Source: Natrinema salaciae
Lineage (GTDB): Archaea; Halobacteriota; Halobacteria; Halobacteriales; Natrialbaceae
Assembly (NCBI RefSeq): GCF_900110865.1
Contig: NZ_FOFD01000005.1
Coordinates: 62,001-126,000, forward strand
Direction of reading: 5' to 3'
Length of the DNA: 64,000 nt
The position numbers were made by a program, and so were the translations under genes. Positions 1-64,000 of this stretch are shown piece by piece; positions within the stretch are counted from its first letter, which is position 1, and each line of letters begins with the position of its first letter. The notes beneath the pieces are model-generated. The model made no database searches. It had not been told where the DNA came from and worked only from the letters and a program-made list of their open reading frames with translations.

Positions 1-43
1 TACTGAATTCAGCATTGATGACGATAAATCGGAGGAGGCGTAG
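1..43 (+). CDS. 3' end of a protein cut by the window edge
   Basis: The frame starting at base 2 reads TEFSIDDDKSEEA and stops with TAG at 41-43. An acidic, serine-rich tail of this kind is a common C-terminus in haloarchaeal proteins. Nothing else of the gene lies in the window, so no function can be given. It could also be a chance open frame of 13 codons. Confidence 0.4.
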   Translation, partial: TEFSIDDDKSEEA

Positions 44-292
44 ACGAGGGAGCCCACTGACGCTCCTCGAGATTCCGCGTTTTGACCTCCCCCACGGTCT
101 GTCGGTCGTGAAATCATCCAAGGGGATTTCCGCCGAGCGAGACAACCGAAATGACACCACGACTACGCACCAGATACCACCGAGTCCGTGTCGTTTCGAG
201 AGCCCCTTTTCGCCGACGGGGGCGGAAGTGCGACCTCGCGTTTTTGTAGCTGGCTTACTTCAACCAGTACTGTGACCGTGCGAGACGACAGG

Positions 293-1411
293 ATGCCGAG
301 GCCCAGTGCGGCGGCTGATACCCCGCACAGTGAGGAGTTAGCTCCGGAATCGGCCAGCCGTTCAGCGGTCGACGAGACGGCCGCCAGTGAGGAGGCCGAG
401 CCGGTTCGTGAAGCCGCTACCAGTACCAGTAGTAGCGGTTCGGCGATGGACGGCCGCGACGTCGCCGTTTCCGTAACCGGTCTGCGCAAGCGGTTCGGCG
501 ACGGTCCGGAGGCGATCACCGCCGTGGACGACGTCACCCTCGACATCGAAACCGGGTCGATCGTGGGACTGTTAGGCCCGAACGGGGCCGGGAAGACGAC
601 GCTCATCAAATCGATTCTCGGGATGGTGCTGCCGGAGGAGGGGACCGTTCGGATTCGGGGCGTCGACCTCCACGATCGGCCACGAGAAGCGTACGCCCAC
701 GTCGATGCGATGCTCGAGGGGGCGCGCAACGATTACTGGCGGTTGACCGTCCGGGAGAATCTCCGGTACTTCGCCACGATCAGCGGCGTCGATCCGGATT
801 CGGTGAGCGAGCGCCACGACCGGCTGCTGGCGCAGTTGGGGCTCACGGAGAAAGCGGACGTTCCCGTCCGCGACTTATCGCGCGGGATGAAGCAGAAAGT
901 GTCGTTAGCGAGCGTTCTCGCGGGGGGAGCGAAGGTCGTGTTCCTCGACGAGCCGACGCTGGGGTTGGATATCGAGAGCTCGCGGACCCTCCAGCGGGAA
1001 CTACGACGACTCGTCGAGGAGGAGGCGCTGACCGTCGTCCTCAGCAGTCACGACATGGACGTCGTCGAGACGGTGTGTGATCGCGTCCTCGTGATGTCCG
1101 ACGGAGAGATCGTCGCGGACGACACCGTCGATGCCCTGCTTCACGGGACCGATCTGCACCACATACAGATCACGAGCGGCGATCTCGACGCGGCGATCGT
1201 TTCGACGCTCCGGAACAGATTCGACACGATCAGCGTCGAGTCGCGCGATCGTGGCGCCCGGATCGACGTGACGACGGATAGCGACGGGCTCTACGAGTTG
1301 CTGGATCGACTCCGCGCCGAGGACGTGACACTCGAGCGCGTACGGACGATCGAGCCGGACCTCGAGGACGTGTTCGTCGACCTGACGACGGTCGAAGGGA
1401 GGGATCGATAA
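293..1411 (+). CDS. ABC transporter ATP-binding protein (ABC-2/NatA-type exporter)
   Basis: This is the ATPase subunit of an ABC exporter; it would couple ATP hydrolysis to the permease encoded directly downstream. Counting from the ATG at 293, Walker A GPNGAGKT begins near residue 95, the signature loop is LSRGMKQ (near 195) in place of the usual LSGGQ, Walker B VVFLDEP is near 215-221, and the switch histidine follows in SSHDMD. A C-terminal domain of about 100 residues follows the ATPase core, as in exporters of this class. The first 50 or so residues are Ser/Ala/Glu-rich and poorly conserved in character. The ATG at 446 (MDGRDVAV) is therefore a good alternative start, and the frame is open back to 188. 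The stop TAA overlaps the ATG of the permease gene by one base, so the two are translated together. The substrate is not evident. Confidence 0.9.
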   Translation: MPRPSAAADTPHSEELAPESASRSAVDETAASEEAEPVREAATSTSSSGSAMDGRDVAVSVTGLRKRFGDGPEAITAVDDVTLDIETGSIVGLLGPNGAGKTTLIKSILGMVLPEEGTVRIRGVDLHDRPREAYAHVDAMLEGARNDYWRLTVRENLRYFATISGVDPDSVSERHDRLLAQLGLTEKADVPVRDLSRGMKQKVSLASVLAGGAKVVFLDEPTLGLDIESSRTLQRELRRLVEEEALTVVLSSHDMDVVETVCDRVLVMSDGEIVADDTVDALLHGTDLHHIQITSGDLDAAIVSTLRNRFDTISVESRDRGARIDVTTDSDGLYELLDRLRAEDVTLERVRTIEPDLEDVFVDLTTVEGRDR

Positions 1412-2220
1412 TGTCACACGGTCGTGACGCGGCCGCCGCGCCGCGGAAGGCGGGCTACTCTCACCTCGCACGTGCCGTACTGTACCGCGAGGTTCTGCTC
1501 TTCGTCCGCTATCCCGCGAACGCGATCGGCGGTATCGTCGTCTCCCTGTTCTTCTTCGGGGTCCTCTTCTACGGTGGGCAAATGGTCGCCGGGCAAGCGC
1601 TCACCGACTCGATCGAGGGGATCATCGTCGGCTACTTCCTGTGGACGCTGTCGGTGGGCGCGTACTCCTCCATCTCGAACGACATCGGGAGCGAGGTGCA
1701 GTGGGGGACCCTCGAGCGCCACGTGATGTCGCCGTTCGGATTCGCGCCCGTCGTGCTACTGAAAGGGGTCGCGAAGATCGTTCGGACGTTCATCACCTCG
1801 ACGGTGATCCTGGTGGTGATGATCGGTATCACCGGGACGACGCTCGAGTTGCATCTGTTCACCATCGCCGTCATCGCGACGCTTAGCATCGTCTCGGTGC
1901 TCGGGCTCGGGCTCGCGGCCGGCGGCGTGACTGTCCTCTACAAGCAGATCGGCAACTGGCTCAATCTGCTCCAGTTCGGGTTCATCGTGCTCATTTCCGC
2001 GCCCGCGTTCGACCTCGGGTGGATGCGGTTTCTCCCCCTCGCCCTCGGCAGCGCCCTCCTCCAGCGCACGATGATCGACGGCGTCCGGCTCTGGGAGTTC
2101 GCTCCGACCGAGCTCGGGCTGCTGTTCGGCATCGCTGTCGCCTACGTGGCGCTGGGGTATACGGTCTTTCAGTACGCGACCAGCCGGGCGAGACGACTCG
2201 GCGTTCTCGGCGATTACTGA
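1411..2220 (+). CDS. ABC-2 type transporter permease
   Basis: This is the membrane subunit partnering the ATPase just upstream. The 269-residue protein has about six hydrophobic segments (near residues 35-58, 70-90, 110-165 as a group, 180-200, 225-250), the layout of ABC-2 permeases. A short cytoplasmic N-terminus precedes the first segment, and a basic tail (SRARRLG) follows the last. The gene starts inside the stop codon of the ATPase gene, so a two-subunit exporter is very likely. Such pairs move drugs, lipids or polysaccharides outward; nothing here tells which. No third gene of the operon is seen, since the next frame has its own promoter-like box. Confidence 0.88.
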   Translation: MSHGRDAAAAPRKAGYSHLARAVLYREVLLFVRYPANAIGGIVVSLFFFGVLFYGGQMVAGQALTDSIEGIIVGYFLWTLSVGAYSSISNDIGSEVQWGTLERHVMSPFGFAPVVLLKGVAKIVRTFITSTVILVVMIGITGTTLELHLFTIAVIATLSIVSVLGLGLAAGGVTVLYKQIGNWLNLLQFGFIVLISAPAFDLGWMRFLPLALGSALLQRTMIDGVRLWEFAPTELGLLFGIAVAYVALGYTVFQYATSRARRLGVLGDY

Positions 2221-2350
2221 CCGGCACCGCCCCATCGAACGATCAGTACAGGCTGTCCACTTCACAACCGACTCTCAGTGACTGATCGCTTGAGACAGTG
2301 TTCTACTCATCCATTCTGAAATCTCCGAGAATATCCTGTGGTCCCCCACA

Positions 2351-2357
2351 TATATTT
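2351..2357 (+). promoter_or_regulatory. TATA-like box for the small membrane protein gene
   Basis: TATATTT lies about 28 bp before the ATG at 2382. That is the spacing expected for a leaderless haloarchaeal transcript, and it supports 2382 rather than the more distal ATG at 2298 as the start. Confidence 0.45.
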
Positions 2358-2381
2358 ACGCTCATCCGGGATAAGTACACT

Positions 2382-2597
2382 ATGAGCGATACGCAAAACC
2401 GTAGGAGAGAACGGGTATTGATACGGGTCGGAGGACTGGCCTTCGTAATTCAATTAATCGTGTTTCAGAACAGTCTCGGAGTGATGAGTAGTCCGGGAGT
2501 TTCTGGAACGCTTCGAGACATTTTAAGTGGTGGATTGTTGCTTGTGGCAGTGGTTTGCCTCGTCGGAGGGGTGTATCTCCGCCAGCGTGGTTCGTGA
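2382..2597 (+). CDS. small two-helix membrane protein of unknown function
   Basis: The product is 71 residues long. It has a basic N-terminus (QNRRRERV) followed by two hydrophobic helices, roughly residues 15-32 and 45-65, with a short basic end (RQRGS). It would sit in the cytoplasmic membrane as a helical hairpin. Small proteins of this design are common in haloarchaea and mostly uncharacterised. I chose the ATG at 2382 because a TATA-like box lies about 28 bp before it and because the 28 extra residues from an upstream ATG look non-coding. It is not obviously linked to the ABC exporter. Confidence 0.6.
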   Translation: MSDTQNRRRERVLIRVGGLAFVIQLIVFQNSLGVMSSPGVSGTLRDILSGGLLLVAVVCLVGGVYLRQRGS

Positions 2598-3378
2598 TGG
2601 ATACGCACAGAGAGTGTGCAGTGTTTTCATGAGTGAATATCTCCAAAAAAGAGGGATTCGACAGATCTTTCCGACTTCGTATACTTTGGAACTCCGTTCG
2701 ATAGCAGTCCAGTTTCCTCGTCGCCGCACCGACGGTTGAACCCTCGCTGACGAACGGTCGTCTGAAATCGTCGTCTATCGCCGAGGAGAATTACGACGGA
2801 CTCGAGGGCTCAGTTCCCGAAGTACTGACGATCGTCGGTTCGAGTCACGGTTCCGGCGAGCGCGACGTGATTCGGAACGGCATCGTCGATCGGCTGATGG
2901 TCGCGTTCGTGAACCGGTATTCGACGACTTTCTGCGATCGGTTATTCCCCCGTATCATAATATTTTTCAACAGTGTTTTGAATAGGTAGCTCGACGACAC
3001 AGGTCGAACCTCGAGCGTCAGCAACCGGTACGACAGCCGCTCTCGCGTTCCACGGCTCGAATCGGACCACTGCGACAACCGTTGAGCGGCCAGCTTTCGG
3101 TAGAGAACGCCGCAAACGCAGGCCGTCCGCCGGTCAAGCAGAACGGACCACCGTCTCCGGTCTCCTGCAACGGACGAACGGCGACGGGCCGCTCGAGACA
3201 GCCGCCGACCGCCAGGCCCGTGTCCGATGCCCGGCCGAAACTGGGTCCGCTGGGCGACGGCCGTAACGCGCTCGAGTGAGGACTGCCTCAGTAGTCCCGG
3301 TCGCCCCGCTCGTCCCGCTGCCGTCCCCCGACAGAGTGGTCGAACGGCCTGCGGAACTGGACCGGTGCGATCCAGTTC
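2598..3378. other. long gap with a coding-like remnant
   Basis: No intact gene is visible in these 781 bp. The middle contains an open, codon-biased stretch without a start codon (2705-2989, listed separately). The last 300 bp are GC-rich, with only short overlapping frames, and precede the end of the minus-strand secreted-protein gene. Confidence 0.5.
2705..2989 (+). pseudogene. 5'-truncated coding remnant
   Basis: From just after a TAG at 2702 to a TAG at 2987-2989 one plus-strand frame stays open for about 94 codons. Third positions are strongly G/C-biased, like real genes here (for example LEGSVPEVLTIVGSSHGSG near 2801-2857). There is no ATG near its beginning; the first in-frame ATG lies close to the middle. 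Codon bias falls off in the last 20 codons, which are AT-rich. This fits the 3' part of a decayed gene. I do not recognise the family. Confidence 0.3.
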
Positions 3379-5016
3379 TCAGTTCGCAACCCGGTTCGTG
3401 AGCTCGATCGTTTCGACGAGTTCGGTGTTGCGCTCGATGTCGAGGTCGCGCCTGAGTTCGACGTGACACGTATCGACCATCGTGTCGACGAGTCGCTGCC
3501 GGTCGTCGTCACCCTGGTAGCGCCCGCCCAGGTTATCGCCGGTGCGGATCTCGAGCGACCAGTACTGGCCGGGGTAGGCGGTCCGAAACATGTACGGCGA
3601 GTCGTGGAACGCCAGCCGGACGGCAAACGCCGAGAGGTCGACGTCCTCGCCCTCGTAGCGGTCGGGCATGTGCTCGTCGTCGAGCACGACCTCGATGATG
3701 TCTCGCTGTGGGTGACCGACGCCGGGTTCCGGTCGCTGTTCGTTGTTGTAGTGACCCGCGGACATCGTGTTGCCGTACTTCGACGGGCCGACCCACCAGA
3801 TGACCGCCCCGTCGAGGTGGTACGGGACCGGGCCGGTGTTCTCGAAGACGAGAACCTGATGTCCGCTCCAGCCGTCGGCGTGAACTTCTGCTGTGACGTC
3901 CATGGGCGCGTTCGCAGTGAACCCGTCACCGCCCAGCGGGTCGCCGGTCACGGGATGGACGTCGTTCGCGATGGTATCGAGCAGCTGATTGTCGTGGTTG
4001 TACAGGATTTCGTCCGGGAGGGAGAAGTGCGAGTCCCAGTCGTCCCGGTGCTGTGGCTGGTTGTGGACGGCATCCCGTTCGGCGACTTCCTCGTCTGCTT
4101 CGCCGATCGCGTCCGTGGGCCACTGTGACTGGACGAACGTGGACGGATCGTTGGTCGCCGCAGTCGGGCCGGCCGTCTGGTCCCACGCCACGCTGCGGCC
4201 GCTGCCCTGGAACGTCGGCGTCTCCGTCTCCTCGGGCAGTACCGAAAGCCACGGCAGGAGCTGTGAACTGGCGTGTCGCGGAAGGCCGGCGTCGTCGAAC
4301 TGCTGGACCCACGGGAGCGCCTGCGTGCCTAGCGATCCGAACTCGAGGGAGCCGTCGTCGACGTTGTTTCGAATCGCGTCCGTGTCCGCACCGTAGTCCG
4401 ATGCGTCGTCCGGCATCCAGATGTCGAACAGTTCGGGCACGTACCGCTCGTCGTAGTCCTCGTAGAACTCGACGATCGTGGTGTCGGCCGTGATGTCGTC
4501 GGGATCGGCGTCTCGCTCTTCGATGCTGACCGTGGTGGTCGCGGCGTCCGTGCGACCGTCGGTATCGGTGACGACGAGTTCGACACCGTACTCGCCGGCC
4601 TCGTCGTAGGCGTGCTCGACCACGTCGCCAGCGGCTTCGGTGCCGTCGCCGAAGTCCCACTCGTAGGCGTCGATCTCGCCCGTCGAGTCGGCGGCGTCGA
4701 ACACGATCGACTCGGTCGGCGCGACCGGCGTCTCGCTGACGGCGATCGACGCCGTCGGCCCCTCGGGCGGCGTCGGCTCCTCGGGGACGTCCTCGACGCG
4801 TTCCCACGGCCCCCACTCCCGCGAGCCGGGTTCGTCCCCCCGGGTCCACCACTGGGCTTCCCAGACGGAGCCGTCGTGGACGACCCGGTCACCGCTCGTG
4901 TAGACGGTTTCGGCATCCCACGCGGGAACGTCGTCGGCCGCAACGGTGCCCGCGCCGGCGAGCGCGGCGGTAAGTAGCGATACATCACGGAGAACGGTTC
5001 TGCGCGTTCGTTTCAT
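3379..5016 (-). CDS. secreted chitin-binding protein with an unrecognised C-terminal domain
   Basis: The protein has 545 residues. A Tat signal (KRTRRTVLRD, then a hydrophobic run to about residue 27) sends it out folded. Residues 30-72 are a CBM5/12 chitin-binding domain with the typical WEAQWWTRGDEPG core. Residues 86-168 are a PKD domain (WDFGDGT). The remaining 370 residues (about 175-545) carry no GH18 DxxDxDxE signature and no motif I know. They are rich in aromatic residues and contain several histidines (HYNNEQRP, FHDSPYMF, GHPQRD), which could be catalytic or metal-binding. The gene follows a GH18 chitinase gene by 36 bp and likely shares its transcript. A role in attacking or binding chitin is inferred from the shared N-terminal modules and the neighbourhood; the activity of the C-terminal domain is unknown. 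Confidence 0.8.
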   Translation of the reverse strand: MKRTRRTVLRDVSLLTAALAGAGTVAADDVPAWDAETVYTSGDRVVHDGSVWEAQWWTRGDEPGSREWGPWERVEDVPEEPTPPEGPTASIAVSETPVAPTESIVFDAADSTGEIDAYEWDFGDGTEAAGDVVEHAYDEAGEYGVELVVTDTDGRTDAATTTVSIEERDADPDDITADTTIVEFYEDYDERYVPELFDIWMPDDASDYGADTDAIRNNVDDGSLEFGSLGTQALPWVQQFDDAGLPRHASSQLLPWLSVLPEETETPTFQGSGRSVAWDQTAGPTAATNDPSTFVQSQWPTDAIGEADEEVAERDAVHNQPQHRDDWDSHFSLPDEILYNHDNQLLDTIANDVHPVTGDPLGGDGFTANAPMDVTAEVHADGWSGHQVLVFENTGPVPYHLDGAVIWWVGPSKYGNTMSAGHYNNEQRPEPGVGHPQRDIIEVVLDDEHMPDRYEGEDVDLSAFAVRLAFHDSPYMFRTAYPGQYWSLEIRTGDNLGGRYQGDDDRQRLVDTMVDTCHVELRRDLDIERNTELVETIELTNRVAN

Positions 5017-5052
5017 TGGCTGTGTGGTACGGTGATCAGTGCTCGAGCGATA

Positions 5053-6465
5053 CTACTCCGCGGTGAATCCGTTGAAGTTCTCGGAGAACTCGAAGGGCTC
5101 CTGATCGACGCCGCTGTGTTCGGAATCCAGGCCGTTTCCGGGGTTGTCGCGTTCGATCGACCAGAACGACAGGAGACCGATATCGTGTTCCTCGGCGTAC
5201 GACCGGACCTCGGCGGCGTCGTCGGGGTAGAACGGCTCGCCCGAGTTCTGGACGCCGATCATCGGCGTGATGCCGATCATATCGTACAGCTCGGCGTCCG
5301 ATTTGTCGGGGAACCACTCCTGGAGCTGGTCGTGAGCTCCCTCGGCGCACTGGATGCAGTTCTCGGCGCTGGTACGCACCCAGCCCCAGTTCATCGTCAT
5401 CAGGTTGACGTACTCGATCTCGACGCCGTTGTCGATCGCGTTCGTGATGATTTCGGTGTCCGCGATGCCGGTGACGCGCGTACGGACGGTGTAGCCGACG
5501 TGGACATCGGGACGCCGATCCTGTAGGATCGACAGCGCCTCGTTTCGCAGGTCGACGACGCTCCCGTTGGGTGCCTCGTCGTCGATGTCGATGTACGGAC
5601 AGTCGTACTCGTCGACGACCGACTCGAACGCGTCGGCCAGCGCGTGCGGATCGTCGTAATCCGACGCGAGGTAGTTGCCGGTCGCCCCGCCGAAGGAGAT
5701 GATGGCCTGACCGCCCCGCGCCTGGAGATCCCGGATCTCGTCGCCGAACGACGTCTCTCCGACGGCCTGGTTCGGGTTGCCGTCCCACGCCGGCGTTCCA
5801 TCACCCGTCCCCAGCACGAACGCCAGATGGAAGTAGTTCGTTCCGGCCAGATCGGCCCACTCCGCGGGCGCGGTGGTCGGGTCGGTGTTCATGTGGTGAT
5901 ACGGGGCGAACACGCTGTCCGGGATTGCCCCGGTGTCGCCCGGTGGCGACGCGTGCTCCTCGACGGAGACGGAAACGGAGTCGGCGTCGGTCGCGCCGGC
6001 GGCATCGGTGACGGTCAGTTCGACGGTGTACTCGCCCGCCGTCTCGAACGCGTGCGAAACGACCGCACCGGTGGCCCCGGTGCCGTCGCCGAAGTCCCAG
6101 CCGAACGACGTGAGGTCGCCGGCCGATTCGCCGGCATCGAACTCGACCGTCTGCCCCGGCTCGGGCGCCGCGTCGCTGACGACGATGGACGCGGTCGGTC
6201 CCTCGGGCGGTTCGGGGTCCGGGTCGTCGGGTGCGTCCTCGATCCGTTCCCACGGCCCCCACTCGGATGCGCCGGGTTCGTTCCCTCGCGTCCACCACTG
6301 GGCCTCCCAAATGACCCCGTCGTAGCCGACCCGATCACCATCCGTGTAGACGGTATCGGGGTCCCACTGAGGCGGCGATTCGGTCGCACTCACCGTCGTC
6401 GCACCGGCCAGTCCGGCGGTGAGCGTCGATACTGTGCGAAGCAGCGTGCGGCGTGTCGGTTTCAT
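5053..6465 (-). CDS. secreted GH18 chitinase with CBM5/12 and PKD domains (DIDDE type)
   Basis: This 470-residue enzyme would hydrolyse beta-1,4 bonds of chitin outside the cell. It starts with a Tat signal (MKPTRRTLLRT). A CBM5/12 domain follows (about 32-75, WEAQWWTRGNEPG), then a PKD domain (about 88-170, WDFGDGT), then a GH18 barrel from about 182. Barrel signs are SFGG at 257-260, the strand-4 motif YIDIDDE at 291-297 (DxDxE, with Glu297 as presumed proton donor), and YVNLMTMNWG near 355. The motif lacks the first Asp of the usual DGxDxDxE, so this is a divergent GH18 subgroup shared with the gene at 8750-10114. It is the first gene of a probable two-gene operon with 3379-5016. An AT-rich promoter region lies at about 6560-6615. 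Confidence 0.9.
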   Translation of the reverse strand: MKPTRRTLLRTVSTLTAGLAGATTVSATESPPQWDPDTVYTDGDRVGYDGVIWEAQWWTRGNEPGASEWGPWERIEDAPDDPDPEPPEGPTASIVVSDAAPEPGQTVEFDAGESAGDLTSFGWDFGDGTGATGAVVSHAFETAGEYTVELTVTDAAGATDADSVSVSVEEHASPPGDTGAIPDSVFAPYHHMNTDPTTAPAEWADLAGTNYFHLAFVLGTGDGTPAWDGNPNQAVGETSFGDEIRDLQARGGQAIISFGGATGNYLASDYDDPHALADAFESVVDEYDCPYIDIDDEAPNGSVVDLRNEALSILQDRRPDVHVGYTVRTRVTGIADTEIITNAIDNGVEIEYVNLMTMNWGWVRTSAENCIQCAEGAHDQLQEWFPDKSDAELYDMIGITPMIGVQNSGEPFYPDDAAEVRSYAEEHDIGLLSFWSIERDNPGNGLDSEHSGVDQEPFEFSENFNGFTAE

Positions 6466-6837
6466 TGTCTGTTGGTCGCGACTGTGTCCGTCGACTGTCG
6501 CTACGGTCGTCCCTCGAGCGACGCGAACGGCAGTGCCCCGTGAAAGCGTACGACTCGAGGTCCAGCGTAATATTTATCGTTATTATATATAATACTTTGT
6601 GTGAGAAAATAGAAAATATACGACTCGCTAGTCCGTGTACCGACCGTGAGCGGGTCCGCCGGTCGCACGAGTCGGGACGAGGGACAGACGGATCGCAGCG
6701 CTTCCATGCGCGTAGCTGCCTGCCGGCGTAGACACCGACTGGCGCTTGCGGACGGGCAGGACGCAAGTAGTACGCGGAGGTGTACGCACTCGAAGACACG
6801 GGTTCTCGAGCAGGGGCGGCCGCTGCGGACGAACGGG
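6466..6837. promoter_or_regulatory. promoter region of the chitinase gene pair
   Basis: No gene is seen in these 372 bp. A very AT-rich block (about 6568-6618, with TATTATATATAATA near 6583-6596) stands out from GC-rich flanks. On the minus strand it is a good site for the promoter of the chitinase gene starting at 6465, with a leader of roughly 100 nt. The rest may include the terminator of the protease gene, which ends at 6838. Confidence 0.4.
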
Positions 6838-8505
6838 TCAACAGTCCGTGACGTGTGACCACCGCCAGCTATCGTGACTCGGCGGAACCGTCATCACATC
6901 TATCGTGGCCTCCCAGACGGCACCGTCGTAGGCGACACGATCGCCGGTTTCGTAGACCGTCCCGTTGTCGTACGCCGGATAGTCGCCGCAGTCGCCGGGC
7001 GGATCACCGGTGCCGTCGGCGGTGACGGCGACCGAATCGCTGTCGCTCCCGCTGCCGCCAGTCACGGTCAAGATCGCGGTGTACTCACCCTCGTCGTCGT
7101 AGCTGTGAGTCACCGTCTGACCGGTCGCCGAGGCACCGTCACCGAACTCCCACTCGTAGACATCGATCGGTCCGGACGAGTCTCCCCCGTCGAACGTGAT
7201 GGTCTCTCCCGGTTCGACGGTCGTCGGTGACGCGTCCGCAACGGCCGTTACTTCCGCCGGTTGGTCGCCGTCCTCGCCGACGAGGTTGGCGGCGTCGACC
7301 CGGCCCGCACCCTGTTCGTTTGCGGGAAGTCCGACGTCGACGGCCGACTCCTCGAGCGCGGAACGCAGTTCGCTTGGCCCCCATTCGGGGGTGGCTGCCA
7401 GTCCGAGTGCGGCGACGCCCGCAACGACGGGCGACGCCATCGACGTTCCCGACAGGCTCTCGTAGCCGCCGTTTGGGACGGTCGAGAGGACGTCGACGCC
7501 CGGTGCTGCGACGTCGATCTCCGGGCCGGTGTTGCTGAAGCGCGCGAGGTTCTCCGAGGAGTCGAGTGCCGACACAGCGACGCAGTTCGAGTACGCCGCC
7601 GGGTAGGAGACACAGTCCGTACACGGACCGCCGTTCCCCGCTGCGGCGATCGGCAGCGTCCCGTTGTCGTACGCGTAGTTGATCGCGCGTTCGACCACAC
7701 CGCTTCGCTGTGGCGCGCCGAGGCTCAGGTTGATGATGTCGGCACCGTTGTCCACAGCCCACTGGATACCGTCGGCGATGTCGCTCCAGGAACCGCCGCC
7801 GTCGCCGAGGACACGCACCGAATAGAGGTGCGAGTTCGAAATCCCAGCAACCCCATCGCCGTTGTCCGTGGTCGCCGACGCGATGCCGGAGACGTGTGTC
7901 CCGTGCTCCGCTCCGCGTGCGGCCGGATCGTCGGTGTCGCCTGCGGGGTCGGTCCCCGGATTCGAACCGAACTGGTCCCGAAGATCGGGATGGTCGTAAT
8001 CGGTGCCCGTGTCGACGACGGCGATCGTCACGTCCGCCGAGCCGAGCGTCGTTTCCCACGCGTCCGGCGCGTTCACCTGCTGGGGGGCGTACTGCTGGGA
8101 GAAGTCGGGATCGTCGGGGGTGCGCCGGTCCGTGTCCACCTCGTCGAACGCATAGTAGGTCCCGTTCTCCTCGACGAACGCCACACCGTCGGTTCGCTCG
8201 AGGCTCCGAACGACGTTCGACCCCGCTCGTGTGCTCGCATCGTCGGGTACCTCCACGGCGAAGTAGCCGAGCGTATCGTTTCGGTGGACGACGCTTGCGT
8301 CTGCGGGGAGTTGGGTCGTTACCGTGCGCCGTACGGATGCCGTACTCGTCGTCGGAGCCGTACTGACCAGCAGTTCGTTCGGTTTCGGTCCCGGATCGCG
8401 TCCGGGCTGTGCGGCCGTCAGACCGCCGAGTGCTGTGATACTGCCGATCGCTCCGAGGCTCCGGAGTACGTCCCGTCTGTCGGGGCAGTCTGGGTTGTTT
8501 ACCAT
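6838..8505 (-). CDS. halolysin-like subtilase with PKD and C-terminal chitin-binding domain
   Basis: This is a secreted serine protease of family S8, 555 residues. A Tat-type signal (PDRRDVLRSLG) is followed by a propeptide (about 40-120) and the catalytic domain. The triad is Asp165 (VDTGTD), His201 (HGTHVSG) and Ser355 (GTSMASP), with the oxyanion Asn291 (AAAGNGG). A PKD domain (about 420-500, WEFGDGA) and a short CBM5/12-like domain end the protein (TVYETGDRVAYDGAVWEA near 515-535). The chitin-binding domain here is C-terminal, whereas in the neighbouring chitinases it is N-terminal. Binding to chitin would let it strip protein from natural chitin such as arthropod cuticle. It has its own AT-rich promoter at about 8510-8575. 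Confidence 0.9.
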   Translation of the reverse strand: MVNNPDCPDRRDVLRSLGAIGSITALGGLTAAQPGRDPGPKPNELLVSTAPTTSTASVRRTVTTQLPADASVVHRNDTLGYFAVEVPDDASTRAGSNVVRSLERTDGVAFVEENGTYYAFDEVDTDRRTPDDPDFSQQYAPQQVNAPDAWETTLGSADVTIAVVDTGTDYDHPDLRDQFGSNPGTDPAGDTDDPAARGAEHGTHVSGIASATTDNGDGVAGISNSHLYSVRVLGDGGGSWSDIADGIQWAVDNGADIINLSLGAPQRSGVVERAINYAYDNGTLPIAAAGNGGPCTDCVSYPAAYSNCVAVSALDSSENLARFSNTGPEIDVAAPGVDVLSTVPNGGYESLSGTSMASPVVAGVAALGLAATPEWGPSELRSALEESAVDVGLPANEQGAGRVDAANLVGEDGDQPAEVTAVADASPTTVEPGETITFDGGDSSGPIDVYEWEFGDGASATGQTVTHSYDDEGEYTAILTVTGGSGSDSDSVAVTADGTGDPPGDCGDYPAYDNGTVYETGDRVAYDGAVWEATIDVMTVPPSHDSWRWSHVTDC

Positions 8506-8509
8506 ACTA

Positions 8510-8578
8510 CGTTCCCGATATATATGATCTTAATATTTATATTTTATTAATTTAAATAATTGTCAATAATACACAAAA
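8510..8578 (-). promoter_or_regulatory. AT-rich promoter of the subtilase gene
   Basis: An almost pure AT stretch (8515-8578) precedes the start at 8505. TATATAT at about 8518-8526 lies roughly 15-20 bp before the start, and more TATA-like sequence lies further up. It marks the subtilase gene as a separate transcription unit between the two chitinase operons. Confidence 0.4.
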
Positions 8579-8749
8579 TGAGAAACGGGCGGGTGTCAGG
8601 TCCCGCTTCGAAGGACGGCACCCGTTCGGTCGTCGCTCTCCGTCCCACCGCCCACCGCCCGATCGAACGAGGGTGCGACTACCTCCGGCAATCGAACGGT
8701 GACACTGACGGGGCGCGGTGACGGCAGTCCGTTCGCGGATCGATCGTGG

Positions 8750-10114
8750 CTAGCTCGACCCGTCCTCGAAGTCGTGGTAGATCTCCGAGAACGTTCCGTC
8801 GGGGTCGTTGTACAGCGCCCAGTAGGACAACAGCCCCATTCCACGGTCCGCCGCGAACTCGACGATCTCGCGGGCGACGTCGGGCGTGACCGACTCCTCG
8901 CTGACGTCCGGGGTGTTCCCGAGCATCGCCCAACACTCCGCGGTCGATTTGGTAGGATACACCTCCTCGAGGAACGCGACGGTGCCCTCACACGCCGACA
9001 CGATCTTGTCGGACGTCGTCGGATTCATCACCATCGTCATGATGTTGACGTACTCGAGGTCGACGCCCTTCTCGGCCGCGTCGCGGACCCACGTTCTGGC
9101 CTGCGCGTGGCTCGACTCCGCGATTCCGTTCTCGTCCGCCGGAACGGTATAGCCCACCGTGACCGCCGGACGCTCGTCCTGTAACAGTGCGAGTGCCTCG
9201 TTGCGCAGTTCGTAGATCGGCTGATCGCGTCCAGCGGCGTTCTCGTCGTCGATATCGATGTGCGTGACGCCAAACGTGTCGAGGATCTCCGCGTAGGCGT
9301 CTTTCAGTTCCGTGGCGGAACCCGCATCGCGGGCAACGGTTCGGCCTTGCCAGCCGCCGATCGAGAGCCACACCTCGATGCCTTCGTCCTGCAGCGTCTG
9401 AATCTCGGATTCGTACCTCGAGAGCGGCTGCTGATCACACGAGCCCTGATTGCAGCCCGTCAGCCATCCGGGGGTGACGTCGCCGTCGTCGGTCGCATCG
9501 CCGAGGAACGAGACGACGACGCGATCGGTCGCGGCCTCGAGCGTGCCGTCGACGATATCGCCCCACGTGCCCTGGTACGGCGCGAACGCGCCGTCGACGG
9601 TGATACCGTCCCGATCGCCGACGGAAACCGTCGTGGACGTCGAATCCGACTCGCCGTCGTCGGTCTCGACGGTCAGCGTCACCTCGTACTCGCCGTCGTC
9701 GTCGTAGGCGTGTGTCACGACGCCACCCTCGGCGGTCGTTCCGTCACCGAACTCCCATGCGTAGGAGACGATCTCGCCAGTCGAGCCGGTGCCGTCGAAT
9801 TGACCGACCTGTCCCGGATCGAGCGTGGCGTCGCTGACGGCGATCGATGCCGTCGGTCCGGGATCGGACGCGTCGATTTCATCCCACGGCCCCCATTCGC
9901 CGCCGTCGCCCGGTTCGTTCCCGCGTGTCCACCAGTTCGCCTCCCAGACGGAGCCGTCGTGGACGACGCGATCGCCGCTCGTGTAGACCGTGTCCGGGTC
10001 CCACTCGGGGTACTCCTGTGCAGCCGCAGCGGTGTTTAGTCCAACGCCCGCAACGATGGCGGACAGTGTCGATGCAGTACGCAGTACGGATCGTCGTGAT
10101 CGTTTCATTGTCAT
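8750..10114 (-). CDS. secreted GH18 chitinase with CBM5/12 and PKD domains (DIDDE type)
   Basis: The product has 454 residues (452 if the second Met, MKRSRRSVLR, is the start). It has a Tat signal, a CBM5/12 domain (about 36-80, WEANWWTRGNEPG), a PKD domain (about 88-167) and a GH18 barrel from about 172. The barrel shows WLSIGGW near 249-255 and HIDIDDE at 285-291 with Glu291 as likely acid. As in the gene at 5053-6465, the first Asp of the usual DxxDxDxE is missing. A short Cys pair (CNQGSC) may form a disulphide. The gene is last in a run of three chitinase genes. It begins only 3 bp after the stop of the one at 10118-11854, so it is co-transcribed with it. Different barrel types in one operon suggest complementary cleavage modes on chitin. 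Confidence 0.9.
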   Translation of the reverse strand: MTMKRSRRSVLRTASTLSAIVAGVGLNTAAAAQEYPEWDPDTVYTSGDRVVHDGSVWEANWWTRGNEPGDGGEWGPWDEIDASDPGPTASIAVSDATLDPGQVGQFDGTGSTGEIVSYAWEFGDGTTAEGGVVTHAYDDDGEYEVTLTVETDDGESDSTSTTVSVGDRDGITVDGAFAPYQGTWGDIVDGTLEAATDRVVVSFLGDATDDGDVTPGWLTGCNQGSCDQQPLSRYESEIQTLQDEGIEVWLSIGGWQGRTVARDAGSATELKDAYAEILDTFGVTHIDIDDENAAGRDQPIYELRNEALALLQDERPAVTVGYTVPADENGIAESSHAQARTWVRDAAEKGVDLEYVNIMTMVMNPTTSDKIVSACEGTVAFLEEVYPTKSTAECWAMLGNTPDVSEESVTPDVAREIVEFAADRGMGLLSYWALYNDPDGTFSEIYHDFEDGSS

Positions 10115-10117
10115 CGG

Positions 10118-11854
10118 TTAGATCGTCTCGAGGATCGTATCCAGAAGCGTCTCGTTCCAGTCCTGGGAGAGCTCCCAGAACATCACGCCACCCATGCCGC
10201 GTTCTTTGGCGAACTCGACTTTCGCCTCGATGGCGTGTTCGTCGTCGTAGCTGATGAAGATCCCCTCGTCCTCGTTGACGAGGGACGGCACGTCACCCAT
10301 GTCGTGACGGCGGCCCTCCCAGTCGGGATCGTCACGCATGTTCTCCTCGATGTCGCCGAAGTCGAACGAGCCGGTCGGGTCCGCGCCGTCCTCGAGGAGG
10401 TGGTGCCAGGTTCCCTCGGGAAGTCCCGAGTACCGCGAGCCGAGTTCGGGCGACTGCCACTCGCCGACGGTAAAGCCGCGGCCGTAGAACGGCATCCCGA
10501 GCACGAGTTCGTCGTACTCGGCGGGATCAGCGGGCGGATACTGCCACTGGTTGGGCCAGTAGCCCTCCTCGCCGTGATCCCCGGCCCACAGTTTGTCGAC
10601 GGCGTACTCCACCCAGTACTGTTCGCCGTCGGGGTAGACATCGCGGTCGTTCGTCGGATGCGTGTCAGGGCCGTACAGCGGCGCGTTCAGGCCGATCGTG
10701 TCCATCCACTCGCCGGTGAAGTCGTAGGCCATGACGGACACCGAGTCACAGAGCTCGCCGATCCGATCGTGGCGAAGTCCGCCGGCGTTCCAGTCGGAAC
10801 CGCCATTGGCGACCGACAGGTGATACTGCTGGCCGTCCTCCTCGCCCGCCTGATCGAGGTGGTCGCGCAGTTCCTCGAGCAGCAGGACGTGGTTCTCGTA
10901 GTCGGCGTCGTTGCCACACTGGCATTGCCCCTGCTGCGGACCGGGATGCTCCCAGTCGATGTCGACCCCGTCGAAGTTGTACGTCCGCAGCAACTCGACG
11001 CAACTCTCCGCGAAGTTCGTCCGCAGATCGGGATCGGCCGCAACGATGTGGAAATTATCCGAGAGCGTCCAGCCCCCAATCGAGAGGTGGAACCGACAGT
11101 CGGTCTCGTCTGCCAGGTCGGCGAACTGCTCGAGGTTTTCCTCGTGTGTCTGGCGCGGACTGTCGAGCGCCGTCGCGTCGTTTTCCGGCGGGAAGACGTT
11201 CCCGTTCTCGTCGAGGGCGAGAAACGCGTACAGAACGTCGGTCACCTTCTCGAAGGGGACGTCGCTCGGGTAGTAGTCCTGCTCGGCGTTGGCTTTCCAG
11301 CCGGGGTAGTAGCCGACGACTTTGAAGTCGTCGGCCGGACCTTCGACCTCGTCCCGGACGGTGAGTTCGAGGCGGGCGGTGTCGGTTTCGCCATCTGCGT
11401 CGGTGACGGTCAGTTCGACGGTGTAGTCGCCCGTCTCGTCGTACGTGTGCGTGACGACCTCGCCGGTGGCTTCGGTTCCGTCACCGAACGCCCACGCGTA
11501 GGCGTCGATCTCACCCGTCGACTCGCTCCCGTCGAACTCGACGGCCGCGCCGGGTTCGACGCGCGACGCGCTCGCGGCGATGCGTGCGGACAGGGCCGGC
11601 GGCTCGGGCTCGGACGATTCGATCTCGTCCCACGGACCCCATTCGCCGCCCTCGCCCGGCTCGTCACCGCGAGTCCACCACTGGGCTTCCCAGACAGAGC
11701 CATCGTGGACGACGCGGTCCTCGCTCGTGTAGACGGTGTCCGGGTCCCACTCCGGATACGCCTGGGCCGTCGCCACCGAACTCGCTCCGAGGCCGGCCAG
11801 CAGAACGGATATATTCGATGCTGTACGCAGTACGTGTCGTCGTGATCGTTTCAT
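10118..11854 (-). CDS. secreted GH18 chitinase, canonical DGxDxDxE type
   Basis: This 578-residue chitinase starts at the Met of MKRSRRHVLRT, because this is the Tat signal shared with its neighbours; the frame is open 27 codons further up. It has a CBM5/12 domain (31-78), a PKD domain (88-167) and a full GH18 domain (about 176-577). The barrel shows SIGGW (258-262), the complete catalytic motif DGVDIDWE (295-302, Glu302 as proton donor), MAYDF and FYGRGF. The FYGR segment and the insertion between strands are typical of the chitinase A-like subfamily. The gene is the middle one of three, following the gene at 11945-13747 after about 90 bp. Confidence 0.92.
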   Translation of the reverse strand: MKRSRRHVLRTASNISVLLAGLGASSVATAQAYPEWDPDTVYTSEDRVVHDGSVWEAQWWTRGDEPGEGGEWGPWDEIESSEPEPPALSARIAASASRVEPGAAVEFDGSESTGEIDAYAWAFGDGTEATGEVVTHTYDETGDYTVELTVTDADGETDTARLELTVRDEVEGPADDFKVVGYYPGWKANAEQDYYPSDVPFEKVTDVLYAFLALDENGNVFPPENDATALDSPRQTHEENLEQFADLADETDCRFHLSIGGWTLSDNFHIVAADPDLRTNFAESCVELLRTYNFDGVDIDWEHPGPQQGQCQCGNDADYENHVLLLEELRDHLDQAGEEDGQQYHLSVANGGSDWNAGGLRHDRIGELCDSVSVMAYDFTGEWMDTIGLNAPLYGPDTHPTNDRDVYPDGEQYWVEYAVDKLWAGDHGEEGYWPNQWQYPPADPAEYDELVLGMPFYGRGFTVGEWQSPELGSRYSGLPEGTWHHLLEDGADPTGSFDFGDIEENMRDDPDWEGRRHDMGDVPSLVNEDEGIFISYDDEHAIEAKVEFAKERGMGGVMFWELSQDWNETLLDTILETI

Positions 11855-11944
11855 CGGTTGTGTGTGCTCGTGTCGTTCGATCGTCGATACTGTTGCTCGA
11901 ACGGCTCTCGGTCGTCGCCGTGCGTGGTTCCCCACGACCGCCGT

Positions 11945-13747
11945 TCAGCCGTTGAGCGTCGTCCAGAGTGTCGTGATGAGATCGCCCTCGTAGGTATCGC
12001 CGCCGACGGCCCACAGCATCGTCCCCCCGTAGGGAGACTCCCTGAGCCAGTCCATCTTCGCCTCCACCGACTGCGCCGTCTCGTGGGAGATCATCAGCCG
12101 CTCCTCGTCGTTCCAGCTCCAGGCGGCGACCGCGTCCTCGTCGAAGTAGGTCTCCCACCCGGGGCCGTCGAGATCGACCGGGTTGCTCCCTTGGCGACCG
12201 TCGGAACCGAGGTCGAACCACTCCCAGACGCCCGCGTAGCTGGTTCCCATGGACGGATCCCAGCTCGGATACGAGCCGTCGCCGCTGGCGTCTTTGCCCT
12301 CGCCGTCGTACTCCTGGAAGAGACCGTCGTCCGCTCCGGTACCGAAGTCGCCATTCGGGGGCTGGACGTCCGACCAGCTCCGACCGTAGAACGGCACCGC
12401 CATATTGAGCTGGTCGGAGTCCCAGCCCTGGTCCGCCCAGTACTCGAGAGCGTACTGGGCACTCCAGACGTCCGATTCCTCGTACGGGTCGTCTGGATTC
12501 TCCAGCAGCGGTGCGTGATGGCCGGTGGTATCGCTCCAGATGCCACGGTAGTCGAAGGTCATCACGAGGACGAAATCGAGGATGTCCGAGAGCTGTTCGT
12601 GCTCGAGTCCGTCGTTACCCTCGGTCTTCCCCTCGACGACGTCGGGACTGGCGCTTACGGCGGCGGAGAGTTCGTAGGGCTCGTCCCGATCGGGATCGTT
12701 CGCCGCGGCCTCGTCGAGTTGAGTGCGGACTTCCTGACACAGGAGCGTAAAGCGTTCCTGGTCGCCCTCGCGGACGACGTTGTCGACGTCGCAGACGGGG
12801 TCGTCCGCGGTACAGCCGCCGCCACCGGGGAACTCCCAGTCGATGTCGATCCCGTCGAGGTTCGCTTTCTCGACGAGATCGACACAGTCACTCGCGAAGC
12901 GCTCTCGGTTCTCCTGGGTGAGCGCAGCGTCGGAGAAATACTCCGAGTCACCCCAGCCGCCGATCGAGAGGACGAACTTGGTGTCGTCCCGCTCGGCGGC
13001 GTACCCCGCGAACGTCTTGCCGCGATCCGGCCCCTGCCAGTCCTTCTCGGCGTAGAACATCTGTTGCCCGTAGCTGTCACCCACGAGGTTGATCGAGCCG
13101 TCTTCTTCGGGTCGAGCGAACGCGTACTGGACGTGTGTTACCTTGTCGAACGGAATGTCGCCCGGGACGTAGTCCCGGTCGTACTGTGCCCACTGACGGT
13201 AGTACGCGACGACCCGGTTCTCGTCCGAGGACGGGCGGCCCGCGGTAATCGTGATCGAATGCGTGTCGGTCTCGCCGGCGGCGTTCTCGACCGTCAGCGT
13301 AACGTCGTACTGTCCCTCGTCGAACGCACGAGTGACAGTTTCGCCCGACGCGGTCGTGCCGTCGCCGAACGCCCACGCGTACGTCTCGATCTCGCCGTCC
13401 GAACCGCTGGCGTCGAACTCGACTTCGTCGCCGGGATTGGGGAACTGCGCGCTGACCGAGAATTGCGCGGTCGGGCCATCTTCGCCGTCCTCGCCGTTGT
13501 CGCCGTCGTCCTCCTCGATCTTCTCCCACGGACCCCACTCGTTGGCCCCGGGTTCGTCCCCCCGGGTCCACCACTGGGCTTCCCAGACGGAGCCGTCGTA
13601 GACGACCCGATCGCCGCTCGTATAGACGGTCTCGGTATCCCAATCGGGGTATTCTTGTGCCGCTACTGCCGTGCTCGCACCGATGCTCGCCAGTAGCGTA
13701 GACAGTTTCGTTGCGTTCTTGAGTACAGTTCGTCGGGTTCGTTTCAT
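11945..13747 (-). CDS. secreted GH18 chitinase, canonical DGxDxDxE type
   Basis: The product has 600 residues from MKRTRRTVLKN, the Tat signal; an upstream extension of 29 codons is not protein-like. Order of domains: signal (1-30), CBM5/12 (33-77), acidic linker (DDGDNGEDGEDG), PKD (about 92-170), GH18 (about 177-600). Catalytic signs are SIGGWGDSEYF (261-271), DGIDIDWE (298-305, Glu305), FDYRG, and FYGRSW. The end of the barrel has the Trp-containing AAWSWND strand. It is the first gene of the three-chitinase operon, with a strongly AT-rich promoter region near 13833-13870. Extracellular endo- or exo-acting cleavage of chitin is expected; which one cannot be read from sequence. Confidence 0.92.
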   Translation of the reverse strand: MKRTRRTVLKNATKLSTLLASIGASTAVAAQEYPDWDTETVYTSGDRVVYDGSVWEAQWWTRGDEPGANEWGPWEKIEEDDGDNGEDGEDGPTAQFSVSAQFPNPGDEVEFDASGSDGEIETYAWAFGDGTTASGETVTRAFDEGQYDVTLTVENAAGETDTHSITITAGRPSSDENRVVAYYRQWAQYDRDYVPGDIPFDKVTHVQYAFARPEEDGSINLVGDSYGQQMFYAEKDWQGPDRGKTFAGYAAERDDTKFVLSIGGWGDSEYFSDAALTQENRERFASDCVDLVEKANLDGIDIDWEFPGGGGCTADDPVCDVDNVVREGDQERFTLLCQEVRTQLDEAAANDPDRDEPYELSAAVSASPDVVEGKTEGNDGLEHEQLSDILDFVLVMTFDYRGIWSDTTGHHAPLLENPDDPYEESDVWSAQYALEYWADQGWDSDQLNMAVPFYGRSWSDVQPPNGDFGTGADDGLFQEYDGEGKDASGDGSYPSWDPSMGTSYAGVWEWFDLGSDGRQGSNPVDLDGPGWETYFDEDAVAAWSWNDEERLMISHETAQSVEAKMDWLRESPYGGTMLWAVGGDTYEGDLITTLWTTLNG

Positions 13748-14112
13748 TGGTTCTGAGTTTCGGTATGGTCGTCGGACGCTACATCCGATCGTGATCCGCC
13801 ACGACCCGCGTAACATTCTGTATTCGCCGTACAAAATATTATCTTAACTATATAGATAGTTTTTATTAGTTAATACGTCATATTTCACCACGGTTGATGG
13901 GAACGTGGGAGAGTGCAGGCGACCGACGTCGAGTTGCCGAGCGATCGACTGGGAGAGCCGAACGACCGCGACGGTGACCCTCACTGGTCGACCGTCGACG
14001 AACGCGCCACACCATCTCGACTGACGACGGCACAGCGGACGAACCGAACGCGAGCGTTCCGTTCGGCTGTCGCGGCCCGTTGGTCACGCGTACCCCGCAG
14101 TACCGGCGACGA
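13748..14112. promoter_or_regulatory. promoter region of the three-chitinase operon
   Basis: These 365 bp carry no gene. The block 13826-13885 is AT-rich (TATATAG near 13850-13856). On the minus strand it would place the promoter about 90-110 nt before the start at 13747. The remaining 200 bp are GC-rich and lead to the end of the ATPase gene at 14113. Confidence 0.4.
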
Positions 14113-15279
14113 TTACGCCGTCTCGACGTGGCTATCGGCTTCAGGGAGCGTACTCGACTCGATCGGCTCGTCGCTGTGCTTGACGGAGCGACCGGAATCC
14201 GCGTCGAAGAGGTGCATCTTCGACGCCGGAACGTACATGTGGAGGAGCCCACCGGGATCAACGCCGACGTGGCCGTCGACGGTAACCGTCACCGTCTCAC
14301 CACCGACGTCCAGATAGACGTTCGTGACGTCGCCCATCGGTTCGGTGACGGTAACTTCCGTCTCGATCAATCGATTCGGTTCCGGGTGTGTCCCGGGGGA
14401 GTCCGTAAGCGACACGTGCTCCGGTCTGATACCGAGAACGAGTTCGGTGCTGTCGAGTTCGTCGGCAAGCGAGTCCGACAGCGGCATCGTAAAGACCGGA
14501 TGGACGAGCGCGCCGTCCTCGTGATCGACTTCGACCTCGAGGAAATTCATCGGGGGCGAGCCGATGAATCCCGCGACGAACTTGTTCGCCGGCCGGTGAT
14601 AGCACTCGAGTGGCGTTCCCACCTGCTGCAGTTGGCCGTCGTCGAGGATGACGATCCGGTCGCCCATCGTCATGGCTTCCGTCTGGTCGTGGGTGACGTA
14701 CACCGTCGTCACCCCCAGCTCGCTCTGGAGTTGTTGGAGCTCCGTCCGCATCTGTGCGCGCAGTTTCGCGTCGAGGTTCGAGAGGGGTTCGTCCATCAGG
14801 AAGACCGCCGGGTCGCGGACGATCGCGCGCCCGAGCGCGACCCGCTGTTGCTGGCCGCCGGAGAGCTCGCCGGGTTTGTCGTCGAGGAGGTCGTCGATAT
14901 CCATCATTTCTGCGGCCGTCTCGACCTGGTCGTCGATCTCGTCGGCCGAAAGATCCGTCGACATCTTCAGCCCGAACGCGACGTTCTCCCTGGCGGTCAT
15001 GTGCGGATAGAGCGCGTAGTTCTGGAACACCATCGCGATATCCCGGTCTTTGGGCTTGTCGTCCGTGATGACGGAGTCACCGAATCGTATCGAGCCGCTC
15101 GTGACGGACTCGAGACCGGCGATACAGCGGAGCGTCGTCGATTTCCCACAGCCGGACGGCCCAACGAAAACGACGAACTCCCCGTCCTCGATCTGGAGAT
15201 CGAGCGACTCGACGGCACGGATCGGTCCGGTCGGCGTACGATACTCTTTGGTCAGGCTCTCTATCTCAATCCGGCCCAT
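14113..15279 (-). CDS. carbohydrate ABC importer ATPase (MsmX/UgpC/MalK type)
   Basis: This is the ATPase for a CUT1-type sugar importer, 388 residues. Walker A GPSGCGKST is near residues 40-48, the signature LSGGQQQRVALGRA near 138-151, and Walker B VFLMDEP near 158-164. The H-loop is VTHDQTEA, and a C-terminal TOBE/regulatory domain contains IRPEHV. Gene length and layout fit MalK-like ATPases. It is separated from its likely partners (permeases at 17101-18959 and binding protein at 19011-20318) by the GH3 gene. It is transcribed from its own promoter in the short divergent gap shared with that gene. Uptake of chitobiose or GlcNAc oligomers is inferred from the surroundings. Confidence 0.9.
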   Translation of the reverse strand: MGRIEIESLTKEYRTPTGPIRAVESLDLQIEDGEFVVFVGPSGCGKSTTLRCIAGLESVTSGSIRFGDSVITDDKPKDRDIAMVFQNYALYPHMTARENVAFGLKMSTDLSADEIDDQVETAAEMMDIDDLLDDKPGELSGGQQQRVALGRAIVRDPAVFLMDEPLSNLDAKLRAQMRTELQQLQSELGVTTVYVTHDQTEAMTMGDRIVILDDGQLQQVGTPLECYHRPANKFVAGFIGSPPMNFLEVEVDHEDGALVHPVFTMPLSDSLADELDSTELVLGIRPEHVSLTDSPGTHPEPNRLIETEVTVTEPMGDVTNVYLDVGGETVTVTVDGHVGVDPGGLLHMYVPASKMHLFDADSGRSVKHSDEPIESSTLPEADSHVETA

Positions 15280-15301
15280 TCGTTACGAATACTGGTGGCG
15301 A

Positions 15302-15314
15302 AGTATATATAACT
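15302..15314 (-). promoter_or_regulatory. TATA-like box of the importer ATPase gene
   Basis: On the minus strand AGTTATATATAC is centred about 28 bp before the ATG at 15279, a typical leaderless-promoter spacing. The same 124-bp gap must also serve the GH3 gene on the other strand, which has a weaker AATAGAATTA about 33 bp before its ATG. Confidence 0.5.
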
Positions 15315-15403
15315 GTCTGAAATAAATACTTTGAATCCGCCGTGAATGCAATTAACTGGTCGGCACAATAGAATTACATGCGAGCGAAGACAACTGTCGC
15401 GCC

Positions 15404-16981
15404 ATGGTGACGACAGACGTGAGCGAGATGGATCTCGCGACCAAGGTCGGACAGCTGTTCGTTATCGGGTTCGATGGGCCGGAACTCACCGACGACCTCC
15501 GAACGCTGCTCACCGAGCGACGGTGTGGCAACGTCGTCTACTTCAGCCGGAACGTCGAGACGCCCGAACAGGTCGCAACGCTCACGAAACGACTACGGCG
15601 GCTCGTTCTCGAGGAGGGGGCAGGCGTTCCGCCGTTCGTGATGGCCGATCAGGAAGGCGGGGTGGTCTCCCGTCTCGGCTGGGGGACGACCCTGCCCAGT
15701 CAGATGTGCATCGGTGCGAGCGCCGATCCCGCTCTCGCACGCACCGCCGGTGAAACCGTCGCCGCCGAACTGGCAGCGCTCGGTATCAATTTCAACCTGG
15801 CACCGGTCCTCGACGTCAACAACAATCCGCGGAATCCAGTGATCGGCGTACGCTCGTTCGGCGAGGACCCTGCTCTGGTGAGCGAACTCGGCGTCGAACT
15901 GGCACAGGGGATGCAGTCCCAGGGGGTCATCGCCTGCGGAAAGCACTTCCCGGGGCACGGCGATACGAGCACCGACTCCCATCACGAACTGCCCGTCGTC
16001 GATCACGACCGCGAGCGACTCGAGGCCGTCGAGTTCGCGCCGTTCCGGCGAGCGATCGAGGCAGGTATCGACGCGGTCATGACGACGCACGTGTCGTTCC
16101 CGGCAATCGCGGAAGCGCCGGCCACCCCGGCGACCGTCTCGGCCGCAGTCCAGCGCCGAGTGCTCCGCGACGAACTCGGTTTCGACGGACTCCTCGTGAC
16201 CGACGGCATGGAGATGCGCGCCATCGCGGACACGATCGGAACAGCGGACGGCTGCGTGCGGGCGCTCGACGCAGGCTGTGATCTCCTGCTCGTCTGCCAC
16301 ACGCCCGAAACACAGGCGGACGCCGTCGACGCGGTGATCGATGCGGTCGAGTCGGGCCGGCTCGACGAGCGGACGATCGACGCGGCCGTCGAACGGATCG
16401 TCCGCTACAAACGTCGCCGCGTGAGCGACTCGAGGTCGCCGTCAGCCGCGCGATGGGCGGCGATGGCCGACCGCTCCGTCGAGACCGCACACGCGATCGC
16501 CGCTCGGGGGATCACGCTCGTGCGCGACCGGGACGACACGCTCCCGTTCACGACCGATCGGCCGCTCCGGCTGGTCGGGTCGTCGGGCGGCCGAGCGTCG
16601 CCGGCGGAAGACGACGAGTTCGAGCCGTCGCTGATCGCCGAGTCGCTCGCCACCGTCGGATTCGACGTCACGTGTCACGAGGTCGCCGACACGCTCGAGG
16701 AGCCGTCGTTCGACGACGCACAGGTGATCGCCGCCGTCGATGGCGTGACGGCCGACGAGTCGCAGGCGGCAGCGGTCCGGGCGCTCGACGACCGAGCGAC
16801 GCGGTTCGCGGCAGTGATCGTTCGAAACCCCTACGATCTGTCGACGGTTCCCGACGTCTCGACTGCAGTGGTGACGTACGATTACACGCCGGCGACACGC
16901 GCCGTTCTCGGCGAGGTGCTGGTCGGCGAGACGACGCCGACCGGGCAGCTGCCGGTCACCGTCCCCGGATTCGAAGGCTGA
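15404..16981 (+). CDS. GH3 beta-N-acetylglucosaminidase (NagZ-like)
   Basis: No signal peptide is visible, so the 525-residue enzyme should act in the cytoplasm and release GlcNAc from imported chito-oligomers. Residues 13-340 form the GH3 barrel. The NagZ-type loop KHFPGHGDT (180-188, including His185 and Asp187) supplies the general acid/base, and Asp267 in VTDGMEM is the expected nucleophile. This His-Asp dyad is characteristic of GH3 N-acetylglucosaminidases rather than glucosidases. A second alpha/beta domain (about 370-525) follows, as in two-domain NagZ relatives. It is transcribed away from the importer ATPase and towards the permease genes. Confidence 0.9.
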   Translation: MVTTDVSEMDLATKVGQLFVIGFDGPELTDDLRTLLTERRCGNVVYFSRNVETPEQVATLTKRLRRLVLEEGAGVPPFVMADQEGGVVSRLGWGTTLPSQMCIGASADPALARTAGETVAAELAALGINFNLAPVLDVNNNPRNPVIGVRSFGEDPALVSELGVELAQGMQSQGVIACGKHFPGHGDTSTDSHHELPVVDHDRERLEAVEFAPFRRAIEAGIDAVMTTHVSFPAIAEAPATPATVSAAVQRRVLRDELGFDGLLVTDGMEMRAIADTIGTADGCVRALDAGCDLLLVCHTPETQADAVDAVIDAVESGRLDERTIDAAVERIVRYKRRRVSDSRSPSAARWAAMADRSVETAHAIAARGITLVRDRDDTLPFTTDRPLRLVGSSGGRASPAEDDEFEPSLIAESLATVGFDVTCHEVADTLEEPSFDDAQVIAAVDGVTADESQAAAVRALDDRATRFAAVIVRNPYDLSTVPDVSTAVVTYDYTPATRAVLGEVLVGETTPTGQLPVTVPGFEG

Positions 16982-17100
16982 CCGGGTTCGACGCCAGTCG
17001 ACAGCGCGGTGGAGTCAGCTACCAGCGACACCGGCTCGAGTTCTCGACCGGGAAGAGAACGGTGCCCGCCGTGGTCGCCGATCGAAATCGTGGAGAGCGA

Positions 17101-17976
17101 CTACTGTTTCACGCCACCCTCCGTCAGCCCCTTCACGATCGGCTTCTGGAACAACACGAAGATGAGAAGGATCGGCAACGTCGCGACCGTCGACGCGGCC
17201 ATCATCTCGCCCCAGTGGTTCTGGTCCCGTTCCATGAACTGCTGGATGCCGATCGAAAGCGGCGTCACGTCGCCCCGCGCCATGACCGACGCGAACAACA
17301 CCTCGTTGAACGCGACCAGGAACACGAACATCCCCGTCGCCGCGATCCCCGGCGCTGCGAGCGGCAGGACGACCCGAAACAGGGCCTGAAACCTGGTACA
17401 GCCGTCGACGCGAGCGGCCTCCTCGAGCGACCGGGGGATCGTGTCGAAAAAGCCCCGAAGCATCCAGATTGCGAACGGGACGGCAAACGTGGTGTAGACG
17501 AAGATGATCCCCTGGTAGGTGTGGATGAGCTGGATCCCGACGGTGTCGTGAATCGTCCGGAACAGCATGAACATCGGTAACAGGATCAGGATCCCGGGGA
17601 TCAGCTGGGTCCCGATGAGCGATGCACCGACGTACTGTCGGCCCGGGAATCGGTACCGGGAGAACGCGTACCCGCCGAGACAGGCGATGAAGAGCGCGAT
17701 ACCCGTCGTCGTGCTCGCGATGACGAGGCTGTTCACGAAGTACTCCAACAGATCGACGCGAGACCACATGTCGATGTAGTTCTGGTAGTGAAGCGACGTC
17801 TCGGTGAAGCTCGGATCGCCGCCGACGATCTCGAATCGGGTCCGGAAGCTGTTGAACACCATCCAGTAAATGGGGAACAGGGCCCAGATCGTGATCGTCA
17901 GCAGGACTCCCTTGGACGCCAGCCCGAACAGTCGGTCCTTGGTCGCCTCGGACGGAGCCCATTCGTCGGGAATCAT
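17101..17976 (-). CDS. carbohydrate ABC importer permease (MalG type)
   Basis: This is one of two membrane subunits of the sugar importer, 291 residues with about six hydrophobic segments. The cytoplasmic EAA loop that docks the ATPase is clear (EEAARVDGCTRFQALF near residue 190). The start codon overlaps the stop of the other permease by 4 bp (ATGA), so both are made together. Its C-terminus ends in GLTEGGVKQ, a common end for MalG proteins (GLTAGAVKG in others). It is last in the operon of binding protein, MalF-type permease and MalG-type permease. Confidence 0.92.
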   Translation of the reverse strand: MIPDEWAPSEATKDRLFGLASKGVLLTITIWALFPIYWMVFNSFRTRFEIVGGDPSFTETSLHYQNYIDMWSRVDLLEYFVNSLVIASTTTGIALFIACLGGYAFSRYRFPGRQYVGASLIGTQLIPGILILLPMFMLFRTIHDTVGIQLIHTYQGIIFVYTTFAVPFAIWMLRGFFDTIPRSLEEAARVDGCTRFQALFRVVLPLAAPGIAATGMFVFLVAFNEVLFASVMARGDVTPLSIGIQQFMERDQNHWGEMMAASTVATLPILLIFVLFQKPIVKGLTEGGVKQ

Positions 17977-18959
17977 CGGGTATCCGCCTCCAAATCGCTC
18001 CGGATGAAGCGGCGGTAGTAGATCGTCGCAAGCACCATCGAGACGACGAACAGTCCGACGCTCATCGCGGCCCCGCGACCGAACGCGAAGGCTCTGAACG
18101 AGAAGTTATAGATGTACACCATCGTCACCTCGACCGACGAGGGCGGACTCCCGCCGAACATCACGTACGGCGTCGTGAAGTCGATCATCGTCCACAACAA
18201 CATGAGGAGTATTACCACCCCGGAGACGGGCTTGAGTTGTGGCAGCGTGACGTATCGGAACCTGCCCCAGCGGCCGGCACCGTCGATCGACGCGGCCTCG
18301 TAGAGCTGTTGGGGGATCGACTGGAGGCCGGCGTAGAGCATGATCATCACCCAGGGAAACTGGATCCAGACGTGTGCGATAGTCATCGACCACAACGCCC
18401 GATCGCCGAGCAACCAGAACACCGGTTCGTCGATGATCCCGACGGACATGAGCGCGTGATTGATGATGCCGGAGTCGGAGAGGAACATCATCCGCCAGAC
18501 GTTCAACGTCACGATCGCCGGTGCGATCCACGGAAGCAACAGCAGCGTTCGAACGAGGAACGACCCCTTGAACTCCCGATTGAGGATCAACGCCGCAGTC
18601 AGTCCCAGCACGTAGGTCCCGACGAGGACACCGAGCGACCAGAGGACGGTCCGCGATATCGAGTACCAGTACCGGCTTCCGATGGTAGTCGACGGGTCCA
18701 TCACGAAGGCGTAGTGTTCGAGGCCGACGAACGGCGCACTCGTCCAGTCGCCGATGTAGTTCGAGTTCACACCCATGAAACTGATCGTGACCCCCCACAC
18801 GACGGGGACGAAGTGAACGACGAACATCATCGTCAGTGCGGGAAACAGGAGTTTGTACGCGTACTGGTACTTCTCGTCGAGCCGACCGTACCACGGGAGA
18901 TACCGGCCGAGATCCCCGCTGACCACTCGCTCGCGTAACTGCAAGGAAGCGCGTGCCAT
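17973..18959 (-). CDS. carbohydrate ABC importer permease (MalF type)
   Basis: This 328-residue membrane protein has a longer N-terminal region (about 35 residues) before the first membrane segment, then about six segments. Its EAA loop reads YEAASIDGAGRWGRFR near residues 220-235. It pairs with the MalG-type permease, whose gene overlaps its 3' end by 4 bp. It follows the lipoprotein gene after a 51-bp gap with no strong promoter, so it belongs to the same operon. The substrate is inferred from the chitin context. Confidence 0.92.
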   Translation of the reverse strand: MARASLQLRERVVSGDLGRYLPWYGRLDEKYQYAYKLLFPALTMMFVVHFVPVVWGVTISFMGVNSNYIGDWTSAPFVGLEHYAFVMDPSTTIGSRYWYSISRTVLWSLGVLVGTYVLGLTAALILNREFKGSFLVRTLLLLPWIAPAIVTLNVWRMMFLSDSGIINHALMSVGIIDEPVFWLLGDRALWSMTIAHVWIQFPWVMIMLYAGLQSIPQQLYEAASIDGAGRWGRFRYVTLPQLKPVSGVVILLMLLWTMIDFTTPYVMFGGSPPSSVEVTMVYIYNFSFRAFAFGRGAAMSVGLFVVSMVLATIYYRRFIRSDLEADTR

Positions 18960-19010
18960 GATTTGTGAGTTACGAGATCGATGTTATTTCTTTCGGAAGA
19001 CCATCCGCGA

Positions 19011-20318
19011 TCAACCCTCTTGTGCCTGATCGACGAGTCGCTGTGCGACTCCGGCGGCCTCGTCGAGGAGCTCCGCGGATCGCCCCTCTTCCCAGTCGCC
19101 CGTGACGACCTCCTCGAGCCACTGGCCGATCGTCCCGGCGAGTTCACCTTCGACTTCGCTCAGTCCCGGGATCATCGGATAGTGCCGCGCGTGGGGGAGC
19201 ACGTCGTCGTGGAGCGTCCGACTGAGTTCGTCGTCGAACTCGGAGCGGTCGAACGCCTCCTCGACGGTCGGCAGGAGACCGATCCGATCGGCGAACGCCG
19301 CGTTGACAGCCGGCCGTGAGAGCCACGAGATCCACTCGGCGGCTTCGTCCTGTTTGTCCGACCACGGCCGAATGCCAAGCCCTTCCATGCCGAAGAACGT
19401 CGACCGGTCGCCCGTCGGTCCGGCCGGGAGTGGGCCGATCGTGAAGTCGCTCCGATCCGCCTCGCCCTGCTCGACGAACTGATCGACGGGACTCAAGTCT
19501 TGCATGATCGCACTGACGTCTTCGTTGATCAACGCCCCGTCGAACTCGTCGACACCCCACTCGGCGATCTGTGTCGGCATGACGTCCTCCTCGAGGATGA
19601 GGTCCTTCCAGAAATTCAGCGCCTCGACGCCTTCCGTCGAATCGAACAGGATCTCGTTCGTGTCCTCGTCGGCCACGCGGCCCCCGTTTTGCCAGAGGAA
19701 CGTGATGAACGCACGCGGTAGCTCCCAGCTCACGCCCATCATCGCGTAGAGGTGTCTGTCGGGGAACTCCTCGCGGAACGCCTGCCCCTGCTCGACCAGT
19801 GCGTCCCAGTCGTCGGGTTGACCGTCGATCCCCGCTTGCTCGACGAGCGGGTCGTACTCGAGATAGCCACGCGGCCCCCAGAACCACGGGATACCGTGGA
19901 TCTGTCCCTGATAATCCATGATGTCGGTAACCTGGTCGAAAAACCCGTCCAGTTCGGGAAGCGTCGCGTCCAGTTCCGACAGATCGACCCAGCCGTCGGC
20001 GTTCGCCTGTTGCGGCAGGAACGTCGACGCGATGTGGTCGACGTCCGGCCCGGTGCCGGACTGAATATCGGTCACCTGCGAGTCCGGAACGTCCGCCCAC
20101 GTCAGAAACTCGTGTTCGACTTCGATACCGGTCTCCGCCTCGAAAGCATCGGACTGCTCCTCGAGCCAGTCAGCCTGTGACTCCTGCCCGATGTAGCGCG
20201 CTTGGACCGCATCTCCGGAGCCGTTGGAACCGGTGAATCCGTCCAGACAACCGGCAATACCGATCGTCGTCGTTGCGCCGGCACACTGCAGTAGCTTGCG
20301 TCGGGTATGATCTATCAT
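19011..20318 (-). CDS. sugar-binding lipoprotein of the ABC importer
   Basis: This is a 435-residue extracellular solute-binding protein of the MalE/UgpB kind. The N-terminus has a twin-arginine motif (TRRKLLQ) and a lipobox (GIAGC, Cys near residue 23), so it would be exported by Tat and anchored by lipid, the usual haloarchaeal solution. I chose the ATG at 20318 because it begins this signal; the frame is open 56 codons upstream. Recognisable features of the family include the EAETGIEVEHEF region near 55-70 and aromatic residues for sugar stacking (IPWFWGPRGYL). It is the first gene of the importer operon. Confidence 0.9.
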   Translation of the reverse strand: MIDHTRRKLLQCAGATTTIGIAGCLDGFTGSNGSGDAVQARYIGQESQADWLEEQSDAFEAETGIEVEHEFLTWADVPDSQVTDIQSGTGPDVDHIASTFLPQQANADGWVDLSELDATLPELDGFFDQVTDIMDYQGQIHGIPWFWGPRGYLEYDPLVEQAGIDGQPDDWDALVEQGQAFREEFPDRHLYAMMGVSWELPRAFITFLWQNGGRVADEDTNEILFDSTEGVEALNFWKDLILEEDVMPTQIAEWGVDEFDGALINEDVSAIMQDLSPVDQFVEQGEADRSDFTIGPLPAGPTGDRSTFFGMEGLGIRPWSDKQDEAAEWISWLSRPAVNAAFADRIGLLPTVEEAFDRSEFDDELSRTLHDDVLPHARHYPMIPGLSEVEGELAGTIGQWLEEVVTGDWEEGRSAELLDEAAGVAQRLVDQAQEG

Positions 20319-20349
20319 GTCATTCGGCCCGGGACGACTATTCAAACAG

Positions 20350-20360
20350 ATGGCATATAT
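20350..20360 (-). promoter_or_regulatory. TATA-like box of the importer operon
   Basis: On the minus strand CTATATATGCC lies about 35 bp before the ATG at 20318, giving a short or absent leader. The gap up to 20592 also serves the divergent enolase-superfamily gene, which has its own TTTATTG about 24 bp before its start. Confidence 0.45.
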
Positions 20361-20592
20361 AGCTTTCCATGATAAAAGTGCTGAAGGAGGTAACAATAAC
20401 ACCCGTTTTCGCGACGACGAGACGGGGCTCGAGCCCGTAGAGAACGGCGCACACGCTCCGGCCGCTTCCGATAGATGGGACTTCACCGGACCGAGAGACG
20501 GCCGCCCCCATCGTCGTCGCGTGGTCGAGGCGAACCGAGACGAGCGCCGATCGAGGTCGAACGTTTATTGATGACTGTTACGAACAGCCTGT

Positions 20593-21744
20593 ATGAAAAT
20601 CGTCGACTACGAACTGTTCCGAGTGCCGCCCCGGTGGCTCTTCCTGAAACTCGAGACGGCGGACGGGCTGATCGGGTGGGGTGAACCGATCGTCGAAGGG
20701 CGGGCCGAGACCGTCCGAACCGCCGTCGACGAGATTATGGACAGTTACCTCCTCGGGAAGGACCCACGGCACATCGAGGATCACTGGCAAGCGATGTATC
20801 GAGGCTGTTTCTATCGCGGCGGACCCGTGCTGATGAGCGCCATCGCGGGAATCGATCAGGCGCTGTGGGATCTCAAGGGTCGAACGTTCGGTGCACCGGT
20901 GTACGAACTCCTCGGCGGAAGAACGCGGGAGCGAATCCGCGTCTACCAGTGGATCGGCGGCGACCGCACCGAGGAGGTCGGTGCGGAAGCGGAGCAGTTG
21001 TGTGACGTCGGCTACACCGCGTTGAAGATGGATGCGGCGAACCAGATGCGACACCTCGAGCCGCCGGCCGCGGTGGACGAGATCGTTTCCCGCGTCGAAC
21101 ACGTCCGCGAGACCGTCGGGCCGCATATCGACATCGTCGTCGACTTCAGGGGACGAATCTCGAAATCGCTCGCGAAACGTATCGCACCGAAACTCGAGCC
21201 GTTCGACATCGCGTTCATCGAGGAGCCGGTCCTTCCCGAAAACCTCGAGTATCTGCCGCCGCTCGCGTCCCGGACCACCGTTCCGCTGGCGACGGGCGAA
21301 CGGCTCTACTCGCGGTGGGACTTCAAGCCGCTGTTCGAGCGCGGCGGCGTGGACGTCGTGCAACCCGACGTCTCCCACGCCGGCGGGATCTCCGAAATGG
21401 TACGAATCGCGAACATGGCGGAGGCGCACGACGTGGCAGTGGCCCCGAACTGTCCGCTCGGACCGATCGCGCTGGCGGCCTCGTTGCAAGTGAGCGCGAC
21501 CGTGCCGAACCTGCTATTTCAGGACCACGGGTTCGACATCTATCCCGCCCCGAAGAGCGCAGCCGACAACTACCTCGACGACGCCTCCGTCTTCGAGTTC
21601 GCGGATGGCTATCTCGACCTCCTCGACGACCCCGGGTTGGGGATCGAGATCGACGAGGAGGCCGTCCGCGAGCAGTCCCAGCGAAACCTGAACTGGCACA
21701 ACCAGGTGTGGCGTCAGGAGGACGGGAGTATCGCGGAGTGGTGA
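20593..21744 (+). CDS. enolase-superfamily sugar-acid dehydratase-like protein lacking both usual catalytic histidines
   Basis: The 383-residue protein aligns by eye with the galactonate dehydratase (GalD/DgoD) family over its full length. Metal ligands are kept: Asp184 (VDFRGR), Glu210 (IEEPV) and Glu236 (ATGERLYSRWDF). Two positions that are catalytic histidines in GalD are changed. The usual DFHGR is DFRGR (Arg186), and the usual APHCPLGPIALA is APNCPLGPIALA (Asn286). Both codons are clear (agg and aac). It should still bind Mg and an acid sugar, but the acid/base chemistry must differ. The setting next to amino-sugar genes suggests a substrate such as an amino-sugar acid, but this is inference. 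It is divergent from the importer operon. Confidence 0.85.
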   Translation: MKIVDYELFRVPPRWLFLKLETADGLIGWGEPIVEGRAETVRTAVDEIMDSYLLGKDPRHIEDHWQAMYRGCFYRGGPVLMSAIAGIDQALWDLKGRTFGAPVYELLGGRTRERIRVYQWIGGDRTEEVGAEAEQLCDVGYTALKMDAANQMRHLEPPAAVDEIVSRVEHVRETVGPHIDIVVDFRGRISKSLAKRIAPKLEPFDIAFIEEPVLPENLEYLPPLASRTTVPLATGERLYSRWDFKPLFERGGVDVVQPDVSHAGGISEMVRIANMAEAHDVAVAPNCPLGPIALAASLQVSATVPNLLFQDHGFDIYPAPKSAADNYLDDASVFEFADGYLDLLDDPGLGIEIDEEAVREQSQRNLNWHNQVWRQEDGSIAEW

Positions 21745-22088
21745 GCCGATCGGACCGGTTTCGTTTCGCTCTCGGAAACGACTGGCGTCGGACCGGCGGT
21801 ATCCGAGCCCCGCTGTCGCATCGTTGGGCAGTGCATTACAACCATACGACTGTAATATCGGAGTTTACTAACTTATGGCTGTAATCGGATTTTTCCCGAG
21901 TTCGTTTCGGAGAGCGAAACGAGACGGAGAATCGTCACAATCAGGCACGAGTACGAAGATGGAAACGGGGGGCAGCGATCGAAACGGACACTGCCTCAGG
22001 CAGCAGCGGGGAAGCCGTCGATCGCGACTCGAGACGCTACCGTCGACTCCGACGGCGAAAACGGTCCGGGAATCGACCGGGTCGTCGC
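21745..22088. other. gap between convergent genes
   Basis: No gene is seen in these 344 bp. Two short similar stretches, CGACTGTAATATCGG (about 21847-21861) and GGCTGTAATCGG (about 21876-21887), lie 15 bp apart. A T-run (GGATTTTTCCC near 21887-21897) could end the plus-strand transcript. The gap separates the convergent enolase-family and deacetylase genes. Confidence 0.35.
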
Positions 22089-22790
22089 TCACTCGAGGTA
22101 GGCGTGGGCGGTCTCGTGGAACGGGACGAATCCTTCGGCGCTGTCGACCCCGGTTCGTTTCCCGAGGACGGTGTTTTCCGCGGCGACTCCGTCCACGAGA
22201 TTGTCAAACTCCGCGTCGATTCCGCCGTGCGACTGGAGGAACTCGACTTGGGACTCGTGTTGTCTGATCGCGTCCGCCTTGACGTCCTCGTAGCCGGTGA
22301 TATCGACGTGGACCGACGGATCGAACTCGGCGGTCGGCTTCCCGAAGTAGTAGATGTTTGCCGGATCGCAGGGCTCCGACGGCGTCTCGACGAGGGGCAG
22401 CGACGCCATGTAGTAGGCGTCGGTGACGAGTCGCGATGTGACTCGATGATCGGGATGCATGTCGTCCCGATAGTGCGTGAGAACGATGTCCGGCGAAAAC
22501 GTTCGAATCGTCTCGACGATCGAGAGCCGGTTCTCGAGGGAGTACTCGATGCGCCCGTCCTCGAATCCGAGAAACTCCACCGCGGCCGCGCCGAGTATCT
22601 CACCGGACTGGCGCGCTTCCGCCTCGCGGACGGACGCGATCTCGGTGGTCGTCGTCTCGACGGCCCCGTATTCGCCGCGGGTTAGATGGGCGATCGTGAC
22701 CGTGTCGCCCCGATCGGCGTGTTTTGCGAGCGTTCCACCGCAAAAGATGTCGGCATCGTCCGGATGCGCAACGATGGCTACTAGTTCCAT
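22089..22790 (-). CDS. PIG-L/LmbE-family deacetylase, likely for GlcNAc or diacetylchitobiose
   Basis: This is a zinc-dependent N-acetyl-sugar deacetylase of 233 residues. The metal-binding motif AHPDDAD is near residues 8-14, and the second His motif HPDHR is near 112-116, both in the places expected for the family. I chose the ATG at 22790 (MELVAIVAHPDD), which starts right before the first motif and has an AT-rich box about 33 bp upstream. In Thermococcales the related Dac enzyme deacetylates diacetylchitobiose. Here, with a cytosolic GH3 enzyme but no visible NagA/NagB, it would make free glucosamine or partly deacetylated dimers. It has no signal peptide, so it acts in the cytoplasm. Confidence 0.85.
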   Translation of the reverse strand: MELVAIVAHPDDADIFCGGTLAKHADRGDTVTIAHLTRGEYGAVETTTTEIASVREAEARQSGEILGAAAVEFLGFEDGRIEYSLENRLSIVETIRTFSPDIVLTHYRDDMHPDHRVTSRLVTDAYYMASLPLVETPSEPCDPANIYYFGKPTAEFDPSVHVDITGYEDVKADAIRQHESQVEFLQSHGGIDAEFDNLVDGVAAENTVLGKRTGVDSAEGFVPFHETAHAYLE

Positions 22791-22869
22791 GGACGGATCG
22801 ACTGACGAATCGGGGAGACATAATAATTTTCCCTCGGACTGGTTCGAGTGAAAGACTGTCTCCCGGCTG

Positions 22870-23631
22870 CTACCGACGGGAAGCGGGCTCAGCCGAGAGC
22901 GCCGAGAGCAGCATGCTACTCGCGCTGAAGAGGATTCCGGGGACGTTTTCTTCGAATCGCTTCCCGGAGAGTTCGTCAGCCCACCCCGAGACGAAGACTG
23001 CACCAGTCAGCGATCCGGTCGAGATTCCGTCGGCGACGCTGTTCACACGCGGAAACTGCTCCTGCCGATCGAACGCGACGCCGCGATCGCGGATCCGATC
23101 CAACTCGGCGCGGAGTTCGGGTTCGGCCGTGATCGTGTACTCGGTCCGTTCCGGCCGGTGGTCCTCGAGAAGCGCGTCGAGCGCGTCGTCCGACTGCTCG
23201 GCGAGAATCGCCTTTCCAGCGGCGCTACAGTGAAGAAGCCGCGTGTTGTACGCCGGAAAGTCCCGGTCGGCGTGTTTCGTGGAGAGATACACGTCGACGA
23301 CTCGCCCGTTGTGTTCGATAGCCATCCCGGCTACTTCGTTCGTCATCTCGGCGAGTTCGTCGATCGGGGCCGTCGCTGCGCGGTGCAGTTCGGACAGTGA
23401 CCCAGTCCGGATGCCGTAGTCGAGAAACTGCACCGACGGCAGGTAGTGGCCGTCAGATCGGTCGACGTACCCGAGTTCGTGCAGCGTCGACAGATGCTTG
23501 GAAACGGTGCCCTTCGACAGCTCCGTCTGATCGGCAATCGCCGTAACACCGATCGGCTCCGGCGAATCCGCGACGATTTCGAGGATCGTCATCGACCGAA
23601 CGGTGGCACCGATCGCGGTATCGCTCTGCAT
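22870..23631 (-). CDS. IclR-family transcriptional regulator
   Basis: The product has 253 residues. Residues 8-70 form the winged-helix DNA-binding domain (ITAIADQTELSKGTVSKHLSTL reads as the helix-turn-helix, quoted here in parts: TELSKGTVSKHL). Residues 80-250 form the effector-binding domain, which in this family senses small metabolites (for example the HCSAAGKAILA segment near 150). It lies among the amino-sugar catabolic genes and divergent from the SelA-like gene. It is therefore the natural candidate to control the island in response to a chitin breakdown product. A TATA-like ACTATATGTG lies at 23652-23661 on the minus strand. Confidence 0.9.
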   Translation of the reverse strand: MQSDTAIGATVRSMTILEIVADSPEPIGVTAIADQTELSKGTVSKHLSTLHELGYVDRSDGHYLPSVQFLDYGIRTGSLSELHRAATAPIDELAEMTNEVAGMAIEHNGRVVDVYLSTKHADRDFPAYNTRLLHCSAAGKAILAEQSDDALDALLEDHRPERTEYTITAEPELRAELDRIRDRGVAFDRQEQFPRVNSVADGISTGSLTGAVFVSGWADELSGKRFEENVPGILFSASSMLLSALSAEPASRR

Positions 23632-23701
23632 ACATCATTCGTAGAACACATCACATATAGTCGTTTCCGAGTGAGAAACGGCCGAAATGAACTGACAACC
23701 G

Positions 23702-23716
23702 AACTTATTTATATAT
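23702..23716 (+). promoter_or_regulatory. TATA-like box of the SelA-like gene
   Basis: CTTATTTATATATGG lies about 30 bp before the ATG at 23744. Together with the minus-strand box at 23652-23661 it forms a compact divergent control region (23632-23743) between the IclR gene and its likely target. Confidence 0.5.
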
Positions 23717-23743
23717 GGTGACGTGAATTATCGGACACGATAG

Positions 23744-24961
23744 ATGAGTGAAGAGACCGTGTACGACGAGCTAGGTGTCCCGAGCGTCGTCAACGCCGCC
23801 GGGACGAAAACGCGGATCGGCGGCAGCCGTATCCGGCCGGACGCCGTCGAGGCGATGGAACGGGCAGCGACCGAGTTCGTCAGGCTCTCCGATTTACAGG
23901 CGAAAGCGAGCGAACTCATCGCTGACGTGACGGGATCGCAGGCCGGCTACGTGACGTGTGGCGCAGACGCCGGACTGCTTCTCGCAGCGGCCGCGGCACT
24001 GGCGGGCGACGATCCCGGCGTGATGGATCAGCTCCCGGACACCGACGGCATCCCCGACGAGATCATCATGCCACGGACGCACAGAACCGGCTACGATCAC
24101 GCGTTCCGTGCGGCCGGGGCGACGATCGTCGACGTCGGGACGAACGATCGAGTCCTCGGCACCGGAGCGACCGCGGTCGAACCCTGGGAGATCGACCGTG
24201 CAATCTCCGAGCGGACGGCGGCGATCGGCTACGTCCAGAAGCCGTACACCGAGCCCGCCCTGTCGACGGTAACCGAGATTGCGTCCGAATACGACGTCCC
24301 GGTTATCGTCGACGCGGCCGCGGAACTCCCGCCCACGGAGAACTTCTCGCGGTTCATCGAGGACGGTGCGGACCTCGTCGTCTTCAGCGGTGGGAAAGCG
24401 ATCCGCGGTCCGCAAACGACCGGAATCGTCGCCGGCCGCCGGGATCTCGTCGAATCGATCGCCCTCCAGCATCTCGACATGCACGCCGCCGGCGAGGTCT
24501 GGCAACCGCCAGCAGAACTCGTCGACATCGATCGGCTCGACGGCGTCCCGCGACAGGGGATCGGACGGCCGCTGAAAGTCGGAAAGGAGGAACTCGTCGG
24601 TCTTCTCGTCGCCCTCGAGTCGTTTCTCGAGGACGACCACGACGTCGCTCGCGGCAGATGGCAGCGTGATGCTGCGCGTATCGCGTCCGCACTCGAATCC
24701 ATCCGTGGGGTCGACCCAGCCCTCGATGGCGGTGACGACGACTCGGTCGCCCCGCAGGTCGCGGTTCACGTCGATTCCGCCGCCTCGACGTGCTCAGCGA
24801 CGGAACTCGTTCGGGCGCTTCGAGCAGAATCGCCTCGAGTATTCGTCGGCGCGGACCGCCTCGACGAAGACGTCTTCACGATTAATCCGATGTGTCTCGG
24901 GGCGTCCGAACTGGACCACGTCATCGATCGCGTCCGGTCACACCTGACGGCGTCACAGTAA
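23744..24961 (+). CDS. SelA-like PLP enzyme, candidate D-glucosaminate ammonia-lyase
   Basis: This is a 405-residue fold-type I PLP enzyme of the L-seryl-tRNA selenium transferase-like group. Lys218 in FSGGKAIRGPQ is the expected PLP-binding lysine, and Asp190 in VIVDAAAELPP the usual PLP-nitrogen partner; VVNAAGTKTRIGG at the start is also typical. Known relatives include DgaE, which removes ammonia from D-glucosaminate 6-phosphate in enteric bacteria. There are no selenocysteine genes around, and the neighbours are RidA and a glucose dehydrogenase. I infer deamination of non-phosphorylated D-glucosaminate to 2-keto-3-deoxygluconate. An alternative is another amino-acid or amino-sugar-acid lyase. 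Confidence 0.85.
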   Translation: MSEETVYDELGVPSVVNAAGTKTRIGGSRIRPDAVEAMERAATEFVRLSDLQAKASELIADVTGSQAGYVTCGADAGLLLAAAAALAGDDPGVMDQLPDTDGIPDEIIMPRTHRTGYDHAFRAAGATIVDVGTNDRVLGTGATAVEPWEIDRAISERTAAIGYVQKPYTEPALSTVTEIASEYDVPVIVDAAAELPPTENFSRFIEDGADLVVFSGGKAIRGPQTTGIVAGRRDLVESIALQHLDMHAAGEVWQPPAELVDIDRLDGVPRQGIGRPLKVGKEELVGLLVALESFLEDDHDVARGRWQRDAARIASALESIRGVDPALDGGDDDSVAPQVAVHVDSAASTCSATELVRALRAESPRVFVGADRLDEDVFTINPMCLGASELDHVIDRVRSHLTASQ

Positions 24962-24985
24962 CTGTGACAGTCGTGACCGAAACAC

Positions 24986-24998
24986 ACATATATACTAA
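24986..24998 (+). promoter_or_regulatory. TATA-like box of the RidA-dehydrogenase pair
   Basis: ACATATATACTAA lies about 28 bp before the ATG at 25020. RidA and the dehydrogenase can therefore be transcribed apart from the SelA-like gene, which ends only 59 bp upstream. Confidence 0.5.
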
Positions 24999-25019
24999 CA
25001 AATACGGAGTAATTGGAAG

Positions 25020-25400
25020 ATGGACGGAATCGAAACGGAAGGCGCACCCACGAGTATCGGGCCGTTCTCACAGGCAGTACGCGACGGTGATCGGTTGTAC
25101 GTCTCCGGGCAGGGGCCGGTCGATCCCGAGTCGGGAGAGATCGTCGGCGGCGACATCAGTGCGCAGACACGCGCGACCATGGAGAACATCGAAACCGTTC
25201 TCGAGGCCGGGAACAGTTCGCTCGAGAACGTCGTCAAGACGACGGTGTTCGTCACCGATATGGACGACTACGAGGACGTCAACGCGGTGTACGAACGGTA
25301 CGTGACCGAACCGTACCCCGCCCGGAGCGCCGTCGAAGTATCGCGGCTGCCGATCGACATCGGCGTCGAGATCGACGTGATCGCGCGGGTCGATCCATGA
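25020..25400 (+). CDS. ridA: RidA-family enamine/imine deaminase
   Basis: This is a 126-residue YjgF/YER057c/UK114 protein. Family marks are IGPFSQAV near the N-terminus, the substrate-binding Arg in PARSAVEVSRLP (about residue 101), and a conserved GVEIDVIARV end with the Glu near residue 116. RidA enzymes hydrolyse reactive enamines and imines released by PLP-dependent lyases. The gene sits between a PLP lyase and a dehydrogenase and overlaps the latter by 4 bp. A dedicated role in clearing the enamine/imine formed by the neighbouring PLP enzyme is a natural reading. It is cytosolic and probably a trimer, as in the family. Confidence 0.92.
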   Translation: MDGIETEGAPTSIGPFSQAVRDGDRLYVSGQGPVDPESGEIVGGDISAQTRATMENIETVLEAGNSSLENVVKTTVFVTDMDDYEDVNAVYERYVTEPYPARSAVEVSRLPIDIGVEIDVIARVDP

Positions 25401-26458
25401 GAGCGATTGCCGTCGAACGTGACGGCTCCCAGCCGCGTCTGATAGAGAAACCGCGCCCCGAACCCGACCCCGGCGAAGCGCTGGTTCGAACGCTCCGTGT
25501 CGGGATCGATGGAACCGACTTCGAGGTGATCGACGGGAATCACGGCGGTTTCCCCGCGGAGAGCGATCACCAGGTCCTCGGTCACGAGGCCGTCGGCGTC
25601 GTCGAGGAGTCGAACGGCACCGCACTCGAGGAGGGACAGCTCGTCGTCCCGACGGTTCGCCGTCCCCCGGACACCGCGAACGAGTACTTCCGGCGGGGGG
25701 AGCCCGATATGGCACCGCCCGACGAGTGTCTCGAGCGTGGAATCGACGGCGAACACGGATTCATGGCCGACTACGTTACGAGCCCGGAAGCGTTCCTGGT
25801 TCCCGTTCCGCCCGCGTTCGAGGCGACAGGTATCCTGATCGAACCGATGAGTAATACGGAGAAGGCGCTCGAGCACGCCTACGCGTCGCGGTCGGCGTTC
25901 GACTGGCAGCGTGATGCGGCGCTCGTGCTCGGAAACGGACCGCTCGGCCTGCTAACGCTAGCCAGGCTTCAGTCGGAGTTCGAGCGGACGTACTGTCTCG
26001 GACGCCGTGATCGGCCCGATCCGACGATCGACCTCATCGAACGATTGGGTGCGACCTACGTCGACTCGCGTGAAACGCCAGTGGCCGCCGTTCCGGCCGA
26101 ATACGAGCCGATGGATCTCGTCTACGAAGCGACCGGATACGCGAAACACGCCTTCGAGACGATCGATGCGCTCGATCAAAACGGCGTCGGGGTGTTGCTC
26201 GGGCTCCCCGGAGACGCTGCGTTCGACGTGGCGGGCGGTCGACTCCACCGCACGCTCGTGCAGGGGAACAGGGCACTCGTCGGCAGTGTCAACTCCCACG
26301 TCGAACACTTCGAGGCCGCCTGCGAAACGCTCTCCGCGCTCCCCGACTGGTTCAGTGACGCGCTCGTTACGGACGTCTTCGAACCGGCCGCCGTGGACGA
26401 TGCGTTTTCCCGGTCACCGGATCGAATCAAGACCGTCATCGAGTTCGATTCGCGCTGA
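25397..26458 (+). CDS. gdh: glucose dehydrogenase (haloarchaeal MDR type), possibly acting on glucosamine
   Basis: The 353-residue enzyme closely matches the zinc-dependent NAD(P) glucose dehydrogenase of haloarchaea. Conserved stretches include EKPRPEP, GEALVRTLRVG, GHEAVGVV (zinc-site His in LGHEA), VVPTVRRPP, ITEKALEHAYASR-like TEKALEHAYASRSAF, the Rossmann segment VLGNGPLGLL, CLGRRDRPDPTID and LVGSVNSHVEHFEAA. It opens the non-phosphorylating Entner-Doudoroff route in haloarchaea. Its gene overlaps ridA by ATGA and follows a PLP lyase. I therefore infer that this copy oxidises glucosamine to glucosaminate rather than, or in addition to, glucose. The general chemistry is well supported; the substrate is not. 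Confidence 0.9.
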   Translation: MRAIAVERDGSQPRLIEKPRPEPDPGEALVRTLRVGIDGTDFEVIDGNHGGFPAESDHQVLGHEAVGVVEESNGTALEEGQLVVPTVRRPPDTANEYFRRGEPDMAPPDECLERGIDGEHGFMADYVTSPEAFLVPVPPAFEATGILIEPMSNTEKALEHAYASRSAFDWQRDAALVLGNGPLGLLTLARLQSEFERTYCLGRRDRPDPTIDLIERLGATYVDSRETPVAAVPAEYEPMDLVYEATGYAKHAFETIDALDQNGVGVLLGLPGDAAFDVAGGRLHRTLVQGNRALVGSVNSHVEHFEAACETLSALPDWFSDALVTDVFEPAAVDDAFSRSPDRIKTVIEFDSR

Positions 26459-27136
26459 CCGACGATCGGGAACGGCTCGCCGAGAGGGGCACGGCCAGTA
26501 CGTTCGTCGTGGTGGTTTTCGAGGGCGAGATGCCGTCGCTGGCCAGTAGCAGTAAGTGTTATTTCAATAATAGTGGAGTATAGAAATTCAGATATAGAAC
26601 AATACAAGTGCGGAAATACCCCGTCCCCAGTGAGACACCCTTCGGACGGCAGTCGTCGTTACACTCGATGCGGTTCCGTGCGGTTCACCAGGCAAACACC
26701 GCTCTTTTGCCGTCGTTCGTGTTGGTAGTGGCGGTCGGCAGCTGCCGGTTTCGATGAGAACCGGCCGTCAGATCGACACTACCGGCCCAATGTCGCCGCA
26801 AGCGGGGATAGCCGTTCGATCGTGGTCCGACGAGTTCGGCAATTCGTGGCTCGACCGCCGAGCAATCAGCGGGCCGTAATTGTTCATTCTATAAAACACC
26901 ATTTGTTTTATAAAATATATCAATCAGTATTGCGTTTCGGGACCGAACTCGCTCGGACGCGACTCGAGCGAGCGGCGGCTCGGACACCGGACACGCGGGA
27001 CGGGGCGGGGGAGTCAAACCATCACCGCGGCTAATCGCCATACCGGCCGTACGAGGGGTTGAAATAGCCGATATCGGCGGAGAAACGAACGCTACGGGCG
27101 CAAGGTTTAGTAGGCGAGCATATAACTCATTCTACA
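26459..27136. promoter_or_regulatory. 678-bp gap upstream of the large plus-strand operon
   Basis: No convincing gene is present. AT-rich islands lie at about 26550-26610 and 26880-26925, the second holding a perfect inverted repeat (listed separately). GGTTTAGTA at about 27104-27112 lies some 29 bp before the ATG at 27137 and is a plausible TATA-like element for a leaderless transcript. Confidence 0.4.
26890..26912. repeat. perfect 9-bp inverted repeat with 5-bp spacer
   Basis: TATAAAACA (26890-26898) and TGTTTTATA (26904-26912) are exact reverse complements around CCATT. The element carries a TATA-like box in each direction and lies about 225 bp before the first gene of the tubulin/AAA locus. 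It could be an operator or a bidirectional core promoter. Confidence 0.6.
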
Positions 27137-28255
27137 ATGACGCTCTTACCGGTTGACACTGACATCCTGGAAGATGTCTGTCGGGACATCGCCCAGGACA
27201 ACTACGGATTTCTCTACGTCTCCGATCAGAAAGGGGAGATCAAATCCGCCTACGAGGCCGCCGATATCGGCCTCGTCAACGCGCGGTCGCTGTCCTCGAG
27301 CGACATGCGCAAGGCGTTGTCCGAGATGGCGGCGGACGAGTTCGTCGACATCGAGCAGCTCCGGGACGGCGTCTTCTACGTCGACCCGTTCGGCGTCAAA
27401 GGGAACATGAACATAACCAGGGAGCTGACCAATCTGTTCGGCCAGCGGCTCGTGGTCACCGGGGAGACGCTGCGGTCGCGGTTCTCGCTCGCGATCGACG
27501 ACATGGAGTTTTTCGCCGACGAACTCGCCGACCGAAACTACGTCCGGCGGATCACTGCGGGAAAACGCGACTACTACACGATCGGCCCGCAGCTCAAGGA
27601 ACACGCCGACGACGTCGGCCTCGATTCGCGGCTCGCGCGGGAGTCCTCGAACGGGAAGATCGCCCACAGCGACCTCGAGAGCGTCATCGACGTCGACGCG
27701 ACCGCCGACGTGATCCGGTATCTCGATCGGGAGGGGTACATCGTCGACCTCGACGGCGAGTACCTCGTACAGGAAGCCATCGACGAGTACGCCCGCTATC
27801 TCGCCGAGCAGATCGAGGACGCGGTCGAGACCGAGTTCGAGGAGTCGAGCTACGTGCTTCGAACCGGCGAGTTCGAGCAGGTCGTCGAAAACGAGATCGA
27901 CAGCCGGTTCGACGTCCTCTCGAGGGCACGCAGCGTTCGCGGGGAGCTGCTCGACGGGACCCGCGACACGTTGATCGATCGACTCGGACTCGAAGCCGGG
28001 CGGGAGATGGTCGAGGCCGTCGAGCCGTTCGAGGCCGTCGTCGAGGATCACGCGCGGCGCGTTCTCACCGACCTGAAGGCCGAGCGGGACAAGCTTCCCG
28101 GTACGCTTCCGGAGTGGGTCGAGCTGGCCGAGGGCCACGTCGAAGAACTGCACGTGAGCGAGACGACCGACGTCAACGAGTACGTCCGCGACGCGGTTCA
28201 GGATCGATACAGAGCCCTCGTCAACCAAGAGGAGTTCGGCGGGATGGCAGCGTGA
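27137..28255 (+). CDS. predicted multi-winged-helix protein of unknown function
   Basis: The product has 372 residues, is acidic, and has no signal peptide or membrane segment. The text repeats winged-helix-like patterns: a short helical run, then a beta hairpin with a conserved Tyr/Val turn. Examples are EMAADEFVDIEQLRDGVFYV (about 68-87), ELADRNYVRRI..DYYTI (about 130-150) and YLDREGYIVDLDGEYLVQ (about 195-212). The C-terminal third is helical. This stringing of winged helices recalls scaffold proteins such as UFL1 or PCI/ESCRT-II subunits, but the match is only in pattern. It is the first gene of the plus-strand set and ends 80 bp before the ESCRT-III-like gene, so a part in the same complex is inferred. 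I do not recognise a named family. Confidence 0.8.
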   Translation: MTLLPVDTDILEDVCRDIAQDNYGFLYVSDQKGEIKSAYEAADIGLVNARSLSSSDMRKALSEMAADEFVDIEQLRDGVFYVDPFGVKGNMNITRELTNLFGQRLVVTGETLRSRFSLAIDDMEFFADELADRNYVRRITAGKRDYYTIGPQLKEHADDVGLDSRLARESSNGKIAHSDLESVIDVDATADVIRYLDREGYIVDLDGEYLVQEAIDEYARYLAEQIEDAVETEFEESSYVLRTGEFEQVVENEIDSRFDVLSRARSVRGELLDGTRDTLIDRLGLEAGREMVEAVEPFEAVVEDHARRVLTDLKAERDKLPGTLPEWVELAEGHVEELHVSETTDVNEYVRDAVQDRYRALVNQEEFGGMAA

Positions 28256-28335
28256 TCGACCCCCGGACGGTAACGCGAACGAGAGATGCAATCACCACGA
28301 CCACGACTTATCGATATTCTATCCACTAATCCACA

Positions 28336-29394
28336 ATGCCTCGAAAATACGACTTCGAACGGATCGAAAGCGACGGACAGGAGTACGTGATCGCCGACCC
28401 AGTCACCCAGACCGACGACCCGGTTCGCCTCGACGCCCGCTGGATCGAGGGCGACGACATCGAAGGCGAGTGGGAGCGGGCCATTCGTGCGATCATCAAG
28501 ACCGACCTGCTGGGATCGATGGAGCTCGAGGAGGGGAACGGCCGGATCGATCGGCGGCAGGCGATCGAGACGCTGGCCGCGGCCAGCGACGACGAGGGCG
28601 ACATCGTCACCAGCGAGCAGCAGGCCGAGGCGCTGCTCGAGTTCCTCGCCGACGAAGACATCCTGAACCTGCAAGGCGGGCAGGTCGAGATGCTCCGCAA
28701 TCCCAGCGACAACCCCGAGGAGATCAACGGGCGGATGATCCTCAACTGGGCGGCCGCGATCGACGCCTGCGTCGAGAAGATCTCCGAGACGATCGACCGG
28801 GTCGACGGCGCGAAGGAGAAACTCGAGACCAGGATGGCCGACGTCGAGCGCGACTCGGGGAAGATCGACGAATACCTGACGGAGACCGCCCAGGAGCTCA
28901 AGAGCCTCGGCGACGGCCCCGGCGTTCCACAGGACCCCACGGCGCTCCCGGCGGAGGACCGCGACCGGTTCCAGCAGCTCAAGCGGAAGCTGGTCTACCA
29001 CAAGAAGATGAAAGAGGCCGATCGGGAGAACCTCGCGGAGAAAGTCGAGAGCGGGACCGACCGGCTCGCGGACAACATCGAGATGCTCGAGTCGGCCAAG
29101 CTGACGCTCGCGAACAAGCGCGAGCAGGTCCGCACCCAGGCCCTAAAGAAGCAGACGTTCCCGGACGAGGCGATGAACATCGTCGACAACATGGGCGAGC
29201 TGACGACCCAGCTCGCCGGCGTCGGCGGCATCGAGGAGACGATCGAGGAGACGCCCGACCACGAGGTCGCCACGATGGTCGACGACGTCCTCGGCGACAT
29301 CGAGAGTATCGGCGAGACCGCCCAGCAGACGGCCGGTGAGACGGTCGACGAGACGGACCCCGAAACTGAAACCGGCGAACTCGAGATGTCGTAG
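28336..29394 (+). CDS. winged-helix plus coiled-coil protein, ESCRT-III-like in layout
   Basis: The 352-residue protein is cytosolic. Residues 40-125 look like a winged helix (LLEFLADEDILNLQGGQVEML). Residues 130-285 are almost wholly helical with heptad character: a long first helix (about 133-188), a Pro/Gly-containing loop (189-203), a basic second helix (QQLKRKLVYHKKMKEADREN, 208-227, onward to about 262), then shorter helices with MNIVDNMGELTTQL. The tail is acidic and flexible (ETVDETDPETETGELEMS). This order, hairpin core then short helices then acidic tail, is that of ESCRT-III/Snf7 proteins. A winged helix before it occurs in CHMP7-like members. The AAA ATPase two genes on supports the idea. 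PspA or an unrelated coiled coil remain possible. Confidence 0.75.
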   Translation: MPRKYDFERIESDGQEYVIADPVTQTDDPVRLDARWIEGDDIEGEWERAIRAIIKTDLLGSMELEEGNGRIDRRQAIETLAAASDDEGDIVTSEQQAEALLEFLADEDILNLQGGQVEMLRNPSDNPEEINGRMILNWAAAIDACVEKISETIDRVDGAKEKLETRMADVERDSGKIDEYLTETAQELKSLGDGPGVPQDPTALPAEDRDRFQQLKRKLVYHKKMKEADRENLAEKVESGTDRLADNIEMLESAKLTLANKREQVRTQALKKQTFPDEAMNIVDNMGELTTQLAGVGGIEETIEETPDHEVATMVDDVLGDIESIGETAQQTAGETVDETDPETETGELEMS

Positions 29395-29395
29395 G

Positions 29396-30109
29396 ATGCG
29401 CGCAGACTCACTGCTGCAGGGGGTTCGCCGGGTCGACGAACAGGGGGAGCGGCTCCTCTCCGTGCGGACGTTCTCGGGCCCGGACCCCGCGTGGTGGGTC
29501 GACGTCGCGATGGCCGCGCTCGTCGACCTCGCCGAGCTGCTGCGTGCCGGAGCCCCGTTCCCGCCTCGCCTCGAGGCGGAAGCCGGCGCGCGGTCGGTCG
29601 AACTCGAGTATCGGCCCGACGGCGGGACCCGCGAGGCGGGAGCCGAGATCGACCCGCAGGAACGGGACGACGTCGTCCGCCGGGTCCTCGAGGCCGGCTA
29701 CGAACGCGGGGAGACGACGATCGAGCGACTCGAACCGGACGTCGCCGACCGCGTCGCGGCCGACGACCGCTTCGAGACAGTCGGCTCTCGAGTCTTCGTC
29801 CCGCTGTCGGCGACCGCGCCGTACGCACGCAACTGGCGACCCCTCGTCCGGACCGTACTCGACCACCTCGAGGACGTCCTCGCGGACTTCAGACGGATCG
29901 TCAGCCGGGTGCGGGCTGCGGGTGCCGCTCGACCGCTCACGATCGGCTGCGAGTCGATCGTCGAGATGCTCGAGACCCTCTCGCTCGTCGTTCGGCGGGC
30001 CGATGCCGATAGCCGGTACGTCCGCGACCGCACCGATCACCGCCAGGGCGAACTGCTAGCGACGATCGAGGACGCGACGACACAGCTACGGAGTGACGAC
30101 AATGCTTAA
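29396..30109 (+). CDS. cytosolic protein of unknown function in the AAA/ESCRT-like operon
   Basis: This protein has 237 residues from the ATG at 29396, one base after the stop of the preceding gene. It is acidic and Arg-rich, with no membrane segment or known motif. The N-terminal half includes an aromatic helix (DPAWWVDVAMAALVDLAELL), the middle has a beta-rich stretch (RVFVPLSATAPYARNW), and the C-terminal half is helical (about 140-230). It overlaps the AAA gene by 8 bp, so it is translated with it. It could be an adaptor between the coiled-coil protein and the ATPase. I do not recognise the family. Confidence 0.75.
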   Translation: MRADSLLQGVRRVDEQGERLLSVRTFSGPDPAWWVDVAMAALVDLAELLRAGAPFPPRLEAEAGARSVELEYRPDGGTREAGAEIDPQERDDVVRRVLEAGYERGETTIERLEPDVADRVAADDRFETVGSRVFVPLSATAPYARNWRPLVRTVLDHLEDVLADFRRIVSRVRAAGAARPLTIGCESIVEMLETLSLVVRRADADSRYVRDRTDHRQGELLATIEDATTQLRSDDNA

Positions 30110-31841
30110 CCTGACCCCAATACTGAAACGAGATCAGCCGACGTCTCGAATCGAGATCGGAGCCAAGAAGGTCGGTCCCGAGACGGACACCGTCGAGATC
30201 CGACACAACGACAGGCGGGCGTTCTTCTACGTCGAACCGATCGACGACTCGATCGTCGACGGGATCGGGAACAAGGTCCGGATGCACCGGAACGTCAAGA
30301 CGGTGTTCGGGGGGATCGACCGCGGCAAGGACTTCCTCGTCGATCCCGACGCGTCGAAACGCGACGTCGTGGAGTGTTCGTCGGCGAAGATCCACACCAG
30401 CGAGGTCTCGCCCGAGGAGCTCGAGCCGTTCCTTCGAGAGAACGATTACCTGTTGCATCCGATGGAAGAGGTCGTTCCGAAAGGCGACGAGCGGGCGACG
30501 TTCGAGGTCGCCGCGATGGAGCCGACCGGGTACACGACGCTGCGGGTCACCCCGAACACGGAGCTCGAGTTCATCGGGGCCGGCGAACTGCGGGAGTTAC
30601 GGGCGACCCGGGACGCGGCGAGTCGCGGCGGCCCGGGTCCCGCCGGCCCCGCCGAAGCGGGTGCCGGCGACGAGGAGGGCGTTCAGGTCTCGCTCGAGCC
30701 CAAGAAGCCGACCGTCAGTTTCGAGGAGGACGTCGCCGGCCTCCCGGCGGTAAAGCGCACCGCGGAGAACTTGCTCGCCCTGTTCGATCCCGACGTTCGC
30801 GACGAGGTCGTCGACCGCTACGGCGACGAGTTCGCCGCCCGGGGCAACAGCATGCTGCTGTACGGACCGCCCGGCTGCGGGAAGACGCTCATCTCGGAGG
30901 CGATCGCCTACGAGGCGAAGTTCAACTCGAGCATCGAGGACGCCTACGGCGAGGTCAAGTTCCTCGAGATCAAGGGCAGCGACGTCCTCTCGAAGTACTC
31001 CGGCGAGTCAGAGAAACGCGTCGAGGCGATCTTCGAGAAGGCACACGGGATCGCACAGGAGGGGTTCGCAGTCCTGTTTTTCGACGAGGTCGACACCCTG
31101 ATCCCGGATCGGGGCGACGACTCCTTGCAGCGCCACGAGCGGTCGCTGACCAACGCCTTCCTGCAGGAGATGAACGAAATCGAAGACAACCTGCTCGTGA
31201 TCGGGGCGACGAACATGCCCTTCACGATCGATCCGGCGGCGACCCGTCGGTTCCCGATCCAGCAGTTCATTCCCCAGCCCGACGAGGACGTGATGGCCGA
31301 GGTCTGGCGCAAACACCTCTCGGCCATGGACACCGAGGACATCGACTACGAGCGGCTCGGGACGGCCTCGAAGGGGTACACCCCGGCGGAGATCGCCGAC
31401 CGCGTGCTCGGCAGCGAACTGCAGCGCGAACTCGTCGAGAGCGTTCACCTCCCCGATCGGGAGCCGATAGAGCCGGACACCGACTATTTTTTCGACCGGC
31501 TCGGCGAGACCGAACCGAAGACGATCCGGCAGTACGTCGCGAGCGTCCGGACGCAGATCGACGACCTCGAGGGGTACCCCGAACTCAAACGCTACGTCGA
31601 GGACCAGGCCGACCAGCTGGACATGCGCATCGGAACGAGGCCCTCGTCGCTCGGACAGCTGCTCGGCGCTGGAACGGCGTCGGCCGAATCGGCGACGACC
31701 GAACCGCCGACCGGAGCGGCGGAACCGGAGACGGAGGCGACCGAACCGAACGAAACGGGGTCGGACGCGGCCGAGATAGACATCTCGGACCCGGACATCG
31801 CGGACGACGCCGACTCGATCGGCGGTGATGACGATGAGTGA
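30102..31841 (+). CDS. Cdc48/Vps4-type AAA ATPase with a single AAA domain
   Basis: The product has 579 residues from ATG 30102 (a GTG at 30093 is also possible). The N-terminal 170 residues resemble a Cdc48 N-domain; the stretch ATFEVAAMEPTGYTTLRV, then VTPNTELEF (132-157), fits its second half. The AAA domain (about 207-470) has Walker A GPPGCGKT (255-262), pore loop SKYSGESEKRV, Walker B VLFFDEVD (324-331), sensor-1 Asn371 (IGATN) and arginine fingers Arg382-383 (TRRF). The pore loop and the single domain recall Vps4/katanin. The acidic tail (520-579) may recruit partners. Archaeal Cdc48 has two AAA domains, so this is not the housekeeping unfoldase. It probably remodels the coiled-coil or tubulin-like polymers encoded nearby. 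Confidence 0.9.
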   Translation: MLNLTPILKRDQPTSRIEIGAKKVGPETDTVEIRHNDRRAFFYVEPIDDSIVDGIGNKVRMHRNVKTVFGGIDRGKDFLVDPDASKRDVVECSSAKIHTSEVSPEELEPFLRENDYLLHPMEEVVPKGDERATFEVAAMEPTGYTTLRVTPNTELEFIGAGELRELRATRDAASRGGPGPAGPAEAGAGDEEGVQVSLEPKKPTVSFEEDVAGLPAVKRTAENLLALFDPDVRDEVVDRYGDEFAARGNSMLLYGPPGCGKTLISEAIAYEAKFNSSIEDAYGEVKFLEIKGSDVLSKYSGESEKRVEAIFEKAHGIAQEGFAVLFFDEVDTLIPDRGDDSLQRHERSLTNAFLQEMNEIEDNLLVIGATNMPFTIDPAATRRFPIQQFIPQPDEDVMAEVWRKHLSAMDTEDIDYERLGTASKGYTPAEIADRVLGSELQRELVESVHLPDREPIEPDTDYFFDRLGETEPKTIRQYVASVRTQIDDLEGYPELKRYVEDQADQLDMRIGTRPSSLGQLLGAGTASAESATTEPPTGAAEPETEATEPNETGSDAAEIDISDPDIADDADSIGGDDDE

Positions 31842-34836
31842 CGGCTACCGGCAGGTCGGCTCCTTCGAGAGCGGCCCCGTCGACGCCGTCGGCGTCGGCG
31901 ACGGCGCGATCGCCGTCGGGATCGGCGACCGCGTCGTCGTCGTGACGGGGAGCGACCGGGTCGAGATCGATCACGGCGACCGCGTCGTCGACCTCGCGCT
32001 CGCCGACCGCGTGCTCGTCCTCTCGTCGGACGCGCTGACGACCTACTCCCGAACCGGCGAGCGGATCCGCGAGCAGCCGGCCGCGGACGGCCACGCGGTC
32101 GCCGCCGTCGCCGACGAGGGACTCGCCGGCGTGCTCGGACCCGAACGCTTCCGCGCCGTCGATATCGCGACCGGCCGCGAGCGGTTCGACGTCGAGCGCG
32201 TCCGGCCCGGCGGACCGGCCGACGACGCCCTTCTGGGCACACCGAGCGGGTTCGTGCTCTCGACGTGGTCGTTCCTGACCCGGATCGATCTCGAGGGCGA
32301 GGTCGGCTTCGACCGCAACCTCGAGGCCGTCGTCCGGAGCCTGGGGCGGTGTGACGATGCGATCGTCGCGGCGCTCCAGAACGAGCGCCTCGTCGCCGCC
32401 GACCTCGAGAGCGGAACGTCGCGCTGGCGGACGGAACTCGCGGTCGAACACGTCGCGCCGCGAGGCGAGTCGTCGGTGCTGGTGACGACCGCCGACGGCA
32501 TCCGGGCGGTCGATCCGGCCGGCGCGACGGCGCCGGTCGACGGGCTCTCGAGCGGCGAAGGGTACGCGACGTCCGACGGCTCGCTCGTCTGTGCGGTCCG
32601 GGGCGAGACCGTCTCGACGTACGTCCACAGCCGCGAACAGCTCCGGGTCGCCGTCGCGACCGAGAGCGTCGGCGTCGGCGGCACGATCGACGTCGAGGTG
32701 ACCAACGCGACCGACCGGGACCGCCGGCTCTCGCTGTCCGCGTCGGTCGACGGGGCGACGCTCTCGCCGGCCGACCGGACCGCGACCGTCGGGGCCGGCG
32801 AGACGACGATCGTCGACTTCCCGGTCGAGTCGATCCGGGCCGAAGGGGAGGCGACGGTCGAACTCACCGCGGACGGATCGGTCCTCGAGCGGGCGGCGCT
32901 CGACCTCGACGACGCCGCGAGCGGCGGGATCGCCGTCGATACCGACATCGAAGTGGCGGCGATCGAGCACGGCGTCGCCGAACTCGCGGTCACCGTCGAA
33001 AACGTCGGCGGGGTGGAACTCGAAGGGCTTCGACTGCGCGAGACCGACGCGGGAACCGACGCCCTCGAGCCCGGGGAAGAGTGGACCGGAACGGTCACCC
33101 GGCCGTACGAACCCGATCGACGGGTCTCGGTCGGGCTCGAGGTCGCTCGCGGCGACCGACGCCGGGAGTACGCCCCGACGTGTACGCTGCCACCCGTCCC
33201 GACGATCGACGTCGAGCCGGACGGCGACGCGGTTCGCGCGACCGTCGAGACCGACGGCTCGGTGACCGTCGTCGATCGACTCGTGATCGAACTCCCGGGA
33301 GCGGGTCGCGTCCGGACGGCGGTGACGATCGAGCGAGACGAGTTCCTGCTGATCGTCCCACAGTTCGACGACGGGACCGCTCGCATCGGGTTCGAATCGC
33401 TCGACGTCGACGAGCGGGTCCGACTCGCCGGCGGTCCGGGCAGGCTCTCCCGCTCGCCGGGGATCGGCGAATCGGATCGTAGACGGACCGATCGAACAGA
33501 CCGGAGGCGATCCGATCGCACGGCCGCGTCGACGGACGAGACGACGACCGATCCGTCGGCGCAGAACCCACGCGAGGGTCGCGACGGCCGTGACGATCGC
33601 GACGACGGAACCGCACCGCCGGACCCTGCGGCCGCTGACGCGACCGCCGACGCCGCTACTGCGGCATCGTCTCGATCGGAACCCGAGACCGGCGACGACG
33701 GACCGGACGATCGGTCGCGAGCCGGGAGCGATCCTCCAGCGACGGCTCCGGCGAGCGACGAGGAGCGAATCGATGGCGGCTCCGGGGCCGAAGCCGACGA
33801 CGGGGAGGTCGGAGACCCGCGGCTGGTCGCGACGCGGCGGATCGACGAGGAATCGGTCCCGGCCGGCCACGCGGTCCGCGACCGGATCGAACTCGAGAAC
33901 CGGGGCGAGTCGGCGGGGGACGTCACCGTCGAGATCGGCGACTCGAGCGTCGACGTCGGTCGCCTCGCGGCCGGTGACCGGACGGCCGTCGAGCGATCGG
34001 TCGCGATCGGCTCCGGTTCGGGAACCGTCCTGTCGCGGGCGGCGGTCACCCTCGACGGAGCGGTCTGCGAGCAGTTCCCCGAACGGGAGCTGCCCGCAAG
34101 CGGCGACGGCGTCGCCGTGCGGGCGACCGTCGACGCGGCCGACGGGGCCGTCGTCGCCGACGTCGTGAACCGCAGCGATCGTCCACGGACCGTTCGCGAA
34201 CTCGAGATCCAGGGTCGGTCGGTCCCGATCGATACCCGGCTCGAGCCCGGCGAGACGACGACCGCGACCGGGGCGCTGAACGAGTTCGGAGCGGACGCGG
34301 ACGCGCTCGAGGGCGTGCTGGTGGTCGTCGACGGTGACGGCACGGAGCGGCGTCTCGATATCATCGTAGACGTCTCGTCGACCGCGGGAGCTGGCGGCGC
34401 GGACGGCGACGGTCCGTTCCGGATCGGGATCGGCTCGGAGACCCAGGTCGCCGGCGAGTACGGAACCGTCGTACTGGTCTTCGAAAACGAGGGCGACCGA
34501 TCGCTGTCGGACGTCTCGGTGTCGGCCAGCGGCGAGCCGATCAACGACCTGTTCTACTCGGAGGCGCGTCGCGAGCGCCTCGAGCCGGGCGACCGGATCG
34601 AGCACTTCGTCGATATGGAGCCGGGCGTGACGTCGCCGTCGTTCGACGCGACGGTTCGGTACGCGGCCGACGGCTCCGAGCGCGAGGTCGCTCTTCGTGC
34701 GGCCGGGCCGTCCGCCGAGGACGAAGCCGCCTGGACCGACGACCACCGCGAGCAGTGGTCGGTCGAGCGCGTCGAGGACGCGCGGACGGACGCGGACGGT
34801 GCGTCGTCGCTGTCGACGCCGGTCCGGCTCGAGTGA
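31834..34836 (+). CDS. large cytosolic protein: beta-propeller-like N-terminus and Ig-like repeats
   Basis: This roughly 1000-residue protein has no signal peptide or membrane helix. Residues 1-250 show repeats ending in short beta strands (GDRVVVVTG, ADRVLVLSS, GFVLSTWS, ESSVLVTTADG), as in PQQ/WD-like beta-propellers. From about 260 on come CARDB-like beta-sandwich modules with phrases such as VEVTNATDRDR, VTVENVGGVELEGL, LENRGESAGDVTVEIGD and VLVFENEGDRSLSDV. They are separated by a Ser/Thr/Asp/Arg-rich linker (about 545-650). Modules of this kind are normally extracellular; their presence without an export signal is odd. The start ATG at 31834 overlaps the AAA stop by 8 bp. It may be a scaffold of the machine. 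Confidence 0.8.
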   Translation: MSDGYRQVGSFESGPVDAVGVGDGAIAVGIGDRVVVVTGSDRVEIDHGDRVVDLALADRVLVLSSDALTTYSRTGERIREQPAADGHAVAAVADEGLAGVLGPERFRAVDIATGRERFDVERVRPGGPADDALLGTPSGFVLSTWSFLTRIDLEGEVGFDRNLEAVVRSLGRCDDAIVAALQNERLVAADLESGTSRWRTELAVEHVAPRGESSVLVTTADGIRAVDPAGATAPVDGLSSGEGYATSDGSLVCAVRGETVSTYVHSREQLRVAVATESVGVGGTIDVEVTNATDRDRRLSLSASVDGATLSPADRTATVGAGETTIVDFPVESIRAEGEATVELTADGSVLERAALDLDDAASGGIAVDTDIEVAAIEHGVAELAVTVENVGGVELEGLRLRETDAGTDALEPGEEWTGTVTRPYEPDRRVSVGLEVARGDRRREYAPTCTLPPVPTIDVEPDGDAVRATVETDGSVTVVDRLVIELPGAGRVRTAVTIERDEFLLIVPQFDDGTARIGFESLDVDERVRLAGGPGRLSRSPGIGESDRRRTDRTDRRRSDRTAASTDETTTDPSAQNPREGRDGRDDRDDGTAPPDPAAADATADAATAASSRSEPETGDDGPDDRSRAGSDPPATAPASDEERIDGGSGAEADDGEVGDPRLVATRRIDEESVPAGHAVRDRIELENRGESAGDVTVEIGDSSVDVGRLAAGDRTAVERSVAIGSGSGTVLSRAAVTLDGAVCEQFPERELPASGDGVAVRATVDAADGAVVADVVNRSDRPRTVRELEIQGRSVPIDTRLEPGETTTATGALNEFGADADALEGVLVVVDGDGTERRLDIIVDVSSTAGAGGADGDGPFRIGIGSETQVAGEYGTVVLVFENEGDRSLSDVSVSASGEPINDLFYSEARRERLEPGDRIEHFVDMEPGVTSPSFDATVRYAADGSEREVALRAAGPSAEDEAAWTDDHREQWSVERVEDARTDADGASSLSTPVRLE

Positions 34837-35022
34837 CGCCGGTCTATTTTCCGTCGAGGCGGTGCGTGACGGTCGAACTAGACACGTCTCGATCGTCGAG
34901 CGGGATCTCACTGTCGAGTGCGCGTTCGACGACGGAAGCCGCGAGAATCGGAGAGTCGACCACCGGCATCGTGAGCGTCGAAACGGAACGGGTCACACTG
35001 ACAGCGCGGGGGGCGGAACCGC
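34837..35022. other. short gap between the two convergent gene sets
   Basis: The plus-strand and minus-strand sets of the tubulin/AAA locus meet here with 186 bp between stops. One minus-strand frame (34844-34969) is open and starts with ATG, but it is short and I see no support for it as a gene. Confidence 0.5.
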
Positions 35023-37287
35023 TCACACGAGGAAGTCGCCGCTGATCGACTCGCGCGCGTCTCGGAGATACCAGTAGGTCCCGCGCGCGGTGCGGACGAC
35101 GATCCCGAGGACGGCCAGCGCGTAGACGGCGAGAGAGCCGAACAGCGACACGCGGGTCACCTGCAGCGTCGCGGTCCGGGACTCGTGTTGGGCCGCGACG
35201 TCCGCCGCGCGACTCGACTCGCCGGCCGCCTCGAACGTCGTCGTCGCGTTCTCGTAGGCCGCGTTCATCTCGTCGACGCCGTCGGTGTACGCGTCGTACT
35301 TGGCCGGATTCAAGAGCAGCGGTTGGCCGGCGACCGTCAGGAACTGCTCCGACTCCATCGTCGACCACGTCTCCTCGGCCCGCTGACGCGCTCGTTCGCC
35401 CCTCGAGACGGCCGCAGTGTAGTTCTCGAACGACGATTCGGCGCTCGCCTCGAGCGTCGCGGCCCGCTCGTCGTCACCCTGCAGCGAGACGACGCGAGCC
35501 AGCTGTCGCTGAATCGTCGCTTCTTCCACCAGCGAGACGTTACCGGACTCGAGGCGCTCCTCGTAGTACGCCTCCTGATCGCCGATCGCCGTTTCGAGGT
35601 CGCCCTCCGCGGTGGAGAGCACCCTGTCGCTGTCCGCTCGGAAGGCCGCGCCGTCGAGTTCGGCAGCGTAGAGCGTCATCGTGTTGTACGCGGCCGCCGC
35701 CTGGACGATTTCCGTCTGGGCCGCCTCGTACTCGCCGGCCGACTGTCGCTCGCGGACACCCTCCATGGACTCGAGGTACAGCGACGCCGCGCTGCCGTAG
35801 GAGAGAACGGTCGTGACGTCCTCGCTGGAGACGTCGCCCGATCGCATCCGGTCGTCCATCGTGTCGATCATCGCGACGGTTCTGTCGGCGACCGGCCCCT
35901 CGTACGTGGAGACGTCCTGGCGTATCGGATCGAGATCGAGCGGCACCGGTGAAGCGACGACGATCACCGTCCGCTCGTCGACGCCGTTGCCGTCGACCAC
36001 GTACGTCCACTCGTAGCTGGTCCCCAGTTCCGCATCGGTGTCGAACGCGGCCCGGTACACCACCGGTTGGGACCCACCGGCGTCGAGGTTCCCCGGCGAC
36101 TCCTCGATCGTCAGCCACCTGTCCGGCCCGTCTTCGAGCGTTATCTCGAGGTTCTCGACAGTGTTGTAGCCGAGCACCTCGCCGACCGAGGTCGACTGCC
36201 GTTCGGGTTCACCGATCGGAACGTCGCCGAACTCGATCCGATCGGGGGCATCGAGTTCGGTCCCGTGTTCGATGCTCACGGTCCCCTCGTAGCTCGTATC
36301 CGTTGCGCTGAGATTCGTCGAGCTGACCGTGCCGCTGATGGCGTACTCCCCCTCCTCGAGTCGGGTGTCCGCCGTGACGGCCAGTTCGACGGTCTGCGCG
36401 CGCTGGCTCCAGCCGTCGATCGTCTCGGGCTGGTTCGCGACCGAGACGTCGATACCGGCGTTCGAGGAGTACGCCGTGACGTCGTCGAGCACCAACGGGA
36501 GATCGCCCGCGTTCTCGACCTCGAGCTCGACGATCTTCGTGATCGTCGACGTCGAGTCTCGCGGCTCGTCGAACGTCATCTCGTCGTCGAGTTCGATCGC
36601 GCCGAACTCGGCGGGGTAGATGACGTTGCCCTCGACCTCGACGGTTCGGGCCGCCTCGTCGTTCCCGTTCGGGACGAGTTCGACCTCCCACGAGAGGTCC
36701 TCGTGCTGGGCGACGCCGCTGTCGGCGTAGGCGTTCCAGGTCAGCGTGGTACCGCTCGCACTGACGCCGAGATCCGCGTCCGGATCGGTGCTGACGACGG
36801 TCGCGTCGACGTAACTGAGGCTCTCCTCGCCGGTGAGTTCCTCGATGGCCACCTCGCCGGACGCGCTATCACCGACGACTACGCCACCGATATCGAGGGG
36901 TTCCTCCGCCAGACCGGCGATGGCGGGGCGAACGACCTGAAACTGATCCGAGTCGCGGCCGGCGCTCACGGTGACCGTCCCGTCGCCCGCGTCGTCGTCC
37001 GCGTCGATCTCGAGAGTGATCCGCGCCGTGGTTTTGGCGGGAACGGTCCGTCGATCCGGATCGACGGAGATCCCGGACGCCGACGACACGTCGATCGAGA
37101 CGGACTCGTTCCGGTCGTTCGTTACCGTGACGGAGTGCGTTTCGGTCCCCGTCCCCACCTCGACCGGCCCGCTCGCTGCGTCGACGGTGACGGAACCGCT
37201 CTGGGCGACCGCCCCCGGGACCGCGGCTATCGTCAATCCGAGAGCGAGGGCGCAGACGACTGCGACGGGCAGGGCTCGCTCAGACAT
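35023..37287 (-). CDS. secreted/membrane protein: Ig-like domains, helical region, C-terminal TM
   Basis: The 754-residue product starts at MSERALPV, whose ATG overlaps the previous stop by 8 bp. A signal peptide (to about residue 28, ending AVAQSG) is followed by several Ig-like beta domains of the archaeal surface type (VTVTNDRNESVSIDV, TKIVELEVENAGDLPL, VTADTRLEEGEYAISG). A helical region (about 490-700) comes next, then one membrane helix near the end (LFGSLAVYALAVLGIVV) and a short cytoplasmic tail (RDARESISGDFLV). The layout suggests an outside sensing or adhesion part coupled across the membrane. It is the last gene of the minus-strand set. Family not recognised. Confidence 0.8.
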   Translation of the reverse strand: MSERALPVAVVCALALGLTIAAVPGAVAQSGSVTVDAASGPVEVGTGTETHSVTVTNDRNESVSIDVSSASGISVDPDRRTVPAKTTARITLEIDADDDAGDGTVTVSAGRDSDQFQVVRPAIAGLAEEPLDIGGVVVGDSASGEVAIEELTGEESLSYVDATVVSTDPDADLGVSASGTTLTWNAYADSGVAQHEDLSWEVELVPNGNDEAARTVEVEGNVIYPAEFGAIELDDEMTFDEPRDSTSTITKIVELEVENAGDLPLVLDDVTAYSSNAGIDVSVANQPETIDGWSQRAQTVELAVTADTRLEEGEYAISGTVSSTNLSATDTSYEGTVSIEHGTELDAPDRIEFGDVPIGEPERQSTSVGEVLGYNTVENLEITLEDGPDRWLTIEESPGNLDAGGSQPVVYRAAFDTDAELGTSYEWTYVVDGNGVDERTVIVVASPVPLDLDPIRQDVSTYEGPVADRTVAMIDTMDDRMRSGDVSSEDVTTVLSYGSAASLYLESMEGVRERQSAGEYEAAQTEIVQAAAAYNTMTLYAAELDGAAFRADSDRVLSTAEGDLETAIGDQEAYYEERLESGNVSLVEEATIQRQLARVVSLQGDDERAATLEASAESSFENYTAAVSRGERARQRAEETWSTMESEQFLTVAGQPLLLNPAKYDAYTDGVDEMNAAYENATTTFEAAGESSRAADVAAQHESRTATLQVTRVSLFGSLAVYALAVLGIVVRTARGTYWYLRDARESISGDFLV

Positions 37288-38272
37288 CGCTATCCCCCAC
37301 CGATACGACCGAGCCAACCCTCGCTGCATCGTACGTGCGCCGCCAGACGAACAGTCGTCCGGCGACGATCGTTCCCAGCAGGCCGACGACGACGCCGTAC
37401 CCGATCAAGACGACGACGGAGGCGATCGCGAGCGTCGTTCGCGTCTGCCCGACGTCGTCGCTCATCGCTGCCAGTGCGTCTTCGCGATCGGCGAGCCCGT
37501 GGTGTGCCGCGCGCTCCCGCGCGTCACGAATCCGAATGTGAGTCGCCTCCGCGTCCTGATACGCCGCGAACGTCTCGAACCCGTTCGCGCTGACGGCCGC
37601 CTGCACGTCCGCGCAGTCGGCACAGTCCTCGAGGAAGGTAGCCGAGGTGTTCTGCGCGGTCGCGATCGTCTCGCGATCCCGCTCGAACTCGGCGGACAAC
37701 TGCTCCGCCTGGACCCGGAACTGCGTCGCTTCCTCGGGCATGTCGGCTCGCTCGTAGGCCGTCGCGGTCATATCGAGGTACTCGATTCGCTCGGGCGTGC
37801 CGTTCGTCGCATCGGCTTCCTCGTAGAGGCCGTCGCCGAGTCGCTCGTAGAACCGCGTCAGCGCGAGAGTCACGAGCGTCGCCTGCGTCTGATCGTACTC
37901 CTCGAGGTCGTCGGCGTAGGCGCTCACGTTTTCGGCGGCCGCGAGACTCGACTCGTAGTCGCCGTCCTCGGCCAGGACGTAGGCGCGATCGAACGCGGTG
38001 AGGGCCCCGATGACGGCCTCGAACTCGGCTCGTTCGGCCGCGGTGAGTTCGCCCGTCACCTGCGTCTGGGAGACGGCGAACGTCCGGACCGTCTCCAGTT
38101 CGTCGTACTCGTCGTAGGCCTCGGTCCCTTCCATCGAACGGAACGTTTCGAAGTAGTCGTTCGCCGTCTCCTCCTGCGCGGCGGCGGTCCCCCCGAACAG
38201 CGGTATCGTCGTGATCGTCGCGACGACGAGTATCGCGGTCAGTAGCGTCGCCCGACGGCTGTGTGTGTGCAT
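37280..38272 (-). CDS. secreted helical protein with C-terminal TM
   Basis: The product has 330 residues. A signal peptide (to about residue 32, GGTAAAQEE) is followed by an all-helical, acidic region (35-270) that reads like tetratricopeptide-type helical repeats (AFDRAYVLAEDGDYESSLAAAE). A Cys pair DCADC sits near 220. One membrane helix (SVVVLIGYGVVVGLLGTIVAGRLFV) and a 20-residue cytoplasmic tail follow. The start ATG at 38272 lies 4 bp after the preceding stop, and its 3' end overlaps the next gene by 8 bp. It is similar in layout, though not visibly in sequence, to the helical part of the protein from 35023-37287; the two may form a complex. No known family seen. Confidence 0.8.
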   Translation of the reverse strand: MHTHSRRATLLTAILVVATITTIPLFGGTAAAQEETANDYFETFRSMEGTEAYDEYDELETVRTFAVSQTQVTGELTAAERAEFEAVIGALTAFDRAYVLAEDGDYESSLAAAENVSAYADDLEEYDQTQATLVTLALTRFYERLGDGLYEEADATNGTPERIEYLDMTATAYERADMPEEATQFRVQAEQLSAEFERDRETIATAQNTSATFLEDCADCADVQAAVSANGFETFAAYQDAEATHIRIRDARERAAHHGLADREDALAAMSDDVGQTRTTLAIASVVVLIGYGVVVGLLGTIVAGRLFVWRRTYDAARVGSVVSVGDSDV

Positions 38273-38276
38273 GTCG

Positions 38277-41198
38277 TTAGAACACCGTCCGTGAGAGTCT
38301 GTCGCAGAGGGCGTCGTGCTCGAACACGGCGTCGACGGCGTCGAGCAGGAGCAGGGCGGCGTGGATCGTGACGATCGCATCGTCACCGCGGCCGGCGTCG
38401 TTGCCGAGGTCCCAGGCGTGTCGCAACATCTCCTCGGCCGGCGCGGCCTCCGAGACCGATCCCCGTTCGGCCTCGACCCGGCTGGTGACCGTCTCGTACC
38501 GATCTTTGAGGGCGTTTCGCTGCGTCATCGCGTCCGAATCGAGGCGCTCGAGGAGCGTCTCGAGGTCGCACTCGCCGTCCCATTCGACGGCGGCGGCGGA
38601 CATGTCCGCACAGGCCGCGAAGAGGTCGACGTTGCGCTTGGTCGTCATCGCGTCGTTGATCGCGTCGACCGAGTCCGCGGCGGCGGCCAGCAACGCGTCG
38701 GCGACGACGTCGGGGTCCGTCCCCCCGTCCGCGAAGAGATGGCCGGCCTCCGGGAGGGACTCGACGGCATCGAGCATCCGCGTGACGACCGTGCCGTAGT
38801 ACTGCGGGATCGTCGTGTCCCGGCCGGCGTGGTCCGACAGCGACCGGACCCGCTGTCGGAGGCGATCGATCTGACTCCGCTGGGCCGACGACAGCGACCA
38901 GGTGAAGCCGGCGTCGACCTCGGCCGTCGTCGATCGATCCTCCCGGACCGTCACGATCGATTTGCCGCCGTCGAACAGGTCGTCTCGACCGGCCGGCGGG
39001 TCGATCTCGGCGCGATACTGTCCGATCAGGAGCCCGTCACGGGTGGCGGACCCGTCGCGGCCGGTCGTCACGCTAATCGTCCCGTAACGATCGCGAAGCG
39101 ACTGTTCTCGTGGCGTGAGTCGCAGCGGCGTCGAGCTAATCGGAACGCCGTCCACGCGGGATCGAAGCCGTACGCGCCCGGTTCGGGGCGAGAGCGCGAC
39201 CGTCCGATCGCCGTCCTGCGTGAACGCGACGGTCTCCGTTCGGTTCTCGTACTTGTCGTGGGCGATCTCCACGTCGACGTTCGAGCCGGGTTCGCCGGGC
39301 TCGAGGGAGACGGTCCCGGTCGCGTCCGTCGTCCGGCTGGTCCCGTCGTCCGTTCGCGTGACGGTCGCGCCGGCGATCGGGTCGCCGCCGTCGCGGTCGG
39401 TGACCGAGATCGTCGCCGGGAACGCGATCGGCAGCGTCGCGCTCGTTTTTCGGCGGCTGACCGTGACGGCCTCCGAGTCGTGCTCTCCCCGTTTCGCAGC
39501 GACGTTCCAGCTCCCCGGTTCGGACACGGAGATCCGGCCCGTTCCACCGGTGATCGTCGTCGATTTCGCTTTCGTGTCGCCGCCGTCGATCCGTCTGTAG
39601 CCGATCGTCGTCCGGCCGTCCAGCGGCCGGTCGCCATCGGTGACGGTCACGTCGAACGTGAACCCGCCGGCGTCAGCGCCGGCCCGGAAGCCGAGTCGAG
39701 AGTAGGTCACCGGTGCCAGCGCCGCCCCGAGCAGCACGCCGACGACGGCGAGCGCGTGCGGGGTCAGCTCGTTCGGCGGCCACAGGCTGTCGATTTCGGG
39801 CAACAGTCCGCCACCGACGGTTTCGACGAGCACGAGCGCCAGCGCCAGCGCGAACCCGACGGCGACGACGCTACTGATCTTGAGTCGATCACCCGTCCAC
39901 TCGTTGCGGAACCGGTACGCGCCGTAACCGACGGCGGGGCCGACGAGCGCCGGCACCACCAGAATCACGGCTTTCGTTCCGAACCCGAGTATCGTCTCGA
40001 GGAGCCCCGACTCGTCCGCTGGGGCGGGGTCCTGCTCGCTGGGTGCAGCCGAGAGCGTCACCGTCCCGACGCCGGCGTTCGTCGCGATCACCAGCGAGTC
40101 GTTCGCCGTCGCCGTCGCGTTTCCGAGCGCGAGCCGACCGTCTTCGACCCGGTGGCCGCCGTCGAACGCGTACCGTTCGATCGAGCCCGTACTCGAGTCG
40201 ATCACGACGCCACGCACGCCGAGTCCGTCGACACCCTGATCGAACGTGACCGCCGATCCCCCGTCCGCGACCGTCGCGGAGAGCGAGAACCGATCGAGTG
40301 AGACCGTCCGTCCGTCGAGCAGGGTTTCGTCTTCCGACGAAACCGAGACCCTCGCCTCGCTCACGCCCGTCAGCGACGAGAGGTCGATCTCGCCGGGGCG
40401 AACCGGCTCGGCTTCCGCGTTCACGTATCGCGTCCCGTCGGCGGTCCGTTCGGCCGTCACCGAATACGAGGAGCCGGTCTCGAGCAGCGGCTGCCAGAGC
40501 ACGAGGCCGTCGGTCGTCTCGCGGAGTTCCGGCTCGAGGGTCCGACTCGTCGAATGCCCGTCGGCGACGGAGACCTCGAGGCCGACGTCCGCGGACGAGC
40601 CGACCGCCTCGCGGAGTTCCGACTGCGGGATCGTCAACTGGGTCCCGTCCGCTCGGACCGCTCCCTCGAGGGCGGCGTCGTCGGCGGTGACCGCGACGGT
40701 ATCGTTTCCAGTGATACCGACGGTCTCGCTCGCGTTGAGCGGAAGCACGATCCGCGGGTCGTCGCCGTCGATCCAGACCGGGACGTCGTCGGCCGCGAAC
40801 GTGACGGTGTGGAGGTCGACCGCGTCTTCGTAGGTCTCGTTTCCGGCGGTGACCTGGACGGTCGCGCCGACCAGCGACTCGCCGTCGTCGACCCCCGAGA
40901 TCAGCGTTTCGATGGATACCTCGGCGGTGCCGTTACTGACGGTTTTGGGGTCGGAACTGGTCGAATTCGGTTCGCTGACGGCGACGGTCACGGTTTCCGG
41001 CCGGTCCGAGAGATCGGTGACGTCGACCGTGAGCGCGTCACCGGACCGCGTTACCCCCACGTCACCGTCGTCCTGCGCCGTCGATGCGGCCGTCGCCGGC
41101 GCGACCATCGCACCGGCGACTGCGACCGCGAGGACCAGCGCGACGAGGAGGCGGCTCGCGGTCGTGCGATCGTCGGGGATGGGTGCCAGTGCCGTCAT
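38277..41198 (-). CDS. large membrane protein with Ig-like repeats on both sides of three TM helices
   Basis: The protein has 973 residues. A signal peptide (to about 38, APATAAST) leads an outside region of beta-rich modules (40-400). Three membrane helices follow (about 410-435, 450-475 and 485-510; VILVVPALVGPAVGYG, VVAVGFALALALVLV, LAVVGVLLGAALAPV). The part after them has further beta modules of the carboxypeptidase-regulatory kind (ISVTDRDGGDPIAGATVTR) and a helical end (about 790-973) with LSSAQRSQIDRLRQRVRSL. With an odd number of helices after a cleaved signal, the C-terminal 450 residues should face the cytoplasm and could touch the tubulin-like protein encoded 2 bp upstream. It is unlike any protein I can name. 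Confidence 0.8.
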   Translation of the reverse strand: MTALAPIPDDRTTASRLLVALVLAVAVAGAMVAPATAASTAQDDGDVGVTRSGDALTVDVTDLSDRPETVTVAVSEPNSTSSDPKTVSNGTAEVSIETLISGVDDGESLVGATVQVTAGNETYEDAVDLHTVTFAADDVPVWIDGDDPRIVLPLNASETVGITGNDTVAVTADDAALEGAVRADGTQLTIPQSELREAVGSSADVGLEVSVADGHSTSRTLEPELRETTDGLVLWQPLLETGSSYSVTAERTADGTRYVNAEAEPVRPGEIDLSSLTGVSEARVSVSSEDETLLDGRTVSLDRFSLSATVADGGSAVTFDQGVDGLGVRGVVIDSSTGSIERYAFDGGHRVEDGRLALGNATATANDSLVIATNAGVGTVTLSAAPSEQDPAPADESGLLETILGFGTKAVILVVPALVGPAVGYGAYRFRNEWTGDRLKISSVVAVGFALALALVLVETVGGGLLPEIDSLWPPNELTPHALAVVGVLLGAALAPVTYSRLGFRAGADAGGFTFDVTVTDGDRPLDGRTTIGYRRIDGGDTKAKSTTITGGTGRISVSEPGSWNVAAKRGEHDSEAVTVSRRKTSATLPIAFPATISVTDRDGGDPIAGATVTRTDDGTSRTTDATGTVSLEPGEPGSNVDVEIAHDKYENRTETVAFTQDGDRTVALSPRTGRVRLRSRVDGVPISSTPLRLTPREQSLRDRYGTISVTTGRDGSATRDGLLIGQYRAEIDPPAGRDDLFDGGKSIVTVREDRSTTAEVDAGFTWSLSSAQRSQIDRLRQRVRSLSDHAGRDTTIPQYYGTVVTRMLDAVESLPEAGHLFADGGTDPDVVADALLAAAADSVDAINDAMTTKRNVDLFAACADMSAAAVEWDGECDLETLLERLDSDAMTQRNALKDRYETVTSRVEAERGSVSEAAPAEEMLRHAWDLGNDAGRGDDAIVTIHAALLLLDAVDAVFEHDALCDRLSRTVF

Positions 41199-41200
41199 AC

Positions 41201-42424
41201 TCACTCCGCGTTCCGTTCGACGTACGACTCGAGGTTGTCGACGATGCGGTCGAGCTGGGCGCTCGTGAGGTCGGCCCCGCCGCCGCGGGACTTGCCGGCG
41301 AGCGTCTCGCCGAGCATCTCGAAGTCGTCCCACGAGTGATCGAGCAGGGGGTTCAGGTCGAAGCCACCGAGCAACAGCAGGACGTCGACGTCGCTCCCGC
41401 GGCCACGTTTGGGCGTGAGACTCGCCTGCCCGGCCACGTTGATGTCGTGTTTGCCGGTCCACTCGCGGAACGCCTGATACACGTCCGGTTCGGTGATCTC
41501 GCCGTCGTCGATCATCCGTTCCGGCGCACGGACGATCGCGTAGGCGGCCGTCGTCGTCTCGATGTCCATCGGGACGAACGTCCCGCTGGCCGCCTGATCG
41601 AGCATGTACTCGAGTTCGTAGACGGAGCCGTTGAGGTCCGTCGCGACGGCGGGCGTGAAGTGGTAGGCGTCCATCTGGGACGGGATCGTCACGTAGTCTT
41701 TGATGTCGATGACGCTCCGGGTCTCGCGGCCGGCACCGATCATCAGGTCGATCGCGGTGATGATCGCGTCGTTGATCGAGTCGTACTGGTCCCCGGCTCC
41801 GTCCTCGTCGTCGAGGTGAGAGTTCGACGCGAGCAGTACCATGTCGGCGTTTTGCTCGTCGTCGTCCGTCCGGAGGAGTCGCGAGAGTCCACAGACCGCG
41901 TTGAAGTGGCGCTGGGGCTGCTCGTAATAGTACGGCCAGACGCCGAAGGCGGCGTGGATGACGCTGTCCATCCACTCCTCGGCGGCGTTGTCGTCGTTCA
42001 GGTCGCGGAGCCCGTCCCTGAACTGGTCGACGACGTAGGGAATGGACCCGTTGCCGGTCCCGCCGCCCAGCGTCGCGACGTGCATGAACGCGTCAGTCGT
42101 GCCAAACTCCGTGATCCGGTTGACGATCCGATCGAGGTCCTCCCGAGCGCACGCCGCCCCGTTCGGGAAGAAGTTCCCCGCCCCCTGCTGGGAACCGAAC
42201 TCGAGGGCGTGGGATTCGATCACGTCCTCGTCTTCGGTCGCCCCAAGCTTCGATTTGAGCCGGTCGATCGTGTTTCGGAGGTCCGCCCGATTCGTGTTCA
42301 TTACCAGGATTCGGTCGTCGATCCCCGGGTTCTCCGTCCGGTCGAAAAACTGTGATGCGATCCGTCCGCCACCCTCTCCCGAGGCGATGACGCTCCATCT
42401 CGTAAACGTGTCCGTTTGTGCCAT
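41201..42424 (-). CDS. tubulin/FtsZ-superfamily GTPase-like protein 1
   Basis: The product has 407 residues. The nucleotide-binding start GEGGGRIASQF (16-26) and the tubulin signature LGGGTGNGS (119-127, family form GGGTGTG) mark the GTPase domain. A helix with an ND pair (YDSINDAIITAIDLM, about 214-228) is where the T7-type catalytic loop would be expected. The C-terminal half is shorter than in FtsZ or CetZ. It is neither of the two FtsZ nor the CetZ proteins common in haloarchaea, but a member of the poorly studied tubulin-like group. It probably polymerises with GTP at the membrane. The gene lies 2-3 bp from its neighbours on both sides, in a set with membrane coiled-coil proteins. Confidence 0.85.
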   Translation of the reverse strand: MAQTDTFTRWSVIASGEGGGRIASQFFDRTENPGIDDRILVMNTNRADLRNTIDRLKSKLGATEDEDVIESHALEFGSQQGAGNFFPNGAACAREDLDRIVNRITEFGTTDAFMHVATLGGGTGNGSIPYVVDQFRDGLRDLNDDNAAEEWMDSVIHAAFGVWPYYYEQPQRHFNAVCGLSRLLRTDDDEQNADMVLLASNSHLDDEDGAGDQYDSINDAIITAIDLMIGAGRETRSVIDIKDYVTIPSQMDAYHFTPAVATDLNGSVYELEYMLDQAASGTFVPMDIETTTAAYAIVRAPERMIDDGEITEPDVYQAFREWTGKHDINVAGQASLTPKRGRGSDVDVLLLLGGFDLNPLLDHSWDDFEMLGETLAGKSRGGGADLTSAQLDRIVDNLESYVERNAE

Positions 42425-42427
42425 GAG

Positions 42428-44518
42428 TTACTTCATCTCGATCGCGTCGTCTGTAGTCGTCACGCTGTGCTCCCCGCTCAGATCCGCGACGGCGTCCCGG
42501 ATCACCGACCGCGGGACCGGCGCCGTCAGGAAGTTCCGCTCGAGTTCGTCGAACGGCAATCGGTCGCCCGACTCGAGGTTGTACCTGACCACGTTGGTCA
42601 GCTCGCGCTCGAGGCGGTCCCGCTCGAAGACGACGATCTCGCCGTCGGACGTCTCCGTCGCGTCGTAGCCGTCGGATTCGGCCCAGACCGCGAGCAGACA
42701 GGGCGCGTGCGACGCCCGAACGGGAAGCTCCATCGCAGTCGAGACGTATCCGTCCGCGTCGTACAGCTCCTCGAGACGCGGGCGAAGCTCCGAGAGGTGG
42801 TCGTCCATGTCCGCGCTGGTGTCCGAACAGACTCGCTCTCGGAGGCTCTGCTCGGCGAACTCGACGCTGACGGTCGTCTCGCCGTCGACGCGGACCGATC
42901 GCTCGATCGGTGCGAACGCGTCGTCGCCGGGGGTACCGCTCAGCTCGTAGCTGCCGGTCGGGACGTCCGTGAACGTCGTCGTCCCGGCGACCCGGGTCGC
43001 GATCGTCGCGGTCTCGTCGTAGCCGGCCCCCGACAGCGTCAGCGTCGCGGTCCGCTCCGCTCCGCCGCGCTCGTACGCGATCTCGACCGTCAGATCGTTC
43101 GTTTCGACGTCACCGACGCGGAGCACCGGCACGTTCGGATCGAGTTCGACCGATTCGTTTCGACGGTAGTAAAGCCCGAGGAACTCCTCGGCGTTGCGAA
43201 CCGGGAGGTCGTCGTCCGTGACTTCCCCCGACGCCTCGAGCTCCGCCGCAATGGTCTCGGCGACGTCGTCGTAGGCGTCGACGACGGCGGCCTTGGTAGT
43301 GGCCGTGTCGACGGCGTCGGCGAGCGAGCCGGCGACGTCCCGCCAGCGATCGGTGAACCGATCGAACTCCTCGATCCGCTCGAGTTCGTCGACGAAGTCC
43401 TCGTCGACGATCCCCGGCTCCGTGTAGTAGCCCGGCGGGAGCTCCGCCCGCCGAAGCGTCTGGGCCTCGTCCGCGAGGTCGCGCTCCATCGCGGCGACCA
43501 TCTCGATACAGGTCCGCCGCAGATCCGCGCGGCGGCGGCTCACCTCCGAGAGGTCCAGCGCCGAGTCCATTCCCGTGACGGCGGACTCGACGGCGTCGAC
43601 CGCGTCGAGGTACTCGGCGTCGACGTGTGCGGCCACACCGGCCGCGTCGACCGCGTCGACCAGCGCCAACACCGCGTCCCGCTCGGCGTCGAACGAACCC
43701 GAGAACTGGTCCCGGAGCCGGTCTCGCGCCTCGAGTACCGACTCGACGGCCGTCCCGTACTCGTGGCGGTCGAGGGCATCGACGGCCGCATCGAGGTCGC
43801 CTTCGATCGCCGCGGCGTCGTCCGGCCGCTGCCCACCCCGTTTCATCTCGCGGACGGTGTCGATCGCCGTCTCGATCGTCTCGTCCGCGATCGCTCGTCC
43901 GGCGTCGACCGCGTCTCGACAGGCCGGGATCGCCGCGTCGTCAGCCGGCTCGTCGATCGCCGCGTCGCGAGTCGCGAGATCCACGGCCTCGAGCCGATCG
44001 ATCGCGTCCGCGAGCCGCGACAGTTCGTCGTCCGCGAACGTCCGGAACTCCGCTTCGACGTCGTCCTCGAGTCGATCCACCTCGACGGAGAGCTCCTCGA
44101 AGGCCTGCACGTCGGCGTTCGCGACGCCTTTCGTGAGGTCGAACGCGCCGGAACCGAGGTCGAACGCGACCCCCTGCGCGCGGAAATCGCCCGCGACCGA
44201 CTCGAGGCGCGCGTCGGCGGTGAACTCCCAGTCGCCGTACGTCTCGGAGAGGTCGTTGACGTCCCGGACGGTTCGCTGGAACTCCTGTGCGACCGCTCGC
44301 GCTCGTTTCCGGACGTACTGCTGTTCGCTCGTCCCCCCGCGAGACACGACGCCGCGAACGTACAGCGCGATACCCCCGACGATGATCAGCGGAATGCCGC
44401 CGATGACGAACCAGACGGCGATGTCGGAGCTGGTCGTCACGAACACGCCGGCCCCGACCGCGGCACCCAGAACGACGAGTGCACCGATCACGAGCGCGCT
44501 CTTGACGTTTGCGTTCAT
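42428..44518 (-). CDS. two-TM coiled-coil protein with C-terminal beta and winged-helix-like parts
   Basis: The 696-residue protein begins with two membrane helices (about 8-28 and 33-55; no cleavable signal) so the long remainder faces the cytoplasm. Residues 60-430 are helical and acidic with coiled-coil character (ARAVAQEFQRTVRDVNDL, EELSVEVDRLEDDVEAEF). Residues 450-540 form a beta module (YELSGTPGDD). The end (about 550-696) looks like a winged helix (LPFDELERNFLTAPVPRSVI). It is anchored at the membrane and could tether the tubulin-like polymer, whose gene is 3 bp downstream. Its start overlaps the previous stop by 4 bp. Confidence 0.8.
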   Translation of the reverse strand: MNANVKSALVIGALVVLGAAVGAGVFVTTSSDIAVWFVIGGIPLIIVGGIALYVRGVVSRGGTSEQQYVRKRARAVAQEFQRTVRDVNDLSETYGDWEFTADARLESVAGDFRAQGVAFDLGSGAFDLTKGVANADVQAFEELSVEVDRLEDDVEAEFRTFADDELSRLADAIDRLEAVDLATRDAAIDEPADDAAIPACRDAVDAGRAIADETIETAIDTVREMKRGGQRPDDAAAIEGDLDAAVDALDRHEYGTAVESVLEARDRLRDQFSGSFDAERDAVLALVDAVDAAGVAAHVDAEYLDAVDAVESAVTGMDSALDLSEVSRRRADLRRTCIEMVAAMERDLADEAQTLRRAELPPGYYTEPGIVDEDFVDELERIEEFDRFTDRWRDVAGSLADAVDTATTKAAVVDAYDDVAETIAAELEASGEVTDDDLPVRNAEEFLGLYYRRNESVELDPNVPVLRVGDVETNDLTVEIAYERGGAERTATLTLSGAGYDETATIATRVAGTTTFTDVPTGSYELSGTPGDDAFAPIERSVRVDGETTVSVEFAEQSLRERVCSDTSADMDDHLSELRPRLEELYDADGYVSTAMELPVRASHAPCLLAVWAESDGYDATETSDGEIVVFERDRLERELTNVVRYNLESGDRLPFDELERNFLTAPVPRSVIRDAVADLSGEHSVTTTDDAIEMK

Positions 44519-45522
44519 CGAATCACCTCCAAGAGCTCGGGCCCGACGACGACCGCGAGGAGGGCGGCACCGCCGATCGCCAGGGCGATCCCGACGAGGA
44601 TCGGGACGAGCGCCGTCTTCCGATCGTAGGAGACGTTTCGGCTCAGCTTCATCGCCTCCTCGACGCGCCGGGCCGCGACGAGCGGGACTGCGACGCCCGC
44701 GACTCCGCCGGCGACCAGCCCCCCGGCGATCGATCCGAGCGCGGCCAGCCGCACGCTCGAGGCCGCCCCGGCGCGCTCGGCCTCGGCGACGTCGGTGTAC
44801 CGGTCGATCGCGTCCTCGGTCTCGGCGCGCTGTGCGGTCGCGTCCGTCCCGACCGCCGTCAACGCGCGGTACGCTCCACTCGCGTTCCCGCTCTCGGTTC
44901 GGCGCAGGAGATAGTCGCTGAGCGCCGCTTCTCGATCGGTCATGTTCTCGTACGTTTCGGTGAGCATCTCGAGATCCGATTCGGCGGCGTCGAGTTCCGC
45001 GTCACCGTTCTCGATCGCCGTCGTCGTCTCGGTGAGTTCGTCCGTCGCGTTCGATAGCGCCGACCGTGCCGTCCGATACTCGGCGACTCGCGCGTCGTCG
45101 ATTCGCTCGAGAGCGGCGGTATCGCCGCCGGCCGTCGCGACCGTGACGGACAGGCCGTCGGTCTGGTCCTCGTTGAGCGTGACAGATTTGGCGAACGCGA
45201 TCGAGGCCGTGCCGTTCCCGGTGAGGGTGACGGTGTACGTCCCGTCGTCGTCCGCGGTTGCGGAGTCGCGTTCGAACCCGTCGCCGGCGGCCAACCAGTC
45301 GCCCGTATACGTCGTCCCGTCGGTGCAGTAGGCGAGCTCGAACGTCGACCCCTCGTACAGCGTCTCGTCGCCGTCGGTCCACTCGCCGTCGACCGATCCG
45401 ACGACGGTCGAGCCGGTGCTGTCGCAGTCGACGTCGGCCGCAGCGGTAGCGGTTCCCGGTCCGACGGCGAGTATCGCCACCAGAGCGACCGCACACAGCA
45501 GGATTCGTCGGCCCGTGCTCAT
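44515..45522 (-). CDS. secreted beta/helical protein with two C-terminal TM helices
   Basis: The 335-residue product starts at MSTGRRILLC; its ATG overlaps the previous stop (ATGA). A signal peptide runs to about 28 (TATAAADV). An Ig-like domain with a Cys pair (33-130; DVDCDSTG, AYCTDGT) and a helical hairpin (140-245; TDELTETTTAIENGDAELDAAE) follow, then two membrane helices (about 255-280 and 305-328) with the basic loop KLSRNVSYDRK between them. It fits the same signal/beta/helical/TM plan as the proteins at 35023-38272. Function unknown; likely an outer-face subunit of the system. Confidence 0.8.
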   Translation of the reverse strand: MSTGRRILLCAVALVAILAVGPGTATAAADVDCDSTGSTVVGSVDGEWTDGDETLYEGSTFELAYCTDGTTYTGDWLAAGDGFERDSATADDDGTYTVTLTGNGTASIAFAKSVTLNEDQTDGLSVTVATAGGDTAALERIDDARVAEYRTARSALSNATDELTETTTAIENGDAELDAAESDLEMLTETYENMTDREAALSDYLLRRTESGNASGAYRALTAVGTDATAQRAETEDAIDRYTDVAEAERAGAASSVRLAALGSIAGGLVAGGVAGVAVPLVAARRVEEAMKLSRNVSYDRKTALVPILVGIALAIGGAALLAVVVGPELLEVIR

Positions 45523-45779
45523 TGGAGCCGTCCCCCGATCTCCCGGCTCTTGTACCAGTAGGTCGCACCGCTCGCGAGCGCGACGCCGAGACCCGCGCCG
45601 AGCAACAGCCCGCCGGCCGCGATCACGAGCGTCTGCTCCGCGAGCGACTGCGCCGTGATCGCTCGAGACGTCGTTTCGATGGCCGTCTCCGTCGCCGAGC
45701 CACTGACGGTTCCCGTCGCTGCGAGGCCGCCGAGCGCCACGGCGAGTGCGAGGACGCCCGATGGGAGTCGTCGCGTCAT
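45519..45779 (-). CDS. small membrane protein between tubulin-like gene 2 and the beta/helical gene
   Basis: The product is 86 residues, with a signal-like first segment (LPSGVLALAVALGGLAATG) and one clear membrane helix (LVIAAGGLLLGAGLGVALASGATYW, quoted in part: AAGGLLLGAGLGVALASG). A short basic tail (YKSREIGGRLQ) faces the cytoplasm. Both ends overlap neighbours by 4 bp, so translation is coupled and the protein is almost surely real despite its size. The YWYKSRE end resembles the tail after the last TM of other proteins in this locus. Confidence 0.75.
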   Translation of the reverse strand: MTRRLPSGVLALAVALGGLAATGTVSGSATETAIETTSRAITAQSLAEQTLVIAAGGLLLGAGLGVALASGATYWYKSREIGGRLQ

Positions 45780-47161
45780 GCAAGTAGCTCCTCCGTCTCC
45801 GCTTCGTACGCGTCGGCTGCCGCCTCGATATCCGCGAGCCGGTCGATGTCCTCGCGGCGGTACGTCAGCAGCGTCGTCACCGAGGCGAGGTTCCTGTCGC
45901 TCATCGCGACGCCGATGTTGACCTCGTTCAGGTTGGACGTCCGCTCCAGATACTCCTTGACCGTCCCGATTTCGACGCTGTGGGACCCGGAGCCGAGGTT
46001 CGATTTCGGCGCCCTGATCAACGAGATCGCCTTCTGAGCGCCGCCGACGTCGACCTTCGCGAGGGTCTGTTTCGCCGCCGACAGCCGCGAGAGTGCGGCG
46101 CTGTCGATGTCGCGTTTCCCGACGAACGGCAACAGATAGCCCGGCAGCGACCGCGTCATCGTCACCGAGCGTCCGATCGCGGCGTACCCGGGCGTCGACT
46201 CCTCGCCGGCGACGCCGAACGATAGCGACGTCACGATGTCCCGGACGTCGATATCGGGCGTATCGATGCCGTCGACCGCGCTCGGATCGACCCCGCTCAA
46301 AACCGGGCCGGCGACGAGGTCGTAGATCGACGCCGCGACGTAGTCGTTGTACTCGCCGAACTCGCCGCCCGCCGAGTCGAGATACGAGATGCGCTGATTG
46401 TCGACCAGAATGATACCGTCGACCTCGTCCTCGAGCCGGTCGAGGCCGTACCGCGCGTTCCAGGCCTGTCGGCCGGCGCTGGCCTCCCCGTCCTCGTCCG
46501 ACCCGCCGACCTCGTCTGCGCCGCGGGTGTTCGGCAATACGGCGACTGCGACGACCTTGGCTCGCCCGTCGGTGAACGCCCTGATCTCGCGGGCGAGATG
46601 CGGACCGATCCCGCAGCCGGTTCCGCCACCGAGGCCGAGAAACAGGAACGCGAACTGGACGCCCGATCCCGTCGGTTCGACCGCGGGCCCCGGCTCGAAT
46701 TCGGCGTCGGGATCGATCGGTGCGTCGTCGGCTTCCTCACCGTCGATCGGCTCTTCCACGTCGGTCGGATCGTCTTCGAACGACTCGTCGGCCCCCGCGG
46801 ACCGGTCGAACCCCGATTCGAATTTCTCGCCGAGGATAGTCTGGATCTGCGGCGCGTGTTCGGCCATCACCTCGTCAGCGTCGACCGGGTTGCGACCGAA
46901 CCCGCCCGTGACCATCTCCTCGAATCCCGGTTCGGTCCCCTGAACGAGACCGTGCTGTTCGGCGATTCCGTACTGATCTTCGGGCGGAACGTTCGAAAGG
47001 TTCTGCAGGTCCCGCATCGTCGAATTGAACACGAGCGGCCGACCGAGCGTCGAAATATCGGCCGAATCGAACAATCCCAGCAGCGAATCGTCGGTGTAAT
47101 CGAACACCGAATCGACGATCGCGCCCCCCGCCTGTCCAGCCCCAACGAACAAGTACGTCAT
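45776..47161 (-). CDS. tubulin/FtsZ-superfamily GTPase-like protein 2
   Basis: The protein has 461 residues. It opens with FVGAGQAGGAIVDSVF (5-20), the first nucleotide loop, and has the tubulin signature LGLGGGTGCG (175-184). Between them is an acidic insert (about 115-165, DVEEPIDGEEADDAPIDPDAE in part). A stretch YNDYVAASIYDLV (about 270-283) sits where the T7 region is expected. The C-terminal domain (about 300-440) reads as the usual alpha/beta fold (NEVNIGVAMSDRNLASV). It resembles the tubulin-like proteins described as the FtsZl/Tubulin_2 group more than cell-division FtsZ. It is the first gene after a 364-bp AT-rich gap and so may start its own transcript. Confidence 0.85.
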   Translation of the reverse strand: MTYLFVGAGQAGGAIVDSVFDYTDDSLLGLFDSADISTLGRPLVFNSTMRDLQNLSNVPPEDQYGIAEQHGLVQGTEPGFEEMVTGGFGRNPVDADEVMAEHAPQIQTILGEKFESGFDRSAGADESFEDDPTDVEEPIDGEEADDAPIDPDAEFEPGPAVEPTGSGVQFAFLFLGLGGGTGCGIGPHLAREIRAFTDGRAKVVAVAVLPNTRGADEVGGSDEDGEASAGRQAWNARYGLDRLEDEVDGIILVDNQRISYLDSAGGEFGEYNDYVAASIYDLVAGPVLSGVDPSAVDGIDTPDIDVRDIVTSLSFGVAGEESTPGYAAIGRSVTMTRSLPGYLLPFVGKRDIDSAALSRLSAAKQTLAKVDVGGAQKAISLIRAPKSNLGSGSHSVEIGTVKEYLERTSNLNEVNIGVAMSDRNLASVTTLLTYRREDIDRLADIEAAADAYEAETEELLA

Positions 47162-47525
47162 CTGACTATCGACGCCCGTCTCTCTCGACTCTAACTGTAG
47201 TTATCCAACCGTACATGTCCTATCAACCGAAACACTAGAGTAACGTACAATAAATGTAATGGCCCAGCGACACAGTTCTGTACAGCTATTTCCGGCCGAT
47301 AGTGGAGCGTTTCGTTCGATTTAGAAGTAATTGTTACAGTTACGTGATATAGTCATAGTCTGTAATACTATAATTACATCACACGTGATGTTCAACGAAA
47401 GTATCGATCATATGAATTATCATCCGCTAATCATTCGTGCGACCTGTGAGGGAAAGAGTGACCGAGAACCGGGTCCGTGAACGGACACCCACAGCGTTGC
47501 GGTCGACGCCGGTCGCGCCGACCGC
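47162..47525. promoter_or_regulatory. AT-rich promoter gap upstream of tubulin-like gene 2
   Basis: These 364 bp are much richer in A/T than the flanking genes and hold no gene. A 14-bp dyad CATCACACGTGATG is at 47377-47390 (6-bp arms around AC). On the minus strand several TATA-like stretches are available (for example near 47245-47256). It marks the main break inside the minus-strand set. Confidence 0.4.
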
Positions 47526-49526
47526 TTACCCGCGGAGTCGCCTGAGCATGACGCTGTACTCGTTTCGTTCGTAGAGCGCTTCGACGTGGTCTAGCACCTC
47601 GTCGGCCGCCGAACAGAGGCCGGCAGCGCGCATCGGGCTGTCGGTCTCGGCACGTTGGGCCTCCGTTCGGAGGTCCTCGACCAGCGAGAGGAAGTGGCGC
47701 GGAATGGTGTGGTTGTGGTCGGCGCGGACATCGATGTACTCGCGCTCGATCGTCTCGACTCGGTCCCCGATATCGGCGATCAACCGCCCGGTATCCGCCC
47801 CGCTGCCGCCGTCGTCGAGCGATCGCGAGAGTCGCGGTAACAGCGTCCGATCGTAGAACGTGCTCTCCTGATAGATCGCGTACAACTGCACGTCGGTGAC
47901 GTCGTCCCGCTCGATCATCGCCTCGAGTTCGCGGACCCGATCGGCCAGATGCCGGTAGACGTCGCCGTCCTTCCGCTGAAGTTCGTCGTCGATCGCGTCG
48001 AGCCGTCGCCGGACGTCGCGCGTGCCGATATCCGCGATCGTCGCTCGCAGCTCCGCGTAGGCGTCGAGCGAATCGACCGTCGAGCGCAGCACCGGCTCGA
48101 CGTCGGCCGCATCCGGCTCGCCCAACGCCTCGAGCAACTCCCGCGACTGGGGCGACTGCGGTCGAACGGAGCGGTCGAGGTCGGCCGCGATCGACGGAAC
48201 CGCCGTCTCCGGCTCCCGATCGGCCGCCGGCCGCTCGAGCACGATCGTTTCGCTCTCGAGGGCGTCGGCCAGTTCCGTCGTCCGCTCGGCGACGTCGGTC
48301 GAACGGAACGTGAGCGCGTCGCTCCGGTCGGCCTCACGACAGACCGTTTCGGCTGCGGCCCGGATCCGATCCCGCTCCCGCTCGGACTGCTCCAACTCGG
48401 CTTTCGTCTCCGAGAGCGCGGCCTCGACCGTCGCCGCGTCGTCGGTTTCGTCGAGGACGCGGTCGAACACCGGCTCGAGCCCCCCCGGGATAGCACCATC
48501 TCGAGCGGCCAGCGTCCGTTTCGCCGATCGGATCTGTTCGTCCGCCGTCGGATCGTCGAGCCGCTCGACGGTCTCGGCGACCGCACCCGCTTGCTCGAGG
48601 CGGTCGACCGCGTCCTCGAGCGCCTCCTCGAGCCGGTCTTCGTTCGGGTCGGGACTCGAGAGGACGCGACACAATTCGTCGGCGATGGGGTCCGTCGGCC
48701 GCGCTCGCGAAGTGACGTCGTCTGCGACCGACGTAATCGGGTGTGTTGTCACGTCGTCGGCCGATTCGTCTCGCGGCGTCCGAACGGATTCGGTCTCGTC
48801 CGCCGGCGAGCGGTCGGCGGGTGCGGACGGTTCCGCATCTCGTTCCGGCGGCGGCGCTTCGCGGGTCGCCGCCGACTGCGAGGACGGCCGGTTCGGTTCG
48901 CGGTCGGCGTTTCGTCCCCGGCCGGGGGTTTTGATCTCGCGAACTCGCTGTCTCACTTCGGCCACTACGTCGTCGACGGTGTCCGTCGCGATCGAACTGA
49001 TTTCGGTCGACTCGCCGTCGGACGTCTGAATCTCGAGTTCGGTAAACGCTCCACTCTGGTGAGAGCGGACGCCGGTCACCTGATCGTAGTAGATTTCCTC
49101 GTTGGTACCACCGCCGGCCCCCGCCCGGGCTTCCATGTCGTACTTCGCCCCCTTGTTCAGGTTGACCGACGTATCGGTCACGACGATCGTCGTGTTGAAG
49201 TACGTATCCGCCGCCCTGACCAGCGGCGGCGAATTTCCGGAGTTGTACGTCAAATTGTATAGATCGGCGCTGTCGACTTCGATACCGCGCCTCGCGTTGC
49301 GCTCGGACTCGCCGATGAACGTCTGTACGAACGATTGATACTTGTTGTTGATCTCTCGCACACCCCAGTACCAGATCGCGATTCCCCCGAGCAGACCCAG
49401 GCCGACGAACGGGCCGATCGCGTCTATCATCGCGCCGATGATGGTAAACGCGACGGTCACACCGATCGTCACTAGCCACGGCGACCACCCTATCTTCCAC
49501 CGAAGATTGTTGACGTCCGCTGCCAT
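47526..49526 (-). CDS. two-TM protein with a PH-like domain and long coiled coil
   Basis: The 666-residue protein starts with two membrane helices (about 17-37 and 38-56; LVTIGVTVAFTIIGAMI, FVGLGLLGGIAIWYWGV). Residues 75-195 look like a bacterial-type PH/GRAM domain: strands NTTIVVTDTSVNLNKG, EEIYYDQVTGVRSHQ and TELEIQTSDGESTEI, then a closing helix DDVVAEVRQRVRE. A Ser/Pro/Asp-rich linker (200-270) precedes a long acidic helical region (275-666). It would be a membrane-anchored cytoplasmic rod. PH-like folds often bind lipids or proteins, which suits a membrane-remodelling role. The gene lies between tubulin-like genes 2 and 3. Confidence 0.8.
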   Translation of the reverse strand: MAADVNNLRWKIGWSPWLVTIGVTVAFTIIGAMIDAIGPFVGLGLLGGIAIWYWGVREINNKYQSFVQTFIGESERNARRGIEVDSADLYNLTYNSGNSPPLVRAADTYFNTTIVVTDTSVNLNKGAKYDMEARAGAGGGTNEEIYYDQVTGVRSHQSGAFTELEIQTSDGESTEISSIATDTVDDVVAEVRQRVREIKTPGRGRNADREPNRPSSQSAATREAPPPERDAEPSAPADRSPADETESVRTPRDESADDVTTHPITSVADDVTSRARPTDPIADELCRVLSSPDPNEDRLEEALEDAVDRLEQAGAVAETVERLDDPTADEQIRSAKRTLAARDGAIPGGLEPVFDRVLDETDDAATVEAALSETKAELEQSERERDRIRAAAETVCREADRSDALTFRSTDVAERTTELADALESETIVLERPAADREPETAVPSIAADLDRSVRPQSPQSRELLEALGEPDAADVEPVLRSTVDSLDAYAELRATIADIGTRDVRRRLDAIDDELQRKDGDVYRHLADRVRELEAMIERDDVTDVQLYAIYQESTFYDRTLLPRLSRSLDDGGSGADTGRLIADIGDRVETIEREYIDVRADHNHTIPRHFLSLVEDLRTEAQRAETDSPMRAAGLCSAADEVLDHVEALYERNEYSVMLRRLRG

Positions 49527-49664
49527 TACACAGCGACGAATGCACTCAGGTCGTGATGAAGCTTCTGCCCTGATATGTCTCTTTCAAGGATATTTTCGTC
49601 TAAGAAAGTTTTCGGCCGTCATCGAGGTCGTCGGTGGGACCGAATACCCGTCGTTCGGTGACGG

Positions 49665-51263
49665 TCAGGCCATGTTCTCGCGCCCGAGCGACGAGAACAG
49701 CGCTTCGACCGCGTCCCACTCGTCGCGGACGTTCTCGGCCTGCTCGCTGCTGCCTTCCTGTTTGAGCCGCTGGGCCTGCTCGTACATCTCCGACAACGAC
49801 GGCATCTCCGGGTTCCACAGCGTTCCCCAGAGGTAGACGTCGTCCAGGTCGGGTGTGACTAGCTGTTTGACGTGAACGTCGATCGTTTCGATTCCCGAGA
49901 CGTTCCCCGCATCGAGAAATTCCTCGCTGGAGATGATCTCGGTTATCGTCCCGTCGGCGACGAACTCCGAGACGTCGTCCATCTTTTCCTCGGGGCCGTA
50001 CAACAGTACCGTCCCGCCCCAGGCGGTCGTCGGGTCGAACTCGGCCAGTTTGTTCTGGAACAGGGCGTTTCGGACGAGTATCTCGAGTTTCGACCGATCG
50101 AACGAGTCCGCACGCGAGCGGCCTAGAACCGGCGCGAGGATCACCGCGGGAGTAAACGACGCGTCCGGATTCAGCCGGTACTTGTCCTCGACCGGCCGGA
50201 AACTGTCGGCCGGATCGAACACGTCGCCCATGATCGACATCGTCGCGTCGCGATCGAGGAACTGCGGCACCGACGACATCGTGAACGCCTCGAGAAACGC
50301 CACGAGCGGGCGATTGATTTCGGTGTACTGCGGCGGATTGTAGTCTTCCAGACCGTCGATCTGCGGCCGGATGTCCGCCCCCACACTCTCGAGGCGATTG
50401 TTATCGAACGGGATGATGGCGTCGACCGCTCGCGAGGTACGGGCGAGTCCGACGACGCCGTTTACTTTCGCGCGACCGCCGTACTCGGAGTACTCCGTTC
50501 CCTCCGAGGGGATGACGACGCTGCTGAAGAGCGGTTTCGGAACGATCGTATCGTCCGCGAGAACGTCGCTTCTGAGGCGATCGGCGACGACCGGCGTCGC
50601 GCCACAGCCGGTCCCTTTCGTGACGCTGTGGATGAACATCACCGCCTGGGAGTCCTGGATCCGCTCGGTCTTCATGTCCCAGCGCTCCTGGAACGGGTTT
50701 GCGTCGCCCTCGAAGTCGGCCTCCATCAACCGCTTCCCGATGTCCCACCGGTAGCCGGCCCCCGCGTAGTCGTGGCGACCGAACCCGATGATACAGTTCG
50801 GCAACAGGTCGTTCCGGCTGTAGCCTTTCTCCTCCTGTGCGTAGTAGGTCTGCTCGAGTTCGCTGACGTTCGTGTTCAGCGGGCCGTAGCCGGCGAGCCC
50901 GCCCTCCCAGATCCGAGCGCGTCGCTCGTTGTTCTCCGCGAGCGTCTCGCGACGAAGCAAGATCGCATCGAGCAGGTTGTTTCCCGCCCCGCCGACACCG
51001 ATGAGGAACCACTTCTTGCCGTAGGAATCACCGAGCAACTCGTCGCTCGGCGTGTCGGTCGGCGACTCAGTCGGCGATCGAGGACCGTCGTCGGGCCGCC
51101 CCTCGTCGGGCGGCTCCGCGGCGAATACGTCCTCGCGCAGCTCCGGATACACCTGTTCGACGGACTCCGGCTCGTCCCCGTGTGCGGATCGGATGTGTTC
51201 GACGAGGGTTCCCCGATCCCACTCCCCCTCCCGCGCCATACAGATCTTACAGAGGTTCGTCAT
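49665..51263 (-). CDS. tubulin/FtsZ-superfamily GTPase-like protein 3 with N-terminal zinc finger
   Basis: The product has 532 residues. It begins with a C2H2-type zinc finger (Cys5, Cys8, His23, His28) and an acidic Pro/Asp-rich linker (about 45-78). The GTPase part starts with FLIGVGGAGNNLLDAI (86-101). The tubulin signature is altered to TKGTGCGATP (215-224; GTGCG in place of GGTGTG). YTEINRPLVAFLEAF (313-327) fits the T7 region. The C-terminal domain runs to about 480, then a helical end (MYEQAQRLKQEGSSEQAENV). A zinc finger on a tubulin-like protein is unusual and may bind a partner or nucleic acid. It differs from both other tubulin-like proteins here. Confidence 0.85.
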   Translation of the reverse strand: MTNLCKICMAREGEWDRGTLVEHIRSAHGDEPESVEQVYPELREDVFAAEPPDEGRPDDGPRSPTESPTDTPSDELLGDSYGKKWFLIGVGGAGNNLLDAILLRRETLAENNERRARIWEGGLAGYGPLNTNVSELEQTYYAQEEKGYSRNDLLPNCIIGFGRHDYAGAGYRWDIGKRLMEADFEGDANPFQERWDMKTERIQDSQAVMFIHSVTKGTGCGATPVVADRLRSDVLADDTIVPKPLFSSVVIPSEGTEYSEYGGRAKVNGVVGLARTSRAVDAIIPFDNNRLESVGADIRPQIDGLEDYNPPQYTEINRPLVAFLEAFTMSSVPQFLDRDATMSIMGDVFDPADSFRPVEDKYRLNPDASFTPAVILAPVLGRSRADSFDRSKLEILVRNALFQNKLAEFDPTTAWGGTVLLYGPEEKMDDVSEFVADGTITEIISSEEFLDAGNVSGIETIDVHVKQLVTPDLDDVYLWGTLWNPEMPSLSEMYEQAQRLKQEGSSEQAENVRDEWDAVEALFSSLGRENMA

Positions 51264-51467
51264 TCTCGGTACTATCCTACCCGTACGCCGGAACTATCTA
51301 AAAGATTACGTGTGCGGCGACGGCGAATCTATTCCCAGCAGCCATCGGCGACACATTTTACTGTGAAAACACATCATTCAACGATAACGTGAGAGATTCC
51401 ACCGCATTTGGACCGGTTTTCGACCGCGACCGATGCCGTAATCGTGGGCCGTCGCTCGGCCGACGAC

Positions 51468-52982
51468 TCACCTACCGTGGCGCTCGACGAACCGCTCTCG
51501 TAACGTTTCGAGTCCCGACTGCGGTGACGTTCGCGGACTGAACTCGATCTCGAGAAAGCCCGGCGGAGCCCCCTCCTGCAGATCGACGGCTGCGACGACG
51601 TCGGTCTGTCGGCGGCAGTACGCGGCCACTTCGTCGAGGACGGCCGGACGAGCGACGCTATCGGGTAGCCGATCGGTCTGGCACTGAACCGTCTCGACGC
51701 CCGTCCCGCCGTCGAGTTCCCGGAGGACGAACAGGATCTCGTCGGCGATCGCCTCCGTCGTGACGCCGGCGTGGCCCCCCGTCGCTGCGCCGGAACCGGT
51801 GGCCACGGCGCGGTTCGACGACTCCTCGCTCGTGAGTGTCGCCTCGTCCGTGCGGTCCGGGGCCGCTCCGCCGTCGGAACCCTCCCGGTCGGTGATCTCG
51901 ATCGCGCTCTCCTCAAGTGTCACGTCGACGCCGTACTGGCGCTCGACGATCGGGGCGAGATCGCGCATCAACGCCGTCGGCACGGCTTCGGGGAGGGCGA
52001 CCGTCCCGCCCCCGTGCTCGATCGTCCCGACCAGTCCGCCGAGGAAGTCGACGGTGACGAGCAGGTCGTCGGCGGCGTCGTCCGCGTCTCGAAGCTTCCG
52101 CCGGGCGTCCTCGAACGAACAGCGGTGCAACAGATCGGTCGCGTCCGACAGGTCGCGTTCGATATCGGCGACGCCCGGGACCGAGTCGTGGCGACCCGCC
52201 AGCACGAAGTCGTCGACGCGATCGGCCAGCGGCCCCTCGAGTCGGTCGGTCAGGTCACGCACGTCCGCGAGCGTCCCGTCGACTTCGGCACGCAGTTCGA
52301 CGAGGTCCCCCTCTCGGCGGCGCACGTGCTCGTGGATCGCCTCGCGATGCTCGTCGACCGCCGCGGCGACCATCGCCAGCTCTCGAATCGTCCCGTCCTC
52401 GAGTCGATCGCGGACGGCCTGTTCGGCCGCATTGACGTGAACGGTCTCACCCGACGACGGCAGAGACAACTCGCGGTACCGAGCCGGGAGGTTCACGATC
52501 TCGTACGGCTCGCCGGTCGGCGCGGCGAGTCCGGGCTCCAAGCGGCCGTCGGCGAGCGCGTCCTCGAGTCCGCGCCGGAGGATCCGCTCGGCTCGCTCGA
52601 TTCGCTCCCGGGCGGATTCGTGATCGTCTCGGGTTTCGGATTCGAGGTCGCGTACGCGCTCGACCGCGTCGGGAACGATCGGCTCGAGGCGCTCGAGCGT
52701 CGTCTCGTCGAACCGCTCTTCGAACCCGTTCGCCGCGGAATCCGTCCGGATTTCGTCCCTGCTCGAGTCGGTGCTCGTGGGGTCGTCGCCGTCGTCGGCC
52801 GCGGTCGCGAACCGGCGCTGGACGACGATCGCGACGCCGATGACTGCCAGTACTCCCGCGGCCAGCGCGAACGGGAGCGTCGTATCGGCCAGTGAGACCA
52901 CCGCTTCGGACTGAACGGCCCACGTAGCCCGACCGTCACCCCCGCTGAGAGCCGGGTTCCGTGCGTACACTACGGACGACAT
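51468..52982 (-). CDS. single-TM coiled-coil protein with C-terminal alpha/beta domain
   Basis: The 504-residue protein starts at MSSVVYARNPAL; the frame extends 18 codons further up. One membrane helix (about 33-53, LPFALAAGVLAVIGVAIVV) is followed by a basic stop-transfer (QRRFA) and a cytoplasmic acidic coiled-coil region (75-330; VERVRDLESETRDDHESARE in part). The end (about 410-500) is alpha/beta (EILFVLRELDGGTGV, GFLEIEFSPRTS). It is similar in plan to the proteins at 42428-44518 and 47526-49526. It is the most upstream gene of the minus-strand set, about 205 bp before tubulin-like gene 3, and may carry its own promoter. Its role in the system is inferred from location and layout. Confidence 0.75.
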   Translation of the reverse strand: MSSVVYARNPALSGGDGRATWAVQSEAVVSLADTTLPFALAAGVLAVIGVAIVVQRRFATAADDGDDPTSTDSSRDEIRTDSAANGFEERFDETTLERLEPIVPDAVERVRDLESETRDDHESARERIERAERILRRGLEDALADGRLEPGLAAPTGEPYEIVNLPARYRELSLPSSGETVHVNAAEQAVRDRLEDGTIRELAMVAAAVDEHREAIHEHVRRREGDLVELRAEVDGTLADVRDLTDRLEGPLADRVDDFVLAGRHDSVPGVADIERDLSDATDLLHRCSFEDARRKLRDADDAADDLLVTVDFLGGLVGTIEHGGGTVALPEAVPTALMRDLAPIVERQYGVDVTLEESAIEITDREGSDGGAAPDRTDEATLTSEESSNRAVATGSGAATGGHAGVTTEAIADEILFVLRELDGGTGVETVQCQTDRLPDSVARPAVLDEVAAYCRRQTDVVAAVDLQEGAPPGFLEIEFSPRTSPQSGLETLRERFVERHGR

Positions 52983-53550
52983 CCCCTCACCCGTAAATCG
53001 GTCTGCATGTTGGGGGTGTCGACAGTAGAGGTGCAAAGAAGTATCGGCTATCGAACGAATGACGGCCGCACGGCTGCGTTGCGGAATAGCGACTGGACGC
53101 GAACAACTGCGAGTCGGTCGGTGGGATGGTCGACGAATTCCCAGGGTTGCTCGACGGTGGAGAGACGCGCTGTTGAGACGCGTCGTCGTTCCGACACCGG
53201 CACGAGCCTGTTCGATTCGATAATCCGCAACGAGTTCGGCCGGAGTCCACTGAACTCAGGTGTCCAGAACGGTTTAGCAATTGCCCTCTCGTCCATCCAG
53301 ACTACACTAGTCGACAAGGAGTGACGCTCCGCAACCACTAAGCGCGGTACGTACCGGATAGACAATATCTGGATTAAGCTTATCAATCTAGTCAGGGGAA
53401 GCACGACCGACTCAGAGGGCGCGTCGGAATATGCGGCCTTGCTGAATGGGGGCGCACACCCAGAATAAACGTCTACTCTAGACTATACCCACAGTCTCCC
53501 AGGTTCAAAAAACCATAACCATTGTTACCAAGGTACACGAAGCGCTAGTC
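52983..53550. other. gap at the edge of the tubulin/AAA locus
   Basis: These 568 bp separate the divergent minus-strand set and the plus-strand regulator gene. GC is clearly lower than to the left. Short open frames on both strands overlap one another and show no codon bias. The AT-rich end (about 53490-53525) is likely the promoter of the regulator at 53551. Confidence 0.4.
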
Positions 53551-54417
53551 ATGCCAGAGAGAGACAGCAAACTCCCGACTAAGGCGCTGGAGGACATTGC
53601 GTATCTCTCCCGGTCCGCTAACCGAGTCGTGATACTTGAGGTCCTCATCGAGGGCCAGTACACTCGGGGAATGTTGGTGAATCAAACGGGTGTCTCGCGG
53701 GCGACGCTGGATCGGATCATCAACGAATTGGAAGAGCGAGGGTGGGCAAAGCGCACGACTGAGGGGAACTATACGGCCACAACCCATGGTCGCCATCTCA
53801 TGCGACGGTTCAGGCCCTTCCTCGAATCGGTCGAGACACTCCACCGTCTCGACGACGCGCTTACGTGGCTCCCGATCGACCAACTCTCTATCGGTCTTGA
53901 GCACTTTAGCGATGCAGTCGTCCGGCGACCGGAATCCGAAGACCCCGTCGAGGCTATCGGGTTTATCAACGACCTCTTGGGGAACGCGTCCGAGTTCAGG
54001 GTCCTTGCCCATTTGGCACCGCCCGAACCGCTCGGGACGACGTTGCACGAGCGGGTCATCGCCGGACGGATGACCATGGACGGGATCATTACCGATGAAC
54101 TCGTCGAGTTTCTCGGTTCTACTCCGAAGCGCGCCAAACGGTGGAGAGCGCTCGTTGAAGCCGGGAGCGAGCTCCGCCAACACGAGGGTCCCATCCCGTG
54201 CAACCTGTGGATCTTCGACGAGACGGTGCTGATTAAAAAAAGCGGTCCCGAACCGATCGACGAATCGTACGGCGTGCCGATCGTCAGCGAAAACGATACG
54301 GTTCGTTCTTGGGCCCACGATTTGATCGATGAGTGGATGGATGCCGCTTCCCCGATTGACGCCAGTGCGTTCGAAGCAGACCCGACAGCGCCAGGAGCCG
54401 ATTCCAGCGGTGAGTGA
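53551..54417 (+). CDS. winged-helix transcriptional regulator with methanogen-type output domain
   Basis: The product has 288 residues. Residues 15-80 are an ArsR/MarR-like winged helix (MLVNQTGVSRATLDRIINEL is the recognition unit; wing RTTEGNYTATTHG). Residues 110-260 match the output domain found in many haloarchaeal and methanogen regulators (DUF1724/MTOR type), with FRVLAHLAPPEPL and PCNLWIFDETVLIKKSG-like text (PIPCNLWIFDETVLI). Such proteins are local repressors or activators with unknown ligands. It begins a run of lower-GC genes and precedes the FAD oxidoreductase by 268 bp, in the same direction. Confidence 0.85.
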   Translation: MPERDSKLPTKALEDIAYLSRSANRVVILEVLIEGQYTRGMLVNQTGVSRATLDRIINELEERGWAKRTTEGNYTATTHGRHLMRRFRPFLESVETLHRLDDALTWLPIDQLSIGLEHFSDAVVRRPESEDPVEAIGFINDLLGNASEFRVLAHLAPPEPLGTTLHERVIAGRMTMDGIITDELVEFLGSTPKRAKRWRALVEAGSELRQHEGPIPCNLWIFDETVLIKKSGPEPIDESYGVPIVSENDTVRSWAHDLIDEWMDAASPIDASAFEADPTAPGADSSGE

Positions 54418-54685
54418 CTGCGGCTGTTCGATTGTGTCCTGATGGTCGTGTTCTTCCTCGGTCTACTCACACCGTGGGGATCTCCTTACCGAGTAATGGG
54501 ATAGCACTCGCGCCACCATGAGTTAGTATGGAGTCGAAAAACGATTCGGTGATTCCTGGAGAGGTACTCCACTTGAACGCGAACAGGAACGACGTGGGAC
54601 GAACCTCAGTCACGGCGTCTCGAATCACGAGGCTCCGAACCGGATTCGAGGGGACCAGTCCCCAATCCTTGGAGGGCAGCCAGCG

Positions 54686-56092
54686 ATGACACTCTCGACG
54701 GTTCGACGCTACCAATCCGGCCGCGTCCAACAGGTGGGTGAACACGCTGCCGTTATCGGTGGGAGTCTCGCCGGGTTGTGCGCTGCCCGCGTGCTAGCTA
54801 ATGGCTACGACACCGTCACGATCATCGAAAAGGATTCGCTCCCCGACGATTCGAGCTTCCGACGCGGCGTCCCTCAGGGGCCACAGGTCCATGCGCTTCA
54901 GGAAGCGGGTCGGGCTACGTTGGAAGACCTCTTTCCGGGGTTCGGAGAAGACATCATCTCCGCCGGAGGCCTGCTGATCGACGGTGCGAGTGACTTCAAG
55001 TTCTACGACGAAGGCGGGTTCCTCGCTGACGGGACGAAACGGTTTCCGATGTATTTCGCCACCCGGCCGCTATTCGAACACGTCATCAGACGCCGGGTAG
55101 CCAGCCTCAAAAACGTCGAGCTCAAACCGGGGTGCCAGTTCACGGATTACCTCTTCGATTCCGAGACGATGACGATCCAAGGTATTGCCGTCCGAGAGGG
55201 CTCCGATCGGAAGCGCATCGCTGCCGATCTCGTTGTGGACGCCACGGGTCGGACAAGTCGGACCCCTACGTGGCTGGATAACCACGGCTTCGATGCGCCC
55301 GACATCGACGAGGTTCAGATCAACCTCGGGTATTGCACCACGGCCATTCGTCGCCCCCCGGACGATCGACAAACGTTCTTCGCGGCGGCATCACCCCCGC
55401 GGACGCGGGGTGGTGCCGCGTTTCCCGTGGAGGATAACCGCTGGTTGGTAAATCTGCACGGGATGAACGGAGACCATCCCCCAACCGACCCGGAGGGGTT
55501 CGCCGACTTCGCCGCGAGCCTACCCATCCCGCAGATACATCGACTCATAGAAACCCACCCACAAGTCTGGCAGGACATCGAGTTCTATCCGTTTCCGTCA
55601 AACCGGCGGGTTCGCTACGAGAACCTCGATAGATTCCCGGACGGTCTCATCGTCCTCGGTGATGCCATCGCCAGCTTCAACCCGATTTACGGGCAGGGTA
55701 TGTCTGTCGCGGTGTTGGAGGCGCTTGTGCTTCACCACGTACTCGCGTCCGTTCGCGGCCCGAACCTCGCTCTCGCATTCTTTGACCGCGTCCAGACAAT
55801 TATCGACACTGCTTGGACGATGGCTATCGGAGCTGACGTCCAGTTCCCCGAAACCACGGGGCCGACGCCACCAGGAACCCGGATGTTCGCGTGGTACCTC
55901 TCTCGGCTCACCCGCAAAGCGCACTCCGATGCTGAACTGCGTGACGCTCTCGCCCACGTTGCCTCCATGGAACATCCCCCCACGAGACTGCTTCGTCCGG
56001 GCGTCGCGTGGCGGGTTCTCAAACCGGAGATTCTCCGAGGAGGGCACACGAGCCATGTTTCATCGAAAGCGGAACCCCGGAGAACGTCGTAG
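54686..56092 (+). CDS. FAD-dependent oxidoreductase/monooxygenase
   Basis: This is a 468-residue flavoprotein. The Rossmann fold begins with AAVIGGSLAGLCAAR (about 22-36, GxxxG form GGSLAG) and ends its dinucleotide part with VTIIEKDSLP. The second FAD motif is VVDATGRTSRTP (about 185-196), and the third is LIVLGDAIASFNPIYGQGMSVA (about 320-340; quoted in part, GDAIASFNPIYGQG). This is the p-hydroxybenzoate hydroxylase/geranylgeranyl reductase fold. The substrate is unknown. The HxlR regulator and O-methyltransferase downstream suggest modification of a quinone or secondary metabolite, but a transposase relic lies between, so they may not be one unit. Confidence 0.85.
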   Translation: MTLSTVRRYQSGRVQQVGEHAAVIGGSLAGLCAARVLANGYDTVTIIEKDSLPDDSSFRRGVPQGPQVHALQEAGRATLEDLFPGFGEDIISAGGLLIDGASDFKFYDEGGFLADGTKRFPMYFATRPLFEHVIRRRVASLKNVELKPGCQFTDYLFDSETMTIQGIAVREGSDRKRIAADLVVDATGRTSRTPTWLDNHGFDAPDIDEVQINLGYCTTAIRRPPDDRQTFFAAASPPRTRGGAAFPVEDNRWLVNLHGMNGDHPPTDPEGFADFAASLPIPQIHRLIETHPQVWQDIEFYPFPSNRRVRYENLDRFPDGLIVLGDAIASFNPIYGQGMSVAVLEALVLHHVLASVRGPNLALAFFDRVQTIIDTAWTMAIGADVQFPETTGPTPPGTRMFAWYLSRLTRKAHSDAELRDALAHVASMEHPPTRLLRPGVAWRVLKPEILRGGHTSHVSSKAEPRRTS

Positions 56093-56139
56093 CAATGTTA
56101 CCCGCAACTTCTGTATTCAGTAGTCCGTTTCGCTCAGAA

Positions 56140-56460
56140 TTACGTACAATCACATTCACCACCTGAAATAGCGAGGTTTCGTTCCACGTTGTGAACGACA
56201 CATTTGGTGACGAGTTCGCGGAACTGTTTCCACCACAGGCGTGACCGCACGAACGCACCAAACTTCTGTTTGATTGTTGCATTGACTGTCTCGTTTATAT
56301 TCCGTCAATGGTAGAGGTCGCTGTCAAGCCGTGCATTCTACACCTTGTGGAGTGGGGTAAATACCCGATCTTGATGAGCGGGCGAATATCGCGGTCATGC
56401 GCGAATCGCCGGAGTTTCTGGTCGTCGTATCCGCGATGGGCACTGCGTTCCGTTTCACTA
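56140..56460 (-). pseudogene. relic of an IS5-like haloarchaeal transposase (C-terminal part)
   Basis: Read on the minus strand, 56390-56345 gives HDRDIRPLIKIG and 56300-56140 gives RNINETVNATIKQKFGAF, VRSRLWWKQFRELVTKC and VVHNVERN before a TAA. This is the familiar C-terminal pattern of haloarchaeal IS5-group transposases (RPLIK, ETVNSxIKR, RxxxWxxxFRE, NVER). The pieces are in different frames, and in-frame stops (a TGA after DLYH and a TAG just before) interrupt them, so the gene is dead. No clear terminal inverted repeats were found. Confidence 0.65.
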
Positions 56461-56580
56461 CCTGTGGCGCGATCTGCGCGCCATGGACATAGAACTCGAA
56501 TGCTGATCCCTCACAGGCGTTCCATGCAGAAATTTGGGATACCCTTTTATCACGTTATGTGGTAGCATAGAACATAGACC

Positions 56581-56955
56581 ATGCCTTGCATTGACCCACC
56601 ACCCAGGCCAGACCCTGACGACGACCTCTTCGAGATATGCCCCGTTGCGCGAGCGTTTGAGATAGTCGGTTCAAAATGGCGGCTTACCGTGCTTCGGAGC
56701 CTCCATCTCTACGGGGAACAGCGATTCAGTGACCTTCAGGAAACGACAACTGCCGATTCGGCCACCCTCTCCCGCGTACTCAGAGACTTAGAAGAACAGG
56801 ACCTCATCAGCCGACGACTCGAGGACCGTCCCATCGCCACGTACTACGACCTGACAGAGCGAGGTGCATCTCTCACCGGCGTCTTCGAAGAATTCGAGGC
56901 GTGGGCGTTCGAGCACACGGCCGCGGAGATGCCGGACGTCGAGTTACCGGAGTAA
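56581..56955 (+). CDS. HxlR-family transcriptional regulator
   Basis: The 124-residue protein has the HxlR winged-helix domain with the family opening CPVARAFEIVGSKWRLTVL (20-38), then EQRFSDLQE and LSRVLRDLEEQDLISRR for the recognition helix and wing. HxlR proteins are dimers that often answer to reactive aldehydes, quinones or redox change, and Cys20 is the conserved N-terminal cysteine. It likely controls itself and the O-methyltransferase 143 bp downstream, where a perfect dyad lies just before the ribosome-binding site. A TATA-like CTTTTATC lies about 31 bp upstream. Confidence 0.9.
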   Translation: MPCIDPPPRPDPDDDLFEICPVARAFEIVGSKWRLTVLRSLHLYGEQRFSDLQETTTADSATLSRVLRDLEEQDLISRRLEDRPIATYYDLTERGASLTGVFEEFEAWAFEHTAAEMPDVELPE

Positions 56956-57066
56956 TCCACCCAGCGCTGACCGTTGTAGTTACAAAATGTTACTTGGTTG
57001 GGTGACCACCACAAACTTGCATAATCATCACAAAAATTATAACTCTCGTCGGGGCGAAATCCCCAT

Positions 57067-57085
57067 CGTGGTCACACCGACCACG
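57067..57085 (+). promoter_or_regulatory. 7-bp dyad directly before the methyltransferase ribosome-binding site
   Basis: CGTGGTC (57067-57073) and GACCACG (57079-57085) are perfect reverse complements around ACACC. The right arm touches the GGAGGT ribosome-binding site at 57085-57090, 8 nt before ATG 57099. A second short dyad GGGG-CGAAAT-CCCC is at 57051-57064. It could be an HxlR operator or an RNA hairpin that limits translation. Confidence 0.45.
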
Positions 57086-57098
57086 GAGGTTAACAGAT

Positions 57099-58124
57099 AT
57101 GACCGTAGACAGCCCAAACCCCGAACGGATTCTGGACATCGGTCAGGGGTTCTGGGCATCAAAGACGCTGATGAGTGCCACCAAACTCGGCGTCTTCACC
57201 GAACTCGACCGTAATGGGCCTCAGACCGTCGAGGAGTTGGAGGACGCGCTCGGTCTGCATCCGCGGGGTTCACGGGATTTCCTGGATGCGTTGGTCGCGC
57301 TCGATTTGCTCGACCGTGAGGACGGCCAGTATCGGAACACGCCTGAATCCGCTGCGTTCCTCGTGGAGGGTAAACCCACGTCGTTCGCCGGTTGGTTCGA
57401 AATGATCAACGACCGGCTGTATCCGTTCTGGAGCAACCTCGAAACGGCGCTCCGAACCGGCCGGACCCAGAATGAACTCGACGACGAGCAGACTCACCCG
57501 TTCGAGGGTGTCATCTACCAGGATGATGAGATTCTCGAACAGTTCGTCGGCGCGATGACCAGCCTCAGTATGGGTGCGGCAGAGGTCTTCGCGCACGAGT
57601 TCCCCTGGAAGGACCACGAGACAGTTGTCGATTTAGGCACCAGTGAAGGAATTGTTCCAAAGCGCATCGCAGAGGAGAACGACCACGTCCACGCCATCGG
57701 AGCTGATCTGCCCCGGATTGAACCGTACTTCCAAGACTTCGCCGGGAAGAGTCCGGCCGCCGACCGCATCGAATTCCAAGCCGCTGATTTCTTCGCTGAC
57801 GAGCCACTGCCCGCAGCGGATGTCTACATTCTCGGCCACATCCTCCACGACTGGGGGCTCGACGACAAGCGAGCGATCCTCGCGAAGGTCGCCGAGGCAG
57901 TCAATCCGGGCGGGGCCATCATCGTCTACGGAACGATGATCGACGAGGAGCGCCGCGACGCCGAACTACCGTTGCTCATGAGCCTGAACATGCTGATCGA
58001 GACGCCTGACGGCTCCGATTATACGGCCGGCCAGTGTATCGAATGGGTCCACGAGGCGGGCTTCGAAGGTGGAGAGGCAAAACCGCTCCCGGGTCCGGAT
58101 ACGATGGTTGTGGCGAGGAAGTAA
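57099..58124 (+). CDS. SAM-dependent O-methyltransferase (COMT-like, dimerisation domain)
   Basis: This is a 341-residue small-molecule methyltransferase. Residues 10-90 form the winged-helix dimerisation domain (TKLGVFTELDRNGPQTVEEL in part). The SAM-binding fold starts with VVDLGTSEG (about 177-185) and continues with AIGADLPRI. The motif HILHDWGLDDKRAIL (about 247-261) holds the His that acts as base in plant-type O-methyltransferases, and NPGGAIIVYG is the usual post-motif. A real Shine-Dalgarno GGAGGT supports the start at 57099, unlike most leaderless genes in this window. The acceptor is probably a phenolic or quinone hydroxyl. Confidence 0.9.
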   Translation: MTVDSPNPERILDIGQGFWASKTLMSATKLGVFTELDRNGPQTVEELEDALGLHPRGSRDFLDALVALDLLDREDGQYRNTPESAAFLVEGKPTSFAGWFEMINDRLYPFWSNLETALRTGRTQNELDDEQTHPFEGVIYQDDEILEQFVGAMTSLSMGAAEVFAHEFPWKDHETVVDLGTSEGIVPKRIAEENDHVHAIGADLPRIEPYFQDFAGKSPAADRIEFQAADFFADEPLPAADVYILGHILHDWGLDDKRAILAKVAEAVNPGGAIIVYGTMIDEERRDAELPLLMSLNMLIETPDGSDYTAGQCIEWVHEAGFEGGEAKPLPGPDTMVVARK

Positions 58125-58146
58125 CACATCCAAGAGAAACGAACTA

Positions 58147-58985
58147 ATGACACCACCGAACGAGACAACCGACCAGACGAGCATCGAACAACTCGGATTC
58201 GGACGGCGTCCGCTGTTGAAAATACTCGGGATCAGCGCGACACTTTCACTCGGAAGTGGCGTAGCAGCCGCTCACGACGGCGATAGCGGTGACGACGGGA
58301 CCGAGGGAGACGGTGGTGCGGAGATCGATCCACATTACGGCTTTTCCACGCCGAACGCCGACAATATTCCGGGGGGACTCGAACCGGATCACGATGTCGA
58401 ACTCCACATCGCCGATCCTGTGCCTGAAAGCCACGGCCCCCTGTTCCACTTCGAACCGACTGGACTGGCAGTAGAGGAAGGTGACATCGTCCAGTTCACC
58501 TTCACGACTCCCGACCACACGATCACGGCCTACCATCCCGGCCACGGGTTCCAGCAGCGGGTTCCAGATGGTGTGCCGCCGTTCTCGTCGCCGGTCGTAA
58601 ACGCTGGTGGAGGCTGGCTCTACCAGTTCGAAGAGGAGGGCCTGTACGATCTGTACTGTGCCCCGCATCACCCCCTCGGAATGACGATGCGAATCGTGTC
58701 GGAGAACTCGACGAGGGGGATGAACCGGAGTACGAGGACACGTTCGAGGGTACCGAGGATCCGCCACTCTTGCCTCCGTTTAGCAAAGAGATGCTCAAGG
58801 AGGAACTCGAAGTATTCAGTGAGCCTGGCAAAAACGTCCGTTCCGAGTGGGTGTGGCTCACGCCAGCGGAGGTTCTCGATACGGAGGTACTCGACCCCGG
58901 ACAGATCCAAGCAGAGGGCTCAGTCCCGTTCAGTGATGTCCTAGACGAGATCAGCCGTATTGAGACGAGTCACGGCCACGAGTGA
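58147..58985 (+). pseudogene. cupredoxin (halocyanin-like) gene with a one-base frameshift
   Basis: The first frame begins with a signal-like RRPLLKILGISATLSLGSG and a blue-copper domain. Ligands can be seen: His in TTPDHTITAYHPGHG, then Cys, His and Met in YCAPHHPLGM (C-x2-H-x4-M). At about 58697-58701 the reading MRIV slips. The normal continuation, GELDEGDEPEYEDTFEG and onward to ETSHGHE with a stop at 58983-58985, lies in the +1 frame. A single missing base explains this. Left uncorrected, the frame runs to 58944 with a basic, non-haloarchaeal tail. Either the gene is broken or this is a sequence error. The intact protein would be an exported copper protein for electron transfer. Confidence 0.75.
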
Positions 58986-59101
58986 ATGTGGCTCATCGTC
59001 GCGGACGACGAGCCGGGCCCGGATGGCGTGACATCCTGGTTTCTCAGCACAGACGTGTGAGCGATTCTTCCACACACTCATTCCGTTTTGAGTTGTGCTG
59101 A

Positions 59102-59160
59102 ATGCGTGGCCTCGATTTTCTCGACACAGAGGTGCTCGATCCCGCAAATATCCAAGAAAA
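59102..59160 (+). pseudogene. short duplicated fragment of the cupredoxin 3' end
   Basis: This stretch encodes FLDTEVLDPANIQE, nearly the same as VLDTEVLDPGQIQA in the cupredoxin tail (about 58876-58914). The DNA is similar over about 45 bp. Beyond it the frame is not protein-like. It looks like the leftover of a second copy or of an aborted tandem duplication. Confidence 0.55.
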
Positions 59161-59292
59161 TCACCGATCTCGCTCGACGAAACCAGCCTATCTGGTCAGA
59201 TTAAGACTACGAATAGCGAACGTCTATCGCAGGAAGGGTGCCTCTCACCCTCCCATCTTCTGCCGGCTGTTACTACAGCTTAGAACCGCTGC

Positions 59293-59835
59293 CTAATCTG
59301 GGAGGTGGTATCCAAGCAAGCGGCCCAGACCAGATAGACCCTTAAAGGCCCAGTGTGGGGGACTCACTGCGTATATGTCCTCCTCGTGTTCCGTCGTCAG
59401 CATCGCTAACAGCACGACATCTTTGAAGCCCTCTGGAGGCAATGACACCCCCTGCTCCGTGACGAGCTGATGGAACCGTCGGAAGAACGCCTCATGCTGT
59501 AGGGCGGGCTCGTGGATGTTGATGATCTCGACGGGGGTCGCGTTCCTGAACGTATGGGCCGTACCTGGAGGGACGGTGTGTTCCTCACCGGCCGCTACCT
59601 CCATCCATTCCCCATCTACGTACACTTCTAACACACCTGAAACCACTTCGTAGCGCTCCTCAGCGTGCGGATGAGTGTGGACGAACGGACCGTCTTCGGG
59701 GACGTCTTCGATCTCAAATCGCATTTCCAGCAGTTCCCCGTCCGTGTCCGCTGTCGAACGCGTGATTTCCCAGCGGCCAGGGAAACCACCCCAATCGAGG
59801 ACGCGATCCTGCTTGCCGCGATCTACTGCCGTCAT
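59293..59835 (-). CDS. cupin-domain protein
   Basis: This is a 180-residue single-cupin protein from ATG 59835 (MTAVDRGKQD); a G-rich ribosome-binding-like run lies just upstream, and the frame is open a further 42 codons. The cupin motif 1 is FVHTHPHAEERYEVVSG (about 50-66: HxH, then Glu) and motif 2 is PPGTAHTFRN (about 88-97). These give three histidines and a glutamate for a metal. A helical C-terminal region (about 110-180) includes HEAFFRRFHQLV, as in cupins with a membrane-associated or oligomerising tail. Function open: dioxygenase, isomerase or sugar binding. Confidence 0.85.
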   Translation of the reverse strand: MTAVDRGKQDRVLDWGGFPGRWEITRSTADTDGELLEMRFEIEDVPEDGPFVHTHPHAEERYEVVSGVLEVYVDGEWMEVAAGEEHTVPPGTAHTFRNATPVEIINIHEPALQHEAFFRRFHQLVTEQGVSLPPEGFKDVVLLAMLTTEHEEDIYAVSPPHWAFKGLSGLGRLLGYHLPD

Positions 59836-60062
59836 GGTGTTCCCCCCGTGGTACACTCGCTGTTCGGCATCGATTTGCTTGTCATGGTCATTCGTCACCT
59901 CCTGTGCCGTCCGTTCCGCCGCTTGTGTCGCCTCGAGGCACCTCCGCGTAACGGACGCCACAGTGGGGATTGTGCTCTAATACGAGCAGCTAGTGTTAGC
60001 ACTGAGATCGACTTATGTATTAGGAGAAGGACACTTCTCTAACCGAGCCAGACGTATCCAGA

Positions 60063-61058
60063 TTACGAAACGACGGTGTCAGTCCGTGGCTCCCGATCGA
60101 ACTCGACGATGTTCATCTCGTCGTCCAAGGTGAGAGTGAACACTGTCGTTTCGACCTCGATACAAAGCGATACGCGGAGAGGCTCCATCGAGACGTTGGT
60201 CTCGACGTTGTTCTGTAGCAGTTCGATGGCGTCGTTGACCGCCGGTGAGTCGATGTCCAACTCGGGATTGCCGGTCAGTTCAGTCGCCAATACGAGACCA
60301 GTCGCGAACATCTCGACCGGTAACCGTTTGGCGAATCCACAGGTGTTACATCTCATATCTGCCCAGACCGGAAACGGCGTTCCACAGGTGTCGCAGGCGT
60401 CCCTCCCATCATGTTCGTGCACGTCACAGACCGTCACCGACGACGAGATCGGCCCTGCACACTCCCGACAGACACCGTACATTAGATACGTTATGTCCAG
60501 AGCACACCGATAGAGTCCGGCTGCGAGCGCTTGCTCAGTGTTGCGGGTCGTCAGCCCTGCTACCGGATAGTTCGTGAGGAAGAGCGTTCCCGTCGGCGCT
60601 TGATCGCCGAACAACCCCTCACACTCGGTGCAGCCGACTCGCAGCCACTGATCCTCGTAGGTGGCCGCAACGGTTGCTCCGCACAACGGGCAATTCTCGT
60701 CGAGTTCCTGAGAGAAGTCGAGGCTCTCTGCTCCAGAAACGGCTATCACTGTTCTGGCGATCTGCTTTCCTGCACTGCTCAACCGGTATCCGTCGTCAGT
60801 TCGTCGGACGAAGTGAGGAGCGAGTTCCGAGAGGTGGTAGTTGAACTTCCCGTTATCATCAACGTCAACCTCGTTTTGCAACTCGGAATACGACACCATC
60901 TCGACAGCGTCAGAGCCGTCGTCGTACACGTGGGCGGCACCTGCCCGCCAGAGTACGCGGATGATCTCTAACCGGATTTCGTTCCCCAGAATAGCGAAGG
61001 CCTCGTCCGGGGAAAGCCCGTCCAGTTCGAGATTGGGAGTGAACCGTGTATGAGTCAT
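60063..61058 (-). CDS. ArsR-like winged-helix regulator with zinc-ribbon domains
   Basis: The product has 331 residues. Residues 15-110 form a winged helix (AFAILGNEIRLEIIRVLW; FNYHLSELAPHFVRRTDDGYRLS). Two or three zinc ribbons follow: CPLCG with CTEC (about 123-145), CREC with CDVH (about 200-215), and CDTCG with CNTCG (about 222-242). Haloarchaea have many such regulators with this architecture. The start ATG at 61058 gives the family N-terminus. No target can be inferred. Confidence 0.88.
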   Translation of the reverse strand: MTHTRFTPNLELDGLSPDEAFAILGNEIRLEIIRVLWRAGAAHVYDDGSDAVEMVSYSELQNEVDVDDNGKFNYHLSELAPHFVRRTDDGYRLSSAGKQIARTVIAVSGAESLDFSQELDENCPLCGATVAATYEDQWLRVGCTECEGLFGDQAPTGTLFLTNYPVAGLTTRNTEQALAAGLYRCALDITYLMYGVCRECAGPISSSVTVCDVHEHDGRDACDTCGTPFPVWADMRCNTCGFAKRLPVEMFATGLVLATELTGNPELDIDSPAVNDAIELLQNNVETNVSMEPLRVSLCIEVETTVFTLTLDDEMNIVEFDREPRTDTVVS

Positions 61059-61329
61059 GCTACCAATACACGCTACAGACTCATTAAACGTACCTCCAGA
61101 CCCTCCGGGGGAGGCTGAGAAAAGTACAGGACACGCACACTGTACTCAGCACAGTCACTGAAATCCAGCACTACTCGAGGAGGTCGACAAGGCCGTCTAA
61201 CCGGCTACTGCTAGCGGATCTTCGTTTCCGAGCATCGGCGTCGTCGTACGGAAGGAAGATCGGTCGGCGTCGCGTACGTACTTTTTCCTAGGAGATCTGG
61301 ATTTGGGCACACCACCGGCCGAGTCGAAG

Positions 61330-61349
61330 AACAGCGGACACGATGGTGT
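61330..61349 (+). repeat. origin-type repeat, copy 1
   Basis: AACAGCGGACACGATGGTGT. This copy lies on the 3' side of the Orc1/Cdc6 gene; the others lie upstream of that gene. Confidence 0.6.
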
Positions 61350-61410
61350 CGGATCTGGGAGGGTCCCCGCGGCAAAGGACGGTTCGGGGGACAATCCGCT
61401 CGCTATCCGG

Positions 61411-61550
61411 GATGAAAGGGGACGTGAAAGAGGAGGGAAGGGACACAACGGAGAAGGGAGAAATCGAGAAGGGGAAGAAAGGAGGAAGGAGGCGGGAGGC
61501 GGAAAGGAGGAAGGAGGAAGGAGACGGGAGGTGGAAAGAGGAGAGGAGGA
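61411..61550 (+). repeat. 140-bp polypurine tract
   Basis: Only 12 of 140 bases on the plus strand are pyrimidines, by direct count, and the purines fall in GGA/GAA-type runs. It begins about 30 bp beyond the stop of the Orc1/Cdc6 gene, so in that gene's RNA it would appear as a C/U-rich tail. It may act in transcription termination or form triplex DNA. Confidence 0.8.
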
Positions 61551-61579
61551 CTTGGAGAGTAGTTCACCAGAGACGGTGG

Positions 61580-62842
61580 TCACTGGAACTCGGCCAATGA
61601 CGTATTCTCATCCGTCGTGCGTTCGTCACCGATCAAATGGCCCTGAATGGATTCGTGGATACCGACATCGTCGAGAACCTCGTCGAGCGCCGAGAGGATG
61701 AGTTCGATGTCCATATCGAGCGTATACTCGCGGTACGTCCCACCCCGCCGGCCCTCGTTGCGTTCGGTGACCGAGACGAGCCCGAGCATGGCGAGTTCCG
61801 ACAGATGATCGCGCATTCGGCGCGGGACCAGCGGATCACGACCGGCCCGCTGTGCAAAGTTCGTGTACCGCGGACGAACGTCTCGCGACCGAATGGGCGT
61901 TTCATTCTGGAGATGGAGTGTCAGCAAGGAGTACAACACCAGGTGTCCGTGTTGAGTGAGTCCGCTGATGCCCTCTTCGATCCGTCCGCGTTCCAAATCG
62001 TGCCGTCCCGCTTCGACGTGTCTCTCGGCGACGGCCGTCGTCTCCGCTTCCTCCCGAGCGAGATCGCCGGCTTTCATGAGCAGATCGATCGACTGTCGGG
62101 CGTCGCCGGCGTCTTTCGCGCCGTAGGCCGAACACAGCGGAATCACGGCGTCGTCGAGGACATCGTCGTGAAACGCGACATCGGCCCGTTGCTCGAGAAT
62201 CTTCTGGAGATCACCCGCGTCGTATGCGGGGAAGTGAATCTCCTGCTCGCAGAGCGAACTCTTGACCTTCGGCGAGAGATCGTCACGGAACGAAAAGTCG
62301 TTCGAAATACCGATAATCCCGATTTTCGCCGCGGAGAGGTTGTTGTTCGCGCGGGCTCGCGGAAGCTGATACAGAATCGAATCGTCTTCGACGTGATCCA
62401 CTTCGTCGAGGACGATCAGATTGGTCCCGCCGAGTTTCTCGAGTTCGTCCCACAACATTCCGTACACTGTCGCTCGCGGATAGCCCGTCGTACTGATCTG
62501 GTTCGTCTCGTCTCGGAGTTCGTTGACCAGACGCGTCGCGATTTGGTAGGAGGACGTGAGTCCATCGCAGTTGAGGAACGTCAGCTGGAGATCGATGTCG
62601 TCGTACTTCGCGGCGTCCTCCTCGAGGTGAGAGAGGAGATACCTGGTGGCAGCCGTCTTTCCGACGCCGGTTTTTCCGTAGAGGAAGACGTTATTCGGCT
62701 GTTCGCCGTTGATTACGGGCTGGAGCGCCGCCTGGTACATCTGGATTTCGTCGTCACGACCGACGAGTTGTTCCGGTTGATAATCCTCTCGCAACGCGTC
62801 GCGGTTCCTATAGATTTCAGTGTCGCGTTCGAACAAACTCAT
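61580..62842 (-). CDS. orc1: Orc1/Cdc6 replication initiator
   Basis: This 420-residue AAA+ protein binds origin repeats and loads the MCM helicase. Walker A GKTGVGKT (56-63), Walker B LIVLDEVD (142-149), sensor-1 Asn181 (GISND) and a sensor-2 Arg region (KDAGDARQSIDLL, about 255-267) are present. A C-terminal winged helix (about 320-395) includes VSVTERNEGRRGGTYREYTL, quoted as RRGGTYREY. The motif set is that of haloarchaeal Orc/Cdc6 paralogues. Upstream lies more than 1 kb of non-coding DNA with repeated elements, the usual arrangement of orc next to its origin. Many haloarchaeal plasmids and chromosomes carry several such genes. Which replicon this is cannot be told. Confidence 0.93.
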   Translation of the reverse strand: MSLFERDTEIYRNRDALREDYQPEQLVGRDDEIQMYQAALQPVINGEQPNNVFLYGKTGVGKTAATRYLLSHLEEDAAKYDDIDLQLTFLNCDGLTSSYQIATRLVNELRDETNQISTTGYPRATVYGMLWDELEKLGGTNLIVLDEVDHVEDDSILYQLPRARANNNLSAAKIGIIGISNDFSFRDDLSPKVKSSLCEQEIHFPAYDAGDLQKILEQRADVAFHDDVLDDAVIPLCSAYGAKDAGDARQSIDLLMKAGDLAREEAETTAVAERHVEAGRHDLERGRIEEGISGLTQHGHLVLYSLLTLHLQNETPIRSRDVRPRYTNFAQRAGRDPLVPRRMRDHLSELAMLGLVSVTERNEGRRGGTYREYTLDMDIELILSALDEVLDDVGIHESIQGHLIGDERTTDENTSLAEFQ

Positions 62843-62895
62843 TCGAGCTACTCACCTCTCTTTCACCATAGTTTATAAAACCACACTGTCCGGAG

Positions 62896-62908
62896 TGTCC
62901 GCAGTTCT
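62896..62908 (-). repeat. origin-type repeat, partial copy 2
   Basis: The plus strand reads TGTCCGCAGTTCT, the conserved half of the element. CCACACTGTCCGGAG just before it may be a broken second half. It is the copy nearest the Orc1/Cdc6 start. Confidence 0.4.
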
Positions 62909-62938
62909 GCGCACTTATAAAGAATCACGGACCACACC

Positions 62939-62959
62939 CACCCCACCATGTCCGCAGTA
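62939..62959 (-). repeat. origin-type repeat, copy 3
   Basis: The plus strand ends in CACCATGTCCGCAGTA; it is in minus orientation, with CAGT where most copies have CTGT. Confidence 0.5.
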
Positions 62960-63149
62960 ATCTACACGAAACGGGAACGGTGTTAGAATGGGTTTCTAGA
63001 TAGCGGAATATTTAATACGATGACGTGTGAGCTAGTCCGAATGACGGCATGAACCATATCTGCAATAAGGGGTATGTAAAATTAATAAGCTAGATGGAAT
63101 TAATGCAACTCTGATCGGCACTCAGTAGACGACCCGGTTTCTGGCGGAG

Positions 63150-63170
63150 AACAGCGGACATGGTGGGGTG
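63150..63170 (+). repeat. origin-type repeat, copy 4
   Basis: The copy starts AACAGCGGACATGGTGGGGT, in plus orientation. Confidence 0.6.
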
Positions 63171-63304
63171 AGTGTGTCCCCGTCTACTCCACGAATTAAT
63201 CCCAAAGACAAACTTTCGTTCCGTTCCTCTTTCCCTTCCCCACCACTTGGATAATCTGTACGATTTCCGGAGTAGACACCTCCTACACCGGCGCAGTGTG
63301 AAAG

Positions 63305-63324
63305 CCCACGCCTGAAGTCGTGGG
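63305..63324 (+). repeat. hairpin resembling an IS200/IS605 end
   Basis: CCCACG, loop CCTGAAGT, CGTGGG. Hairpins of this exact kind (GCCCACGnCTTCAG-like, with GTGGGA after it) mark the ends of IS200/IS605-group elements in haloarchaea. No transposase or TnpB gene accompanies it, so it is a relic or a solitary end. Confidence 0.5.
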
Positions 63325-63362
63325 AACAGTCCGTCCCGGAAAACGGTTCCTGGAAATAGTGC

Positions 63363-63383
63363 CACACCACGATGTCCGCTGTT
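63363..63383 (-). repeat. origin-type repeat, copy 5
   Basis: The plus strand contains CACCACGATGTCCGCTGTT; minus orientation. It is one of the two best-conserved copies. Confidence 0.65.
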
Positions 63384-63426
63384 CTCGACGCAACACTTCT
63401 CGAGTGTGAACGGCGGATGCACTTGT

Positions 63427-63490
63427 GAGAGAGACGGTGACTCGTGGTGAAAGAAACGGTGACTTATGGTGGAAGAGACGGTGGACACGT
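63427..63490 (+). repeat. three tandem 22-bp units
   Basis: Units start at 63427, 63449 and 63471 and share the form GAAAGARACGGTGAC; the third is incomplete. They lie between origin-type copies 5 and 6 and may be further protein-binding iterons. Confidence 0.6.
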
Positions 63491-63496
63491 TCGCGG

Positions 63497-63517
63497 AACA
63501 ACGGACGTACTGGTGTG
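63497..63517 (+). repeat. origin-type repeat, copy 6
   Basis: The copy starts AACAACGGACGTACTGGTGT; plus orientation and the most diverged of the full copies. Confidence 0.5.
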
Positions 63518-63605
63518 TCGAATCGCGATCTCGTCCAATTCGAGCGCTGTGAACCGGACGCATTCAATGCTGCCGCACCTGTAACCGGCTGATTCTACGA
63601 ACTGC

Positions 63606-63626
63606 CACACCACTATGTCCGCTGTT
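63606..63626 (-). repeat. origin-type repeat, copy 7 (left arm of the inverted pair)
   Basis: The plus strand contains CACCACTATGTCCGCTGTT. With copy 8 it flanks the AT-rich stretch 63627-63646 in inverted orientation. Confidence 0.65.
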
Positions 63627-63646
63627 ACTGCCAAATATATCAAAAT

Positions 63647-63667
63647 AACAACGGACACGGTGGTGTG
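63647..63667 (+). repeat. origin-type repeat, copy 8 (right arm of the inverted pair)
   Basis: The copy starts AACAACGGACACGGTGGTGT. It faces copy 7 across 20 bp of AT-rich DNA, the expected place for duplex opening. Confidence 0.65.
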
Positions 63668-63938
63668 AATTTGGTGACGCTACCCGGTGATTCAGTGAAG
63701 CTGGCGTCATCGTCGAGTCGCTCTTGGACACGCTCCTCTATCGATGTCACACCCCTCTATCGATGTGTTCGTGCGGATTGATCACTTGCATTTCGAACGA
63801 AATCGCTCCGAGAGAAGCGTTTCGAGAGGTACGGAGCCTGCAGTGACGATCACTGCTCGAGCCCAGGGGAAGGAGACACCGCTATCGAAGTGTATCGCGA
63901 ACACGTTCCGCCTCGACGACCGATATACTGATGGGTGA

Positions 63939-64000
63939 GACGGCTGATCTACCGACGGCTGATCTACTGACGACTGATCTGACGAGTGATATACTGACGA
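63939..64000 (+). repeat. tandem 15-bp repeat running off the window
   Basis: Units GACGGCTGATCTACC, GACGGCTGATCTACT, a 12-bp GACGACTGATCT and GACGAGTGATATACT follow head to tail from 63939, and the next unit begins at 63996. The array probably continues beyond the window. Confidence 0.7.

Follow-up and report, generated by a model that had tools for sequence, protein, structure and literature searches.

Three tubulin-superfamily GTPases lie beside an AAA ATPase and winged-helix proteins in a probable Halo_adaptin-type ESCRT locus of Natrinema salaciae

Results and discussion

The locus described here is probably a Halo_adaptin-type ESCRT system: a machine for remodelling membranes or sorting proteins that is accessory, acquired by horizontal transfer, and would work beside the normal FtsZ and CetZ. 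It lies at 27137-52982 of the window, by which we mean the whole 64,000-nt stretch of Natrinema salaciae DNA that was analysed. Eight of its 16 genes encode membrane proteins and three encode tubulin-superfamily GTPases; the others include genes for an AAA ATPase with a single AAA domain, a protein of tandem winged helices, one that joins a winged helix to a coiled coil, and a beta-propeller/Ig protein. The support comes from the genes present and their conserved order, from their obligate co-occurrence, from GTPase and ATPase motifs that are intact and from orthology to a Haloquadratum locus; the tandem winged-helix (wH) fold of P1, with ESCRT-II among its weaker matches, and a block swap in Halorubrum were also counted in favour. 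Counted against were the best match of P1, which is UFL1 and not ESCRT-II, the existence of TubA/TubB loci without P1-P4 (genomes G042 and G048), and the failure of P2 and P3 to match ESCRT-III.

The locus and its described counterpart

The Halo_adaptin ESCRT system of Halobacteriales was defined bioinformatically, as a prediction only, by Makarova et al. (2024; PMC10936438). Its kit comprises a Vps4-like ATPase with a VAT-type N-domain and no MIT, preceded directly upstream by a gene for a small derived ESCRT-III (PspA-like) protein; a proximal wH gene with a duplicated wH, then a wH plus coiled-coil gene; two adaptin-like proteins with an N-terminal WD40/PQQ propeller and several Ig domains; and further Ig proteins, a membrane protein and a CetZ-like protein. 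Haloquadratum walsbyi is the example given, and the ATPase of strain C23 is WP_014555335.1 (PMC10936438).

In the window, a plus-strand operon of five genes (P1-P5, 27137-34836) converges on a minus-strand operon of 11 (M1-M10 and an 87-aa membrane protein, 35023-52982) across a 186-bp gap, and most junctions within the operons overlap or leave a few bases between genes. The first-pass annotation had described two convergent, tightly packed gene sets, and all 16 genes were indeed found. Its count of eight minus-strand membrane proteins also held, with transmembrane (TM) segments by hydropathy in seven and the 87-aa protein hydrophobic too. The genes are listed below, 'published' referring to PMC10936438.

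27137..28255, plus: P1 (372 aa), a protein of tandem winged helices; matches the published 'proximal wH gene' arCOG11740/11741 (AlphaFold model, Foldseek)
28336..29394, plus: P2 (352 aa), a winged helix at the N-terminus and a long helical hairpin/coiled coil; matches the published wH plus coiled-coil protein (AlphaFold model)
29399..30109, plus: P3 (236 aa), fast-evolving, its gene immediately upstream of that for the ATPase; in the place of the published 'derived ESCRT-III (PspA-like)' (position)
30093..31841, plus: P4, AAA ATPase made of an N-terminal domain and a single AAA domain; candidate counterpart of the published Vps4-like ATPase, which has a VAT-type N-domain and lacks MIT (PF00004, hhalign)
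31825..34836, plus: P5 (1003 aa), giant of beta-propeller and Ig-like parts without TM; candidate counterpart of the published 'adaptin-like' protein (weak NEW3/Ig-like Pfam, RefSeq name of H. salinarum ortholog)
35023..37329, minus: M1, signal/TM, then an Ig-like and a helical region and a TM at the C-terminus (hydropathy, hhalign with M2, weak ASH/Ig Pfam)
37280..38278, minus: M2, signal/TM and C-terminal TM on either side of a helical region that is homologous to the C-terminal part of M1 (hhalign against M1, prob 88)
38277..41204, minus: M3, beta-rich protein with multiple TM, a carboxypeptidase-regulatory-like domain and a helical tail (PF13620 weak, under the Pfam cut-off; hydropathy)
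41201..42424, minus: M4 = TubA, tubulin-superfamily GTPase (407 aa; PF00091 above cut-off; GGGTGNG and DxxD in 23/23)
42428..44518, minus: M5, two TM at the N-terminus, with helical and Ig-like parts in the cytoplasm (hydropathy; conserved beside TubA)
44515..45516, minus: M6, TM protein (333 aa; hydropathy)
45516..45779, minus: small protein of 87 aa, hydrophobic, its gene between those for TubB and M6 (translation; homologs in H. salinarum and Natrinema)
45776..47161, minus: M7 = TubB, tubulin-superfamily GTPase (461 aa; PF00091 above cut-off; GGGTGCG and DxxD in 23/23)
47526..49526, minus: M8, TM, PH-like, helical tail (RefSeq calls the Natrinema ortholog PH domain-containing)
49665..51263, minus: M9 = TubC, tubulin-superfamily GTPase carrying a C2H2 zinc finger at its N-terminus (532 aa; PF00091 above cut-off; zinc finger seen in each of the 23 full clusters examined)
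51468..52982, minus: M10, N-terminal TM and cytoplasmic helical region (hydropathy)

It can be seen that the locus can be matched to Halo_adaptin feature by feature: both wH proteins, the Ig and membrane proteins and the CetZ-like component have counterparts, and P4, the small gene upstream of it and P5 are candidates for the ATPase, the derived ESCRT-III and an adaptin-like protein. The duplicated-wH gene followed by the wH plus coiled-coil gene corresponds to P1 and P2 (AlphaFold models and gene order), and the CetZ-like tubulin to three proteins. A putative H. walsbyi C23 genome (G014) carries all the families in order, the three tubulins included, with the P4 ortholog at G014:C3:563245-564963. 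We conclude from sequence comparison that the window locus is orthologous to the Haloquadratum locus, G014 being the putative C23 genome. The claim of the first-pass annotation that no described system has this set of parts was thus mistaken, as Halo_adaptin has the same kit, CetZ-like protein included. There are differences: the text of the paper names one CetZ-like protein, whereas the window and the putative C23 genome have three; the window has eight membrane proteins; and the paper has two propeller/Ig proteins, whereas one (P5) and no second was recognised at this locus.

Three divergent tubulins

TubA, TubB and TubC each scored above the Pfam PF00091 gathering cut-off and their profiles matched FtsZ, CetZ and tubulin structures, in agreement with the first-pass assignment of three tubulin-superfamily proteins. 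The T4 glycine loop and T7 acids of TubA and TubB are kept in 23 of 23 clusters; the T7 catalytic acids were assigned from sequence and not structure, and the T7 pattern used for TubC was loose. The three tubulins with apparently intact GTPase motifs, and the predicted zinc finger on the third, are new.

The closest structural relatives of TubA in the profile search were CetZ (4b46, 4b45), and this, along with the many envelope-spanning partner proteins, would suit a CetZ-like cytoskeleton for cell shape or surface positioning in which the AAA ATPase serves turnover, with no vesicles and no ESCRT mechanism. We consider this unlikely: two wH proteins, an AAA ATPase of VAT-N type and a beta-propeller/Ig protein are not known to belong to CetZ loci (PMC9856176), and the window tubulins reached only 20-29 bits against the NCBIfam FtsZ cut-off of 295.

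Three other described groups resemble the locus in part. The Halo.Tub group (Santana-Molina et al., 2023; PMC9871819) likewise consists of tubulin-like proteins from haloarchaea, which occur in quasi-tandem copies and have coiled-coil proteins as neighbours, but only 5 kb per side was examined there, no AAA or ESCRT link was made, and our comparison with TubA, TubB and TubC is by description. The FtsZl1 system (Makarova and Koonin, 2010; PMC2875224; PF13809) also places a divergent tubulin-superfamily protein in a membrane-protein operon; however, FtsZl1 itself, of about 1100 aa with a coiled coil, is absent from the window, which also lacks vWA and kinase genes, and the three tubulins fall below the PF13809 cut-off. 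Their identification as FtsZl1 (Tubulin_2) was rejected, the domain appearing only in TubB at 11 bits against a cut-off of 27. The artubulin-Snf7 locus of Nitrosoarchaeum (Yutin and Koonin, 2012; PMC3349469) sets an archaeal tubulin relative beside an ESCRT-III gene, but has two genes, a tubulin proper and a true Snf7, and belongs to a different phylum.

The ATPase, winged-helix and propeller proteins

P4 holds one AAA domain (PF00004, E 5e-32), as the first-pass annotation had said, and no MIT match in Pfam. It scored 126 bits to CDC48 and 114 bits to CdvC, both far under the cut-offs, and the CdvC profile NF041006 was swamped by Cdc48 when used as a marker for further Vps4 loci. As to a p97-type N-domain, the profile search of the N-domain against the PDB found none, and hhalign gave weak similarity to the Cdc48 N-domain (prob 69).

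The AlphaFold model of P1 (pLDDT 88) has tandem winged helices, and that of P2 (pLDDT 79) a winged helix and a long helical hairpin, so the predicted folds bear out what had been read as a multi-winged-helix and a winged-helix plus coiled-coil protein. By Foldseek, the P1 model matched UFL1 best (E 1.5e-6), then SelB, with ESCRT-II weaker (8e-3, prob 1.0). The P2 coiled coil had also been called ESCRT-III-like, and this was not supported: Foldseek against the PDB returned nothing at E<=0.001 and no ESCRT-III chain among the 50 best, and neither the PDB profile search nor Pfam on 20 homologs gave an ESCRT-III match. The P3 profile matched designed antiparallel coiled coils only, with no PspA or ESCRT-III match, and our own searches for P3 as PspA/ESCRT-III were negative or uninformative. 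P5 has weak Pfam matches to NEW3/Ig-like domains and no TM, and RefSeq names its H. salinarum ortholog a PQQ-like beta-propeller.

The CDC48 score and the UFL1 match could be taken to mean protein quality control, with P4 a Cdc48-like unfoldase, wH proteins such as P1 its adaptors and the tubulins incidental neighbours. This is improbable, as P4 has one AAA ring, the operon has no ubiquitin-like or protease gene, and P1 was never present without TubC and TubA in 242 genomes.

Co-occurrence and spread

Markers for the two operons, P1 and TubC, were found in the same 25 of 242 haloarchaeal genomes with none discordant (Fisher p 1.4e-34, uncorrected for relatedness). Gene order is kept in most of the 25; the operons are apart in three, and a contig break falls between them in one. 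Of 17 splits, the trees of the two operons have 11 in common, against a mean of 0.29 and a maximum of 2 in shuffles. Since the markers co-occur in 25/25 genomes, the plus and minus operons form one system, as first proposed, and independent occurrence of the two sets was not seen. The array exceeds chance: several haloarchaeal families keep its order even where identity has dropped to 30-50%, and five plasmid records carry TubC.

Beyond the haloarchaea, 295 genomes of the phylum gave no strong P1 match. The cluster most likely is an accessory, mobile, horizontally transferred gene set. No relative had both flanks joined as an empty insertion site. The left flank is syntenic with relatives up to 26461-26469.

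Occurrence on plasmids, together with tubulins and winged-helix proteins, recalls plasmid or chromosome segregation of the TubZ/TubR kind; we regard this as extremely improbable, given main-chromosome copies (G014, G037, G161), gene order independent of replicon type, eight membrane proteins and no small TubR-like DNA-binding gene. An anti-virus defence locus of NTPases and membrane effectors would fit the patchy, mobile distribution and the large multi-gene NTPase locus, but is very improbable: PADLOC gave generic AAA scores and no specific match, TubC had no match in phage or viral collections, and no effector domain was recognised.

Proposed function

Membrane action by GTP-driven polymers and an AAA motor is plausible. 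In the proposed Halo_adaptin-type machine, TubA, TubB and TubC would polymerise with GTP into filaments at the membrane, each anchored there by TM proteins encoded nearby: TubC by M8/M10, TubB by M6 and the 87-aa protein, and TubA by M3/M5. The extracellular Ig parts of M1-M3 and the cytosolic beta-propeller P5 may choose cargo or surface. P1 and P2 would provide an ESCRT-II-like winged-helix scaffold for a helical assembly of P2 and P3, which P4 might recognise through its N-domain and pull apart with ATP; the output would likely be membrane budding or vesicles. Both tubulins and the ESCRT machinery have central roles in eukaryotic cells, and a mobile prokaryotic cluster in which three tubulin relatives are locked to a motor of Vps4/Cdc48 type and to winged-helix proteins resembling ESCRT-II would be a small-scale model of cytoskeleton-membrane coupling. 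A complete copy, OE_RS12000-OE_RS12075 on plasmid pHS2 of Halobacterium salinarum R1, makes the system testable in a laboratory organism.

Hybrid loci and a natural chimera

In G048, G042 and G081, FtsZl1 lies in loci that also hold TubA/B or TubC and P5 homologs, and the tubulin modules, unlike the AAA module, can stand alone beside it. A general association was rejected: FtsZl1 is in only 3/25 cluster genomes (count of long-frame hits), and none of 31 further haloarchaeal FtsZl1 stretches had the cluster, two having weak P5/M3-like matches only. We tentatively raise the possibility that the TubA/TubB module, which includes M1-M6, and the TubC module, which includes M8/M10, shape membranes as interchangeable units and can be coupled either to the AAA/winged-helix ESCRT-like engine or to FtsZl1, that the membrane-remodelling systems described separately in 2010 and 2024 are variants of one modular platform, and that the three tubulins co-assemble into a multi-component filament.

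In a natural Halorubrum chimera, P2, P3 and the P4 N-domain have been exchanged as a block (30-48% identity) between neighbours that are 73-91% identical; the swap could be a single recombination tract without meaning. This chimera, the hybrid loci of tubulin modules with FtsZl1 and the full pHS2 copy are new, and the strict co-occurrence, the chimera and the hybrids lead to concrete interaction hypotheses.

Organisation and identity of the locus

The haloarchaeal host genome measures 4.86 Mb, and the window lies at C5:62001-126000. ORF listing and translation gave two convergent operons with a count of 16 genes, in agreement with the first-pass annotation, which had described 16 genes in two convergent sets.

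27137-28255, plus strand: P1, tandem winged-helix protein
28336-29394, plus strand: P2, winged helix and coiled coil
29399-30109, plus strand: P3, 236-aa protein
30093-31841, plus strand: P4, AAA ATPase with N-domain
31825-34836, plus strand: P5, beta-propeller/Ig-like giant
52982 down to 35023, minus strand: minus operon, M10 to M1, including the tubulin-superfamily GTPases TubA (M4), TubB (M7) and TubC (M9)
45516-45779, minus strand: 87-aa membrane protein of the minus operon ('small')

Genes overlap at P3/P4, P4/P5, M1/M2, M2/M3, M3/TubA, M5/M6, small/M6 and TubB/small, and the remaining junctions are gaps of 3 to ~360 bases. M2 shares homology with the helical/TM C-terminal part of M1 (window 35023-38278; hhalign prob 88), which suggests a duplication. 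In RefSeq, 'cell division protein FtsZ' is the label on both TubB and TubC, and most other cluster genes are hypothetical.

Genome G014 carries a window-type array in order, including three tubulins, in a locus of 47% G+C flanked by genes that we take, from reading their sequence, to be mutL-like and mutS-like. Because this genome, which matches H. walsbyi C23 (47.8% G+C, PMC3119063), carries the array in order, we conclude from architecture and genome match that the window locus is an ortholog of an already described system, very probably the ESCRT system Halo_adaptin. The initial statement that no described system had these parts therefore does not stand, as Halo_adaptin had already been described, although with one tubulin in the paper and three here (PMC10936438). 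Vesicle formation or sorting was proposed for it as a prediction (PMC10936438). Our additions to the published description are the three tubulins, a Halorubrum chimera, hybrids with the divergent tubulin-superfamily family FtsZl1 and an asymmetry between P1 and the tubulins.

Association of the two operons

Gene order was compared by tblastn on 40-kb stretches, and the complete array was found in identical order across genomes of several families. Strong TubC matches and strong P1 matches fell in exactly the same 25 of 242 genomes (Fisher value 1.4e-34, which ignores the relatedness of the genomes), upholding the proposal that the plus and minus sets are one system. Protein distances in the plus operon tracked those in the minus operon (matrix correlation r 0.75-0.97, partly due to shared ancestry), and the concatenated trees had 11 of 17 splits in common (shuffled maximum 2). 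The operons lie apart in three Halopenitus genomes (G098, G061, G017), where both are still present, and in G162 a contig break falls between them. The dependence is asymmetric: tubulin modules without P1-P4 do occur, whereas P1 without tubulins was not seen in the 242 genomes.

A further tubulin-like gene (393 aa; L158:6411-7592) directly adjoins P1 of the separate plus operon in G098. Genome G182 has two tandem divergent tubulin-like genes of 390 and 438 aa (L091:15706-18229), possibly another uncharacterised tubulin locus.

Hybrid and chimeric loci

Three genomes have hybrid loci with FtsZl1 (PF13809).

G048: L156:4992-8462 and L155
G042: L153/L154/L224
G081: L084:2896-6327

In G048 and G042, TubB-M6-M5-TubA-M3-M2-M1 faces P5 without P1-P4 or TubC, with FtsZl1 nearby; in G081, FtsZl1 and P5 face M8-TubC-M10 without TubA/B. 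Most haloarchaeal FtsZl1 loci examined had none of these parts, and the link is therefore real but rare. It is possible that these hybrids, which have no AAA module, are a missing link between two described systems.

The Halorubrum-type genome G038 (L050) carries a contiguous foreign block, a distant allele of P2, P3 and the P4 N-domain, with identities of 44% and 35% for the halves of P2, 30% for P3 and 48% for the P4 N-domain, beside native neighbours at 73% (P1), 91% (P4 AAA domain) and 76-84% (tubulins). Identity of P2 is equally low in the Halorubrum loci L097 and L098, which share the block replacement. Recombination alone could explain the chimera because the replaced block is contiguous; the chimera would also fit recognition of P2/P3 by the P4 N-domain.

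Protein features and proposed mechanism

TubA, TubB and TubC each pass the Pfam Tubulin cut-off, and their profiles match FtsZ, CetZ and tubulin structures. GGGTGNG in TubA and GGGTGCG in TubB are present in 23/23 clusters, with acids at T7-loop spacing also kept; TubC keeps GTG[CT]G and invariant D350/D353 (23 clusters). The T7 acids were assigned from sequence, with a loose search pattern in the case of TubC. GTP hydrolysis by all three is plausible, since the glycine-loop motifs and T7-spaced acids are conserved. TubC bears an N-terminal C2H2 zinc finger in every full cluster checked.

P4 has a single AAA domain scoring 126 bits against CDC48 and 114 bits against CdvC, both far under the respective cut-offs; per domain, Vps4B gave 118 bits and Cdc48 D1 and D2 96-98 bits. 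Its N-domain is weakly similar to the end of the Cdc48 N-domain. In its AlphaFold model (pLDDT 88), P1 consists of winged helices strung one after another, with Foldseek matches to UFL1 (1.5e-6), SelB (1e-4) and ESCRT-II (8e-3). The AlphaFold model of P2 (pLDDT 79) is a winged helix with a long helical hairpin. The first-pass annotation had taken this coiled-coil protein to be ESCRT-III-like, a reading that was not supported: Foldseek against the PDB gave nothing at E<=0.001, and ESCRT-III was absent from the 50 best matches.

Starting from the established gene content, co-occurrence, motifs and orthology, we infer filament, anchoring, cargo and budding steps. TubA, TubB and TubC would form filaments on the membrane, anchored via neighbouring TM proteins, while P4 would take apart an ESCRT-like winged-helix/helical assembly, the whole acting on membrane shape or cargo. 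Membrane remodelling or sorting is, on balance, the probable function of the cluster.

Distribution, mobility and left island edge

Among 16 genomes sampled from the genus to which the window belongs, only 3 have the cluster, and the clusters nearest to that of the window are from Natrinema. Single clades for three host families were rejected by the cluster tree, a quick tree (AU p 2.5e-40, 3e-5 and 6e-5). Copies are plasmid-borne in Halobacterium salinarum R1 (pHS2), Natrinema and Halobaculum, and main chromosomes also carry copies. The left edge of the island lies at window 26461-26469; synteny with close relatives (84-88% identity) ends just past an alcohol-dehydrogenase-like gene at 25397-26458. 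A ~190-bp stretch at 56105-56300, to the right of which GC is lower, is repeated elsewhere in the genome and in relatives and looks like a mobile-element remnant.
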